Notes under the pieces: generated by a model | The model's input: only the letters and a program-made list of their open reading frames with translations | Databases searched by the model: none | Told to the model about the DNA's origin: nothing | Part shown: in pieces, positions 1 through 64,000 of the stretch | Numbering within the stretch: the first letter of the stretch is position 1 | How the letters are laid out: each line of letters begins with the position of its first letter | From: Anodontia alba | Taxonomy: Eukaryota > Mollusca > Bivalvia > Lucinida > Lucinidae | Direction: 5' to 3' | NCBI GenBank assembly: GCA_964016985.1 | Contig: OZ024829.1 | Span: forward strand, 71,926,110 to 71,990,109 | Length of the DNA: 64,000 bases | Program-made: the position numbers and the translations under genes

Positions 1-351
1 AGAATTTGTTGCCATGGATACACAATGGTATCAATTAAGATATCATAAAAGTAGTTGTTTTATTGCTTTGAAACCAAAAAGTTCAGTCATTTATAGAGCT
101 ACTCTGAGGCAACATAACTATAAAACTAGTTCATTAGTGAATTTAAATTATGAATTAGAAATACATATACTTGGTTTTTGTGTTTTACATGTAAAATGGA
201 ATAGTCTAAATGACTTTAATAGTCTGGTTTGGACAGAAGGTTGGTGGTCTCTTTTGATTACATGTACATGTACTTCAATAGAATATAAGCAAATCAAAAA
301 GTTGAATTCTAAGTCTTGCACTTTTTATTTTTTCATTCACAATACATTGAT
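1..351. other. AT-rich sequence with no recognised gene
   Basis: The stretch left of the mariner element is AT-rich and unlike any other repeat in the window. A 132-codon open frame covers most of it, but the composition is low-complexity, it shows no motif, and it runs into the transposon end, so I do not call it a gene. It could be host intron or 3' flank. Confidence 0.4.
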
Positions 352-353
352 TA

Positions 354-1692
354 CGAGGGATGTTCGAAATGAATTGCCTATTTCTATCTGGAGACTTCAA
401 ATTTCAAGTTAGACCAAAAGTACTCATTTCATGCCCTCGAAGTACTCCCCGTGGCTAGAAATGCAAAGTTTCAGCCGATGTATCCCTTCTTGAAGGCGTC
501 ACGGTACGCTGATTTGGGCACAGTAATAAGGTACTGATGAATGGCAGATCCAAGTGCCTGTCGGGACTGGTATTTCCGCCCAGCAAGGAATGCTTTCAAT
601 TTCGGAAACAAAAAGAAATCACATGAGGCAAGGTCTGGGGAATATAGGGGGTGAGGCAAAACAGTTACTTTTTCTTTCTTCAAAAATGCCGTAACTATTG
701 CGGAGGTATGAGCTGGGGCATTGTCATGTAGAAGACGGACATGTTTAAAACCAGTGGCAGGGCGTCGTTTCTGATAATACTTTTTCAGTTTCTTCAGTAC
801 TACGTCTTTGTAGTACTTTCCAGTGATGCTTTTGCCCTTTTAAACTGGCACTTTTATTGCGACTCCTTCACCAGAGAAAAAGATTGCATACAAAACCTTC
901 TTTTTACTCAAAGAACGTTTGGCAATTATTGGGCATTTGCTGTGTTTAGTGGCCCAGATCTTATTGCTAACCTTTCTGACGGGCTCAAAATAATGGACCC
1001 AGGTTTCATCACCTGTGACGACATTGGCAAACTGCTTTTTGTCATATTTTGGAAACATTTGAAGCAGCTTTTTGGCCACTTTAACCCGTTGCCTCTTTTG
1101 CTCATCAGTCAACAGATGTGGCATCCATCTAGCAGAAATCTTTCTGACTTTCAAATGCTTCTTCAAAATAAGGTGAACCATTGATAGTCATATGCCTACC
1201 TTTCGTGCAATATCACGAACTGTAAATCTGGCATCTCCTTCAATTATTTCCTTAATTTTGGAAACGATTTCTTTACGAGATGCAGATTTTGGCCTACCTG
1301 ATTTCGGTGCATTTTTGATGGACTCTACACCAGACTCAAATTTCTTTTTCCACCACCAAACTGTGTCATAAGACACACAAGAAGGTTCAAAAGCAGTAGA
1401 AATTTCAGTCATCAGCTTCTTCAAAGAACAACCAAGTTTTGAGCGAGATTTGATGTAAGCCCATATTTCATCTTTTTTGTCGAAGCTTCTACCAACCATT
1501 TTTACTGCAGTGGTCAATGACTGCGTGTATTCAAATGGCAAATTTTATGTCTTACACTTAGTCTAACATGTACATTTATACACCATTGTGTAGATATTGA
1601 ATAGCCCTATACAGGTATGTATTGGTTTTTATCGTGCCCCATGTGGATATCGAGCTAGAGGACAATAAGCAATTCATTTCGAACATCCCTCG
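354..1692 (-). mobile_element. mariner-family DNA transposon, full length but dead
   Basis: A 1339-bp element with perfect 24-bp terminal inverted repeats (starting CGAGGGATGTTCGAAATG) at 354-377 and 1669-1692. It is flanked on both sides by TA (352-353 and 1693-1694), the target duplication expected for Tc1/mariner. Length, ends and the minus-strand transposase relic inside agree with mariner. The ends are intact, so it could in principle be mobilised in trans, but its own transposase is interrupted by two stop codons. Nothing else is carried. Confidence 0.93.
471..1541 (-). pseudogene. mariner transposase, interrupted by two in-frame stops
   Basis: Three open segments (1188-1541, 840-1181, 471-683) lie in one reading frame, separated only by a TGA at 1188-1190 and a TAA at 840-842, so this is one gene with two nonsense changes and no frameshift. 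The N-terminal part is a helix-turn-helix DNA-binding region. The catalytic part has D1 in GDETWVHYFEP (codon 1008-1010), D2 in LLHDNAPAH (codon 723-725) and D3 in YSPDLASCD (codon 618-620). D2 and D3 are separated by exactly 34 residues, which is the DD34D signature of mariner. If the internal Met near 1499 is the start, the product would be about 343 codons, the usual family length. It would cut and paste the surrounding element, but as it stands it cannot make a full protein. Confidence 0.92.
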
Positions 1693-1694
1693 TA

Positions 1695-1955
1695 TAATGC
1701 TTTTCTTCAAAAGAAGTGCTGTAAAATTGCTGTAAAATCTTTTTTCCATCACTGATAACAGATATACAAAACACACATGTACATGACTTTTTAAGTAGAT
1801 TCCAATGACTAATAACCTTTTTGTAAATACAAAATGCTTTAATACAAAATAAACTTATGTTATACTTCATTTTGTGGTAGAAAAAGCATGCTTTATGGAG
1901 TTTTCATAATAATTTTGTTACTGCCCTACCTTGAAATCCTGGAGGTGCTTGCTAT
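1695..1955. other. AT-rich spacer, nothing recognised
   Basis: Lies between the mariner right end and the first SINE. I see no motif, repeat or splice-site pair. Confidence 0.35.
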
Positions 1956-1967
1956 GTTCATTTGGAG

Positions 1968-2275
1968 GCCAGCCTAGGTGGCTCCATTGGATGCATGTTC
2001 AACTTGTGATTAGGTTACAGGTTTGACCCCCATCAGGTCAGCAACTTTATTTCATAGGGATTTGATCATGAAGTACTTTTTATGGTCATTCTCTCCCTTC
2101 CGCTATAATGTAAGAAGGGCAGTTGTCAGTTTCTGGCGAAAGAATGTGCACATTCACTGGTTAACCACTTAGAGGACTAAGCTGCCCAGTAAAAGTGTGT
2201 GGTTAGGTAAACTGACCAGGCTCTACATGACCCCCATTAGGTTGACTGGGCTGTAAAACCTCAACACAAACAAGT
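1968..2275 (+). mobile_element. tRNA-derived SINE (family 1), complete
   Basis: A 308-bp SINE bracketed by a 12-bp target duplication GTTCATTTGGAG (1956-1967 and 2276-2287). The 5' head is tRNA-like, with an A box in GGTGGCTCCATTGGATGC and a B box in GGTTTGACCCCCATC. The body and 3' end match the minus-strand copy at 15066-15371 (ending GGGTTGACTGNGCNGTAAAACC). It depends on LINE machinery for movement. Confidence 0.85.
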
Positions 2276-2287
2276 GTTCATTTGGAG

Positions 2288-2700
2288 ACAAATAGGTAGT
2301 CATGCGGAGCTGATTACAAACAAGCAGAGTATTGGGACATTTTCTACAAACCTTTATGCAACATACGAATGGTAAGCGTGCGTAAGCAAGGGGAGCTAGT
2401 TACGAACAATTACGCAGTCATGCGGAGCTGATTACAAACCAGCGGAGTATTGGGACATTTTCTACGAACCTTAACTCAAGATACGAATGGTAAGTATGCG
2501 TAAGCATGCAGAAATTTCATCCCAATACTCCGCTTGTTACGAAAGTGCGTAGCTCATTCCGAATGTGGTGGTAATAGTAGAGGTTTACGCATTCTCCACT
2601 CTGTTTTCAATTTTTCAGTAAAAAATTGCTTCGTAGTAAATGTCCCAATACTCCGCACAATATTTTCTTCATAGTTATTCGTAGTTGCACAAAAATCCTT
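2288..2700. repeat. palindromic repeat with internal tandem duplication
   Basis: A segment beginning AGTCATGCGGAGCTGATTAC occurs twice, about 118 bp apart (near 2298 and 2416). Inverted versions of the same words follow at 2520-2545 and 2628-2660 (CCCAATACTCCGC against GCGGAGTATTGGG; TTCGTAGTAAATGTCCC against GGGACATTTTCTACGAA). This looks like a fold-back or MITE-like repeat. No coding potential is apparent. Confidence 0.6.
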
Positions 2701-3693
2701 CGGAAATTTGAGGTACTGAGGAGGCTCTTGACTTGGAAAAAAGCAATGGAGAAGAAAGGACTGAGAGTAAATGCAGGAAAGACAAAGATCATGATCTGCG
2801 GTACTGGACTGGACCTCCTGCAGAGTTCAGGCGATTTTCAATGCGCCGTCTGTCGCTCTGGAGTGGGCAGCAACAGCATCTTCTGCAATGGCTGCAAGCA
2901 CTGGGTGCACAAGAAATGCAGTGGGTTCAAGCGCTTGACAAAAGACCCTGACTACAGATGTACAAGGTGCCAGGGAACTGCACGCCCCTTGGATGGCAGA
3001 CCACAGAAGGAAGTCCAGGTCGGACCTGACAAGCTTGAGGTGGTAGCTTCCTTATGCTACCTAGGAGACATGCTCTCAGCAGCAGGTGGCTGTGAACTTT
3101 CAACCACAACACGCGTGAAAACCGCCTGGAAGATGTTCAAGGATCTGCTATCAGTTCTCTCTTCATGCCACCTCTCTTTCAAAACACGTGGCCGTGTGTA
3201 CAGCTCTTGTGTGCGGAGGGCAATGCTCCATGCCAGTGAGACTTGGCCATTGACAAAGCCAAACCTCCAGCGTCTGCAGCGAAATGACAGGGCAATGATC
3301 AGACAGATCTGCAGTGTCAGGCCGCAAGACATTGTCACCACTAGATCCAGTGAGCTACTTGCGCAGCTTGGCATTGAGGATCTGGACCTCATTCTGGAGA
3401 GAAGACAGATGGTATGGACATGTGGAACGCTCCAATGGTGCAGTCAAGCCAGCCTTTGATATACAGGTTGATGGAAAACGTGGGCCTGGGAGGCCCAAGA
3501 TGACATGGAAGCAGCTGACAGAGGGATTGCAGAGAGTGGAAGCTCTCGGCTATCAATGCTCATGTTAGACATACCTGGAGATCTGGTGTGAGATCTGCCA
3601 TGCATGCAGCAAGCCAGCTATCTGGAAGGGGGCCCACTGATGTGGATTTTGCCCCTGTACCTGCACGTTAATCAAAAATCTGATTATGATTAT
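2701..3693 (+). mobile_element. 5'-truncated non-LTR retrotransposon (LINE copy 1)
   Basis: The 3' part of a LINE, ending in a short microsatellite tail (TGATTATGATTATGAT) typical of LINE 3' ends. The 3' untranslated part from about 3569 matches the shorter copy at 38797-39247. It abuts the family-E array at 3694. The left boundary is approximate because no target duplication is visible. Confidence 0.8.
2733..3568 (+). pseudogene. C-terminal part of LINE ORF2 (end of reverse transcriptase, PHD-like finger, C-terminal domain)
   Basis: The open frame starts inside the reverse transcriptase thumb (LRVNAGKTKIMICG), which is typical of LINE polymerases. A cysteine/histidine cluster follows, with spacing C-x2-C-x10-C-x2-C-x4-H-x2-C-x14-C-x2-C (CAVC, CNGC, H, C, CTRC). 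That is the C4HC3 layout of a PHD finger. Next comes the usual LINE C-terminal region (SCVRRAMLHASETW, then WYGHVERS and GPGRPKMTWKQL). The frame shifts near 3400-3410: one frame runs to 3459 and a second continues to 3568. Compared with the copy at 38797, a few bases are missing there. The upstream endonuclease and RT catalytic core are absent, so this is a dead 3' fragment. Confidence 0.82.
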
Positions 3694-5585
3694 GATCCCT
3701 GCCTCATGGTTTCAGAGAAGAAGATTTTTGAAGGTTCTCTTTAGCTATATAGCTCTATATATACATATGACCCCCTAGTGTACACCCATTTTGGAGCCCA
3801 GAGGCTTGATTGGAAGGATTTATGTTGGGGACCACTACACATTGCTACATACTCAATATATAAGCTGTGGGTCTCATGGTTTCAAAGAAGATTTTTTAGG
3901 TTTATTCCCATTATAAGTCTATGGGAGCTAATGACCCCCAGGGCATGGCCAGTTTGGGCCCCAAGAGCTTGATTGGCAGGATTTATGTAGGGGACCACTA
4001 AACATTGGTACATACTAAATATGTAAGCTGTGGGCTTCATGGTTTCGGAGGAGATTTTTTTAAGTTTTTTTTCCATTATAAGTCTATGGGAGCTAATGAC
4101 CCCCACACCCATCCCCCACCGCCCAGGGCATTGCCAGTTTGGACCCGAGGGGCTTGATTGGCAGGATTTATGTAGGGGGTCATTAAACACTGCTACTTAC
4201 TAAATATATAAGCTCTGGGCCTCATGGTTTCAGAGAAGATTTTTTAAGTTTTTTCCCATTATAAGTCTATGGGAGCTAATGACCCCTGGGGTGTGGCCAG
4301 TTTGGGCCCCAGGGGCTTGATTGATAGGATTTATGTAGGGGATCACTAAACATTGCCACATACTAAATATGTAAGCTGTCGGCCTCATGGTTTCAGAGAA
4401 GAAGATTTTTTAAGTTTTTTCCCATTATAAGTCTATGGGAGCAAATGACCCCCGGGGCGTGGCCAGTTTGGACCCCATGGGCTTGATTGGCAGCATTTAT
4501 GTAGGGGACCATTAAACATTGCTACTTACTAAATATATAAGCTCTGGGCCTCATGGTTTCAGCGAAGAAGATTTTTAAGTTTTTCCCATTATAAGTCAGT
4601 TGGAGCTACCAACCCCCGGGGCCTGGCCAGTTTGGGCTCCAGGGGCTTGATTGGCAGGATTTATGTATGGGACCACCAAACATTGCTGCATACTAAATAT
4701 GTAAGCTGTGGGCCTCATGGTTTCAGAGAAGAAGATTTTTTAAGTTTTTTTCCATTATAAGTCTATGGGGGCTAATGACCCCGGGGTGTGGCCTGTTTGG
4801 GCCTGTTTGGGCCCCAGGTGCTTGATTGTCAGGATTTATGTAGGGGCCCACTAAAGATTGCTACATACTAAATATGTAAGCTGTGAGCCTCATGGTTTCA
4901 GAGAAAAAGATTTTTTTTCCATTATAGGTCTATTGGAGCTAATGACCCCGGGTTGTGCCAGTTTGGACCCCAGGGACTTGATTGGCAAGATTTATGTAGG
5001 GGACACCACTAAACATTGCTACATACTAAATATTTAACCTCTGGGCCTCATGGTTTCAGAGAAGAAGATTTTTTTAAGTTTTTCCCATTATAAGTCTATA
5101 GGAGTTCACGACCCCCTGAAGATTTTTTAGGTTTATTCCCATTATAAGTCTATGGGAGCTAATGACCCCCAGGGCATGGCCAGTTTGGACCCCAGGGGCT
5201 TGATTGGCAGGATTTATGTAGGGGACCTCTAAACATTGGTACATACAAAATATATAAGGCGTGGGCCTCATGGTTTCAGAGAAAAAGATTTTTAAAGTTT
5301 TTCCCATTATAAGTCTATGGGAGCTATATATCGGCATGGTGGCCATCTTGATTTATGGACAGTGGACAGATTTATGGACAGTGACCATTTTTACAAATTT
5401 TCAATCCCCCTTAAATACAAGGCTCCACATTAAGTTTGAAGAAATCTGGCCCAGGGGTTTCAGAGGAGAAGTCGTTCAAAGGTGTGAACGGACGGGCAGG
5501 CGGACAGACAGACGGAGGGACAGAGGAAAGACGGACGGAGAGTGACCACAATAGTTCATCTTGAGCCTTTGGCTCAGGTGAGCTA
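3694..5585 (+). mobile_element. Family E tandem-array element, head missing
   Basis: About ten copies of a roughly 165-bp monomer fill 3694-5335. Key words are GGTTTCAGAGAAGAAG, CCATTATAAGTCTATGGGAG, TTGATTGGCAGGATTTATG and CATACTAAATATGTAAGC. A single-copy tail follows (5336-5585) with a GACGGAC-rich tract near 5490-5545 and the hairpin TGAGCC-TTT-GGCTCA (5562-5576), ending CAGGTGAGCTAAAA. The head is lost; the left edge is the LINE 3' end. Short open frames here are a side effect of monomer periodicity. Confidence 0.8.
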
Positions 5586-6663
5586 AAAATAACTAAAATC
5601 ATTCCGATTGGAAATCCAAAATAGCCACCTTGGTGGCCATCTTGAAAATCTATGTTTCACTTCTTTTCCTGAACCGAAAAGCCAAATGACTCGAAACTTG
5701 GTAGGAAGCATTGCAAATGACTTGCAGATCAAAAATAGCTAAAATCATTCCGATTGGAAATCCAAGATAGCGGCCATGGCTGCCATCTTGAAAATTTATT
5801 TTTCGCTTCTTCTCCTGAACTGAATGGCCAATTGACTCGAAACTTGGTAGGAAGCATCGGGGTGACTTGTAGATCAAAATAGCTAAAATCATTCTGATCT
5901 GAAATCCAAGATGGCCGCTATGGTGGCCATCTTGAAAATCTATTTTTCGCTTCTTCTCCTGAATTGAAAGGCTAATTTTCTTGAAACTTGGTAAGAAGCA
6001 TCAGGATGATTTGTAGATCAAAAATAGCTAAAATTTTTCCTATCTGAAATCCATTTTTTTGCTTATTCTCCTGAATCCAAAGGCCAACTGACTTGAAACT
6101 TGGTAGGAAACTTGTAGGTGACTTGTAGATAAAAAAATAGCTCAAATCCTTCCAGTCGGAAATCCAAGATGGCCGCAATCTATTTTTTGCTTCTTCTCCT
6201 GGACCGAAAGGCCAATTGACTCGAAACTTGGTAAGAAGCATTGGGGTAACTTTTAGATCAAAGAAAGTAATATTGTTCTGATCCAAAATCCAAGATGGCC
6301 ACCATGGCAGCCATCTAGAAAATTTATTTTTCACTTCTTTTCTTGAACTGAAAGGCCAATTGACTCAAACCTGGATACGAAGCTTTGGGGTGATTCGTAG
6401 ATTAAATATAGCTAAAATTGTTCAGATCGAAAATCAAAGATGGCTGCCATCTTAAAAAATCTATTTCATGCTTCTTCTCTTGAACAGAAAGGCCAATTGA
6501 CTTGAAACTTGCAGGAAGCATATGGGTGATTGGAAGATCAAAAATACCAAACATACAAGCAGATCTTTTAAGTAAAAAGTTGACAGACGCACGAAACACA
6601 ATGGACAACGGACGAAGACCGGTCACAAAAGCTCACCTTGAGCCTTTGGCTCAGGTGAGCGAA
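5586..6663 (-). repeat. Family A monomers in reverse orientation with a forward-facing tail
   Basis: Reverse-complement family-A monomers (GAAATCCAAGATGGCCGCC, CTTGGTAGGAAGCAT) run from 5586 to about 6560. They are followed in the forward orientation by a tail with GACAGACGCACG/GGACGAAGACCGGTCAC and the hairpin GCTCACC-TTGAGCC-TTT-GGCTCAG-GTGAGC (6631-6660). Monomer and tail orientation therefore disagree, unlike the other family-A elements. No head is seen. Confidence 0.75.
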
Positions 6664-6716
6664 TAAAAAAAAGAGGCCCGGGAATTAGCAATAAAAAATA
6701 AAGTAAAGAAAATGAA

Positions 6717-9700
6717 ACAAGAGGACTATAATGGTCCTATATCGCTCACCTGATCAAACAGATTTGCAGACTTACTGCTGAAGTTTTAGCCAAGTTCACT
6801 GCTCTAAGATTTATGTATAAATTTTATAGCCCTGCCCCCTACCAACCCCCCTCCCCCCCCCCCACCCCCACAACCACCAAGCCATGCTTTGTTTGTGTTG
6901 AGGTTTTACGTCCCAGTCAACCCAATGGGGTCATGTCGAGCGCGGTCAGTTTACCTAACCACACATTTACTGGGCAGCTTTTTTTCTTTTTAACACATCA
7001 TGACGACTTGACTTAATCTTGAAAGAGGGTCACCAACAGAACATTTCTGCCAAGTTATTTTGAAATTGGTCCAGTGGTTTCTGACAAAAAGATTTTTTAA
7101 AGTGTTTTATATCGCTATAAAGCCCTACCCACTAACGGCTATTTTTTTTTTTTTTGAGGAATCATGACAGCTTGAACAAACTTGGTAGAGGGTAACCAAA
7201 GGAACATTCCTGCCAAGTTAAATTGAAATCGGTTCAGTGTTTTCTGACAAGAAGAAGATTTTTAAAGTTTTCTATTTTGATCTATAGGGAAAATAAGCCA
7301 GTCCCACCCCTTAGCAGCCATGTTTCTTGACAAATCAAGATTGCTTGAACATTCTTGGTAGAGGGTCACAAAAGCATTATTGAAATCTGTCAGGAGGTAT
7401 TTGACAAGAAGAATTTTAAAGTTTTCTATACCGATATATATGGAAAATAAGCCCCGCCCCCTGGGGGCCATGTTTTTTGATGTATCATGAAGGCTTGAAC
7501 AATCTTGGTAGAGGGTCACCAAAGCAACATTCCTGCCAAGTTGCATTGAACTCGGTCCAATGGTTTCTTACGAGAAGGTTTTTAAAGTTTTTTATATAGA
7601 TATATAGGGAAAATAAGCCCCGTCCCCTAGAGGCCATGTTTTTTGACGATTCCTGACAGCTTGAACAACCTTGGTAGAGGGTCACCAAAGAAACATTCCT
7701 GCCAAGTTATATTGAAATCAGTCCATTGGTTTCTGATAAGAAGATTTTTTAGTTTTCTATATAGATATATATGGAAAATAAGCCCCACCCGCTAGCAGCC
7801 ATGTTTTTTGACAAATCACGATTACTTGAACAATCTTGGTAGAGGGTCACGAAGGAAACATTTTTGCCAAGTTATAATGAAATCGGTCTTGTGGTTGCTG
7901 ATAAGAAAATTTTTAAAGTTTTCTATATAGATATATAGGGAAAATAAGTCACCCCTCCCCCACCACTCCTCCCCCCCCCCCCCACCCCCCACCCCCCCCT
8001 CCTTCCCTGGTGGTGGCCATGTTTTTTGACGAATCATGACGGCTTGAACAACCATGAAAGAGGGTTACATAAGAAACATTTCTGCAATGTTATATTGAAA
8101 TCAGTCCAGTGGTTTCTGACAGGAAGATCATTAAAGTTTTCTATACAGATATTTAGGGAAAATATGCCCCGCCCCCTAGCAGCCATGTTTTTTGACAAAT
8201 CATGAATACTTGAACAATCTTGGTAAAGGGTCACCAAGGAAACATTTCTGCCAAGTTATATTGAAATCAGTCCAGTGGTTCCTGACAAAGAGATTTTTTT
8301 CAAGCTTTCTATATAGATATATAGGGGAAATAAGCCCCGCCCCTTAGCAGCCATGTTTTTTGACAAATCACGAGGGCTTGAACAATCTTGGTAAAGGGTC
8401 ACCAAGGAAACATTTCTGCCAAGCTGTACTGAAATCGGTCCAGTAGTTTCTGACAAGAAGATTTTTTTCAAGTTTTCTATATAGATATAAAGGCAAAATG
8501 AGCTCCACCCCCTTGCGGCCATGGTTTTTGATGACTCACGATTACTTGAACAATCTTGGTAGAGGGTCACTATGGAAACATTTTTGCCAAGTTATAATGA
8601 AATCGGTCCAGTAGTTTCTGATAAGAAGATTTTTCAAGTTTTTTATAAAGATATATAGGGAAAATAAGCCCCACCCCCTGGCGGCCATGTTTTTTGACAA
8701 ATCCAAATGGCTTGAACAATCTTGGTACAGAATCACCAAAGGAACATTTCTGCAAAATTACATTGCAATCGGTCCAGTGGTTTTCTGACAAGAAGATTTT
8801 TTTTAAGTTTTCTATATCGATATATAGGGAAAATAGAGGATCACCAAAGGAACATTTCTGCAAAATTATATGGAAATCTGTTCAGTGGTTTCTGACAAGA
8901 AGATTTTTAAAGTTTTCTATATAGATATATAAGGAAAATAAGCCCCGCCCCCTGACGGCCATGCTTTTTGACAAATCCAAATGGCTTGAACAATCTTGGT
9001 AGAGGATCACCAAAGGAACATTTCTGCAAAATTATATGGAAATCGGTCCAGTGGTTTCTGACAAGAAGATTTTTTAAGTTTTCTATATAGATATATAGGG
9101 TAAATAAGCCCCGCCCCCTGGCAGCCATGTTTTTTGACAAATCCAAATGGCTTGAATAATCTTGGTAGAGGATTACCAAAAGAACATTTCTGCAAAATTA
9201 TATGTAAATCAGTCCAGTGGTTTCTGACCAGAAGATTTTTTTTATTTTTATATAGAATAAGCCCCGCCCCCTGGTGGCCATGTTTTTTGACGAATCCAAA
9301 TGGCTTGAACAATCTTGGTAGAGGATCACCAAAGGAACATTTCTGCAAAATAATATTGAAATAGGTCCAGTGGTTTCTGATAAGAAGATTTTTTAAATTT
9401 TCTATATAGATATATAGGGAAAATAAGCTCCGCCCTCTGGCAGCCATGTTTTTTGACGAATCCAAACGGCTTGAAAAATCTTGGTAGAGGATCACCAAAG
9501 GAACATTTCTGCAAAACTATATGGAAATCGGTCCAGTTGTTTCTGACAAGAAGATTTTTTTAAGTTTTCTATATAGATATATAGGGAAAATAAGCTCCGC
9601 CCCCTGGCGGCCATGTTTTTTGACGAATCCAAATGGCTTGAATAATCTTGGTAGAGGGTCACCAAAGGAACATTTCTGCAAAATTATACGGAAATCGGTC

Positions 9701-9971
9701 CAGTGGTTTCTGACAAGAAGATTTTTTAAATTTAGTTAAAATATCTATTTTTAGCTCCTGTGACCTAAATATGCAATAGACCGGAACCATTTGAACAACT
9801 TTGAAAGAGGACCAACCAAGGATCAATTCTGTGAAGTTTGGTCGAATGCCAATCAGTGGTTTAGGAGGAGATGTTGTTTAAAGATTGTGGACGGACGGAC
9901 AGACGGACAACGACGACGGATGGTGAGTGATCACAATAGCTCTTCTTGAGCCTTCGGCTGAGGTGAGCTAA
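6717..9971 (+). mobile_element. Family B tandem-array element, complete
   Basis: The head is ACAAGAGG followed by an imperfect palindrome (ACTATAATGGTCC) and CGCTCACCTGA at 6717-6752. The array from about 7010 to 9735 has some 16 monomers of about 165 bp (GGTAGAGGGTCACCAAAG, GGTCCAGTGGTTTCTGAC, GATATATAGGGAAAATAAGC, CCCCGCCCCCTAGCGGCCAT). The tail at 9736-9971 has TGGACGGACGGACAGACGG, then TGAGCC-TTC-GGCTGA and GGTGAGCTAA. A poly-C/CACCC tract interrupts one monomer (7954-8002). The peptide-like repeats in several frames are the monomer read through, not genes. Confidence 0.85.
6888..6978 (-). mobile_element. SINE family 1, 5'-truncated fragment
   Basis: About 90 bp matching the 3' end of the SINE at 15066-15371 (TTTGTTTGTGTTGAGG through AACCACACATTTACTGGGCA), inserted near the head of the family-B element. 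The tRNA head is missing. Confidence 0.8.
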
Positions 9972-10286
9972 TAATAAAATATATCAATAAATATTGGACA
10001 GCAATCATTAGGTTATCTTTCTACATATATGGTTGGTCCTGAAAAGTCTTTTTATATAAGTCAGTTGAGATGTTTGACACTTCTCAACTTCTCATCATTA
10101 ACACCTCTATGTCACTTTAAAAGGGTAGCCGACCATGACATGAGTGAAATCTGTTTACAACTACGATGGCCCAGTGATTGCAAATAATACCAGTCTATTT
10201 ATCTACTGTCTATTGGTGTTTTTCAAAGGACAACAAAATTAATATTTTCGGTCTACAAAGGATAATGAAAAATATTAAATAAGATG
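9972..10286. other. Inter-element spacer, possibly host intron
   Basis: About 315 bp of non-repetitive AT-rich sequence between two complete tandem-array elements. I checked both strands for exon-like segments with splice sites and found none I trust. Confidence 0.4.
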
Positions 10287-12140
10287 ACAAGAGGCCCACG
10301 GGCCACTGGTCGCTCACCTGAGTGACATTGCCACTGCAGATATGCAGATGTTATGCAACATTTTTCCAATCCTGTCATCGCAACTAATGAAAAGATAATC
10401 ATTTAAGCAGTTCTTAATTTTGAAGAAGAATATATATAAGGCATGCCAGTCAATGGAGCGTGATCATTTGAACAAATTCTAAATGGCGGCCAGCTTGGAT
10501 TTATGATCAGCACGATTTTAGCTATTTTTGACCTACGAGTCACCCCAATGCTTCCTACCAAGTTTCGAGTCAAATGGCCTTTCAGTTCAGGAGAAGAAGC
10601 CAAAAATAGATTTTCAAGATGGCTGCCATGGCGGCCATCTTGGATATCCGACTGGCACAATTTTAGCTATTTTTGATCTACAAGTCACCCCAATGTCTCC
10701 TACCAAGTTTGGAGTCAATTGGCCTTTCAGTACAGGAGAAGACGCTAAATATAGATTTTCAAGATGGCGGCCATGGTGGCCATCTGGGATTTCGGATCAG
10801 AACAATTTTAGCTATATTTGATCTACAAATCACCCTGATGCTTCCTATTAAGTTTCAAGTCAAGTGACTTTTGGGGTTTAGGAGAAGAAGCGAAGAATAC
10901 ATTTTCAAGACAGCCGCCATGGCGGCCATCTTGGATTTACGATCGGCATGATTTTAGCTATTTTTGATCTACAAGTCACCCAAATGCTTCCTACCAAGTT
11001 TCGAGTCAACTGGCCTTTCGGTTCAGGAGAAGAAGCGAAAAATAGATTTTCAAGATGGCTGCCATGGTGCACATCCTGGTTTTACGATCGGCACGATTTT
11101 AGCTATTTTTGATCTACAAGTCACCCCAATGCTTCCTAGCAAGTTTGGAGTCAACTGGCCTTTCGGTTCAGGAGAAGAAGCGAAAAATAGATTTTCAAGA
11201 TGGCTGCCATGGAGGCCATCTTGGATTTCGGATAGGCACTATTTTAGCTACTTTTCAGCTATAAGTCACCCCATTGCTTCCTACCAAGTTTGGAGACAAT
11301 TGGCTTTTGGGTTTAGGAGTAGAAGCGAAAAATAGATTTTCAAGATGGCCATCATTGCAGCCATCTTGGATTTCCGATCGGTACGATTTTAGCTATTTTT
11401 TATCTACAAGTCACCCTGGTGCTTCCTAGCAAGTTTGGAGTCAATTGGCCTTTCCGTTCAGGAGAAGAAACGAAAAATAGATTTTCAAGATGGCGGCCAT
11501 AGCAGCCATCTTGGATTTCCGATCGGCACGATTTTAGATACTTTTGATCTACAAGATGCTTCCTTGCAAGTTTGGAGTCAATTGGCCTTTCGGTTCAGGA
11601 GAAGAAGAGAAAAATAGATTTTCATGATGGCCCCCATGGCGGCCATCTTGGATTTCCAATCGGCACGATTTTAGCTATTTTTGACCTACAAGACACCCCG
11701 ATGCTTCCTAGCAAGTTTGGAGTCAATTGGCCTTTCGGTTCAGGAGAAGAAGAGAAAAATAGATTTTCAAGATGGCGGCTATGGCGGCCATCTTGGATTT
11801 CCGATTGGCACGATTTTAGCTATTTTTGATCTACAAGTCACCCTGATGCTTCCTAGCAAGTTTAGAGTCAAATGGCCTTTTAGTTCAGGAGAAGAAGCGA
11901 AAAATAGATTTTCAAGATGGCGGCCATCTTGGATTTCCGATCGGCACGATTTTAGATATTTTTGATCTACAAGTCACCCTGATGCTTCCTACCAAGTATC
12001 GAGTCAATTGGCCCAGGGGTGTAGGAAGAGTAGGCTTTTAAAGCAATTGTTGCCGCCGCACAACGGACGACGCACGACTGACGACGGACATTGACTGACC
12101 ACAATAGCTCACCATGAGCACTTCTTGCTCAGGTGTGCTA
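10287..12140 (+). mobile_element. Family A element 1, complete
   Basis: The head ACAAGAGG plus GGCCCACGGGCC plus TCGCTCACCTGAG lies at 10287-10321, followed by a conserved head body (CACTGCAGATATGCAGATG). Roughly ten monomers of about 145 bp follow, each with CAAGATGGCGGCCATNGCGG, TTTTAGCTATTTTTGATC, TACAAGTCACCCCAATGC and GGTTCAGGAGAAGAAGCG. The tail begins at AATTGGCCCAGGGGTGTAGG and has ACGGACGACGCACGACTGAC, then GAGCACTTCTTGCTC and AGGTGTGCTA. Confidence 0.87.
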
Positions 12141-12215
12141 AAAAGATAAAGATAATAAAAATTATATGCGTTTTTTTTTTTGTTATTTTTGTTATATATT
12201 CTTATATTTATTATA

Positions 12216-12303
12216 AGCTCACCTGAGCCAAAGGCTCAAGATGAGCTTTTGTGACCGGTCTTCGTCGGCTGTCCGTCATGCGTCGTCTGTCAACAATTTA
12301 CTT
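12216..12303 (-). repeat. Orphan reversed tail module
   Basis: A minus-strand copy of the tail seen at 6590-6660 (AGCTCACCTGAGCC-AAA-GGCTCA, then GACCGGTC and GTCCGTCATGCGTCGTCTG) with no monomers attached. It abuts the head of family-A element 2. The preceding 75 bp (12141-12215) are AT-rich with a poly-T run. Confidence 0.75.
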
Positions 12304-15065
12304 ACAAGAGGTCCATGGGCCACACACCTCAGTGACATAGCCACTGCAGATATGCAGATGTTATGCAACATTTTTCCAATCCTGTCACTGCAACTAATTA
12401 AAAAATCATCCTTTAAGCAGTTCTTAATTTTGAAGAAGAATATTATATATGGCATGACAGTAAATGGAGTGTGATCATTTGAACAAACTCTCAATCACAT
12501 TTCAACAGTAGGATCAATGTGAAATTTGGTGGCAACTGGCTAAGTGGTTTCTGAAGAATCACGATTTTATACATGTAAACAGCACAGTGGCAGGGAAAAA
12601 TAATAAACATAAACAAGATGGCAGCCATCTTGGATTTCCAATCAGAATGATTTTAGCTACTGTTGATCTACAAGATACTTCCAATGAACTTTTTGTCAAT
12701 TGCCCTTTCAATTCAGGAGAAAAAGTTCAAAACAGATTTTCAAGATGGCCGCCATAGCTGCAATATGGGATTTCCTATCGCAACGATTTGAGCTATTTTT
12801 GATCTACAAGTCACCCCAATGCTTCCTACCAAGTTTTGAGTCAATTGGCCTTTCAGTTCAGAAGAAGAAGGGAAAAATAGATTTTCAAGATGGCTGCCAT
12901 CTTGGATTTCCGATCGGAACGATTTCAGCTATTTTTATATCTACAAGTCATCTCGATGCTTCCTACCAATTTTCAAATCAACTGGCCCTTTGGTTCAGCA
13001 AAATAAGCGAAAAAAAGAGTTTCAAGATGGACGCCATGACGGCCATCTTGGATTTCCGATCCAAACACTTTAAGCTATTTTAGATCTACGTCACCCGAAT
13101 GCTTCCTACCAAGTTTCGAGTCAAATGGCCATTCAGTTCAGGAGAAGAAGCGAAAAATAGATTTTCAAGATGGCTGTCATGGTGGCCATCTTGGATTTCT
13201 GATAGGGATGATTTTAGCTATTTTTGATCTACAGGTCACCCTGATGCTTCCTACCTTGTTTAAAGTCGATAAGCCTTTCGGTTCAGGAGAATAAGTGAAA
13301 AATAGATTTCAAGATGGCCGCCATGGCAGCCATCTTGGATTTCCAATTGGAACGGTTTTAGCCATTTTTAATCTATAAGTTACCCCTATGCTTCCTACCA
13401 AGTTTCATGTCTATTGGCTTTTGGGTTTAGGAGAAGGGAAAAAAAGATTTTTAAGATGGCCACCATGGCAGCCATCTTGGATTTCAGATCAGCATGATTT
13501 TAGCTATTTTTGATCTACAAGTCACCCTGATACTTCCTACCAAGTTTGGAGTGAATTGGCCTTTCGGCTCAGGAGAAGAAGCGAAAAATAGATTTTCAAG
13601 ATGGCGGCCATGGCGGCCATCTTGGATTTCCAATTGGAACAATTTTAGCTACTTTTGATCTACAAGTCACCCTTATGCTTCCTAGCAAGTTTGGAGTCAA
13701 TTGGCATTTGGGGTTAGGAGAAGAAGCGAAATAGATTTTCAAGATGGCTGCCATGGCAGTCCACTTAGATTTCCGATCAGTATGATTTTAGCTATTTTTG
13801 ATCCACAAGTCACCCCGATGCTTCCTAGCAAGTTTGGAGTCAATTGGCCTTTCGGTTCAGGAGAAGAAGCAAAAAAATAGATTTTCAAGATGGCTGCCGT
13901 GGCAGCCATCTTGGATTTCCTATCGGAACAATTTTATCTATTTTTGATCTATAAGTCACCCGAATGCTCCCTACCTTGTTTGGAGTCAATTGGCTTTTGG
14001 GTTTAGGAGAAGAAGCGAAAAATAGATTTTCAAGATGGCTGCCATGGCGGCCATCTCGGATTTCCAATTGGCACCATTTAAGCTATTTTTCATTTACAAG
14101 TCACTCCGATGCTTCCTAGCAAGTTTGGAGTCAACTGGCCTTTCGGTTCAGGAGAAGAAGCGAAAAACAGATTTTCAAGATGGCGGCCATCTTGGATTTC
14201 CGATCGGCAGGATTTTAGCTATTTTTGATCTACAAGTCACCCTGATGCTTCCTACCAAGTTTGGAGTCAATTGGCCTTTCGGTTCAGGAGAAGAAGCGAA
14301 AAACAGATTTTCAGGATAGCAGCCATGGCAGCCATCTTGGATTTCTAATCAGAATGATTTAAGCTACTTTTGGTTTACAAGTCATCCTGATGCTTCCTAC
14401 CAAGTTTCAAATCAATTGGCCTGTTGGTTCAGGAGAAGAAGCCAAAAATATATTTTCAAGATGGCCACCACCGCTGCCATCTTTGATTTCTGATCGGAAG
14501 GATTTTAGCTATATTTGATCTACAAGTCACCCCAATGCTTCCTACCAAGTTTCAACTGGCCTTTTAGTTCAGGAGAAGAAGCTAAAAATAGATTTTCAAG
14601 ATGGCGGCCATGGTAGCCATCTTGGATTTCAGTTCTGAATGATTTTAGCTATTTTTTATTTACAAGCTACCCCGATGCTTCCTACAAAGTTTCAAGTCAA
14701 CTAGCCTTTTGGTTCTGGAGAAGCAAGAATTGATTTTTAAGATGGCTGCCACGGTGGCCATCTTGGATTTCCGGAATGATTTTAGCTATTTTTGATCTAC
14801 AAGTCACCCTGCTGCTTCCAACCAAGTTTCATGTCAACTGGCCTTTTAGTTCAGATGAAGCAAAAAATAGATTTTCAAGATGGCCATCATGGTGGCCATC
14901 TTGGAATTGGGATCGAAAAGATTTTAGCCATTTTTAATCTACAAGTCAACCCGATGAATCCTAATAAGTTTCAAGTCAATTGATCTTTTGGTTCAGGAGG
15001 AGAAGCGAAAAATAGATTCTCAAGATGGCCACCATGATGGCCATCTTGGATTTCTGATCGGAATG

Positions 15066-15371
15066 TTTGTTTGTGTTGAGGTTTTACGGCGCAGTCAACC
15101 CAATGGGGTCATGTCGAGCGCGGTCAGTTTACCTAACCACACGTTTACTGGGCAGGCTTAGTCCTCTAAGCGGATAACCAGAATTGTGCACATTCTTTCG
15201 CCAGAAACTGAAGACTGCCCTTCTTGAATCAGCGGAAGGAAGAGAATGACCGTAGAAAATATTTCATGATCAATCTCCACGAAAGAATGTTGCCGACCTC
15301 GGCGGGGGTTGAACCTGCGACCTCCTGGTCTCCAGTCGAACGGCGCATCCAACTGAGCCACCGAGGCCGGC
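15066..15371 (-). mobile_element. tRNA-derived SINE (family 1), complete, minus strand
   Basis: A 306-bp insertion inside a family-A monomer with a 13-bp target duplication TCTGATCGGAATG (15053-15065 and 15372-15384). Read on the minus strand it begins with a tRNA-like head: A box in GGTGGCTCAGTTGGATGC, B box in GGTTCAACCCCCGCC. It ends in TAAAACCTCAACACAAACA. A 67-codon open frame in it is the antisense of nothing functional; it is the SINE itself. Confidence 0.93.
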
Positions 15372-15617
15372 TCTGATCGGAATGATTTTAGCTATTTTTG
15401 ACCTACAAGTCACCCCTGATGCTTCTTACCAAGTCTCAAATCAATTGGCCTTTTGCTTCAGGAGTAGAAGCGAAAAATAGATTTTCAAGATGGCTGCCAA
15501 GGTAGCCATCTAGGATTTTGATCAGAAAGATTTTAGCTATTTTTGATCTACAAGTCACCCTGATGCTTCCTACCAAGTTTCAAGTCAATTGGCCTTTTGG
15601 TTCAAAAGAAGAAGCAA

Positions 15618-17592
15618 AGAAGAGGGCCATGATGGCCCTGTGACGCTCACCTGAGTATCATAGCACTTTGAGAACCTGACCTAGAACTTATCAAGGCAAA
15701 CATTCTGACCAAAATTCATAATGATTTAACAAGTAAAACAATGTAGCATGTCTAATGGACTGTGAAATAGAGGTCAAGGTCAAATATGGATGACTGCACT
15801 CAAGAGGCCATGTTAAGATGTATGCATGTACTAAGTATCACTGGCTGTAGGAGCAATAGTTACTGAGAAACTGACCTAAACACAAACAATTCACAAATAC
15901 CAAATATCACTCTGTAGGACCAATAATTACTGAGAAACTGACCTAAACAGAAAAAACTAAAGACAGTCACTGGACAGTGAAATATACGTCACCTAGAAAT
16001 CATCAAGGCAAACATTCTGAGCAAGATTCATGATGATCACTTCAAAAATGTGACCTCTAGAACATCAACAAGGTTTTCCTTTGATTTGGCCTGGTGACCT
16101 AGTTTCTGACATCGTGACCCAGTTTTAATCTAGACCTAGATATCATCAAGATGACTATTTTGAGCAATATTTATGATGATTATTTAAAAAATGTGACCTC
16201 TGGAGTGTTAACAAGGTTTTCCTTAGATTTGGCCTGATGACCTAGATTTTGACCCCACATGACCCAGTTTCAAACTTGACTTAGAAATCATCAAGACAAA
16301 CATTTTGGGCAAGATTCATGATGATTGCTTCAAAAATGTGACCTCTAGAGTGTTAACAGGGTCTTCTTTTGATTTGGCCTGGTGACCTAGTTTTTGACTC
16401 CAAGTGACCCAGTTTCAAACTTGACCTAGAAATCATAAAGACAAACATTTTGAGCAAGATTCATGATGATTGCTTCATAAATGTTACTGCTAGAGTGTTA
16501 ACAAGGTTTTATACTGATGTGGCCAGGTGACCTAGTTTTTGACCCAACATGACCCAGTTTCAAACTTGACTTAGAAATCATCAAGACAAACATTTTGAGC
16601 AAGATTCATGAAGATTGCTTCAAAAATGTGACTGCTAGACTGTTAACAAGGTTTTCTGCTGATTTGATCCAGTGACCTAGTTTTTGACCCCAAGTGACCC
16701 AGTTTCAAACCTGACCTAGAACTCATCAAGACAAACATTTTGAGCAAAATTCATGATGATTGCTTCAAAAATGTGACAGCTAGAGCGTTAACAAGGTTTT
16801 CCGCTGATATGGCCAGGTGACCTAGTTTTTGACCCCACATGACCCAGTTTCGAATCTGACCTAGAAATCAACAAAACAAACATTTTGAGCAAGATTCATG
16901 AAGATTGCCGCAAAAATGTGACCGCTAGACTGTTAACAAGGTTTTCCATTGATTTGGCCTGGTGACCTAGTTTTTGATCCCAAGTGACCCAGTTTCAAAC
17001 TTGACCTAAAAATCATCAAGACAAACATTTTGAGCAAGATTCATGATGATTGCTTGAAAAATGTGACCGCTAGAGTATTAACAAGGTTTTCCGATGATTT
17101 GGCCACGTGACCTAGTTTTTGACCCCACATGACCCAGTTTAGAACTTGACCTAGAAATCATCAAGACAAACATTTTCAGCAAGATTCATGGCAATTGCTT
17201 CAAAAATTTGACCGCTAGAGTGTTAACAAGGTTTTCTGCTGGTTTGGCCCGGTGACCTAGTTTTTGACCCCAAGTGACCCAGTTTCGAACTTGACCTAGA
17301 ACTCATTAAGAGAAACATCTGAGCAAGATTCATGGTGATTGCTTCAAAAATGTGACCTCTAGAGTGTAAACAAATTTTTCCTTTGATTTGACCTAGTGAC
17401 CTAGTTTTTGACCCCAAGAGACCCAGCATCGAACTTGACCTAGATTTTATATGCGCAAACATTCTGGGCAAGTTTCATCAAGATTTGGTCAAAACTGTGA
17501 CCTCTAAAGTGTTAACAAACTAATTGTTGACGATGAACAGAGCCAGAGGGTGATGACAATAGCTCACCCTGAGCTTTTGCTCAGCTGAGCTA
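15618..17592 (+). mobile_element. Family C element 1
   Basis: The head GAAGAGG plus the palindrome GGGCCATGATGGCCC plus GCTCACCTGAG is followed by single-copy sequence to about 16000. Then come about ten monomers of roughly 145 bp (CTAGAGTGTTAACAAGG, GTGACCTAGTTTTTGACC, TGACCCAGTTTCGAACTTG, AAGATTCATGATGATTGC). The tail (AATTGTTGACGATG, then TGAGCTTTTGCTCA, then GCTGAGCTA) ends at 17592. It is inserted in the A-run of a family-A monomer between AAGAAGCAA and AAAATAGATTTTC, with no target duplication. Confidence 0.87.
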
Positions 17593-18233
17593 AAAATAGA
17601 TTTTCAAGATGGCCATCTTGGATTTCTGATCTGAATGATTTTAGCTTCTTTTGATATACAAGTCACCCCCAACGTTTCAAGTCAATTGGTCTTTTGGTTC
17701 AGGAGAAAACTGAAAAATAGATTTTCAATATGGCCACTTTGGTGGCCATCTTAGATTTCAGATCGTAATGATTTCAGCTATTTTTTATCAACAAGTCACC
17801 CCGATGCTTCCTACCAAGTTTCACGTTAACTGGCCTTTCGGTTCAGGAGGAGAAGCGAAAGATTTTAGCTATTTTTTATCTACAAGTCTACCCGATGAAT
17901 CCTAACAAGTTTCAAGTCAATTGACCTTTCAGTTCAGGAGGAGAAGCTAAAAATAGATTTTCAAGATGGCCACCACGATGGCCATCTTGGATTTCCGATC
18001 GGAACTATTTTAGCTATTTTTTTATCTACAAGTCACCCCGGATACTTCTTACCAAGTCTCAAGTCAATTGTTTCAGGAGTAGAAGCGAAAAATAGAATAT
18101 CAAGATGGCTGCCAAGGTAGCCATCTAGAATTTCCGATCAGAAAGATTTTAGCTATTTTTGATCTACAAGTCACCCTGATGCTTCCTACCAAGTTTCAAG
18201 TCAAGTGGCCTTTTGGTTCAGGAGAAGAAGCAA

Positions 18234-18603
18234 ACAAGAGGGCAATGATGGCCTGTAATGCTCACCTGAGCAACATAGCACTTTGAGAACCTGATCTAGA
18301 ACTGATCAAGGCAAACATTCTGATCAAAGTTCAAAATGATTATATTAACAAGTAAGACAATGTAGCATGTCTAATGGACTGTGAAATAAAGGTCAAGGTC
18401 AAATATGGATGACTGCACTCAAGAGGCCATGCTAATATGTAAGATTTCATAGAGGCAAACATTCTGACCAAGTTTCATCAAGATTGGGTCAAAACTGTGA
18501 CCTCTAGAGTGTTAACAAACTAATTGTTGACGACGAACGACGGATGACGACGGACATAGGGTGATGACAATAGCTCACCCTGAGCTTTTGCTCAGGTGAG
18601 CTA
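18234..18603 (+). mobile_element. Family C element 2, minimal 370-bp form
   Basis: Carries the family-C head (ACAAGAGGGCAATGATGGCC, GCTCACCTGAGC) and tail (TGACGACGAACGACGG, TGAGCTTTTGCTCA, GGTGAGCTA) with essentially no tandem array between them. It is inserted in the same position of a family-A monomer (AAGAAGCAA before, AAAACAGATTTTC after). Confidence 0.85.
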
Positions 18604-19277
18604 AAAAACAGATTTTCAAGATGGCCATCCTGGATTTCTGATCGGAACGATTTTAGCTATTTTTTAATCTTCCTACAAAATTTCAAGTCAATTGGCCTTT
18701 TGGTTTAGGAGAAAAACGAAAAATAAATTTTCAATATGGCCACCACCGCTGCCATCTTGGATTTCAGACTGTAATGATTTCAGCTATTTTTGATCTACAA
18801 GTCACCCTGATGCTTCCTACCAAGTTCCACGTCAACTGGCCTTTCAGTTCAGGAGAAGAAGCAAACAAGAGCTACGCCAAGTGGGGCATTATACACCCGT
18901 GGCAAGTAATAAGATGTAGCATATAAACTGGCTCCTGTATAATTCAGTGCTCCAGACATAAACTGTAAGTGGAATTACAAAAAAATTTTTTTAAAATTTT
19001 CATTGGGGCATAGTTCTGCTGATATTTGGTGAACTGCAACCTAAGGGTCCAAGCTGGCCCAGAAATTAGGGGAGAAGTGACTTCTCCCTCATGGGAGATA
19101 AGGAAAATAGGGAGAAGTTTGCTGCTTCTAGGGAGAAGTGCTTTCGGACGGAGGACACATGACAGAAGCATGGCTATATTATAAGCTCATATGAACCTTT
19201 GGCTGATTTGTTTTTCCTATTCTTCAATATCGGACCAAACAATAACAAAACAAAAATAAACAACCAAAAAAAAAAAA

Positions 19278-21892
19278 ACAAGAGGCCCATGGGCCACAGG
19301 TCGCTCACCTGAGTGACATAGTCACTGCAGATATGCAGATGTTATGCAACATTTTTCCAGGCCTGTCATCGTAGCTAATGAAAAGATCAACCTTTAAGCA
19401 GTTCTTAATTTTGAAGAAGAATATTATATATGACATGACAGTCAATGGAGCATGATCATTTGAACAAACCCTCAATCACATTTCAACAGTAGGATCAATG
19501 TGAAATTTGGAGGCAATTGGCTAATTGGTTTCTGAAGAATCATGATTTTATACATGTAAACAGCACAGTGGCAGGGAAATATAATAAACATAAACAAGAT
19601 GGCAGCCATCTTGGATTTCCAATCAGAATGATTTTAACTATTGTTGATCTACAAGTCACCTCGATACTTGCAATGAACTTTGAGTCGGTTCAGGAGAAAA
19701 AGTTTAAAACAAGATTTTCAAGATGGCCACCATAGCTGCAATTTGGGATTCCCTATCACAACGATTTGAGCTATTTTTCATCTACAAGTCACCCCGATGC
19801 TTCCTATCAAGTTTCAAGTCAATTGGCCTTTCAGTTCAGAAGAAGAAGGGAAAAATAGATTTTCAAGAAGGCCGCCATCTTGGATTTCCGATTGGAACGA
19901 TTTTAGCTATTTTTATATCTACAAGTCATCCCAATCCTTCCTACCAATTTTCAAATCAACTGGCCCTTTGGTTCAGGAAAATAAGTGAAAAAAAGAGTTT
20001 CAAGATGGCTGCCATGATGGCCATCTTGGATTTCCGATCCAAACAATTTAAGCTTTTAGATCTACAAGTCACCCAAATGCTTCCTACCAAGTTTCGAATC
20101 AAATGGCCTTTCAGTTCAGGAGAAGCAGCAAAATATAGATATTCAGTATGGCTGTCATGGCGGCCATCTTGGATTTCTGATAGGGATGATTTCAGCTATT
20201 TTTGATCTACAGGTCACCCTGATGCTTCCTACCTAGTTTAAAGTCAATAAGCCTTTTGGTTCAGGAGAAGAAGTAAAAACAGATTTTCAAGATGGCTGCC
20301 ATGGCGGCCATCTTGGATTTCCACTCAGAACGATTTTAGCCAATTTCAATCTATAAGTCACCCCGATGCTACCTACCAAGTTTCAAGTCAATTGGCTTTT
20401 GGGTTTAGGAGAAGACGCGAAAAAAAGATTTTCAAGATGGCCACCATGGCGGTCATCTTGGATTTCCAATCAGCTACTTTTGATCTACAAGTTACCCTGA
20501 TGCGTCCTACCAAGTTTGGAGTCAATAGGCCTTTCGGCTCAGGAGAAGAAGAGAAAAATAGACTTTCAAGATGGCGACCATGGCGGCCATCTTGGATTTC
20601 CGATTCGAACGATTTTAGCTACTTTTGATCTACAAGTCACCCCAATGCTTCCTACCAAGTTTCGAGTCAATTGGCATTTTGGATAAGGAGAAGAAGTGAA
20701 AAATAGATTTTCAAGATTTAGGATCGGCAAAATTTTAGCTATTTTTTATCTACATGTCACACCTATGCTTCCTTGCAAGTTTGGAGTCAATTGGCCTTTC
20801 GGTTCAGGAGCAGAAAAACAAAATATAGATTTTCAAGACAGCTGCCATGGCAGCCATCTTGGATTTCCGATCGGAACAATTTTAGCTATTTTTGATCTAC
20901 AAGTCACCCCAATGCTTCCTACCAGGTTTGGAGTCAATTGGCTTTTGGGTTCAGGAGAAGAACCGAAAAATAGATTTTCCAAGATGGCTGCCATCTTGGA
21001 TTTCGGATTGGCATGATTTTAGCTATTTTTGATCTACAAGTCACCCCAATGCTTCCTAGCAAGTTTGGAGTCAATTGGCCTTTCGGTTCAGAAAAAGAAG
21101 CAAAAAATAGATTTTCAAGATGGCTGCCATGGCGGCCATCTTGGATTTCCAATCGGCACGATTTTAGCTATTTTTGATCTACATGTCACCCCAATGCTTC
21201 CTAGCAAGTTTCGAGTCAATTGGCCTTTCGGTTCAGGAGAAGAAGCGAAAAATAGATTTTCAAGATGGCGGCCATGGCAGCCATCTTGGATTTCCGATCA
21301 GCACGATTTTAGCTATTTTTGATCTACAAGTCACCCCAATGCTTCCTAGCAAGTTTCGAGTCAATTGGCCTTTCGATTCAGGAGAAGAAGCGAAAAATAG
21401 ATTTTCAAGATGGCAGCCATGGCGCGATCGGCATAATTTTAGCTATTTTTGATCTACAAGTCACCCCAATGCTTCCTAGCAAGTTTGGAGTCAATTGGCC
21501 TTTCCGTTCAGGAGAAGAAGCGAAAAATAGACTTTCAAGATGGCGGCCATCTTGGATTTCCGATCGGCATGATTTTAGCTATTTTTGATCTACAAGTCAC
21601 CCCGATGCTTCCTAGCAAGTTTGGAGTCAATTGGCCTTTCGGTTCAGGAGAAGAAGCGAAAAATAGATTTTCAAGATGGCAGCCATCTTGGATTTCCGAT
21701 CAGCACAATTTTAGCTATTTTTGATCTAGAGGTCACCCTGATGCTTCCTACCAAGTATCGAGTCAATTGGCCCAGGGGTGTACGAGGAGTAGGCTTTTAA
21801 AGCAATTGTTGACGCCACACGATGAACGACGGACGACGGACATTGACTGACCACAATAGCTCACCATAAGCGTTTCGTGCTCAGGTGAGCTA
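19278..21892 (+). mobile_element. Family A element 3, complete, nested in family D
   Basis: The head palindrome GGCCCATGGGCC and TCGCTCACCTGAG lie at 19278-19315, followed by roughly 15 family-A monomers of about 145 bp. The tail from about 21765 has ACGATGAACGACGGACGACG, then GCGTTTCGTGCTCAGGTGAGCTA, ending at 21892. Monomers near the tail (21029-21720) are the most uniform. The open frames that tile it are the monomer repeated. Confidence 0.86.
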
Positions 21893-21984
21893 AAAAGCAA
21901 GAAAATTTTTTGTAAAGCTTTAACTTATTTTCTTATTTTATACTGACTTTATTTTTGTTCTTCAAGGGAGCCAACTCAGAAGAG

Positions 21985-23430
21985 TACCGTAATGTGCTTA
22001 AAAATTGGGACATTAAAAAAATAATAATTTTTTTTTGCTGTAGCAATACTTAGGACAACAAAAAATAATTATTTTTTGGGGTGTCCCAAAACTTGGGGTC
22101 AGGATGAAGATGCAGCCGCCGTGCGCAGACCGAAATTTTCGGTCCCGTGTTCGGCAAGATGAAAGTGTAAAAATCGTTATTTACGGTAAAAACAAGTTAA
22201 TAAAAGAAATTACCACTTGATTGTTCTTCTTTGCAGCCCCTAATCCTTAATTTATGGATAATCCACCTTTAATTAGTTACATGTCAGTGACAACAATCAG
22301 GCTAATTGCGTTTCTAATTTGCCAGGTGCACAAATATACTATCGTAAAAACTGACGACTGTAGTAAACCGTTAGTCACGTGTTTTATTCCGCTGCTGGCA
22401 TTGGCCGATAACAACACGTCATGCTGTAAACAAAAGTGTATCGAAATCTCCCTGTTTATTTATAGAATAGCAGCTCAGTGTTTTTTTTTAGTTTATTTTT
22501 GATAACGTATTTTATGTTGTGTGTGTAATAATTTTGCACAGGCACAGTGTTAAGTACACACATATTAAAACTTTCAGTCGTTACATAGATTAGATTGTCA
22601 TAATTTATCATCAATAACTCACCATAAAGGATCGCCCCTTAAATCGCCAATCGCCAATCACAACTGCAGCAGACGACAGTTTGATTTTTGTTTTCAAAGA
22701 AAAGTCTTGATATTTCATGTGAAGCGTCTGCTGCAGACGATTCGCATGAACGCTTTGATTAGCAAGTGTTCGAGTAATCTGGATTACCAGGGTGTATTTG
22801 CCTTGATAAAAATTGGTTTTCTACAGTCCTCGTTCTACGAGGTCATGTGGAGCAGTCTACTTGCAGTATTTCCCAAAGTACCGAGAACGCAAAAGCTGTA
22901 AAACATTTTTTTATTTTTAACATTAAAAGTTGCTTTAAATTAACAAATAATGAAACTAATTATGATAATAATAAAAAAAAATACAAGCTCACAAATAAAT
23001 ATGCAAATAGGAGGCGTGACTAAATACGTCATGGATCAAATATGGCAGCCAAGCTCTCGATGTCATGGTTTTACACATTTTTATCCACGGATTCCTGAAA
23101 AATGAAGAAGTTTTGGGGTATTCTAAAGGGCAGGGCCATTTGCTATTGGCTTTAAGCTTTGGCTGCTTTAATGAGAAAATCACGGGAAACTGGATAAATT
23201 CGGTAAATACTTCTCATTTTTTCCATGAACGAACATCAACCAAGAGATCTTTTTGGGGGAAAAAAGGGGCCGATAAACTGTGTCCCAATTCTTTGGAAAC
23301 AAAAATTACAGATTTCTGATGAAAATTTTAGTATGTCCCAAATATTTGGGTCATCAAAAATAATTATTTTCAAGAATTTAGGACGTGTCCCAAAACTTTG
23401 GGTGTCCCAATTTTTAAGCATATTACAGTA
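21985..23430. mobile_element. Non-autonomous TIR DNA element, about 1.45 kb
   Basis: 28-bp terminal inverted repeats with two mismatches (21985-22012 and 23403-23430). They start TAC[C/T]GTAAT[G/A]TGC and end AAATTGGGACA, so the target duplication could be the terminal TA. Sub-terminal copies of TGTCCCAAAACTTGGG near 22083 and 23385 and CCCAAATATTTGGG at 23338 extend the symmetry over more than 100 bp. The interior holds no recognisable transposase. It carries ATG-led open frames of 60-84 codons (for example 22254-22502 and 23065-23319) without motifs. Confidence 0.78.
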
Positions 23431-23633
23431 TTAAAAAACAAAAAAAAATGTTTATAAGTTTTGATATTAGTCAAGCTTCTTAATTCTGTATCATTTAATA
23501 AATGTATTTTTAAAGATTTAATAATGGCAACATTTCCTTGCAAATCTAATAAAAGAAGATGTAAAAAAAAAAATAAATAAAATAAATAACTTGCCCATAT
23601 GGCCATAACTTTAGTTATTTGTATTTATGACAT

Positions 23634-24368
23634 TTCAGCTTGATCGGAAGTAAACTGTAGGAGGATTTAGCCAGAAACAAAAAAATTAACAGAAATTTTC
23701 AAAGGGGTTTAGCTCTGCTAATATTTGGTGGACTGTAACCTTGAAACAATATGTGCTGCTCCACATCATGGTCTAACTACAAATCAAGTTTCAGCTTGAT
23801 CGGATGTAACCTGTAGGAGGAGTTAGCTGGAAACGAAAAGTTTACAGAAATTTTCAAAGGGGCTTAACTCTGCCAATATTTGGTGCACTGTAACCTTGAA
23901 ATAATATGGGCTGCTCCACATCATCGTGTAACTATTTATGAAGTTTCAGCTTGATCGGACGTAAACTGTAGGAGTATTTAGCCAGAAACGAAAAATTAAT
24001 AGAAATTTTCAAAGGAGTACAACTCTGGTGGACTGTAACCTCAAAATAATATGCGCTGCTCCACATCATGGTCTAACTATAAATGAAGTTTCAGCTTGAT
24101 CGGATGTAAAATGTAGGAATAGTTAAACAGAAATAAAAAGTTTACAGAAATTTTCAAAGGGGCATAACTCTGCAAACATCTGGTGGACTGTAACCCCGAA
24201 ACAAAACGCACTGCTGCACATCATGGTCTAACTATATACCAAGTTTCAGCTTGATCAGATGTAAACTGTAGGAGGAGTTGGCCAGAAACGAAAAAGTATT
24301 CGGACGGACGGATGGACGCAGGCCATACCCCATAACATAATACGTCCCGTTTTTCAAACGGGCGTATA
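23634..24368 (+). repeat. Family D tandem array and tail hairpin
   Basis: About 4.5 monomers, then CGGACGGACGGATGG and a hairpin CCCGTTT-TTC-AAACGGG. It has the same plan as the other families but unrelated sequence. The copy nearest the tail is the best conserved. Confidence 0.8.
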
Positions 24369-24608
24369 AAAATAGATTTTCAAGATGGCCACCCTGGCGG
24401 CAGTCTTGGATTTCTGATGGGGGAGAATGATTTTAGTTATTTTTGATCAACAAGTCACCCCAATGCTTCGTACCAAGTTTTGAGTCAATTGGCCCAGGGA
24501 TGTAGGAGCAGTAGGCTTTAAAAGCAAATTGCTGATGCCGCACAACAGACAGCGGACATTGACCAATCTAAACAGCTCACCTTGAGCACTTTGTGCTCAG
24601 CTTAGCTA
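24369..24608 (+). repeat. Last family-A monomer and tail of element 2
   Basis: The array resumes with AAATAGATTTTCAAGATGG directly after the family-D end and runs into the tail (AATTGGCCCAGGGATGTAGG, CACAACAGACAGCGGACATT, then GAGCACTTTGTGCTC and CTTAGCTA). Confidence 0.8.
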
Positions 24609-24725
24609 AAAAGCTGTAAATACTATGTAGTGGTTCCAGCTGATGATGTTTATGATGATCAGTTTTAGTCCCATTAGACCTTTTCAGTCGAAGTGTTCTA
24701 GACAGCCAAAAGGTGAATTACTTAC

Positions 24726-24809
24726 CTGAATAATAGCGAAAGCAATTGCTGTTCCAGCAATGTAGACCAAATTCTTCAGGAACGTATCCTCCAACAGTGA
24801 CACACAGCC
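24726..24809 (-). CDS. Tetraspanin exon (fourth transmembrane segment), host gene
   Basis: An 84-bp internal exon read on the minus strand. It is preceded by a pyrimidine-rich tract and acceptor (GTTCTTTTTAG) and followed by a consensus donor (CAG then GTAAGTAATTC). Both boundaries are phase 0. The 28 codons begin GCVSLLEDTFLKNL and continue VYIAGTAIAFAIIQ. That is the conserved Gly-Cys closing the large extracellular loop, followed by a hydrophobic segment with the small/hydrophobic pattern of tetraspanin TM4. An 84-bp exon at this position is also known from tetraspanin genes such as CD9. Tetraspanins organise membrane protein microdomains. The rest of the gene would lie upstream at higher coordinates and downstream at lower ones. 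The only other host-like exon I see is at 37228-37290. The identification rests on one exon, so the subfamily is unknown. Confidence 0.8.
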
Positions 24810-24833
24810 CTAAAAAGAACAAAAGAACTAGAT

Positions 24834-25215
24834 ACAAGAGGATATCGCTCACCTAAGTTCACTGCTTTAAGATTTTTGTATAAATTTTATGATCAAGAGA
24901 AACATGATGGTCCAATATTTCTGATATACTGAAATTAGTCCAGTGATTTCTAACAAGAAGATTTTTTATAATTTTCTAAATAGATATATAGGGAAAATAA
25001 GCCCTGCCCATTAGCAGCCATTTTTTTTTTGAAGAATCATGATGGCTTGAACAATCTTGGTAGAGAGTCATCAAAGAAACATTTTTCTGCAAAATTATAT
25101 TGAAATCGGTCTAGTGGTTTAGGACAAGAATTTGAAAGATTTCTATATCAATATAAAGGGAAAATAAGCCCAGCCGCCAGGCAGCCATGTTTTTTTAACA
25201 AATTGTCATGGCCGG
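24834..25215 (+). mobile_element. Family B element, truncated
   Basis: A shortened head (ACAAGAGGATATCGCTCACC) and about two degenerate family-B monomers (GATATATAGGGAAAATAAGC). It is truncated at a (TATC)n microsatellite. Its head lies only 23 bp beyond the acceptor dinucleotide of the tetraspanin exon, on the intron side. Confidence 0.75.
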
Positions 25216-25349
25216 AACAATCTATCTATCTCTATCTATCTATCTCTCAATACGGCATACACCCTCAACTGAGTATTATGTGTAGGGGTCCCCGCAACAT
25301 GCGGTTAAAGAAAAGGTTTAAAAAATACAGGCCAGATAATGAGAAATAA
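25216..25349. repeat. (TATC)n microsatellite and short spacer
   Basis: TCTATCTATC-type repeats occupy 25220-25248. About 100 bp of unclassified sequence with GTCCCCGCAACATGCGG follows, up to the next family-B head. Confidence 0.6.
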
Positions 25350-25957
25350 ACAAGAGGACCATGATGGTCCTATATTGCTCACCTGAGCAAACAGATTTGC
25401 ATACATACCGTTGAAGTTTCAGCCAAGTTCACTGCTGTAAGATTTTTGTATAAATTTTATTGCCCTGCCCCAACCCCCCCATCCCTACCCCTCCCCCTCC
25501 CCCTCCACCCCACCAGTGGCCATGTTTTTTGAACTGAATCTTGAAAGAGGGTCACCAAAGGAACATTTCTGCCGTTATACTGAAAGTGGTCCAGTGGTTT
25601 CTGACAAAAAGATTTTGAAAGTGTTTTATATAGCTATAAAGCCCTACCCCCTAACGACCATGTTTTTCGACAAATCAAAACAGCTTGAACAAACTTGGTA
25701 GAGGGTTACCAAAGGAACATTCTTGCCAAGTTTTATTGAAATCTGTTCAGTGGTTTCAGAGAAGAAGATTTTTAAAATTTTCTATTTAAATATATAGGGA
25801 AAATCAGCCCCACCCCCTAGCAGCCGTGTTTTTTGACGAACCATGATTGCTTGAACAATCTTGATAGAGCGTCACCAAAGCAACATTACAGCCAAGTAAT
25901 ATTGAAATCAGTCAGGGGGTATTTGACAAGAAGAATTTTAAAGTTTTCTATGCAGAT

Positions 25958-27137
25958 CAGGGCTCCGGAAAACAGGAAAAATAGCCAGTCTGGACCGAAA
26001 TTAAGAATTCTGGACCGGTTTCAAACACCCCAAAACGCTAATAATTAGGTCCAACAGGTTTGTGCCTTGAACCCCATTTTTTCCCCAACCAACCAATTTT
26101 CACGAATCAATGATGTCTAAAAAATCACAAACGGTCAAGTCTTCCCAAACTGACAACGTCCGCGCACCTTTTAAATGCGATATTATGGTAGTTAAAAGGT
26201 TCTAAACGGTCATTTGACATGTATATTGGAGAGACAGATGAATAACCGCAACCTACCGCAGCACAAATCAATTACCTCATTATCCAAACATTGTCAAAAA
26301 AATCAACACTTCACTGTCCTTTGTGCGGTAAACAAGCAATTAACAGGAATCATCAGTAATGGTAGTCTGCTAATCAATCCGTTTGTGTGACACGTGTGAA
26401 TACACTGAGACTGCAAAACACCAGGTGCAGTCTGCATGTCCAAAAGATCAAAGGTCTCTTTAACTGAGAGTGATAAAAGAATGCATCGCTTGAACGCACC
26501 CGTTTTCCTCCTCTTCTTTTTTGTTTTGATCAACACGGTTTGTCGGTCCCAGATTTGATAAATTAATTCCCAAACCATGTACGTCCTGATCAGATGTCGC
26601 ATACAAAGGCGTCCGATCTGGGTCTTATTGTTTGCTTCTTTTTTTTTTTTTTTTTTTTTTTGTTGACGGCCGTAACACGCAAGGTAGATTTCCCAGTAAA
26701 AATAAGTAATGCACCACTTGCGCTAGACAAGATTGGTCAGTGCTTAAAATTTAAGCAGTCTGGTCAAATCTTGAAACATTGAAAACTGCAAACCGCCCGT
26801 GGCGCAGGCCTTTTTTTATCAGACCTAATTAGGTCCATGAAAGTCGTTTCGTTCCGTCTCTCCTGTTTCCCGCCGTCTCAGCGCTTACACAAGACGGGAA
26901 TCAATTGTTTATAAATAGTTATCTAGGAAAACCCTGCGGAGGTGGAAATAACTACAAAATTGTCTTTTTTTTTTTTTTCTTTCTTTTTACATACCTGACT
27001 GTATTTATTGATGATGCCAGCTTTGATCATGCTCGTTATACCCGGACTTCCGTCATATAACGGAGTTGAGGTGTATTATTTAAAAGAAGTTATAGGACTG
27101 CCAATTGTCATTAGTTTTCGTGACAGGTGATATTAAA

Positions 27138-27168
<31 letters not shown>

Positions 27169-27247
27169 TTTGTTTGGAAATGGGCTCATTGATGACGTCA
27201 TCGTCATCGGCTGGACCGATTCAGATTTCAGAATTTCCAGAGCCCTG
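25958..27247. mobile_element. Non-autonomous hAT-like element with perfect 8-bp TSD
   Basis: The inverted ends CAGGGCTCCGGAAA and TTTCCAGAGCCCTG have one mismatch over 14 bp. They are bracketed by ATGCAGAT on both sides (25950-25957 and 27248-27255). An 8-bp duplication and a CAG start are typical of hAT. The family-B monomer it interrupts reads through when the insert and one TSD copy are removed. The interior has a 99-codon minus-strand open frame (26303-26602) without recognised domains, poly-T runs (26638-26661, 26964-26979) and a (TA)n tract (27136-27160). Confidence 0.88.
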
Positions 27248-27937
27248 ATGCAGATATATACGAAAAATAAGCCCCGCCCCCTGGGGGCCATGTTTTTGAC
27301 GTATCATGAAGGCTTGAACAATCTTGGTAGAAGGTCACCAAAGCAACATTCCTGCCAAGTTACAATGAACTCGGCCCAAGGGTTTCTTACGAGAAGATTT
27401 TTAAAGTTTTCTATATAGATATATTGGGAAAATAAGCCCCGCCCCCTAGCGGCCATGTCTTTTGACGAATCCAAATGGCTTGAACAATCTTGATAGAGGA
27501 TTACATAAGAAACATTCCTGCAATGTTATATTGAAATTGGTCCAGTGGTTTCTGACAAGAAGTTTTTTAATTTTCTATATAGATATATAATATAGGGAAA
27601 ATAAGCCCTGCCCCCTGGCGGCCATGTTTTTTGACGAATCCAAAATGGCTTGAACAATCTTGATAGAGGGTTACATAAGAAACATTCCTGCAATGTTATA
27701 TTGAAATTGGTCCAGTCGCTTCTAATAAGAAGATCATTAAAGTTTTCTATATTATAGTTATATAGGGAAAATAAGCCCCATCCCCTAGCGGCCATGTTTT
27801 TTGACAAATCATAACAGCTTGAACAATCTTGGTAAAGGGTCACCAAGGAAACATTTTTGCCAATTTATATTGAAATCGGTCCAGTGGTTTCTGACAAGAA
27901 GATTTTTTCTAGTTTTCAATTTAGATATACAGGGAAA

Positions 27938-29712
27938 ACAAGAGGCCCACAGGCCACGGGTCGCTCACCTGAGTGACATAGCCACTGCAGATATGCAGAT
28001 GTTATGCAACATTTTTTCAATCCTGTCATCGCAACTAATGAAAAGATCATCCTTTAAGCAGTTCTTAATTTTGAAGAATATTATATATGGTATGACAGTC
28101 AATGGAGCATGATCATTTGAGCAAACTCTCAATCACATTTCAAAAGTAGGATCAATGTGAAATTTGGTGGCATTTGGCTAAGTGGTTTCTGAAGAATCAT
28201 GATTTTATACACGTAAACAGCACAGTGGCAGGGAAATATAATAAACATAAACAAGATAGCAGCCACCTTGGATTTCCAATCAGAATGATTTTAGCTACTG
28301 TTGATCTACAAGTCACCTCGATACTTCCAATGAACTTTGTGTGAATTGCCCTTTCGGTTCAGGAGAAAAAGTTCAAAACAGATTTTCAAGATGGCCGCCA
28401 TAGCCGCAATTTGGGATTTCCTATCGCAACAATTTGAGCTATTTTTGAGGTACAAGTCACCCAGATGCTTCCTACCAAGTTTCGAGTCAATTAGCCTTTC
28501 AGTTCAGAAGAAGGGAAAAATAGATTTTCAAGATGGCCGCCATCTTGGATTTCCGATCGGAACAATTTTAGCTATTTTTATATCTACAAGTCATCCCGAT
28601 GCTTCCTACCAATTTTCGAATCAACTGGCCCTTTGGTTCAGAGCGAAAAAAAGAGTTTCCAGGTGGCTGCCATGACGGCCATCTTGGTTTTCCGATCAAA
28701 ACAATTTAAGCTATTTTAGATCTACAAGTCACCCAAATGCTTCCTACCAAGTTTCGAGTCAAATGGCCTTTCAGTTCTGGAGAAGAAGTGAAAAATAGAT
28801 TTTCAAGATGGCTGTCATAGTGGCCATCTTGGATTTCTGATAGGGACGATTTTAGCTATTTTTGATCTACAGGTCACCCAAATGCTTCCTACCAAGTCAA
28901 TAAGCCTTTCGGTTCAGGAGAAGAAGTGAAAAATTTCCAATCGGAACGATTTTAGCAATTTTTAATCTATAAGTCACCCCGATGCTTCCTACCAAGTTTC
29001 AAGTCAATTGGCTTTTGGGTTTAGGAGAAGAAGGGAAAAATACATTTTCAAGATGGCCACCATGGCGGCCATCTTGGATTTCCGATCAGCATGATTTTAG
29101 CTATTTTTGATCTACAAGTCACCCTGATGCTTCCTACCAAGCTTGGAATCAATTGGCCTTTCGGCTCAGGAGTAGATGCGAAAAATAGATTTTCAAGATG
29201 GCGGCAATGACGGCCATTTTGCATGTCCAATTGGAACTATTTTTGATCTACAACTCACCCCGATGCTTCCTACCAAGTTTCGAGTCAATTGGAATTTGGG
29301 GTTAGTAGAAGAAGCGAAAAATAGATTTTCAAGATAGCCGCCATGGCGGCCATCTTGGATTTCCGATCAGCACGATTTTAGCTTTTTTTTATCTACAAGT
29401 CAGCCCGATGCTTCCTAGCAAGTTTGGAGTCAATTGGCCTTTCGGTTCAGGAGAAGAAGCGAAAAATAGATTTTCAAGATGGCAGCTATGGCGGCCATCT
29501 TGGATTTCCGATCGGCACGATTTTAGCTATTTTTGATCTACAAGTCACACCAATGCTTCCTACCAAGTATCAAGTCAAATGGCCCAGGAATGTTGGAGGA
29601 GCAGGCTTTTAAAGCAATTGTTGACGCCGCACGACGGACGACGCACAATGCACGACTGACATTGACTGACCACAATAGCTCAGCATGTGCACTTCGTGCT
29701 CATGGTGAGCTA
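27938..29712 (+). mobile_element. Family A element 4, complete, nested in family B
   Basis: The head ACAAGAGG, CCCACAGGCCACGGG, TCGCTCACCTGAG begins at 27938. Roughly nine monomers follow, and the tail (GCACGACGGACGACGCACAA, GTGCACTTCGTGCTC, ATGGTGAGCTA) ends at 29712. The family-B host reads GGGAAA directly before and ATAAGCCCC directly after. Together they restore the monomer consensus GGGAAAATAAGCCCC with nothing duplicated. Confidence 0.88.
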
Positions 29713-30587
29713 ATAAGCCCCACCCCCCCCTAGTGGCCATGTTTTTTGACAAATCATGACGGCTTGAACAATCTTGGTAGTGGGTCGCCAAGGAAACATT
29801 TCTGCCAAGTTATACTGAAATCGGTGACGTCGTTCCTGACAAGAAGATTTTTTCAAGTTTACTATATTGATATATAGGGAAAATAAGCCCCGCACCCCTG
29901 GGGGCCATGTTTTTTCATGAATCATGATGGCTTGAACAATCTTGGTAGAGGATCACCAAAGGAACATTTCTGCAAAATTATACTGAAATCGGTCCGGTTG
30001 TTTCTGACAAGAAGATTTTTAAAGTTTTCTATATAGATATATAGGGAAAATAAGTCCCACCCCCTAGTGGCCATGTTTTTTGATGAATCCAAATGGCTTG
30101 AACAATCTTGGTAGAGGATCACCAAAGGAACATTTCTGCAAAATTATATTGAAGTCAGTCCAGTGGTTTCTGATAAGAAGACTTTTAAATTTTTCTATAT
30201 AGATATATAGGGAAAATAAGCGCCGCCCCAACTGGCGGCCATGTTTTTTAATGAATCCAAATGACTTGAACAATCTTGGTAGAGGATCACCAAAGGAACA
30301 TTTCTGCAAAATTATATTGAAATTGGTCCAGTGGTTTCTGACAAGAAGATTTTTTAAGTTTTTAGTTAAAAAATCTATTTTTAGCTCCTGTGACCTAGAT
30401 GTGCAATGGACCGGAACCATTTGAAAAATTTTGAAAGAGGACCAACCAAGGATCATTCTTGTGAAATTTGGTCAAAATCCTATTAGTGGTTTAGGAGGAG
30501 ATGTTGTTTAAAGATTGTGGACGGAGAGACGGATGACAACGACGACAGACGGTGGAATGAGCCTTTGGCTCAGGTGAGCTAATAAAA

Positions 30588-31857
30588 GTGCATTGTGTTA
30601 GTGTTAGTGTATTATACAGAAGGAAAGAAAAGTGAGGATAAAAACAGTGGTGGTGTTTATGGTTTGAGATGGCACACCTGACTTGCAGCCTGTTTAAAGC
30701 TATCAAGGTTAGTCAGGGTGGTGGTGGTGGAAGGGAGATTGTTCCACTGAACGACTGCTAAAGAATAGAATGAATATTTGTAATAGTCAGTCCAGGTGTA
30801 TATCTGTCTGTATGCTAGTGAGTGGGTTGTACGCCGTGAGGTACAGCTCAGTGGTATGATATATGTTGGGAGAGGTACTGCTACATATCCATAGATGATT
30901 TTGTAAAATAGGACCAGTTTCGAATCTGCACGCCGCTGCTCTATGGGTATGCCAGTGGAGTTTCTCTAACATGTCCAAAATACTTGAATATGGCGAATAG
31001 TCATTCAGTACCCATCGAGCTGCCCTCCTCTGTACCATCTCGATTTTGTTAATATCATCTTTAGTATGGGGGGTCCCAGACTGGAGCGGCATACTCCAGC
31101 TGTGGACGGACTATGGCCTTATAAGCACATTCTCGAAGTTGGGGGTTCTTGGCTTTCAAGTTTCTGCGCATGAAGCCAAGGGACGTTGGCATTGCCAGTG
31201 ATCCTGGCAATATGGGGCTTCCAGTATAGGTCATGGGAGATGTCTACTCTGAGATACCTGGCACAGGGGACCACCTCCAGTGCTTGGATGGGCAATGTGT
31301 AGGCTGTGTGGAGGGGTGATCGTGATCTGGTCACGCTTATTTCCCCGACACTTACCTGGATTGAATTCCATATTCCAGTGTACCTCCCAGTCCTGCAGAA
31401 TGTCAAGGTCATCTTGGAGCTGCCAGGAATCAGCAAGGCTATTAATGGCTAAGTATACTGCTGTATCATCAGCAAAGTCTTACCTGACTTTTGACCTTTT
31501 CAGGCAGGTCATTTATGTATACCAGGAAGAGGATTGGTCCAAGGACTGATCCCTGAGGGACACCTGATGTTACTGGTACTTCCTCAGAGCAATCCCCCTC
31601 AAGGAAAACAGTCTGTGACCTGCCATTCAGAAATGACTTGATCAATCTCAGGAATTTGCCTCTGATACCATGCAGCTTGTAGATGAGCTTCTCGTGGCTG
31701 ACCTTGTCAAATGCCTTGCTGAAGTCCAGCAGTATTATGTCTGTTTGCTTTCCTTCGATGAAGTTCCGCTATTAACATGGTGAGTTGGGTTTTGCAAGAC
31801 CTCTTAGCACAAAAGCCGTGCTGAAGGTCACAGAGGATCTGATTTCTGTCCAAAGGT
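30588..31857 (-). pseudogene. 5'-truncated jockey/CR1-like LINE, reverse transcriptase remnant
   Basis: On the minus strand, from 31857 downward, are [13 protein letters not shown], then [13 protein letters not shown] (31528-31570), then the catalytic FADD box (about 31465-31476), then further RT sequence (31119-31436). The C-terminal region IEMVQRRAARWVLNDY follows (30787-31092). The pieces lie in different frames, so at least two frameshifts have occurred. The endonuclease domain and the N-terminal RT motifs are missing. The 3' end near 30590 has a short ACACTAACACTAACAC repeat tail. It would have copied LINE RNA at nicked target DNA; it is now inactive. Family-B fragments lie on both sides. 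Confidence 0.85.
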
Positions 31858-32061
31858 AGATCTTGGTCACCAAAGCAATATTTCTGCCACATTATACTGA
31901 AATCAATCCAGTGGTTTCTGACAAGAAGATTTTTAAAGTTTTCTATATAGATAATTAGGGAACATAAGCTCTGTCCCCTGGTGGCCATGTTTTTTGACAA
32001 ATCACGCTGGCTTGAACAATCTTGGTAAAGGATCACCAAAGGAACATTTCTGCCAAATCAT
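31858..32061 (+). repeat. Family B monomer fragment
   Basis: A little over one monomer (TTGGTCACCAAAGCAATATT, GGTTTCTGACAAGAAG, GGTGGCCATGTTTTTTGAC) lies between the LINE and the BEL/Pao remnant. It is probably a displaced part of a neighbouring family-B array. Confidence 0.7.
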
Positions 32062-33660
32062 ATTATCTCAGTATCACTAATTATCACTTCCAACAGTCTC
32101 TATAGGGTAAAGTTTCACAACTGGTCTTGTAGTAGTTCCACGTTTTGTCTTCACCTTCAAGGCACAAACTGATCCATCGCTCCCAGTGATCAGGTCCTCG
32201 ACTACTGCTAGGCTCCAACGGCTTCGTAGTCCCTTGTCATGGATCTGCATGACATCTCCCACATGGATATGTTCCTCTCTCATTTCCATAGTTTTGTGAT
32301 ACTCTCGTAATGCCGTGAGGTACTCAGATCTCCGTTTCCAGAACTGACTAATAATGTTCGCCTGAGATCTGGCCCGGTTTGTGAGTGTCGTCTGGTCCCT
32401 CTGAACTACCGTAATATCATTGTCTGTGTAGTGCTCATGGTATGGTATTGACATCATTTTACGGCCGTAGAGTAGATGCTACGGCATTAATGGCTCCAAA
32501 TCGTTGATATTCTAGGACACGTGCGTGAGCGGTCATTCATTACCGCCTCAATTTCCATCACCCTCATCTGTAATGTTTCCATGGATATAAATCGTCTTCC
32601 CAGAGTCTTCTTCAAAGACATTTTCTTAAGTCCAATGAGGCGCTCCCAGAAACCACCACACCAAGGAGTGTTTGCGGGTATAAATCTCCACTCTGTTCCT
32701 CTTCTGCAGAGTTCCTCTTGAATGGCTGCTGAGCTGAACAACATCTTAAGCTGGTTTGCTGCAGCAATATACATAGTGGCATTGTCTGAGATCATCACCT
32801 TGGGTAAGGACTTGCGGCTTGTAAATCTCTGGAATGCTTGAAGAAATGAGTCTGTAGACAAGTCTGGTACGACTTCATGGTGAACGGCTCTGGTAGCTGT
32901 GCACGTATAGAGGCAAATGCAACATTTCTTTTCACTTCCGTTAGCATTCTTCACGTACAGAGCACCTGTTAAATCAACAACAGTGACGCTCAATGGCGGC
33001 GCTTCTTTTCTTGGTTTTTGGGTAAGGGTGGTGGGTCTGGTGTTCCATACAGTCTGCCAATAACTCTGTTACATTTCACACATGTAAGTAGTAACGATCT
33101 GACGCACTGACGGATGGCAGGTATCCAAAATTTCTGTCTCAGTTGGGTGATGGTAGAGTTTACTCCAGAATGCAGTTGGTTCTCGTGAGCGTCAAACACG
33201 ATCAATTTGGTAAGCTCATGTTTCTTAGGTAGCAAGTAGGGAAACTTCGTTGCATAGTCCAGGGGCGCATTATGTATTCTTCCGCCGCAACGAACGACAC
33301 CATTGCCATCTAGGTACAATCTGAGTTGTCTCACCAGTGGTAAACGTGAACTCTTGCTGTTTGTCTTCATACTTGCTATTTCCTCTTGATAATTGAAGCT
33401 TGACACGATTTCAGCCATCTAATTTCAGCATCATACAGTTTGTTTGCTGTCAAGCTGCTTGTAACTCTGTTTGCTCTTTGTCATCTGCAACTGTCGATGA
33501 ATCTGCACCTGTATGCAGTGACTCAAAGCAGTCTCAGGTAAGTACTGTGGTTGGTTTCGTCGATCACTCGTTGAATACCTGGGATCTCAGTGCACTGAAG
33601 ACTCGAAACTGCTGTCGTCTGCCTATGGGCGTCAGCTGCATCTTCAGGTAGCATCTGTAC
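32062..33660 (-). pseudogene. BEL/Pao LTR retrotransposon, 3' part of pol (integrase), broken
   Basis: From 33660 downward on the minus strand: a connecting region with several stops; the integrase zinc-binding domain (32990-33418; H-x4-H in HENQLH and CVKC); the integrase core (32487-32993), with the three acidic residues seen in VVDLTG, MISDNATMY and GGFWERLIG; and the C-terminal DUF5641-like domain (32077-32457; HVGDVMQIHD, VVKLYPIE). These three segments are in three different frames, so there are at least two frameshifts, plus in-frame stops upstream. No LTR, protease or reverse transcriptase is visible, so this is a fragment. Integrase joins element DNA to the host genome; this copy cannot. 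Confidence 0.87.
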
Positions 33661-33904
33661 CGTTGATTTGTTATATTCCCAGGTAGGCCACTGATCTCTG
33701 TTTGGGAGCCATGCAGGCTTTATGCAATTTTATCTAGATCTTGTGGGATTTACTTTTTTTAAGGTCATGTAATAAGGCTCCTCTGAACTTCTGACGTTCA
33801 AATTTAGAGTTTTAGGGCCCGGTTAAGGTCATGTCGAGCTGATAAGTTCACCCATTTAAGCTTAGCGTACCATAAAAGGGGCACTGGCAAATAGTGTAGA
33901 TCCA
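33661..33904. other. Unclassified spacer
   Basis: No coding, RNA or repeat signal that I can support. Confidence 0.3.
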
Positions 33905-34126
33905 GATCAGATGCCGCATCGTTGGATCAGGGTCTACATTATTTGCTTTAACTTCAGAATTTTCTACGAAACATGACAATAATAAAAAAAAACCAACCAG
34001 GCATCCCTTGTAATGGAAATTGACCGTTCTGAAGAGTGAAAATAGAAGAGTCCACTCGGCATAAATGGGTTAACCTACTTGTTCTTGTCCTGGGTAGGGC
34101 TAGTCCTCTAAGCGATTAAAGCAAAC
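33905..34126. repeat. Direct repeat copy 1 joined to a SINE end
   Basis: About 220 bp (AGATCAGATGCCGC, GATCAGGGTCTACATT, CACTCGGCATAAATGGGTTA, then GGGCTAGTCCTCTAAGCG) recurs at 34373-34576. The last part is SINE family-1 sequence. Confidence 0.65.
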
Positions 34127-34372
34127 AATGTACATTGTCAAAAAGGGGATTTTGGGATCATTGTGGGTGCCTTATTTTGATCGTATTGCTGCAAAGTCAA
34201 TGTCCAATGCTTCATTTATACTGTAAAAATTGTAAAATATTGTAACATATATTTGTATCATATATTTGAGAGCCTCATGGAAGATTAGAGCCATTGTTTG
34301 CTAAATGTTGTCACCCTCGTTAAATAAAGTCTTTACTTCCTTCCTTCCTTCCTTACTTACTTACTCACACCC
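34127..34372. other. Spacer with (TTCC)n microsatellite
   Basis: AT-rich sequence ending in CTTCCTTCCTTCCTTCC near 34336-34354 and ACTTACTTACTC just before the second direct repeat. Confidence 0.5.
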
Positions 34373-34576
34373 AGATCAGACGCCGGAGAACGCGGCGTCT
34401 GATCAGGGTCTACTTTTTTGTTTTAGGTTCGGAAATTTCTACGAAATATGATAATGATAAAAAACAACCAGACAACGCTTATAATGGAAGAGTCGAAATA
34501 GAAGACTCCACTCGGTATAAATGGGTTAACCTACTCGTTCTTTTCTGGGTAGGGCTAGTCCTCTAAGCGATTAGCC
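34373..34576. repeat. Direct repeat copy 2 with perfect 12-bp-stem hairpin
   Basis: Matches 33905-34126. It begins with a perfect stem-loop, GATCAGACGCCG (34374-34385), loop GAGAACG, CGGCGTCTGATC (34393-34404). In copy 1 the same hairpin is decayed. Confidence 0.7.
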
Positions 34577-34720
34577 AGTGCTTGTGGGCATTCTTTCACC
34601 AGTATTTTTACTGATAACTGTCCCTCTTGAATTAGCGGAATGAGGAAAACGACTGTAGAAATGATTTCATGATCAATCTCCATGAAAGTTATGTGGGTAG
34701 CTGGGATTCGAGCTTCCAAC
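34545..34720 (-). mobile_element. SINE family 1, diverged fragment
   Basis: The body of SINE family 1 on the minus strand (GGGCTAGTCCTCTAAGCG, TTCATGATCAATCTCCATGA), without an intact tRNA head. More diverged than the copies at 1968 and 15066. Confidence 0.7.
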
Positions 34721-35955
34721 ATCAGCTGTGCTATATTTTTTTGGAATTGAGACCGTGTACTGTATTCTTTGCTTCGACTGTATGGGCCACTTTTATGCAC
34801 CAGTCATTTGAATCTCTGGGATAGCGGGGACATAGCGGGAGTTAAGTACCGTTATTTAACCCCCGATGAGCCCTGGCAGTGCTGTAGGTGTGCTGGTGCT
34901 GGTTTCCAGCCAAAATGTTTTGCATGCATAAATTAGAGCCACATCAACCTCATACTGTCAATGAAACTTTACCTTTGAATATAGCTGTATGGAGTAAACC
35001 AGACCTTTTACCATGAAAAAAGTACAGGTTGATTTTTGCAACAGAAAGCAGACTTTTCCAGGAAACAAATTTGGCCCCGAGGTGGAGAGGCGTTTAGCAG
35101 GGCTTTTACCATAAATTTGTCCCTGCAGTACAGGGCGTTTAGCAGGGTTTAAAAACTGAAAAGTTAAAAGCCCTGCTATTCCCTGAGGGCCGGGACTACA
35201 TTATTGATTCAGGAGAAGTGAAGCTGCGCATGCGCGCATATGCAAAGTGTGCAGTAATATAACTATTCCTAGTTAAAACACTGGACAGCCTTCCTGTGTC
35301 AACAGTTTTTCTTTGCTTACCATACAAGAAAAGAAAAGAAAAAAGAAACGCCTGGAACTTTAACTTCAAGAATATTTTATTATCATTATTATTTTTTCCC
35401 TGCATAAAAATATACCGCCGACACACCCATGTTTGGGCTGAATGGCAGGCAGATAGTGAAGACCTAGGCCTGCTTTCCAGTCTTCGGGTAGCTTCCTTTT
35501 CTTCATCTTACATCTTTGGTAAGCTGCACACTCGCGTAGCTGGGGTCACTTAAATAATTATACAGACAAATGCGGGGTAAGATTTACTCTGTAGGTTTTA
35601 CTGTTCAATTGGAGGGGGAGGCGGGTAACTTCATGTTGGAAATATATTCTTAAGGTAATTGCAGATTTCATATTTTAGGAATAACAAGGAGTCATAATCC
35701 ACCCACTAGAGAGAACTGGACATTATGCGTACGCATACACATCTTTCATTCCCGTGATACTGGTAATGAACTTTAATGACAACTGTATCATTCCCTGATT
35801 TAATATCCTACGTTTTACAATTTGGCGAAAACCCGAAAATGCAATGCTACTAACAAGGTAGTCCGTAAATAATTAAAGGCTTGCTTGTCAACAATAGCCT
35901 ACCTACCATAGTTCTGCATCTGAAATATCGGCCAATCATTAACGATAATGCAAGG
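34721..35955. other. Unclassified sequence with short internal repeats
   Basis: Contains repeated GCGTTTAGCAGGG words near 35092 and 35138 and a GC-rich point with GCGCATGCGC near 35226. Open frames up to 85 codons (35296-35553) have no motif. I see no supported exon. Confidence 0.3.
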
Positions 35956-36330
35956 CTGGGCATACCATCTTTATTTGGGAGCCATTAGTGCCCTTGTGGG
36001 AGTAAACAATGTGACGTGAATGCAAATCGCATCACGGGAGCATGCGTTTTAGTGGACCCATAGTGAATCTTACTTTAGTTACCTCTCACGTCAGTTTGAC
36101 GCATATGCATGTTCAGAATTTATTCTTTAATGATTATTCTTTAACTCTTTTCTTACTCGGAACTCACTTTTTTAACTCGAAACTCACTTTTCTTACTCGA
36201 AACTCACTTTTCCTACTCGAAACTTGCTTTCCTTACTCGAAACTCACTTTTTTAACTCGAAACTCACTTTTCTTACTCGAAACTTACTTTTCTAACTCAA
36301 AACTTAGTTTAATTACTCGAAATTTCGGAA
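35956..36330 (+). repeat. Dispersed cassette ending in a ~20-bp minisatellite, copy 1
   Basis: A leader (GCCCTTGTGGGAGTAAACAA, CAAATCGCATCACGGGAGC, TCTTACTTTAGTTACCTCTC) leads into a tandem array of TTACTCGAAACTCACTTTTC at about 36143-36322. The same leader plus array recurs at 38465-38790. Confidence 0.75.
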
Positions 36331-37227
36331 AGTATTGTCAACAGGGGACTCTTGTGTCTCCAAGCGTGAGAGAGCATATAAACTCCCCTGGACACAACGA
36401 GAATGATAAACTTTTTTGGGGGTTACAATTAAAAAAAAAATGATAACACTAACTAGAGTCTCGTATATTAATATTAGAGTCCTATATTGTATTGATGAAA
36501 AATTGCAAGACAAGAAATAGATCTTGAAAGAAGTGTCTATATTGGTTGTAACCGGGGAAAGAAAGTAGACAATTTTTATTTGGGAGTACCCATCTGCTAG
36601 CGTAGATTTATATCATAGCATTTGCATAAGATTTGTTGTAGGGGATATGTAAAATAAGAAGCCGCATAACGCATTTCTTCACTGGTTATACCTATTTTAT
36701 TCAAGGCAAATAACTCTTTTTTTTTTCTTTTGAAATAGTAAGTATCCATATGTGAAGAAAAAAAAACAGTTCTAGAAGAAAATTGTGGCTAGTCTAGGGA
36801 GCCATATCACAGCATATGAATATAGCGTAAAAGCACAACAGACCTGCGTAATTCATGATGTCATTAATGTTTTACAATTAAAAATTATACACGGGTTGTT
36901 AAACTAAACAGAGAATTTTATGGGAAACAAGAAATGACTTTATAAATGTAATTGTTAATGGCTTACAAATAACTGTTTACCTAAATTGACATAAAAATCA
37001 TGCTCGGAATAGCACATTATCACTGATAAACATTTGAAATACTTACGAAGCAACACATTGAGCATATTTTCAATTTGCCACATTTGTCACCTTTTTCATC
37101 AGTGTTTTAACAAACTGTTTTCACAAGCAATTTTCTTTTAAGATAAGCTTTAAAGTAGAACACGAGGGAAATGTATATTTGCTCCCATCCATCCCTCTTT
37201 ATATTTTCAAGTAGGGTTTTTACTTAC
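36331..37227. other. AT-rich sequence, nothing recognised
   Basis: Probably intron. No gene, RNA or repeat that I can support. Confidence 0.35.
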
Positions 37228-37290
37228 TGTACCAGAACCCGTATGTGGGCTGAGGATGATGTAGTTTCCATGTTGGCCCTTGGGTACAGA
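37228..37290 (-). CDS. Candidate host exon, possibly preceding exon of the tetraspanin gene
   Basis: Read on the minus strand, a pyrimidine-rich acceptor (TTACTCCATCCCAG) is followed by 63 bp and a near-perfect donor (GTAAGTAAAAAC). The exon is open in phase 0 for 21 codons, starting SVPKGQHGNY and ending HTGSGT. It would join in phase to the GCVSLL exon at 24726-24809. A VP motif and a variable stretch before the Gly-Cys are what the distal part of a tetraspanin large loop looks like. However, the usual CC and further cysteines are not here, and the implied intron is 12.4 kb. A second frame is also open, so exon status rests mainly on the splice sites and composition. Confidence 0.42.
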
Positions 37291-38464
37291 CTGGGATGGA
37301 GTAAGTCACAGGAATAGTGGCACTGACGGACAGAGAGCAAAAAAAGTGTTACACGGGACCTGGCCCATTTTTGAGAGAAAAGTTATACAGGCTTGTAAGA
37401 CAGAAGGAAACACCCTTAGAGCAAGGCTATCCATGCCTTAAAAGTTAAAGGGCTTCAATATTTTGTCCCGTTACATAACTTGGGGCTCGTCCCGTTACAG
37501 AGTATACCTTCTGCATAATGTTTTGCAAACCTTCCATTATAGTTACTCTTCTGTTCACATCTTTTTGTTCCCACAAACATACCTTTTGCTTCAATTCATT
37601 TCTGCATAACATTCCCAATTTCCACTAGTAACTCCCCAGATATGACATATTTTGTCATATCTTTTCTTGTTATCCATTACAGCCCTGCTGAAAGCCCTGC
37701 TCTGCGGGGACCTGCTGACAGTCATAGTACCGCTCTTTCCGTACAGTAAATTCCGCTAGGGGTATATTTGTGCAACAAAACAATCCTGGCACTGCGGGGA
37801 GCTACCCTGCATACTATCCCCGCTATCCCCCTCCCATTCCCGTTGGTGTTAGGGGTGGTCGGGGTCATTGGTTACAAAGGGCTTGTGCATTCCGCCAAAG
37901 AAGGCGTAAAAAATAGCTGTGTTTCTGCTAACATGCTGAAAAAAATTGGCCAGTAGGTAGGAGAAACTTTTTATATATATATATATATTTTCCTATTTTT
38001 CTCCAGAAAAGAACAGGGTCGGACCTGTAATTTTATGAAAATACAGTTATGTTGTTGAGGGTCGGACTTTACTTTTGTATTTTGCATTTTTAATGGTAAT
38101 AGCTGAGTTGGATGTTTGAAACAGTGTCCTGATCAGGTTTGCGGAAACACAGCTATTTTTTCATGCCTAAGTAAGTCTAAATTTATGAACTTCGACTGCA
38201 ACTTTACACTGATTTTGCAGTGATCAGACATATGTGAATGCAGAGGACAGCATTCTGTCCGTTCAGATGTAAAAGAGAAAGTTCTGCAGCCACAATACAT
38301 TAAAACTAATTAATTAATGGATTACTATGTACAAGATGGAAATAATGTATGTTTTTTTGTAAATTTTTTGGAAAAGGTGATTTGAATCGCATATGCCGTG
38401 TGCAGTAAACAGTGTATATATTATCTCCCCTGCCAATGCGAAATCCCTATTCAAAATTGGTTTT
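37291..38464. other. Unclassified intron-like sequence
   Basis: Includes GC-richer words (AGCCCTGCTGAAAGCCCTGC near 37681) similar to ones near 35150, and a short (TA)n tract near 37974. No gene supported. Confidence 0.3.
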
Positions 38465-38790
38465 GGGCATTCTATCTTTAATTTGGAACACTTAGAGCCC
38501 TTGTGGGTGTAAACAATGTGATGTGAACACAAATCGCATCACAGGAGCATGCATTTTAGTAGACCCATTGTGAATCTTACTTTAGTTACCTCTGACGTCA
38601 GTTTAAGCATATGCATGTATGCATGTTCAGAATTAATTCTATCATGATTATTCTGTAACTCACTTTTCTTACTCAAAACTCACTTTTGTTACTCATAACT
38701 CACTTTTTTAACTCGAAACTCACTTTTCTTACTCCAAACTCTCTTTTCTTACTCGAAACTCGCTTTTCTTACTGGAAACTCACTACTCAA
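38465..38790 (+). repeat. Dispersed cassette ending in a ~20-bp minisatellite, copy 2
   Basis: Same leader as 35956 (GCCCTTGTGGGTGTAAACAA, CAAATCGCATCACAGGAGC) and the same ACTCGAAACTCACTTTTCTT array at about 38655-38785, in the same orientation. Confidence 0.75.
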
Positions 38791-38796
38791 CTAAAA

Positions 38797-39247
38797 GTGA
38801 ATCACCAACGTCTGCAGCAGATGACAGGGCAATGATCAGATAGATCTGCAATGTCAGGCCACAAGATGTGGTCACCACCAGGTCCAATGAACTACTTGCG
38901 CGGCTCGGCATTGAGGATCTGGACCTCATTCTGAAGGAGAGAAGGCTCTGCTGATATGGACATGTGGAATGCTCCAATGGTGCAGTCAAGACAAGCCTTT
39001 CACATACAGGTTGAGGGAAAACGTAGGCTTGGGAGGTCCAAGATGACATGGAAGCAGCTGACAGAGAGGGATTGCAGAGAGTGGAAGCTCTCAGCAATCA
39101 ACCCTCATGATAGAAATATATGAAGATCTGGTGTGAGATCTGCCATGCGTGCAGCAAGCCAGCTATCTGGAAGGGGACCCACTGATGTGGATGTTGCCCC
39201 TGTACCTGCACGTTAATCAAAAATCCGATTATGATGATATGATGATT
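38797..39247 (+). mobile_element. 5'-truncated LINE copy 2
   Basis: About 450 bp aligning to 3270-3693 (CGTCTGCAGCAGATGACAGG, ACTACTTGCGCGGCTCGGCA, CCCCTGTACCTGCACGTTAA) with a GATTATGATGATATGATG tail. It retains only the end of the ORF and the 3' UTR, with stops in the reading frame. Confidence 0.85.
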
Positions 39248-39299
39248 GTACTGTTGTTACCATCATGGGCAAGCAGTATTGGAGTCAAGCAGTGTTAGA

Positions 39300-39512
39300 G
39301 TCAGGCAGTTGGGGGCATAGTGTTTTACAAACACCAGCTCTAGTTCCTAATATCTTGAAAACTCAGTGATGGATATTCATCAATTTCTGCAGACACATTG
39401 ATATCAACTTAAATTTTGATAGAAAAAAAGTTTTATGTTTTATGGGGTGCGGGGTGGTGGGTGAGGAGGGGGGGGATCGAATAAGCACTGCTTATTGACA
39501 GTTTTCATTCTG
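39300..39512 (+). repeat. Short family G element without tandem array
   Basis: Single-copy parts of the family-G plan: AATATCTTGAAAACTCAGTG, ATGGATATTCATCAATTTC, then the tail hairpin AATAAGC-ACT-GCTTATT and GACAGTTTTCATT. No monomers are present. Confidence 0.65.
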
Positions 39513-39968
39513 TCTGTATGTTAGTTCACTTTGGCATCAATATTTTCTGCTAAGTTGTTTTTTGCTTACATTTGTGACATTCTTCACTTGATATGTGTAA
39601 AGTATAACCCTGGAGAGACACAGGTGTCGGTTACAGACTCAGCATTTTCATTTAACATTTGCATTATTATTTTGCAGTAAGTTCTGCTTTGCTTATACTT
39701 CTGAATTTCTTAACACAAAGTTGGTGATATGTGGTTAGTACTTACTGCTGATTGTACACAGGTCAGTTAGAATCATCTTGCTGTTGCTGCAGACTAAAGA
39801 TAAACCTCTTAGACTTTGAATTTGTTAACATTCCCATCAAAGGTTCTCAATCAAACTAAGTCCCTAATTTTTGTGATTTTGTGTGTTCTTTGTTGCCAAA
39901 GGCAATCCTTTTTGACTTTTATTGTGTTTAAGTTATTGATACCAGACAAAGGGCTTTATTGCCCCACG
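39513..39968. other. Spacer, nothing recognised
   Basis: AT-rich. Weak donor-like sites occur on the minus strand, but none gives an exon I trust. Confidence 0.3.
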
Positions 39969-40160
39969 TTTTAACTGCACAATACATTAACCTATAGATA
40001 ATGTGCTATTCTCTTCTGTTTTCACACCTTCCACAGAAAAACGACCTTTCAGTCGTCAATTAAAGTCTTAAACCAGAAGGTCCCTTAGGCAGTTACCTGT
40101 GTGACGTAACTCCTCCCGCTCAGTTGATCACGTGTCAGTTTCTTTTCTGTGGACAAAGAA
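39969..40160 (+). repeat. Left inverted-repeat arm with CRE-like and E-box motifs
   Basis: Contains TGACGTAA (40102-40109) and CACGTG (40129-40134), both within 60 bp of the inner edge. The second copy of this arm has a perfect TGACGTCA (62080-62087) and CACGTG (62107-62112). The arrangement looks promoter-like, but no gene follows that I recognise. Confidence 0.6.
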
Positions 40161-40439
40161 AATCAACAAGGATTTTTTACCTGTGAAAGAAATTCCGATT
40201 ATTTCTTTTCCTCACGGTTAAATTTCTGTATCCTTGTGTTTCTTTTGTTTCCTTATCACTCCTTTCACTATCTATGTTATTATTTGAAATTTTCGATTTT
40301 CGATTTCATGTTATTTTTGACTGGCCTTTCTTGACATGCTTTTTCGCGACTCTCGCTATTCGGCACAACGCTCGTGTGTGGTCGGTTCGGAAGTCATGTT
40401 TATATATACAGAATATTAACTTGTTCTTTTTGTTCCAGG

Positions 40440-40672
40440 TTCTTCAGCGATTCGATATAATATACCTGGACTTTTATTGGATATCTTGCAGAGATCTTCC
40501 GAGTTCGCTGAAGATTTCCATGGTGGAGAAGCTGATTGTAAAGATCTGGTCAACCCTTGATGGGTTATACAACAATTCTTTACTGATGGGAGCCCCACCC
40601 CATATGGCTTTACTGCCGGGGCAAGACCCATCAAGGTGGCATCTTTGGGTACTTAGTATCCGATAAAGTCTA
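40440..40672 (+). other. GC-richer block with ATAAAGTCTAAGTCC end
   Basis: A block (GGTGGAGAAGCTGAT, ACTGATGGGAGCCCCACCCC, ATAAAGTCTAAGTCCACC) that recurs up to three times in the second copy at 62289-62740. A 130-codon frame (40274-40666) spans it but is not conserved in the second copy, so I treat the block as non-coding or structural. Confidence 0.5.
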
Positions 40673-40676
40673 AGTC

Positions 40677-40935
40677 CACCAGTCACCAGTCATCGGTCAC
40701 CAGTCAACCAGTCACCAGTCATCCAGTCACCGGTCAACCAGTCACCGGTCAACCAGTCACCAGTCAACCAGGCACCAGTCAATCAGCTTCACCAGTCACC
40801 AGTCAACCAGGCACCGGTCAACTAGGCACAGGTCAACCAGGCACCAGTCAACCAGTCACCAGTCAACCAGTCGCCAGTCACCAGTCAACCAGTCACCGGT
40901 CAACCAGGCACCAGTCAGCCAGTCTCCAGTCAATA
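40677..40935 (+). repeat. (ACCAGTCA)n-type minisatellite
   Basis: Tandem variants of CACCAGTCAACCAGTCAC, with ACCGGTCA and AGGCACCAGTCA forms. The second copy of the element has the same words at 62625-62790. Confidence 0.85.
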
Positions 40936-40974
40936 ATTCATTATTCAATTATTTTTTGGAAAAACTTAGCTTTC

Positions 40975-41335
40975 TGACATATTTCACCTGACAAAATAGT
41001 CATGAATACTAGTTTCCGGTCATTATGTCTAATTATTAGTAAATTTTACCAGGCAAATAGTATCGATACTTATGCCTGGCCATTTTATTATATTTTTTCT
41101 GATTTTTCACCTGGCAAGATTTACCAATATTAGTGTCTGGTCAATTTTGCCTAATTATTATTTTCTCACCGGGAAAAAGTTTCGAATACTTGTGCTTGGT
41201 CAATTTCTCATATAATTACTATTCTTCATCGGACTAGAATTACGAATACTGCTGTCTGATCAATTTGTCAAATTATTAGTAACTTTCACCAGGCAACAGT
41301 TACGAATACTAGTGTCCGGTCATTATGTCGGGTAA
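40975..41335 (+). repeat. About six diverged ~60-bp tandem repeats
   Basis: Units recur with CGAATACTAGTGTCCGGTCA, then AATTATTAGTAA and TTTCACCNGGCAA, at about 60-bp spacing. They are diverged, so the array is older than the minisatellite beside it. Confidence 0.7.
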
Positions 41336-41840
41336 CTAGTGTCAGAATAGTAGTCACTAATTCCCGAACAATCTATTATTGTTTATAGAGCTTTATACAC
41401 AAATCAAGTCAATGGATAGAGGTTATAAAATGAAATACATACTAACCACCTATATAATAAAATTCTGTACAGTCTTTCCCGAATCAGACTAGAATTCTAA
41501 ATAATTCATTGACTTATTATAGGAGTATAATTCTATTAATATTGTAAATTAACTTATGTTTTCTCTCTTTCTTTCGCTAGAAAGAGGTTAACTTCCGATT
41601 CTAACGAATTTTCACCGGGCAGTAGTTACGTAGAAGAGTGTCAGGTCAATATGTCGGATTACTAGTGACCAAGTAGTAGTCACTAGTCCTCAATCAATAT
41701 ATTATTATTCATTGAGCACCATAGACATGTCTAGTCTTGGGTTATATGTTATAGAATGACACCGATGGGTTCGAATACCTACTAGCCCCTTATATCGTTG
41801 AATTCTGTCCAGTCATTTCTGAATTAGACTTAGAATTCTA

Positions 41841-41879
<39 letters not shown>

Positions 41880-42010
41880 TCTTGGTAAATGAATTAAGAA
41901 TTATCGGTTATGATCAAATTTGCAATTCATTGACTAAGTGTAGAAGATACTTCCATCTATATTTAAAATAACTTATCACTCTCTTTATTCGCTACAAAGA
42001 GATTAACTTC
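41306..42010 (+). repeat. Two diverged direct repeats of about 310-390 bp
   Basis: Both units carry AGTAGTCACTA, TTGAATTCTGTCCAGTC-like and TTCGCTANAAAGAG words in the same order. The second is expanded by a (TA)n tract (41843-41874). Confidence 0.6.
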
Positions 42011-45000
42011 TTAGATATTCACCTTATTTGGCTCCAAGGCAAAGGTGAATTCTATAAAATTATTATTATTTCTAAGAAGAAAAATATACACAGAATCTAA
42101 AATTTTTCTTCTTTCCTTCCATGTTTTTCTACTTGCTCCCGATATGTCTCAGCATATTATCTAGGGAATAAGTTAGATAAGAAAGTAGCAATCGATCCTC
42201 TCTACTTTCTATAAATATTACAATCAGACATCTACACGAATTAGATAACTGAATTAAGAGTTTATTTATTTTTCTGCTACCTCTCTAGATTAAACGATTA
42301 GAAACTCCAGTTGAGGTACATATTTCCTTTTGTTTTTGTACATGGAAAATAGCTGAGCTGTTATGCTATGATTCCATATTATACTATCAATTGATTTATT
42401 ATATAAAGAGTCTAGGTCAGTCGTGCTCTGTCTAAACTCTTGTATAAAATAATAAATAAGAAGAAAATCTTATATTTAGGCACGTATTATTCGATACGCT
42501 CTTTACAGTGGCCCTCTTTAATTTTTCCTTCTGGATCATCTAAGACTACGATAGCAATGTACCAGATAAATTTGTCTGTTATAGAATCTATTACGCTGAA
42601 GATTCTTCATCTGGGAATAATAATTTTCTATGATTACGATTGGAAATTATTTGGAAGTTTTTAAAAAACTTATAAACAATTAGACCTAATCTACGTATAT
42701 TATAGGTCTACATTATCTTTTATTGAGGAATAATTTTGCTTCGACTAACTCTATACCTCTACTTTTACATTTATAACAAGAGTCCATGTCAATCAAAATT
42801 TCTCGCACCTTTGGTTTAGACAATGGATAGATATTCAGTAAAGGCATTTAATTATTCAGTACGTGACTGATTATTATTGCCTAAATTACATATTATATAC
42901 AATATTTTTCTATTTCATTATTTATTGGCTTTGTAACTGTTCAGAAACTGCCAAAGTCAATTATTTCTTTCGTCTAAACTTTCTGAAAGCTTAGATTGTA
43001 TATATATATTTTTAAAAAATGCTTAGAGGGTAATTAACGATAGTTTACCTCATAATAGCAGATATTATTATATTCAAATTAATCATCCCTTTGTTCTACT
43101 CTGTACGTTGTAGGTTTAGACAATAGGGAAAACATATTTAATTACGATTCGGTAAAGAAATAAGATACATTTCTTTATCTCTTTACCCTTTTTATGGTTA
43201 CATTCGTTTAAGGGATCAATAGTTCTTCTCGCTATAAGAGTTCAAGTTCTCTTTGCGAGTAATGGAAAGATTAATATCTTGACTTCCAGTTCGCATTAAG
43301 AATGGTCCATATATAGATAAATATCTTTTCCGAAACTGGATATTTATACTTTACACACAATAAGTCATTTCAAGACGTTTCGATGATTATGAAATGCACT
43401 GTCTCAATTCATAACATAGAGTTTGTTTATATAAACTTAACAACGTAGTAAGTGCCTCACCTATGTTTCCAGTCAGATCTTACTATTTTGTGATACGATT
43501 TCGAACATACTGGAAGTTTTCCGATTATACATTCGGTAAATAAACTTTCGCGTAGCATTTACGCTTTAAACCATTCAGATTATTTAATAATATTTGGAGA
43601 TAATATATAATAACTGATATTTATATATCTATCTTCATTAATTATCATTCTCAACTTACTTTAAGTTTAGACTGACCTTCTCGCTACGTTCCAGGTCTAA
43701 ATCTAACTAACATTATGGACCCATCACCTTTTGTTACAGATAAAATATTGCCTAAACAACTTTATTAGTTTTTCTTAGTATTCAGAGCGTAACGACTACA
43801 TGAATACTTGAAAGTATTTTCAACTGCGCTTGTTAAACTAAGCTAAAAACAAGCTCTAGTTTTTTCAGAATGGATACTATCAATTGACTCAGTTCAAGGA
43901 GACACATCCATTCAGATCCCATTATCTTTATTTCAGCCATACAAGTTTTTGACTAAGAACTCATTTTCTACCTACGAATAAAGAATAATGAGTCACTGTT
44001 CTTGCATATTTGGTTAAAGATAGAACGATTTATATCTTAAACCTATATGACTTTAAATTAATTATTACCTATATTATTTCAAATTTATACATGTTTAACC
44101 CTTGCGTTAGGGATCGTGGTATCAATACTATAATTTTAACTCCCTATGGTTTACGCATAGATCTAGAGAGTATATATATATTTTTTTCTTCCTGAATTCA
44201 TTTACGAGTATGTAATGTGGTATTTCAGGAATTATCAACTATTCAGAAATAGGTTTTTACACTATTTATATTCAATTAAAAAATTTTTTTATTGAATATT
44301 TATCTATAAAATTCCGGGTAGTAATTTTATAACAAGTTATATGTTTAATTATTCCTTGCTTAATAAACAGTTACACTTAATTTTTATTCATAGCAGGAAT
44401 TTGCCCTGTAGTATATTTTAAATTTAGTATTCATATATTTTTCTCACTATTCTTAAATATTCATACAGAATAGTAATTCTATCTCTGAACTCTTAAGTTA
44501 AGTGTTACAGAGATGATTAATCAGTACTACTGTATAAATTTTCTTCAGAATGAATATCGCCTTATTACATTCTTTCTGAGTCCTTCTCTTTTCTGAACAT
44601 TTGATTCATCATTACAAAGTGGATTTTAACAATCTTCTTGTTTTTATCCATGATTATTTACCCAGGAGTAATTTTCATGGCAATCTGTTCTGGCATAGGA
44701 AGTTTCTATCCAGTTATTTCCTATTGCTTAATCTCACCAGTATAGTAAGATTTAGCCAAAATATGACTGTCTTACAGTTAGCTGTCATCAGCCTTATTCT
44801 TCTCTCTCTTATTGTCTGTCAAATTCTACGTTATGATGTTGACAGTCTCTTCCTTTATTATTTTGTCCAGGACACGAAACGCCTTAATATGTCCAATGAC
44901 AAAAACTATTTAGCAATGACTTAGGTTGCCTTTTTCCTCCCAGCAGTCTTAGGCAACCTCTATTATCTTATTGCTTGTCTAAATATACGTTAATTCTTTT

Positions 45001-45122
45001 AGTCTAGCAATAGTTTAAACCATTAAATTTTGTATATACTTTTTCTTCTGATGGATAACTGAGATTCACTTAAATTTACTCCATCTACTCAATTATTATC
45101 TCCCCTTCTTTTAATTGATTAA
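42011..45122. other. AT-rich interior of the TIR element, no recognised gene
   Basis: About 3.1 kb with only short open frames (for example 42440-42664, 44601-44924). None shows a DNA polymerase, integrase, transposase or capsid motif that I can see. Confidence 0.5.
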
Positions 45123-45492
45123 AGGGGAATAATTATACAACATTATGGTTATTTCAAAAAGTCTATGGTCTGTTTATCGGAAACGGTCCTATCGCTCCAA
45201 TTAAACAGACTAGCTTAGACTATTACAATTAAATAATCTTCACATATCTAGAATTTTATCCAAAATCTCTACATATGTCAGTTATCTACAGGAAACTCGA
45301 ACGAGTAGACATTTCCTTATTTAAATTGAGCCTCTAAGATAGACAACTTATAGTCTAGGCTTCTGTTTGACAATTTTGTTTCGAAAATATTATCAACTAT
45401 ATTCCTGATCTTACATTGCAAATGGAATATTAAGGTTATGTCTCAGTGACTCATTTTTCTTTTTGGGGCCAATAGTTGTTTCCCAAAAAGAA
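45123..45492 (+). repeat. ~370-bp duplicated segment, copy 1 (with insertion at its end)
   Basis: Near-identical to 47809-48178 (AGGGGAATAA through GTTTCCCAAAAAGAA). The family-C element is inserted right after the AAAAAG at its end. Confidence 0.85.
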
Positions 45493-47768
45493 ACAAGAGG
45501 GCCATTATGGCCCTGTAATGCTCACCTGAGCAACATAGCACTTTGAGAACCTGATCTAGAACTGATCAAGGAAAACATTCTGATCAAAGTCAAAATGATT
45601 ATATTAACAAGTAAGACAATGTAGCATGTCTAATGGACTGTGAAATAAAGGTCAAGGTCAAATATGGATGACTGCACTCAAGAGGCCATGATAAGATGTA
45701 TGCATGTACTAAGTATCACTGGCTGTAGGAGCAATAGTTACTGAGAAACTGACCTAAACACAAACACTTCACAAGTACCAAATACCACTCTGTAGGACCA
45801 ATAATTACTGAGAAACTGACCTAAACAGAAAAACTTAAGAAAGTCACTGGATAGAAAAATATACATCACCTTGAAATCATCAAGACAAACATTTTGAGCA
45901 AGATTCATGATGATCACTTCAAAAATGTTACCTCTAGGGCATCAACAAGGTTTTCCTTTGATTTGGCCAGGTGACCTAGTTTCTGAAATCAAGTGACCCA
46001 GTTTTAAACTAGACTTAGAAATCATCCAAGACAAACATTTTGAGCAATATTTATGATGATTATTTAAAAAATGTGACCTCTGGAGTGTAAATAGTTTTCT
46101 GCTGATTTGGCCTGGTGACCTAGTTTTTGACCCCATGTGACCAAGTTTCGAACTTGACCTAGAAATCATTAAGACAAACATTTTGAGCAAAATTCATGAT
46201 GATTGCTTGAAAAATGTGACCACTAGAGTGTTAACAAGGTTTTCTGCTGATTTGGCCAGGTGACCTAGTTTTTGACCCCAAGTGACCCAGTTTCAAATTT
46301 GACCTAGAAATCACCAAGACAAACATGTTGAGCAAGATTCATGATGATTGCTTGAAAAATGTGACCACTAGAGTGTTAACAAGGTTTTCCGCTGATCTGG
46401 CCAGGTGACCTAGTTTTTGACCCCATGTGACCAAGTTTCAAACGACCTAAAAATCATCAAGACAAACATTTTGAGCAAGATTCATGATGACTGCTTCAAA
46501 AATGTGACTGCTAGAGTGTTAACAAGGTTTTCTGCTGGTTTGGCCTGGTGACCTAGTTTTTGACCCCAACTGACCCAGTTTCGAACTTGACCTAAAAATC
46601 ATAAAGACAAACATTTTTAGCAAGAGTCATGATAATTGCTTGAAAAATGACCGCTAGAGTGATAACAAGGTTTTCTGCTGGTTTGGCCAGGTGACCTAGT
46701 TTTTGACCCCAGGTGACCCAGTTTTGAACTTGACCTAGAAATCATCAAGACAAACATTTTGGCAAGATTCATGATGATTGCTTGAAAAATGTGACCGCTA
46801 GAGTGTTAACAAGGTTTTCTGATGGTTTGGCCTGGTGACCTAGTTTTTGACCCCATGTGACCCAGTTTCAAATCTGACCTAGAAATCAACAAGACAAACA
46901 TTTTGAGCAAGATTCATGATGATTCCTTGAAAAATGTGACCGCTAGAGTGTTAACAAGGTTTTCTGCTGATTTGGGCCAGTGACCTAGTTTTTGACTCCA
47001 AGTGACCCAGTTTCGAACTTGACCTAGAAATCATCAAGACAAACATTTTGAGCAAGATTCATGATGATTGCTTCAAAAATGTGACCGCTAGAGTGTTAAC
47101 AAGGTTTTCTGCTGATTTGGCCCGGTGACCTAGTTTTTGACCCCAAGTGATCCAGTTTCAAACCTGACCTAGAACTCATCAAGACAAACATATTGGGCAA
47201 GATTCATGATGATTGCTTCAAAAATGTGACCGCTAGAGTGTATAGTTTTCTGCTGATCTGGCCCTGTGACCTAGTTTTTGACCCCAAGTGACCCAGTTTC
47301 GAACTTGACCTAGATTTAATAGAGGCAAACATTTTGAGCAAGTTTCATCAAGATTGGGTCAAAACTATGACCTCTAGAGTGTTAAGTTTTTCCTTTGATT
47401 TGACCTGGTGACCTAGTTTTTAACCCCAAGTAATCCAGTATCGAACTTGACCTAGATTTCATAGAGGCAAACATTCTGAGCAAGTTTCACCAAGATTGGG
47501 TTAAAACTGTGACCTCTAGAGTGTTAAGTTTTTCCTTTGATTTGACCTGGTGACCTAGTTTTTGACCCCAAGTAACCCAGTATCGAACTTGACCTAGACT
47601 TCATAGAGGCAAACATTCTGAGCAAGTTTCATCAATATTGGATCAAAACTGTGACCTCTAGAGTGTTAACAAACTAATTGTTGACGACGAATGACGGACG
47701 CCGGACGCCGGACGACGGACAGAGGGTGATGACAATAGCTCACCCTGAGCTTTTGCTCAGTTGAGCTA
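45493..47768 (+). mobile_element. Family C element 3, complete
   Basis: The head ACAAGAGG, GGCCATTATGGCCC and GCTCACCTGAGC is followed by a single-copy leader to about 45900. Roughly eleven monomers of about 145 bp follow. The tail (TTGACGACGAATGACGGACG, CCGGACGACGGACAGAGG, TGAGCTTTTGCTCA, GTTGAGCTA) ends at 47768. The head and leader closely match the 370-bp element at 18234. Comparison with the empty copy at 48173-48178 shows that no bases were gained or lost at the site. Confidence 0.9.
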
Positions 47769-47808
47769 AAAAGGAGTGGGGGGGGGGGGGGGGGGGTGCA
47801 AATATTAG
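47769..47808. repeat. Poly-G tract in inter-duplicate spacer
   Basis: GGAGT followed by about 20 G (47778-47796) and TGCAAATATTAG. The second duplicate is followed by a shorter G-rich tract and CCAAATATTAG. Confidence 0.8.
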
Positions 47809-48178
47809 AGGGGAATAATATACAACATTATGGTTATTTCAAGTCTATGGTCTGTTTATCAGAAACGGTCCTATCGCTCCAATTAAACAGACTAGCTTAG
47901 ACTATTACAATTAGATAATCTTCACATATCTAGAATTTTATCCAAAATCTCTACATATGTCAGTTATCTACAGGAAACTCGAACGAGTAGACATTTCCTT
48001 ATTTAAATTGAGCCTCTAAGATAGACAACTTATAGTCTAGGCTTCTGTTTGACAATTTTGTTTTGAAAATATTATCAACTATATTCCTGATCTTACATTG
48101 CAAATGGAATATTAAGGTTATGTCTCAGTGACTCATTTTTCTTTTTGGGGCCAATAGTTGTTTCCCAAAAAGAAAAAA
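47809..48178 (+). repeat. ~370-bp duplicated segment, copy 2 (empty site)
   Basis: Lacks the family-C insertion; AAAAAG is followed by six A and a G-rich tract. It serves as the pre-insertion reference. Confidence 0.85.
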
Positions 48179-48435
48179 GGGGGGTGGGGGGGCCAAATAT
48201 TAGGTCTCTGAGGCTTAAGAACTAGCTTCCTCTAGAGTCTACTATTAACATATAAGGTAGTTAGATCATAAAGATATGTTATAATTGTGAATCTACATCA
48301 TTCTTTCTATTAAATATAGAATTAGAATGTATCTGATTCCTTAGAGTTTCCCCGAGTCTTAAACCAGAAGTGGTGGGATATTATTTATTTGGTGTTAGAA
48401 TTAGGAGAGCTCCTCCCTCCTATTCTGCAAATTCT
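48179..48435. other. Interior of TIR element beyond the duplication
   Basis: AT-rich sequence with a G-rich start. It includes TTAAACCAGAAGTGG, a short echo of the arm. No gene is seen. Confidence 0.35.
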
Positions 48436-48787
48436 AGCACATTATCTATAGGTTAATGTATAGTGCAGTTAAAATGAAGTTTTTTAAAAGTAAAACATAT
48501 TTTAACTATTAATATTTAACCTATAGATAGTCAATTTTCTCCCTCCTCCCCCCCTCGCTTATCTCTCCTAATTGTGTCTTTTGTTTTTACACATAAAAGA
48601 AACTGACACGTGATCAATTGAGCGGGAGGAGTTACGTCAGACAGGTAACTGCCTAAGGGACCTTCTGGTTTAAGACTTTAATTGACGACTGAAAGGTCGT
48701 TTTTCCGAAAACAGATGAGAATAGCACATTATCTATAGATTAAGTATTGATAGTTAAAATATGTTTTACTTTTAAAAAACTTCATTT
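48436..48787. repeat. Extra inverted terminus plus small palindromic insert
   Basis: 48436-48474 is an inverted copy of the element's outer 39 bp (ending CAGTTAAAA). 48475-48787 has its own inverted ends of about 55 bp (TGAAGTTTTTTAAAAGTAAA against TTTACTTTTAAAAAACTTCA), and the right arm lies inside it. Confidence 0.6.
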
Positions 48788-49043
48788 TAGCTCACCTGAG
48801 CATCTGTGCAAACTTGCACTCCAGAAATTATTTTTCCAAAACCAGAGAAGTGATTTGAACCTAATTTGGTAGAGATGGAGCCTGGATATGAGAAGAAATC
48901 AAATTTTTTAAATTAATGACAATTAATCTTTTTGGTTGGTTGCCATGGTAACCAAAATATCCATAGACATATAATGGGAAAATGTCAGTTGACTACTCTG
49001 AAACTGCATTACCAATTGTAACCAAAGTGCACATTGCCAAAAG
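48788..49043. repeat. Degenerate remnant of a hairpin-terminated element
   Basis: Starts TTTTAGCTCACCTGAGC, a reversed tail end, followed by single-copy sequence that resumes after the hAT-like insertion. Confidence 0.45.
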
Positions 49044-49934
49044 CAGAGATGCCAACCATTCCGATTTTTGCGGAATCATACGGATTTTCAAGTCTGATTT
49101 CCGCATTACGATTTCGGACATCAAAATTCCGGCAAATAACGATTTTAAATCGGTGCTGGATAAAATAAAGGAAGTTGCTCCTCCCTGTACACCGATGTGG
49201 AGAAAATTATACCTGTTCACTGGTAGTAAAATTGGGTTGTTTCCCTTTAAAAACCAGACTGGTTTGTGCATTGTTTATTGGAAAAAACATAACTTAGTTG
49301 GCAAATAGTTGCAAGTTTGAGAACCCGAAAATGACTTCCCCGCCAAAAAGTGATGCAGAAATTGATCTGAGATTATACAAATTTATTGCCAGTACTGAAG
49401 CCATCAAAGGCCAGAGAATATTTTGCTTTCTGAGATGTTTGCATCTCACACAGTGGCTGGGATGACTGTCGCCAGCATGTTTCGACCAAGAAACATGTTG
49501 AGGTAGCGAAATTGAAAACAGAATATAAATCTTTTGGCGTTTTTCAAACAGTCTGGGAGCTTGGATGGCAGTTATCAGGGCAGAAATGTACTTTACAAGC
49601 TTTCTGATGAGCAGCTGTCTACTCTAGTAGTAGAGAAATTCTGGATGTTTTCTTCAAGAATTGTTTGCTATGAACAAACATTTTCTGATGAACTTCTAAG
49701 AAAGGCCATGTTGGCTACCTATGTCATCAACAGAACTTAAAGTAAAGCTCTCAGCTGTGCCTATGGGAGGGAGAAATAGGGTACCGTACTAGGATATTGA
49801 AGTTGTGTAAGTGCATTTTGTGACATATTTACAACATTTATTGTGAAATACGTGGCATTCCTGAAAATGTCCCCAGATTCCTGAAAAGTGTCTGTCATAT
49901 TCCTGATAAGCAACATTTAGGGTTGGCATCTCTG
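49044..49934. mobile_element. hAT-like non-autonomous element, about 890 bp
   Basis: Perfect 14-bp inverted ends CAGAGATGCCAACC (49044-49057) and GGTTGGCATCTCTG (49921-49934), flanked by the 6-bp direct repeat CAAAAG (49038-49043, 49935-49940). The CAG-type end resembles hAT, though hAT duplications are usually 8 bp. An open frame of 108 codons (48982-49308) starts outside the left end, so it is unlikely to be an element gene. I recognise no transposase. Confidence 0.7.
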
Positions 49935-49940
49935 CAAAAG

Positions 49941-50471
49941 TATTGGGAGCCAGCTTTGCAGATGACCGCCATGACCATATTTGGTAAAACCTTTAAATGA
50001 CTTTTATGAAGCATCCTTGGGACAAAAGCTTTCAAGTTTTCAAGAAATATTTGGAACCATCATCTAAGACAGCCATTGTGACCATATTAGTACGGGGTCT
50101 AAGCATGCCAGAAAATGGTCGAGTAGTACTCAGCGTATAACAGTAAAGTTTTGTTTTCTTTTTAAAGACATATATCTGCTTGATACAGTTTGGCATGTTG
50201 CCCATTCTAAAAATGGGGCATAAGGGAGCAAGGGGGGATAATAAGATAAGTCCCTGATTTTGAAACTTTAAAGTGGTCCTCATTTCTTTGTCAAATTTAC
50301 ATAACTTGAACATATTAATAATAAAATATTTATATTTCTTGAAAGTATGATACATTGACTGCAAGATGGCATGCAGAGTGATTTCTTCATTCTCGTACAG
50401 TAAACAAATATGGGGAATATTTCATAGGTACCCAATTTTCGTTGATAGTGACTTTCTTTTAGCTATATATA
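49941..50471. other. Unclassified sequence, partly repeat-like
   Basis: Contains AAAACCTTTAAATGACTTTT and GACCATATTTGG words that resemble family-F monomers. No gene is supported. Confidence 0.3.
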
Positions 50472-50681
50472 CAGAATCAGATTACGTTGTTGCACAAGCG
50501 GGACTGCAAAAGGACACAAGATCTCATCCCTATATCTTACTGCGGTCATATTGCCCGCAACAATAATCAACTGTGATTTTATCCCGTGAGCAATGCCTCC
50601 CCTATGACTGCAGTAAGGTATAGGGATGAGATCTTGCGTCCTGTTGCAGTCCCGCTTGTGCAACAACGTAATCTGATTCTG
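50472..50681. repeat. Inverted duplication (fold-back) of transposase sequence
   Basis: Two ~78-bp arms (50472-50549 and 50604-50681), nearly exact inverted copies, are separated by about 54 bp. Both encode the same piece of a Tc1-type transposase, on opposite strands (TAVRYRDEIL and PLVQQRNLI). Confidence 0.85.
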
Positions 50682-50987
50682 CAGCAGGACAATGCCCGAC
50701 CACATGTTGCCCGAGTATGTCAGGATTTCCTGGCAAACAATAACATCGCACCACTAGCATGGCCACCGTACAGTCCAGATTTGACCCCAATAGAGCACAT
50801 GTGGGATGAGCTGGACAGAAGGGTTAGGAAGCGCCGAAATCCCCCCGCAACTCTCGCACAACTAAGGAATGCGTTGATCGATGAATGGAATAACATCCCG
50901 ATGCGAACTGTCAATGCTTTGGTTAACTCTATCCAAAGGAGAATTAGGGCAGCAACGGCAGCAAGAGGGGGGCACACCCGATATTGA
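50586..50987 (+). pseudogene. Tc1-like transposase, C-terminal half
   Basis: The open frame carries the second and third catalytic residues of a DDE transposase: D in QQDNARPH (codon 50688-50690) and E in SPDLTPIEHMW (codon 50793-50795), with exactly 34 residues between. That is the DD34E spacing of Tc1-type enzymes. It ends normally after RIRAATAARGG. The N-terminal DNA-binding domain and first catalytic D are missing, replaced by the inverted duplicate at 50472-50549. No terminal inverted repeats are seen. The true family sequence probably begins near 50607. Inactive as it stands. Confidence 0.88.
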
Positions 50988-51267
50988 TTTTCAGTTTGAT
51001 TTTGATTTCAAGATTTGGGGGGTAGCTACCAATGAACTTCAATAATTCCAGACTTGTTGATCACAAACCAATGAAATTTGGAACTTTTGTTCCATACATG
51101 TACCGTTTTGTAATCATAGTAAAATATTTAACAAACTTTTTCAAACTTGAATGAAATTTAGGAATAAAATTTACCCTGCGTTTCTTTTTCCTTTCAGTAT
51201 ATATCACATTATATGAGTCAAAGCCAATATGTTTTATTAAATTCTTATTACTTCCTTAGTTAAAATA
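50988..51267. other. AT-rich 3' flank of the Tc1 relic
   Basis: No feature supported. Confidence 0.3.
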
Positions 51268-51420
51268 TTTTTTGAGGTTTGAATAAAGTTTTCTATTATT
51301 CTTCCTACAACTTGAATTTAACAAACAAAATTCATGACTAAATTTTTTGAGTTTTGAATAAAGTTTTCTATTATTCTTCCTACAACTGGAATTTAACAAA
51401 CAAAATTCTTGACTAAATTT
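51268..51420 (+). repeat. Tandem duplication of about 77 bp
   Basis: Two near-identical units (GAATAAAGTTTTCTATTATT, CAACTTGAATTTAACAAAC) directly adjacent. Confidence 0.8.
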
Positions 51421-51442
51421 ACTTTTTATCCCCACACTTTTT

Positions 51443-53664
51443 TAGCTCACCTGAGCTATGCTAAGGATGAGCTATAGTGATAACTTTTTGTCCGTCGTCC
51501 GTCCGTTAACATTTTCAAATGACTTCTCCTCTGAAGCCTCTGAGCCAATTTTGTTCAAATTTCATGTGGAGCCACCTTAGATTGGGGGAACAAAAGATTG
51601 CTAAAATGGTCGCGGTCCGTTGACCAAGATGGCCGCAATGCCAATATATGGTAAAAACCTTAAAAAATCTTCTTCTCCAGAACCAAGGATTCCTTGGGGC
51701 TGAATCTTTGCACAAATCATCTGGGACAGTAGGTCTACCAAAGTTGCTAAAATAATGTTGTACATTGACATTTGACATTTCTACGTTGAGGTCAAGTTTG
51801 CTTCCCTATGCATTTGTATGGGCACCATACATTTGTATGGGAAAAATGTTGAGAATTTCAAATGACTTCTCCTCTGAAGCCTCTGGGCCAGTGTTGCTCA
51901 AATTTCATGTGGAGTCGTTGGGGGAATGAAAGATTGCTAAAATGGTTGCGGTCCATTGACTAAGATGGCCACCATGTCCATATATGGTAAAAACCTTTAA
52001 AAATCATCTTCTCCAGAACCGAGGATGCCTTGGGGCTGAATCTTTTCACAAATCATCGGGGATGGGAGGTCTACCAAAGTTGCTAAAATGATGGTCGTAC
52101 ATTGACGTTTGACCTGTTTACGGCGATGTCAAGTTTGCTTCCGTATGCATTTGTATGGACCCCATACATTTGTATGGAAAAAATGTTGAGAATTTCATAT
52201 GACTTCTGCTCTGAAACCTCTGGGCCAATGTTGCTCAAATTTTATATGGAGCCTCCTTGGGGTAGGGGAACGAAAGATTGTTAAAATGGTTGTGGTCCGT
52301 TGACCAAGATGGCTGCCATGCCCATATATGGTAAAAACCTTTAAAAATCTTCCTCTCCAGAACCAAATAAGCCCTGGGGCCTAATCTTTGCACAAATCAT
52401 CGGGGACAGGAGATCTACCAAAATTGCTAAAATGATGGTCCTGCATTGAGATTTGACCTTTTTACAGCAAGGTCAAATTTGCTTCCCCATGCATTTGTAT
52501 GGGCCCTATACATTTACATGTATATGGGAAAAATGTTGAGAATTCATATTTTAGACATCTCCTCTATAATCCAGTTGAATCGAAACTTGATGATGAGCAT
52601 TGAGGCTCTTAGTAGACACAAAATAGCTAAATGAGCCAATAGAAAATCCAAGATGGCCACCACAGCCGCCATCTTGAAAATCAATTTTCGACATTTCCCA
52701 AACCTTTGATTGCTTTGAGTGGTAACTTGCTCTGTAGCAACAGGATGACTTCTGGATCGAAACAAGCTAAAATTATGTTGATCGGAAATCCAAGATGGCT
52801 GCAATGGTTCTGCTCCATTGAACAAGATTGCTGCCAGAGCTAAAAATAGAAACTCTTCAAACGACATCTCGTCCTTGGCCAATGGCCTAATTTCAAAATA
52901 TTTGCACAGAAGTGTTCCTCCAATGGCCCTCTACCAAAATTGCTAAAATGATTCCCCTTGGCTGAACAAAATGGCGGCCAGAGCTAAAAATCGAAAAACC
53001 TTTAAAAGACATCTTTGAAGCCAGTGTCCGGATTGCAAAGTAGTTTCATAGAAGTGTTCCTCTTATGGCGCTTTACCAAAATTGCTAAAATAGTTCAGCT
53101 CAGCTGAAGAAAATGGCCGCCAGAGCTAAAAATAGAAAAAAAAAAAACCCTTAAAACTACATCTCCTCCTTGGCCAGAGGCCTGATTTCAAAATGATTTC
53201 ATAGAAATGTTCCTCTTATCCCCTTTTATAAAATTGCCAAAATGGTTCTGCTCTGCTGAACAAAGTTATCACCAGAGCTTAAAGTAGAAAAACTGTTAAA
53301 CAACATCTTTGTGGCCAGTGGCTGGATTTCAAAATAATTTCACATCAATGTTCCCCTTTACTAAAATTGCTAAAATGGTTCTGCTCTGCTGAATAAAATG
53401 GTTGCCAGAGCTAAAAATAGAAAAAAACCTTTAAAGGACAGGATAAGAAGATGACCCAATTAACTTCTGAAAAAAATCTGAATTCTTTTTTTACTTGTGG
53501 CCCTTTGAAAATTTCGGCATTTTAACCTTGTAAGCAAGATCACTCAACAACTGTTTAAGCCATTGTATTGAAACTTGACAGGCTGATAGGGAATGATGAG
53601 TAAATGACCTGATTAACTTATAGCAGTTAACTCAGGTGAGGGTTGTGGCCCATGGGCCTCTTGT
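51443..53664 (-). mobile_element. Family F element, complete, minus strand
   Basis: Read on the minus strand, the head ACAAGAGG, CCCATGGGCC and CTCACCTGAG is at 53664-53630, and the tail (GACGGACGACGGAC, then TGAGCTCAGGTGAGCTA-like) ends at 51443. Near the head the monomers are about 165 bp (plus strand: GGTTCTGCTCTGCTGAACAA, AAATGGCCGCCAGAGC). Near the tail they are about 330-345 bp (TGCATTTGTATGGGC, GAAGCCTCTGGGCCA). The array is therefore mixed. Confidence 0.8.
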
Positions 53665-53791
53665 TAAAAAAGCGATGGGGTTATTATTAATGCCTCCATC
53701 CGTCCGTCATGCTATCTCGTAAACCACTGTGGAAGTCTACCAAACTTGCTACATCACTTCCCCTCATGGTAAGGGCATGCTAGAGCAACAT
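53665..53791. other. Spacer
   Basis: Includes TCCATCCGTCCGTCATGC, a reversed GACGGAC-type tract. Otherwise unclassified. Confidence 0.4.
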
Positions 53792-54300
53792 TATTATACC
53801 CCCAGCAAACTTCTGTTTGTGGGTGGGGGGGTGGGGGGGGGGGCAGGGGGGGGGGGGGGTGTATACTGTTTTCACGTTGTCCGTGTGTCCATCCGGGATG
53901 CTGGTTTTTTCCTACTATCTTGAAAACGCAGTGATGGATATTCATCAATTTCTGCACACATTGATATCATTAATGTGTACCTAAATAAGAGAAAGTAAGG
54001 GCTAGGGGCCAATTCTCTTAGAGTTATTGCCCTTTGTAAATTTTTTTCTTAATGCAGTAAAAAGTTTGTGTGCAGGAGATATGGAGCGGACAAGAAAGTG
54101 TACGGAAGGACAGATAGATGGACAGACGGATGGACAGACAGACAAAGGCCATTTCTCTAATCCCCAATCCGCTTCGCAGCTGGGGATTAATAATCCCCCA
54201 TCCACTTCGCGGCGGGGGATTAAAAACTGAGCCTTGTTTATGCAGTAAAAAGTTTGTGTGCACACTATCTCTTTAACCAATGGCTGGAATTTGACCAAAC

Positions 54301-55640
54301 TAGCATAGATACATCATCAGGATGGGGGAAAGAAAGGATTAGATTTTGGTGACCTTGACCTTATTTTCAAGGTCACTACATTATGAATACTCAACAAGGC
54401 AGTCTGAAGGACAGCTATATCCCCTGCCGCAGAATGACAGTGGAGTGGCCGTAAAATTCAAGGCTCAAACTGGTAGCCTTCAATTGTGACCTTGACCTTG
54501 AGTCTGCATTGTTGAGCTATGGGTTCTGCACATCATCTCACTAAGGCGAACATTTGACCCAAATTTGATAAATATCTTTCAAAGGGTTCAGGGGATATGA
54601 ACATGAAATTCAAGGCTCAAACTTGTGACCTTTAACTGTGACCTTGACCTTGAGTAGGCATGCTTGAGTTATGGGTTTTGCACATCGCCTCACTAAGGCA
54701 AACATTTGAGCAAAGTTTCATGAAAATCTTTCAAAGGGTTCAGGAGATATGGAGTGAACAAGAAAGAGACGGATGACCTACCTTGACCTTGAGTCTGCAT
54801 AGGTTCTACACATCATCTCACTAAGGCGAACACTTGACCCAAATTTAACAAGGCAGTCTGAATGGCAATGGAGCGGCCTCAAAATTCAAGGCTCAAACTG
54901 GTGACCTTCAACTGTGACCTTGACCTTAAGTCCACAGGGCTGAGTTATGGGTTCTGCACATTATCCCAATGAGGTGAACATTTGACCAAAATTTAGAGAA
55001 AATCCTCCCAGGGGTAAAAGAGATACAGAGCGGACACAAAATTCAAGGCTCAAACCTGTGACCTTGAACTGTGACCTTGTTAGTCTGCATGGTTGAGCTA
55101 TGGGATCTGCACATCATTTCACTGAGGCAAACATTTGACCAAAATTAAAAGAAAATCCTTCCAGGGCTATAGGAGATATCGAGTGGACATGAAATTCAGG
55201 GCTCAAACTCGCGACCTTGAACTGTGACCTTGTCCTTGAGTCCCCATGGCTGATTTATGGGTTCTGCACATCGTCCCACAGGTGAACATTTGACTAAAGT
55301 TTAGAGAAAATCCTCCCAGGGGTAAAAGAGATACAGAGCGGACACGAAATTCAAGGCTCAAACCTGTGACTATGAACTGTGACCTTGACCTTGTGTCCGC
55401 ATGGTTGAGTTATTGATTCTGCACATCGTCTCACTAAGGTGAACATTTGACCAAAGTTTAAAGAAAATCCTTCCACTAATATTGGAGATACAGAGTGGAC
55501 ACAAAATTCAAGGCTCAAACCCATGACCTTGACCTGTGACCTTGACCTTGAGTTGGCATGGTTGACTTATGGGTTCTGCACATCGACTCACTGAGGCGAA
55601 CACTTGACCAAAGTATAATAAAAATCTTCCAAAAGGTTCA
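54301..55640 (+). repeat. Variant family-G sub-array
   Basis: Monomers of a different type (AATTCAAGGCTCAAAC, TGACCTTGACCTTGAGTCTG, GGGTTCTGCACATCATCTCA) lie inside the outer family-G element. They are bounded by GATATGGAGCGGACAAGA and GACAGACGGACGGACAGAC tail-like words at both ends (54085-54140 and 55655-55695). This could be a further, older inserted element. Confidence 0.6.
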
Positions 55641-56963
55641 GGAGATATGGAGCGGACAAGACAGTGTTACAGAAGGACAGACAGACGGACGGACAGACAA
55701 AGGCCCAATCCTCTTCGCGGCCGGGGATTAATAATCCCCCATCCGCTTTGTCGTGGGGGATTAAAAAGTGAGCCTTGTTAATGCAGTAAAAAGTTTGTGT
55801 GCACACTATTTCTTTAACCAATTACTGGAATTTGACCAAACTAGCACAGATACGTCATTAGGATGGGGGAAAGAAGTGATTAGATTTTGGTGACCTTGAC
55901 CTTATTTTCAAGGTCACTACATTATAAATACTCAAAAAAGTGAGCCTTGTTAATGCAGTAAAAAGTTTGTGTGCAAACTATCTCTTTAAACAATGGCTGA
56001 AATTTGACCAAACTAGCACAGATACATCATCAGGATGGGGGAAAGAAGGGATTAGATTTTGGTGACCTTGACGTTATTTTCAAGGATTTTGGTGACCTTG
56101 ACCTTATCAACACACCTGAGCACGAAGTGCTCATGGTGAGCTATTGTGGTCAGTCAATGTCCGTTGTTCGTCGTCTGCGTGCGGCGTCAACAATTGCTTT
56201 AAAAGCCTACTCCTCCTACACCCCTGGGCCAATTGACTCGATAGTAGGTAGGAATTATCGGGGTGACTTGTAGAACAAAAATAGCTAAAATCGTTGCAGT
56301 CGGTAGGAATCATCGGGGTGACTTGTAGAACAAAAATAGCTAAAATCGTTGCGATCGGAAATCCAAGACTGCCGCTATGGCTGCCATCTTGAAAATCTAT
56401 TTTTCGCTTCTTCTCCTGAATCGAAACGCCAACTGACTCCAAACTTGGTAGGAAGCATTGGGGTGACTTGTAGATCAAAAATAGCTAAATCCATGCCAAT
56501 CAGAAATCCAAGATGGCCACCATCTTGAAAATCTATTTTTTGCTTCTCCTAAACCCAAAAGTCAATTGACTCCAAACTTAGTAGGAAGCATTGGGGTGAC
56601 TTATAGATCAAAAATAGCTAAAATTGTTCCGATCAGAAATCCAAGATGGCCGCCATGGCGGCCATCTTGAAAATCTGTTTTTCGCTTCTTCTCATGAACC
56701 GAAAGGCTTTTTGACATTAAACTAGGTAGGAAGCATAGGGGTGGCTTGTAGATCAAAAATAGCTAAAATCTTGCCGATCCAAAATCCAAGATGGCCGCCA
56801 TGGCGGCCATCTTGAAAATCTATTTTTTTGCTTTTTCTCCTAAACTGATTGACTCCAAACTTGGTAGGAAGCATTGGGCTGACTTATAGTCAAAAATAGC
56901 TAAAATCATTCCGATGGGAAATCCAAGATGCCCTTTCACTTCTTCTCCTGAACCGAAAGGTTT

Positions 56964-58851
56964 ATTATACCCCCCGCAAACTTTGTTTGTGGGGGGTGGG
57001 TGGGTGTATACTGTTTTCATGTTGTCTGTCTGTCCGTCCGTCCGTGTGTCCGTCTGGGATGCTGGTTTTTTTCCTAATATCTTGAAAACACAGTGATGGA
57101 TATTCATCAATTTCTGCAGATAAGTAAGGGCTAGGGGCCAATTCTCTTGGAGTCATTGCCCTTTGTAAATTTTTGTCTTAATGCAGAAAAAAGGCAGAAA
57201 AAAAGTTTGTGTGCACACTATCTGTTTAACCTATGGCTGGAATCAAACTAGCACAGATACATCATCAGGATGGGGGGGGGAGAAGTGATAAGATTTTGGT
57301 GACCTTGACCTTATTTTCAAGGTCACTACATTATAAATACTTAAAAAGGAGCCTAAAGGATCCTTGTTAATGAAGTAAAAAGTTTGTGTGCACAATATCT
57401 CTTTAATCAATGGCTGGAATTTGACAAAACTAGCACAGATATATCATAAGGATGGGGCAAAGAAATGATTAGATTTTGGTGACCTTGACCTTATTTTCAA
57501 GGTCAACACACTATAAATACTCAAAAATGTGAGCCTTGTTAATGCAGTAAAAAGTTTGTGTGCACTCTTTAACCGATGGATGGAATTTGACCAAACTAGC
57601 ACAGATACATCATCAATATGGGGGAAAGAAGTGATTAGATTTTGGTGACCTTGAACTTATTTTCAAGGTCACTACATTATAAATACTCAAAAAGGAGGCT
57701 ATAGGAGCCTTGTTAATGAAGTAAAAAGTTTGTGTGCACAATATCTCTTTAACCAATGGCTGGAATTTGACCGAACTAGCACAGATACATCATAACGATG
57801 GGGAAAAGAAATGATTAGATTTTGGTGACCTTCACCTTATTTTCAAGGTCACTACACTATAAATACTCAAAAAAGTGAGCCTTGTTAATGCAGTAAAAAG
57901 TTTGTGTGCACATTATCTCTTTAACCAATGGCTGGAATTTGACCAAACTAGCACAGATACATCATCAGTATGGGGGAAAGAAGTGATTACATTTTGGTGA
58001 CCTTGACCTTATTTTCAAGGTCACTACATTATAAATACTCAAAAAGGAGCCTAAAGGAGCCTTGTTAAGGAAGTAAAAAGTTTGTGTGCACAATATCTCT
58101 TTAACCAATGGCTGGAAATAGACCAAACTAGCACAGATTTTTTTTTTTTTTTTTTTTTTTTTGATTTGGGTTTTACGGCCTTTTCAAGAATATTTCACTT
58201 ATATCGAGCCGATCGTTCATTGAAGGTGGGCGAAAACCGGAGAACCCGGAGAAAAACCACCTGACCATCCGTAAGCAGAACTTGGCTTTCCCACATATGA
58301 CCCGAGCGAGGCTCGAACCACAGCGGTGAGAAACCTAATGGATTAAGAGTCAACTCTCTTATCCACTAGGCTACGGGGGCCCGCAACTAGCACAGATACA
58401 TCATAAGAATGGGGCAAAGAACTGATTAGATTTTGTTGACCTTGACCTTATTTTCAGGGTCACTACACTATAAATACTCAAAAAAGTGAGCCTTGTTAAT
58501 GCAGTAAAAAGTTTTTGTGCACATTATCTCTTTAATCAATGGCTAGAATTTGACCAAACTAGCACAGATACATCATCAGGATGGGGGAAAGAAGTGATTA
58601 GATTTTGATGACCTTGACCTGATTTTCAAGGTCACTACATTATAAATACTCAAAAAGTGCGCCTTGTTAATGCAGTAAAAAGTTTGTGTGCACACTATCT
58701 CTTTAATCATTTTCTGGTTTTATTAGATTTATGTGACCTTGACTTTATTTTCAAGGTCACGCTGGCACTTTGAAACTTGAACTTTGTTAGAAAAAGGTTT
58801 TATTCTTTATGCAGGGGGTATTGAATAAGCGTTGCTTATTGACAATTTTCA
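56964..58851 (+). mobile_element. Family G element, inner copy
   Basis: The head hairpin CCCCCCGCAAAC-TTT-GTTTGTGGGGGG (56970-56993) is followed by GTCTGTCCGTCCGTCCG. About eight monomers of roughly 170 bp follow, then the tail hairpin AATAAGC-GTT-GCTTATT (58824-58840) and GACAATTTTCA. It is flanked by AAAGGTTT and TTGACATTAAAC, which rejoin to the family-A reverse monomer. A SINE is nested at 58139-58384. Confidence 0.85.
58139..58384 (-). mobile_element. tRNA-derived SINE (family 2), complete
   Basis: A 246-bp insertion with a 13-bp target duplication AACTAGCACAGAT (58126-58138, 58385-58397) inside a family-G monomer. Read on the minus strand it starts GCGGGCCCCCGTAGCC, with an A box in TAGCCTAGTGGATAAG and a B box in GGTTCGAGCCTCG, and ends in a poly-A run (poly-T, 58139-58162). 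It is not related to SINE family 1. Confidence 0.92.
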
Positions 58852-61314
58852 TTGACATTAAACTAGGTAGGAAGCATCGGGGTGACTTGTAGATCAAAAA
58901 TAGCTAAAATTGTGCCGATTGGAAAATTTATTTTTTGCTTCTTCTCCTAAACCCAAAAGCCAATTGACTCCAAACTTGGTAGGAAGCATTGGGGTGACTT
59001 ATAGATAAAAAAAATAGCTAAAATCATCCTGAGTGGAAATCCAAGATGGCTGTCTTGGCAGCCATCTTGAAAATCTATTTTTTGCTTCTTCTCCTAAACT
59101 GAAAAAGCCAATTGACTTGAAACTTGGTAGGAAGCATCGGGTTGACTTGTAGGTCAAACGTAGCTAAATATTGCTGATCGGAAATCCAAGATGTCTTCCG
59201 GCCATCCTGAAAATCTATTTTTCGCTTCTTCTCCTGAATCAAAAGGCTTATTGACTTTAATTTTGGTAGGAAGCATCGGGGTGACTTGTAGATTGGTAGG
59301 AAGCATCGGGGTGACTTGTAGATCAAAAATAGCTAAAATCATCCCTATTCGAAATCCAAGATGGCCGCCATGGCTGCCATCTTGTGTTTTATGTATACTT
59401 GTATAGGGAAAACCTTTATAAAAATCTTTTTGTCTGAAACTAGAAAGCCCTGGCCTTTGACATTTGGTTACATAGCTTCATCTAGTTCACATGCCTATTC
59501 AACAATAAGGCACAATGCGATCATGCTTCTGTCCAGCAGCTTTTCCCACACCTCCTCCTCCTCCTCCCCCCCCCCCCCCACCCCCCCTCATCCGAAAACA
59601 TTCATTTTCAACAAGTTTTAAACATACATAGTCCTATGAAGAGAAATCATAGTCTTTTAGAATATACTAGAGACAATGACACTCAGGTGAGCAGATTAGG
59701 ACCCTCTGGGCCCTCTTGTTTTCAAGGTCACTACACTATAAATACTCAAAAAGTGAGCCTTGTGTGCACTCTATTTCATGAATCAATAGATGGAATTTGA
59801 CCAAATTAGCACACACAGATACATCATTGGGATTACGGAAAGAAGTGATTAGATTTCAGTGACCTTTATCTCGTTTTCAAGGTCACACTGGCACTTTGAA
59901 ACTCAAATTTTGATAGAAAAAGGCTTGTGTGCACACTATATCTTGAACCAACGGCTGGAATTTTAACAAACTAGCACAGATACATTGTTAGGACATAGGA
60001 AAGAAGTGATTAGATTTTGTGATCTTGACCTCAGTTTCAAGGTCACTACATTATAAAGACTCCAAAAATGAGCCTTGTAAAAAGTTTGTGTGCACACTAT
60101 CTCTTTAACCAATGGCTGGAATTTGACCAAATTAGCACAGATACAGCATCAGGATGGGGGAAAGAAGTGTTTAGATTTTGGTGGCCTTCACCTTATTTTC
60201 AAGGTCACTACATTATAAATACTCAATAAGTGAGTCTTGTGTGCACTCTATCTCATGAATCAATAGATGGAATTGGACCAAACTAGCACAGATATATTAT
60301 TGGTATTGGGGAAAGAAGTGGTTAGATGTTGGTGACCTTTATCACATTTTCAAGATCACACCGGCACTTTGAAACTCAAAGTTTAATAGAAAAAAGCTTG
60401 TGTGCACACTATATCTTGAACCAATGGCTGTAATTTTAACAAACTAGCACAGATACATCATTAATAAATGGGAAAGAAGTGATTAGATTTGTGTGACCCT
60501 GACCTCATTTTCAAGGTCTCTACATTATAAAAACTCTAAAAATGACGCTTGTGTGCACCCTATCTCATGAATCATTAGATGGAATTTGATCAAGCATAGA
60601 TACTTCATTGGGATGAGGGAAAGAAGTTATTAGATTTTGGTGACCTGGACCTCATTTTCAAGGTCACACTGACACTTGGAAACTCAAATTTTGATAGAAA
60701 AAAGCTTATGTGACACATTGATATCAGTAAGGTGTACCTACATTAGAGAAAGTAAGGGCTAGGGGCCCATTCTTTTGGAGTTATTGCCCTTTGTAAAATT
60801 TCTTAATGCAGTAAAAAGTTTGTGTGCACACTATCTCTTTAACCAACGGCTGGAATTTGACCAAACTAGCATAGAGACATCATCAGGATTTGGGAAAGAA
60901 GTGATTAGATTTTGGTGACCGTGACCTTATTTTCAAGGTCACTACATTATAAATACTCAAAAAGTGAGCCTTGTGTGCACTCTATCTTTTTTCCTGCATA
61001 TCTTGATTAGTATTATTAGGAATCTTAACACATTTTACATAAATGTTCATATTCATGAGATGCTGCTACAGAAAAAGAAGGGCCAGGGGATCAATAGTTA
61101 TTCCCCTTTGTAATTTTTTAATGTCCGTAACACTTTTGTTTTTCCTGTGTATCTTGCTTAATAATTTTGGTAATCTTGTTTTATTAGAGTTTGGTGATCT
61201 TGACTTTATTTTCAAGGTCACGCCGGCACTTTGAAACTTAAATTTTGATAGAAAAAAGTTTTATGCTTTATGCAGGGGGGTATCGAATAAGCACTGCTTA
61301 TTGACAATTTTCAT

Positions 61315-61945
61315 TATAGCCCTGCTTTGAAAAAAGTGGGGCTATACTGGATTTGCCTTGTCCTTCTGTCATTCCTTCCATCTGTTATTCCTTCCTTCTG
61401 CCCTTCCCAATTATCAGATAAATTTTCGTTGAACTTTTCCCAGGAACTGTAAGGGTTACAAAGTTGAAACTTGGTACACACCATACCCTGCGGGTTGATG
61501 TATTGTGTATACTGGAATCAAGGGCAAGGGCCCATAACTCACGAGTTAAATCCCTTGATAGGTTTTACAATTTTTGTTACAGATTTCTCAGGAACTATGA
61601 AAGTTGTAAAGTTGAAACTTGGTACACTCATGGACAATGGGCTGATTTATCATGTTTACTGGAATTAGGGGCAATGGCCCATAACTCTTGGAGTTACATC
61701 CTTTGATAGGTTTTACAATTTACCTTTAATGAAAAATTTTCATTACAGATTTCTCAAGAACTATGAAAGCTGTGAAGTTGAAACTTTGTACACACATGAA
61801 CAATGGGCTAACGTACCATGTGTACTAGAATCAGGGCCAAGAGCTTATAACTCTTGTAGTTAATCCCTTGATGGGTTTTATTGTCACACTTTTCTCAAGT
61901 TACAAAGTTGAAACGTGGTCCACACATGGACAGTGGGTTGATGTA
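61315..61945 (+). mobile_element. Family H element, 5' part
   Basis: The head hairpin TATAGCCC (61315-61322) and GGGCTATA (61339-61346) is followed by single-copy sequence with CCTTCCTTCTGCCC. About three monomers of roughly 160 bp follow (GTAAAGTTGAAACTTGGTAC, AATGGCCCATAACTCTTGG, TTGATAGGTTTTACAATTT). Truncated by the AT-rich TIR element at 61946. Confidence 0.7.
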
Positions 61946-64000
61946 TTTTAACTGCACAATACATTAACCTATAGATAATGTGCTGTTCTATACTGTTTTC
62001 ACACCTTCCACAGAAAAAACGACAGTTCAGTCGTCTTAAAGAGTCTTAATCCAAAAGGCCCCTTAGGCAGTTACCTGTGTGACGTCACTCTTCCCACTCT
62101 TTTGATCACGTGTCAGTTTCTTTTCTATGGAACAAAGAAAATAAACAGGATTTTTTACCAGGTGATAAAAAAATCTAAATTTCTTTCTTTTTCTACGATC
62201 TGTTTTCTTAGTGCCTGTTTTCTTTTGTTCCTTTCTCATTCCTTTCACAGAAAATCTTATTACTTTCATTAAATCGATTTTCAATGGTGTTCTATGGTGA
62301 AGAAGCTTATTAGTAAGAACTTGTCCACGTTCGGGTTATACGACAGTTCTTACTGATGGGACACCACCCCACAAGGCCCTGCTGCCGGGGTAGGACCCAT
62401 CTGGATGACGTCTTTATGAGTACTATAGGTACTCAATAAAGTCTAAGTCCACCACTGTCCGGGCATCCATCCGTCTACCTTACAGACTATGACAATATGG
62501 CTGAAGATTTCTATGGTGGAGAAGCTGATGGGATACCACCCCACAAGGCCCTGCTGCCTGGGGTAGGACCCATCTGGGTGGCATCTTATGAGTGCTTTAG
62601 GCACTCCATAAGTCTGAGTCCACCTCTGACCAGTCATGACCGGTGATGACAGGCCACTGGTCACCGGTCATACTGGTCACCGGTCATTCATCTGGGTGGT
62701 GTCTTTATGGGTGATACTCAATAAAGTCTAAGTCTACAAATCACCGGTCAACCGGTCACCGGTCAGACCAGTGTCAGGTAAAAAAATTACTACCGAGCAT
62801 TAATTACCGGGCTTCTATTCACCATGCTATGATCACTGGGTACCAGTCAATGATCACTGGGTACCAGTCACAGATCATAGAAGTTACCAATTAATTGCCA
62901 GATTATTAGTGACGGAATAACAGTCACTAGTTCCCGGACAATTAGTTTTGACTTATAGAGCGTCAGAGATGAGTCAAATTAATGAGTACAAATTATCAAA
63001 TGACAACGTTTGGTTAGAATATTGGGTAGACATTATATCAAGGAATTCTATGCAGTCATTATCGAATTAGACTCAGAATCCTAGATATTTGTAATTATAA
63101 TCTGAAAGTACATGTATATTATGATCGAACATCTAACAATACTTAAAAGATTATAGTTCATCTTTTAACTCACTGCAGCAGGATCTTTACCCTGTAAGGT
63201 GTTATGACAGAGGATTAGCTCCATGCTGTGACTTGATAATATAAGAAGAGAAGATAAACGTATCATTTACCTATCCTCTCCTTCTTCTTAATTTATTGGT
63301 TTCTCTTTTGGAAGATACAAAAAACAGAAATCAATATAATTATTAGAAAGAAGTTAATAATTTCTTTCTTATTCTTTCGTGGTTCATAGTTATGGTATCA
63401 TAATCTAAACTTTCCCCTCAGGTTGTTACGATCAACTAATAGAGTGGTTAAAAGTACCTAACTTATATAGGTTGTTTTTCATTCAGATTAAACTACAATC
63501 TGATAAGTTGGTAGAAAACACTTAATTTTATCAGGCAGCTGAATTTTGAATGATATTGCAACCTGATAGAATGATATTTAAGATTCCTAAATTTTAGTTA
63601 AAAAATTGGTGCATTATCTAGGTCTTAGAATCAGTCTTCGAAAAGACTCCTGATCCTTTGATAATATAATTATCAGTCTTCTAAAAAATTATCGGTCAGA
63701 GTCCCAAAAAAATTTAGAAGATTATACACATTATATGTTACTATCAGAACAGAACTATGTTAATTCCTTATTAGTTCTGTTCTATCTAATAATATAATAT
63801 TTTAAGTAGATCCAAATTATATAGAATAAATTTGGATCATATATCCAAATTATATAGAAAAAATTTGGATCATATACACATCAAATGTTTTGATTTTTCA
63901 TGTGTAATATCTATAACATAATTCCTCTATAGATTTAATTTGCATAGAAGTCTAGTAGAGGTAAATATTCTTTATTTCCTGGGAAACAATAAGTATTTCA
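61946..64000 (+). mobile_element. Large AT-rich TIR element, copy 2 (runs off the window)
   Basis: Starts with the same end (TTTTAACTGCACAATACATT) and arm as 39969, with scattered differences including TGACGTCA at 62080-62087. The GC-richer block ending TAAAGTCTAAGTCCACC occurs in about three versions (62289-62450, 62506-62625, 62686-62740) among CACCGGTCA minisatellite words. AT-rich interior follows to the window edge. The right arm is not in view. Confidence 0.78.

Follow-up and report, generated by a model that had tools for sequence, protein, structure and literature searches.

Among the closest described systems are the Cg_HINE elements of the oyster Crassostrea gigas (PMC7492417), and the element type discussed below is already published from oysters. 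As described in the relevant parts of that report, Cg_HINEs resemble the elements found here in having a subterminal inverted repeat (subTIR), an inverted repeat, a microsatellite and a 3' palindrome, a T-rich target without duplication, and central repeats mostly of 140-180 bp, flanks and repeats alike being compared by structure only. Two successive arrays within one element, and related flanks around unrelated repeats (group 2), are further points of likeness. Repeat orientation and the pairing of repeat clusters with flanks were reported to be consistent, and, according to the Discussion of that study, no autonomous Helentron could be related to the elements. Also in C. gigas, the part of PMC8268682 dealing with Helitron-N Boxes 4 and 5 presents eight elements with a common 53-bp start and 42-bp end, and eleven satellites whose flanks were checked for boxes of this kind; it names no autonomous partner and makes no comparison of modules. 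These precedents, related ends around unrelated repeats and eight elements with common boxes, mean that the novelty of monomer exchange was overstated in an earlier note on this DNA.

Similar end anatomy and TT preference characterize the DINE-1/HINE families, for which the relevant section of Thomas et al. (PMC4067079) sets at least 11 bp of identical subTIR as the family rule and, for subfamilies, at least 80% identity in the last 60 bp. The pearl elements, as far as outlined in PMC5139131, are likewise modular with internal repeats, and the BIV160/Cg170 satellites treated there form a large family with two conserved motifs despite divergence, a likeness at the level of description.

The window analyzed here is a 64,000-bp stretch of the genome of the lucinid bivalve Anodontia alba (OZ024829.1, positions 71,926,110 to 71,990,109). 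It is dense in non-coding, probably rolling-circle elements with satellite-like arrays between common end signals; these array-bearing elements are HINEs, i.e., Helentron-associated. The common plan claimed earlier, ACAAGAGG + palindrome + GCTCACCTGAG on one side of the array and a GACGGAC tract + hairpin + CTCAGGTGAGCTA on the other, was borne out. Both ends exist, but their labels had to be reversed, the "head" being the true 3' end and the "tail" the true 5' end. In the true order, a T-rich target is followed by the subterminal repeat AGCTCACCTGAGC, which pairs with its own inverted repeat, then by a GTCC microsatellite and the array; on the 3' side come the subterminal repeat CTCAGGTGAGC, a GC palindrome and CTCTTGT. 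The elements, with monomer families designated M1-M10, are as follows.

3690..5585, minus strand: M1 HINE with 166-bp monomers; 3' end missing, 5' hairpin and GACGGAC tract at 5585; adjoins an M3 array
6717..9970, minus strand: complete M2 HINE with 166-bp monomers; true 5' end at 9970, 3' end at 6717
10287..12140, minus strand: complete M3 HINE with 145-bp monomers
12304..24608, minus strand: M3 HINE enlarged by nested elements (M4 at 15618-17592, M4 at 18234-18603, M5 at 18865-24368); 5' end at 24608 judged by eye
15618..17592, minus strand: M4 HINE with 145-bp monomers, inside the M3 array
18234..18603, minus strand: M4 HINE of 370 bp with part of one monomer, at the same M3 monomer site as the 15618..17592 guest
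18865..24368, minus strand: M5 HINE with a 155-bp array at 23633-24298 and a different 5' hairpin class; ends judged by eye
19278..21892, minus strand: M3 HINE inside the M5 element
25350..30581, minus strand: M2 HINE split by a nested M3 HINE
27938..29712, minus strand: M3 HINE inside an M2 array; filled site with as many A as the intact monomer
45493..47768, minus strand: complete M4 HINE
51443..53664, plus strand: HINE with M9 (344 bp), M3-like and M10 (151 bp) repeats in succession and a 3E-type 3' end
54158..55763, minus strand: M6 arrays (157 bp) with a GACGGAC tract and a GGGGATTA hairpin end
56960..60969, plus strand: M7 arrays (about 178 bp) with an ACCCCCC hairpin at the 5' end
3' end at 59719: M3-bearing HINE interrupting the M7 arrays of 56960..60969
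61315..61945, plus strand: M8 element with 165-bp monomers and an ATAGCCC hairpin at the 5' end; no 3' end found

Array units inside the elements measure 145-178 bp, with one of 344 bp, and nesting is frequent. The window has 11 copies of ACAAGAGG (9 on the plus and 2 on the minus strand), and GCTCACCTGAG with at most one mismatch follows all of them except 12304 (10 of 11); the copy at 24834 has lost its palindrome, and 15618 is an additional 3' end with one change in ACAAGAGG. The ACAAGAGG head reported for the M1 element near 3694 is absent, its 3' side appearing truncated. Tail sites end at 5585, 6662, 9970, 12140, 17592, 18603, 21892, 30581 and 47768 on the plus strand and at 12215 and 51443 on the minus strand, and a tail-like site without the GACGGAC tract lies at 48788. 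Other 5' hairpin ends are carried by M5-M8; different ends had previously been named in two families. HINE subterminal inverted repeats are 11-15 bp long, with the 5' copy a few nucleotides from the end and the 3' copy inside the palindrome. Here AGCTCACCTGAGC lies 1-2 nt from the 5' terminus and CTCAGGTGAGC about 25 nt from the 3' terminus, nearer than the 38-60 bp of mite HINEs. The 3' palindromes near the terminus were read directly; on folding, two of the three 3' ends tested reached z <= -3, and the one at 10287 was indistinguishable from its shuffles. A tRNA scan of the window found none.

The dependence on a Helentron proposed in the earlier note is supported by an element with Rep, PIF1 and endonuclease matches that ends at a class-i 3' terminus. 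It is of the type predicted for an autonomous partner, a Rep/helicase/endonuclease element and not a cut-and-paste one, and its 3' terminus is of the HINE kind, the comparison covering the 3' end only. Among 127 Rep-domain matches in the genome, the C4 locus contains an intact ORF of 2,697 aa matching Herpes_teg_N (which we take to be OTU-like), DUF6570, Rep and PIF1, with a C-terminal endonuclease match just under the cut-off (PF14529, E 4.8e-6, 26.9 vs. 27.4 bits). Its Rep has GSP preceding the histidines, which together with the PIF1 helicase and the C-terminal endonuclease match is characteristic of Helentrons, and it contains RGSPH, given as the Helentron signature in the relevant part of PMC4067079. 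The C16 copy, interrupted by a stop codon within the matched part, is 98.9% identical to the C4 copy over 701 bp up to the class-i CCTCTTGT, and the 400 bp past CCTCTTGT in C16 have no significant match in the 16 kb covered at the C4 locus; the ORF sits upstream of this class-i 3' terminus, where homology between the two copies ends. This boundary is drawn from BLAST alignments, because an indel spoils the ungapped comparison (identity 36/130 before and 35/130 after the terminus).

The terminal block of the C16 copy shares 89.6% identity with a HINE elsewhere in the genome (L009) over 308 bp and 91.9% with an M3 HINE of the window over 198 bp. A second class-i 3' end lies 300 bp inside the outer 3' terminus of the Helentron. 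This junction of an inner 3E and an outer 3A block was found at 12 genome loci (0 for the control), and downstream on the same strand in four of the six Helentron copies of at least 87% identity, at distances of 2.9, 2.9, 5.2 and 10.3 kb measured from the end of the endonuclease; the two C5 copies had no listed junction downstream. The Helentron's original terminus may be the inner 3E end, and the outer 3A block may have been gained from a host HINE. The best 30 Rep loci had no class-i end within 1.5 kb. Two other Rep families were considered as partners and rejected: the 1,142-aa family has a different 5' hairpin and no class-i ends in 10 kb at two copies (L059, L060), and the 2,204-aa family has no credible class-i ends in 16 kb at two copies (L061+L062, L063+L064), its one opposite-strand class-i match being obtained at the loosest setting.

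Three nested insertions could be compared with intact monomers. All three sit in an A-run (a T-run in the true orientation) without target duplication, and the A count across the filled sites, taken by eye with one G-to-A change tolerated at each of the M4 sites, is exact in two and one longer in the third; other flanks are mostly T-rich. In the genome (1.86 Gb), the exact spaced head pattern has 17,585 copies vs. 1 for the control, and GCTCACCTGAG has 55,444 vs. 5,020 for its reversed control; a chance origin of the end signals is rejected because of these counts. The shared termini were also confirmed by strand: the first 100 genome places listed, which all lie on C1, include 34 neighboring pairs of subterminal repeats no more than 4 kb from each other, and 23 of these pairs are convergent, a number that 10,000 strand shuffles never reached. 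Ordinary satellites or segmental duplications with ends as chance neighbors would agree with the long, nested arrays, but this reading is already contradicted by the head counts, the convergence of ends and the insertion controls, with monomers intact across insertions, and has a negligible probability. Cut-and-paste MITEs driven by a DDE transposase are very improbable as well. DDE_3 matches do occur in the window, at 471-836 (below the cut-off) and 50577-50984, as mariner-like fragments; however, the combination of terminal inverted repeats and target duplication expected of MITEs was not observed, as none of the three filled sites has a duplication, the ends are asymmetric with a 3' palindrome, and the element sharing this kind of 3' terminus encodes Rep and helicase.

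The ends are not constant. Over the last 60 bp, elements within M2, within M3 or within M4 are 80-95% identical and those of different families 58-78%; the copy at 24834, which is degraded, reaches 48-60% with all of them. By the rule of Thomas et al., the elements form one family by subTIR, in which M2, M3 and M4 are separate subfamilies and the 24834 copy is too degraded for placement; unlike the DINE-1/HINE families in the part of PMC4067079 considered, this one family carries at least five monomer types. Flanks are family-specific outside the subterminal repeat and palindrome, inner-flank identity between families being 43-60% (up to 65% for 24834) in a comparison with no shuffle control and with the 15618 head cut 7 bp late. 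We mapped 28 two-ended elements, 19 of 21 genome pairs and 9 from the window, leaving out L026 (37 bp) and an opposite-strand parse in L025; genome loci were picked at paired sites, which favors intact elements, short-block 5' labels carry noise, and in L015 the final 37 bp are painted as 3E. Recurrent pairing of monomer and 3' flank was seen in 24 of the 28.

A module of about 60 bp, in a single orientation, is common to seven of the ten monomer families. The monomers had been called unrelated, which fails for most families, as most share ancestry: M3 and M9 are related with z 19.6, and the similarity of M1-M2, M2-M10 and M3-M9 extends well beyond the module. Training windows for the module were chosen by eye, and each held-out family was scored over its full length in either orientation, with dinucleotide shuffles as the reference; in the first test, though not in the second, M6 and M7 belonged to each other's training sets. 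M7 was flipped beforehand partly on similarity, its own 5' hairpin giving the same orientation. Reverse-strand scores were z 3.7 for M3-M9 and z 2.5 for M9-M8, and reversed M6 was equaled by 9 of 200 shuffles by best hit and by 0 of 200 by summed score. The M7 segment adjoining its microsatellite had no module hit, a scan of IMG/VR with one exact module pattern gave no match, and a literature text search for words resembling the module returned nothing relevant. We assume that a similar module occurs in arthropod repeats; the M1 and M2 monomers presumably resemble oyster Cg170.

The idea of fixed ends with exchangeable array cargo, in which a single end pair repeatedly captured unrelated satellite monomers, would account for the chimera L027, where an M3 5' end and array are joined to an M4 3' end, for the 3A flank with M3 and with M9 (6 of 28 elements each), and for the weak module signal of M4, shared by M5. 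Nevertheless, L027 is the one clear swap between dissimilar families in the 28 elements, the recurrent pairing holds in the 24 noted above, the two families on the 3A flank are themselves related, and flanks diverge together with the monomer; repeated capture is quite unlikely. A somewhat better, though still low, probability is given to the module being a convergent or selected motif without common ancestry, such as a site for replication or binding that separate arrays each acquired: it is present in M6, M7 and M8 despite their different 5' hairpin classes, mostly in the direction predicted by the ends. Similarity far outside the module in the three pairs named above argues against it.

We consider it highly probable that the arrays are central repeats of HINEs, that the resident Helentron is the likely source of protein, and that mosaics arise by nesting and use of a neighbor's 3' signal. 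HINEs, as non-coding relatives of Helentrons, would move by rolling-circle replication, with the resident Helentron, which has a 3' terminus of that class, as the probable source of the protein. New combinations would come mainly from insertion into T-runs of each other's arrays, followed by a copy that reads through to end at the neighbor's 3' signal. Many families could persist because conservation would be needed only at the short end signals, leaving monomers and inner flanks to drift. One observation against this reading is the M3 array at 5586-6661, whose orientation is opposite to that of the adjoining 5' end. More tentatively, and with the balance rather against it, the Helentron end class might be a common currency, with the two tandem 3' terminators and T-run nesting shuffling elements by choice of termination and the module being an ancient cis-acting part. 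A copy from one 5' end might then stop at any compatible downstream 3' end, the shuffling of arrays and flanks would be a by-product of which 3' end stops copying, and the module, occurring across several end classes, would be a repeated source of new arrays.

Compared with the Cg_HINEs as presented in the relevant parts of PMC7492417, this genome stands apart by its mosaic flanks, a module common to several monomer families, a doubled 3' end and a Helentron whose 3' terminus is of the HINE kind; the Helentron partner, the double terminus and the module may be new. Unlike the motifs of BIV160/Cg170 in the part of PMC5139131 concerned, the module extends to families with other end classes. In view of this shared module, many bivalve satellites regarded as "unrelated" may belong to a single old lineage that such elements carry. 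With a Helentron that has its 3' terminus in common with a large HINE population, a single genome would be enough to test the question of the partner, and the nested, mosaic and double-ended copies point to a specific way in which satellite arrays could pass from one carrier to another.

The repeat-carrying elements with recurrent ends are real, as judged from motif counts in the window and the genome and from controls. Of the 11 window copies of the head motif ACAAGAGG, 10 lead on to GCTCACCTGAG with at most one mismatch, usually via a short palindrome; at the opposite ends, a GACGGAC-like tract is accompanied by a hairpin and by CTCAGGTGAGCTA. The arrays of the ten monomer families (M1-M10) sit within elements having such ends or similar ones, some elements being truncated. 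Genome-wide, GCTCACCTGAG was counted 55,444 times against 5,020 for its reversed control (11-fold); for the spaced head pattern there were 17,585 hits, and one in the control. Among the 28 heads whose letters came from the genome-wide spaced-pattern search, the palindrome was of the M3/M9/M10 type in 14, M4 in 10, M2 in three and other in one. Of the 34 neighbours within 4 kb of each other in the first 100 listed genome places, 23 were convergent, a level that 0 of 10,000 strand shuffles reached; heads and tails are therefore the ends of one unit, and their co-terminality, proposed in the earlier note, was borne out.

In Helentron-associated non-coding elements (HINEs), as described in PMC4067079 and PMC7492417, a subterminal repeat lies close to the 5' end, accompanied by its inverted repeat and by a microsatellite, whereas on the 3' side a palindrome comes after the subterminal repeat. 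With this order, the true 5' end of an element is what the earlier note calls the tail, and its true 3' end is the head. Single-strand folding gave z <= -3 against shuffles for the hairpins of four of the six 5' ends and two of the three 3' ends folded; the 5' ends of M1 (5585) and M2 (9970) and the 3' end at 10287 were indistinguishable from shuffles.

The monomers had been described as unrelated, a view that consensus comparison and profile tests overturn for most families: judged from consensus monomers in element orientation, most families are related, mainly in one strand. The strongest links (M1-M2, M2-M10, M3-M9, M9-M10) reached z of 16 to 20, the weaker ones (M1-M9, M2-M9, M1-M3, M3-M10, M2-M6) 5.6 to 9.2, and M6-M7, with M7 flipped, 6.6; the reverse-strand signal was 3.7 for M3-M9 and 2.5 for M9-M8. 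In leave-one-out profiles, M1, M2, M3, M6, M7, M9 and M10 each scored above all 300 shuffles in the forward direction, and none of the families did so in reverse; the signal was weak for M4 (5/300 shuffles equally good) and for M8 read in the direction that its ends set (8/300), and there was none from M5. A second profile, built from M1, M2, M3, M9 and M10 alone, was tested on M4-M8 against 200 shuffles. With direction set by the family's own ends, 0 shuffles were as good for M6, 0 and 3 for M7, and 1 for M8; M4 (30 and 4) and M5 (9) were weak, and reversed M6 also scored (9/200 by best hit, 0/200 by summed score). Such kinship is partly foreseen by the two conserved motifs common to BIV160 and Cg170 monomers (PMC5139131).

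Three elements lie inside arrays of other families, and an intact monomer therefore represents the empty site. All three nested insertions are in an A-run, which in the true orientation is a T-run, and comparison with intact monomers shows that the target was not duplicated. By eye, the A count at filled sites is exact in two cases and one longer in the third, allowing one G-to-A change at each of both M4 sites. The M3-monomer site between GAAGAAGC and AAAAATAG was hit by two M4 elements and, judging from its printed flanks, by an M5 element.

Identity over the last 60 bp was 80-95% within M2, M3 or M4, 58-78% between families, and 48-60% to all for the degraded copy at 24834; over the next 60 bp inward, without a shuffle control, it was 43-60% between families and up to 65% for 24834. 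By the published family rule, these ends form one family with several subfamilies. The pairing of arrays with 3' flank types (3A, 3B, 3C, 3E) was compared in 28 two-ended elements, 9 from the window and 19 from fetched loci.

Pairing of arrays with 3' flanks (elements of 28)
M3 with 3A: 6
M2 with 3B: 5
M4 with 3C: 7
M9 with 3A: 6, some matched over 67-113 bp only
M9+M10 with 3E: 1
3E/3A mosaic: 1
M3 with an M4 3' end (locus L027): 1
Uncertain (locus L016): 1

From these counts it follows that modules do mix, mostly among related arrays and rarely among dissimilar ones. At 5586-6661 an M3 array runs against the orientation of the 5' end next to it at 6662; the array may have been inverted, or two truncated elements may meet here. 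At another locus (L019), the sequence after a 5' end of the 6662 type looks M2-like by eye.

PF14214 has 127 matches in the genome. Contig C4 contains an uninterrupted frame of 2,697 aa with Herpes_teg_N (OTU-like), DUF6570, Rep and PIF1 matches and, at the C-terminus, an endonuclease match slightly below cut-off. The frame contains RGSPH, a Helentron signature (PMC4067079). Downstream lie, in order, an inserted M5 HINE, an end of the 3E type, whose last 60 bp are 93% identical to the window HINE 51443-53664, and, 300 bp further, a 3A-type end. The search for an autonomous Rep/helicase/endonuclease element with the same ends, suggested in the earlier note, gave this candidate, whose 3' terminus is of the same kind. 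A second copy, on C16, has a stop codon within the matched part; the common 3' region is 96.7% identical over 701 bp in one sample and 98.9% over 701 bp in another. Homology ends past CCTCTTGT; no significant match to the 400 bp that follow in C16 turned up in the 16 kb of C4. The 3E-3A junction, two 3' ends in tandem, was found at 12 loci in the genome (control, 0). Among the matches listed, six copies of this Helentron have at least 87% identity (C4, C16, two on C5, C9 and C7), and four of the six have a same-strand downstream junction (C4:24116374, C16:30497988, C9:71109984, C7:56602315); the remaining 8 junctions are >50 kb from any Helentron match among those listed. The C9 copy of this candidate partner, which is damaged and has its 3E-3A junction downstream, lies ~0.8 Mb left of the window (G000:C9:71104270-71110009). 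A second family, Helitron-like but with another hairpin at its 5' end (L059 and L060; 99.3% over 6,216 bp, two copies compared), was probably amplified recently; it accounts for 37 Rep matches that score 87-92 bits and end at position 189 of the profile.

Rolling-circle movement of HINEs by a Helentron protein of the C4 kind is the likeliest mechanism. Nesting in T-runs lines up several compatible 3' ends one behind another; a stop at a neighbour's 3' signal would let flanks and arrays pass from carrier to carrier. For the 3' side at least, the C4/C16 pair points to a composite that was mobilised as one unit once nesting had taken place. PMC7492417 describes, in its group 2, related ends with unrelated repeats, and also consecutive double arrays, and its HINEs resemble the present elements in both respects; according to the same source, they could be related to no autonomous Helentron. 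Common end boxes are reported for eight elements in PMC8268682. Among the open-access paper titles listed, none announces a HINE partner in bivalves, which is weak evidence of absence.

Other features of the window are as follows.
471-836, minus strand: DDE_3 (mariner-like) transposase fragment, below the Pfam cut-off
50577-50984, plus strand: DDE_3 (mariner-like) transposase fragment, Pfam match
32080-33418, minus strand: Integrase_H2C2 and DUF5641 matches, left over from a BEL/Pao-like retroelement
15066-15370 and 58140-58390: a pair of inserts within arrays, SINE-like by eye; an ARAGORN scan found no tRNA gene in the window
2581-3456, plus strand: open frame that includes a PHD finger and stops immediately to the left of the truncated M1 array; by eye it resembles part of a non-LTR element
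36147-36322 and 38657-38784: tandem repeats of 20 bp, their units similar at the two places, outside the HINE clusters
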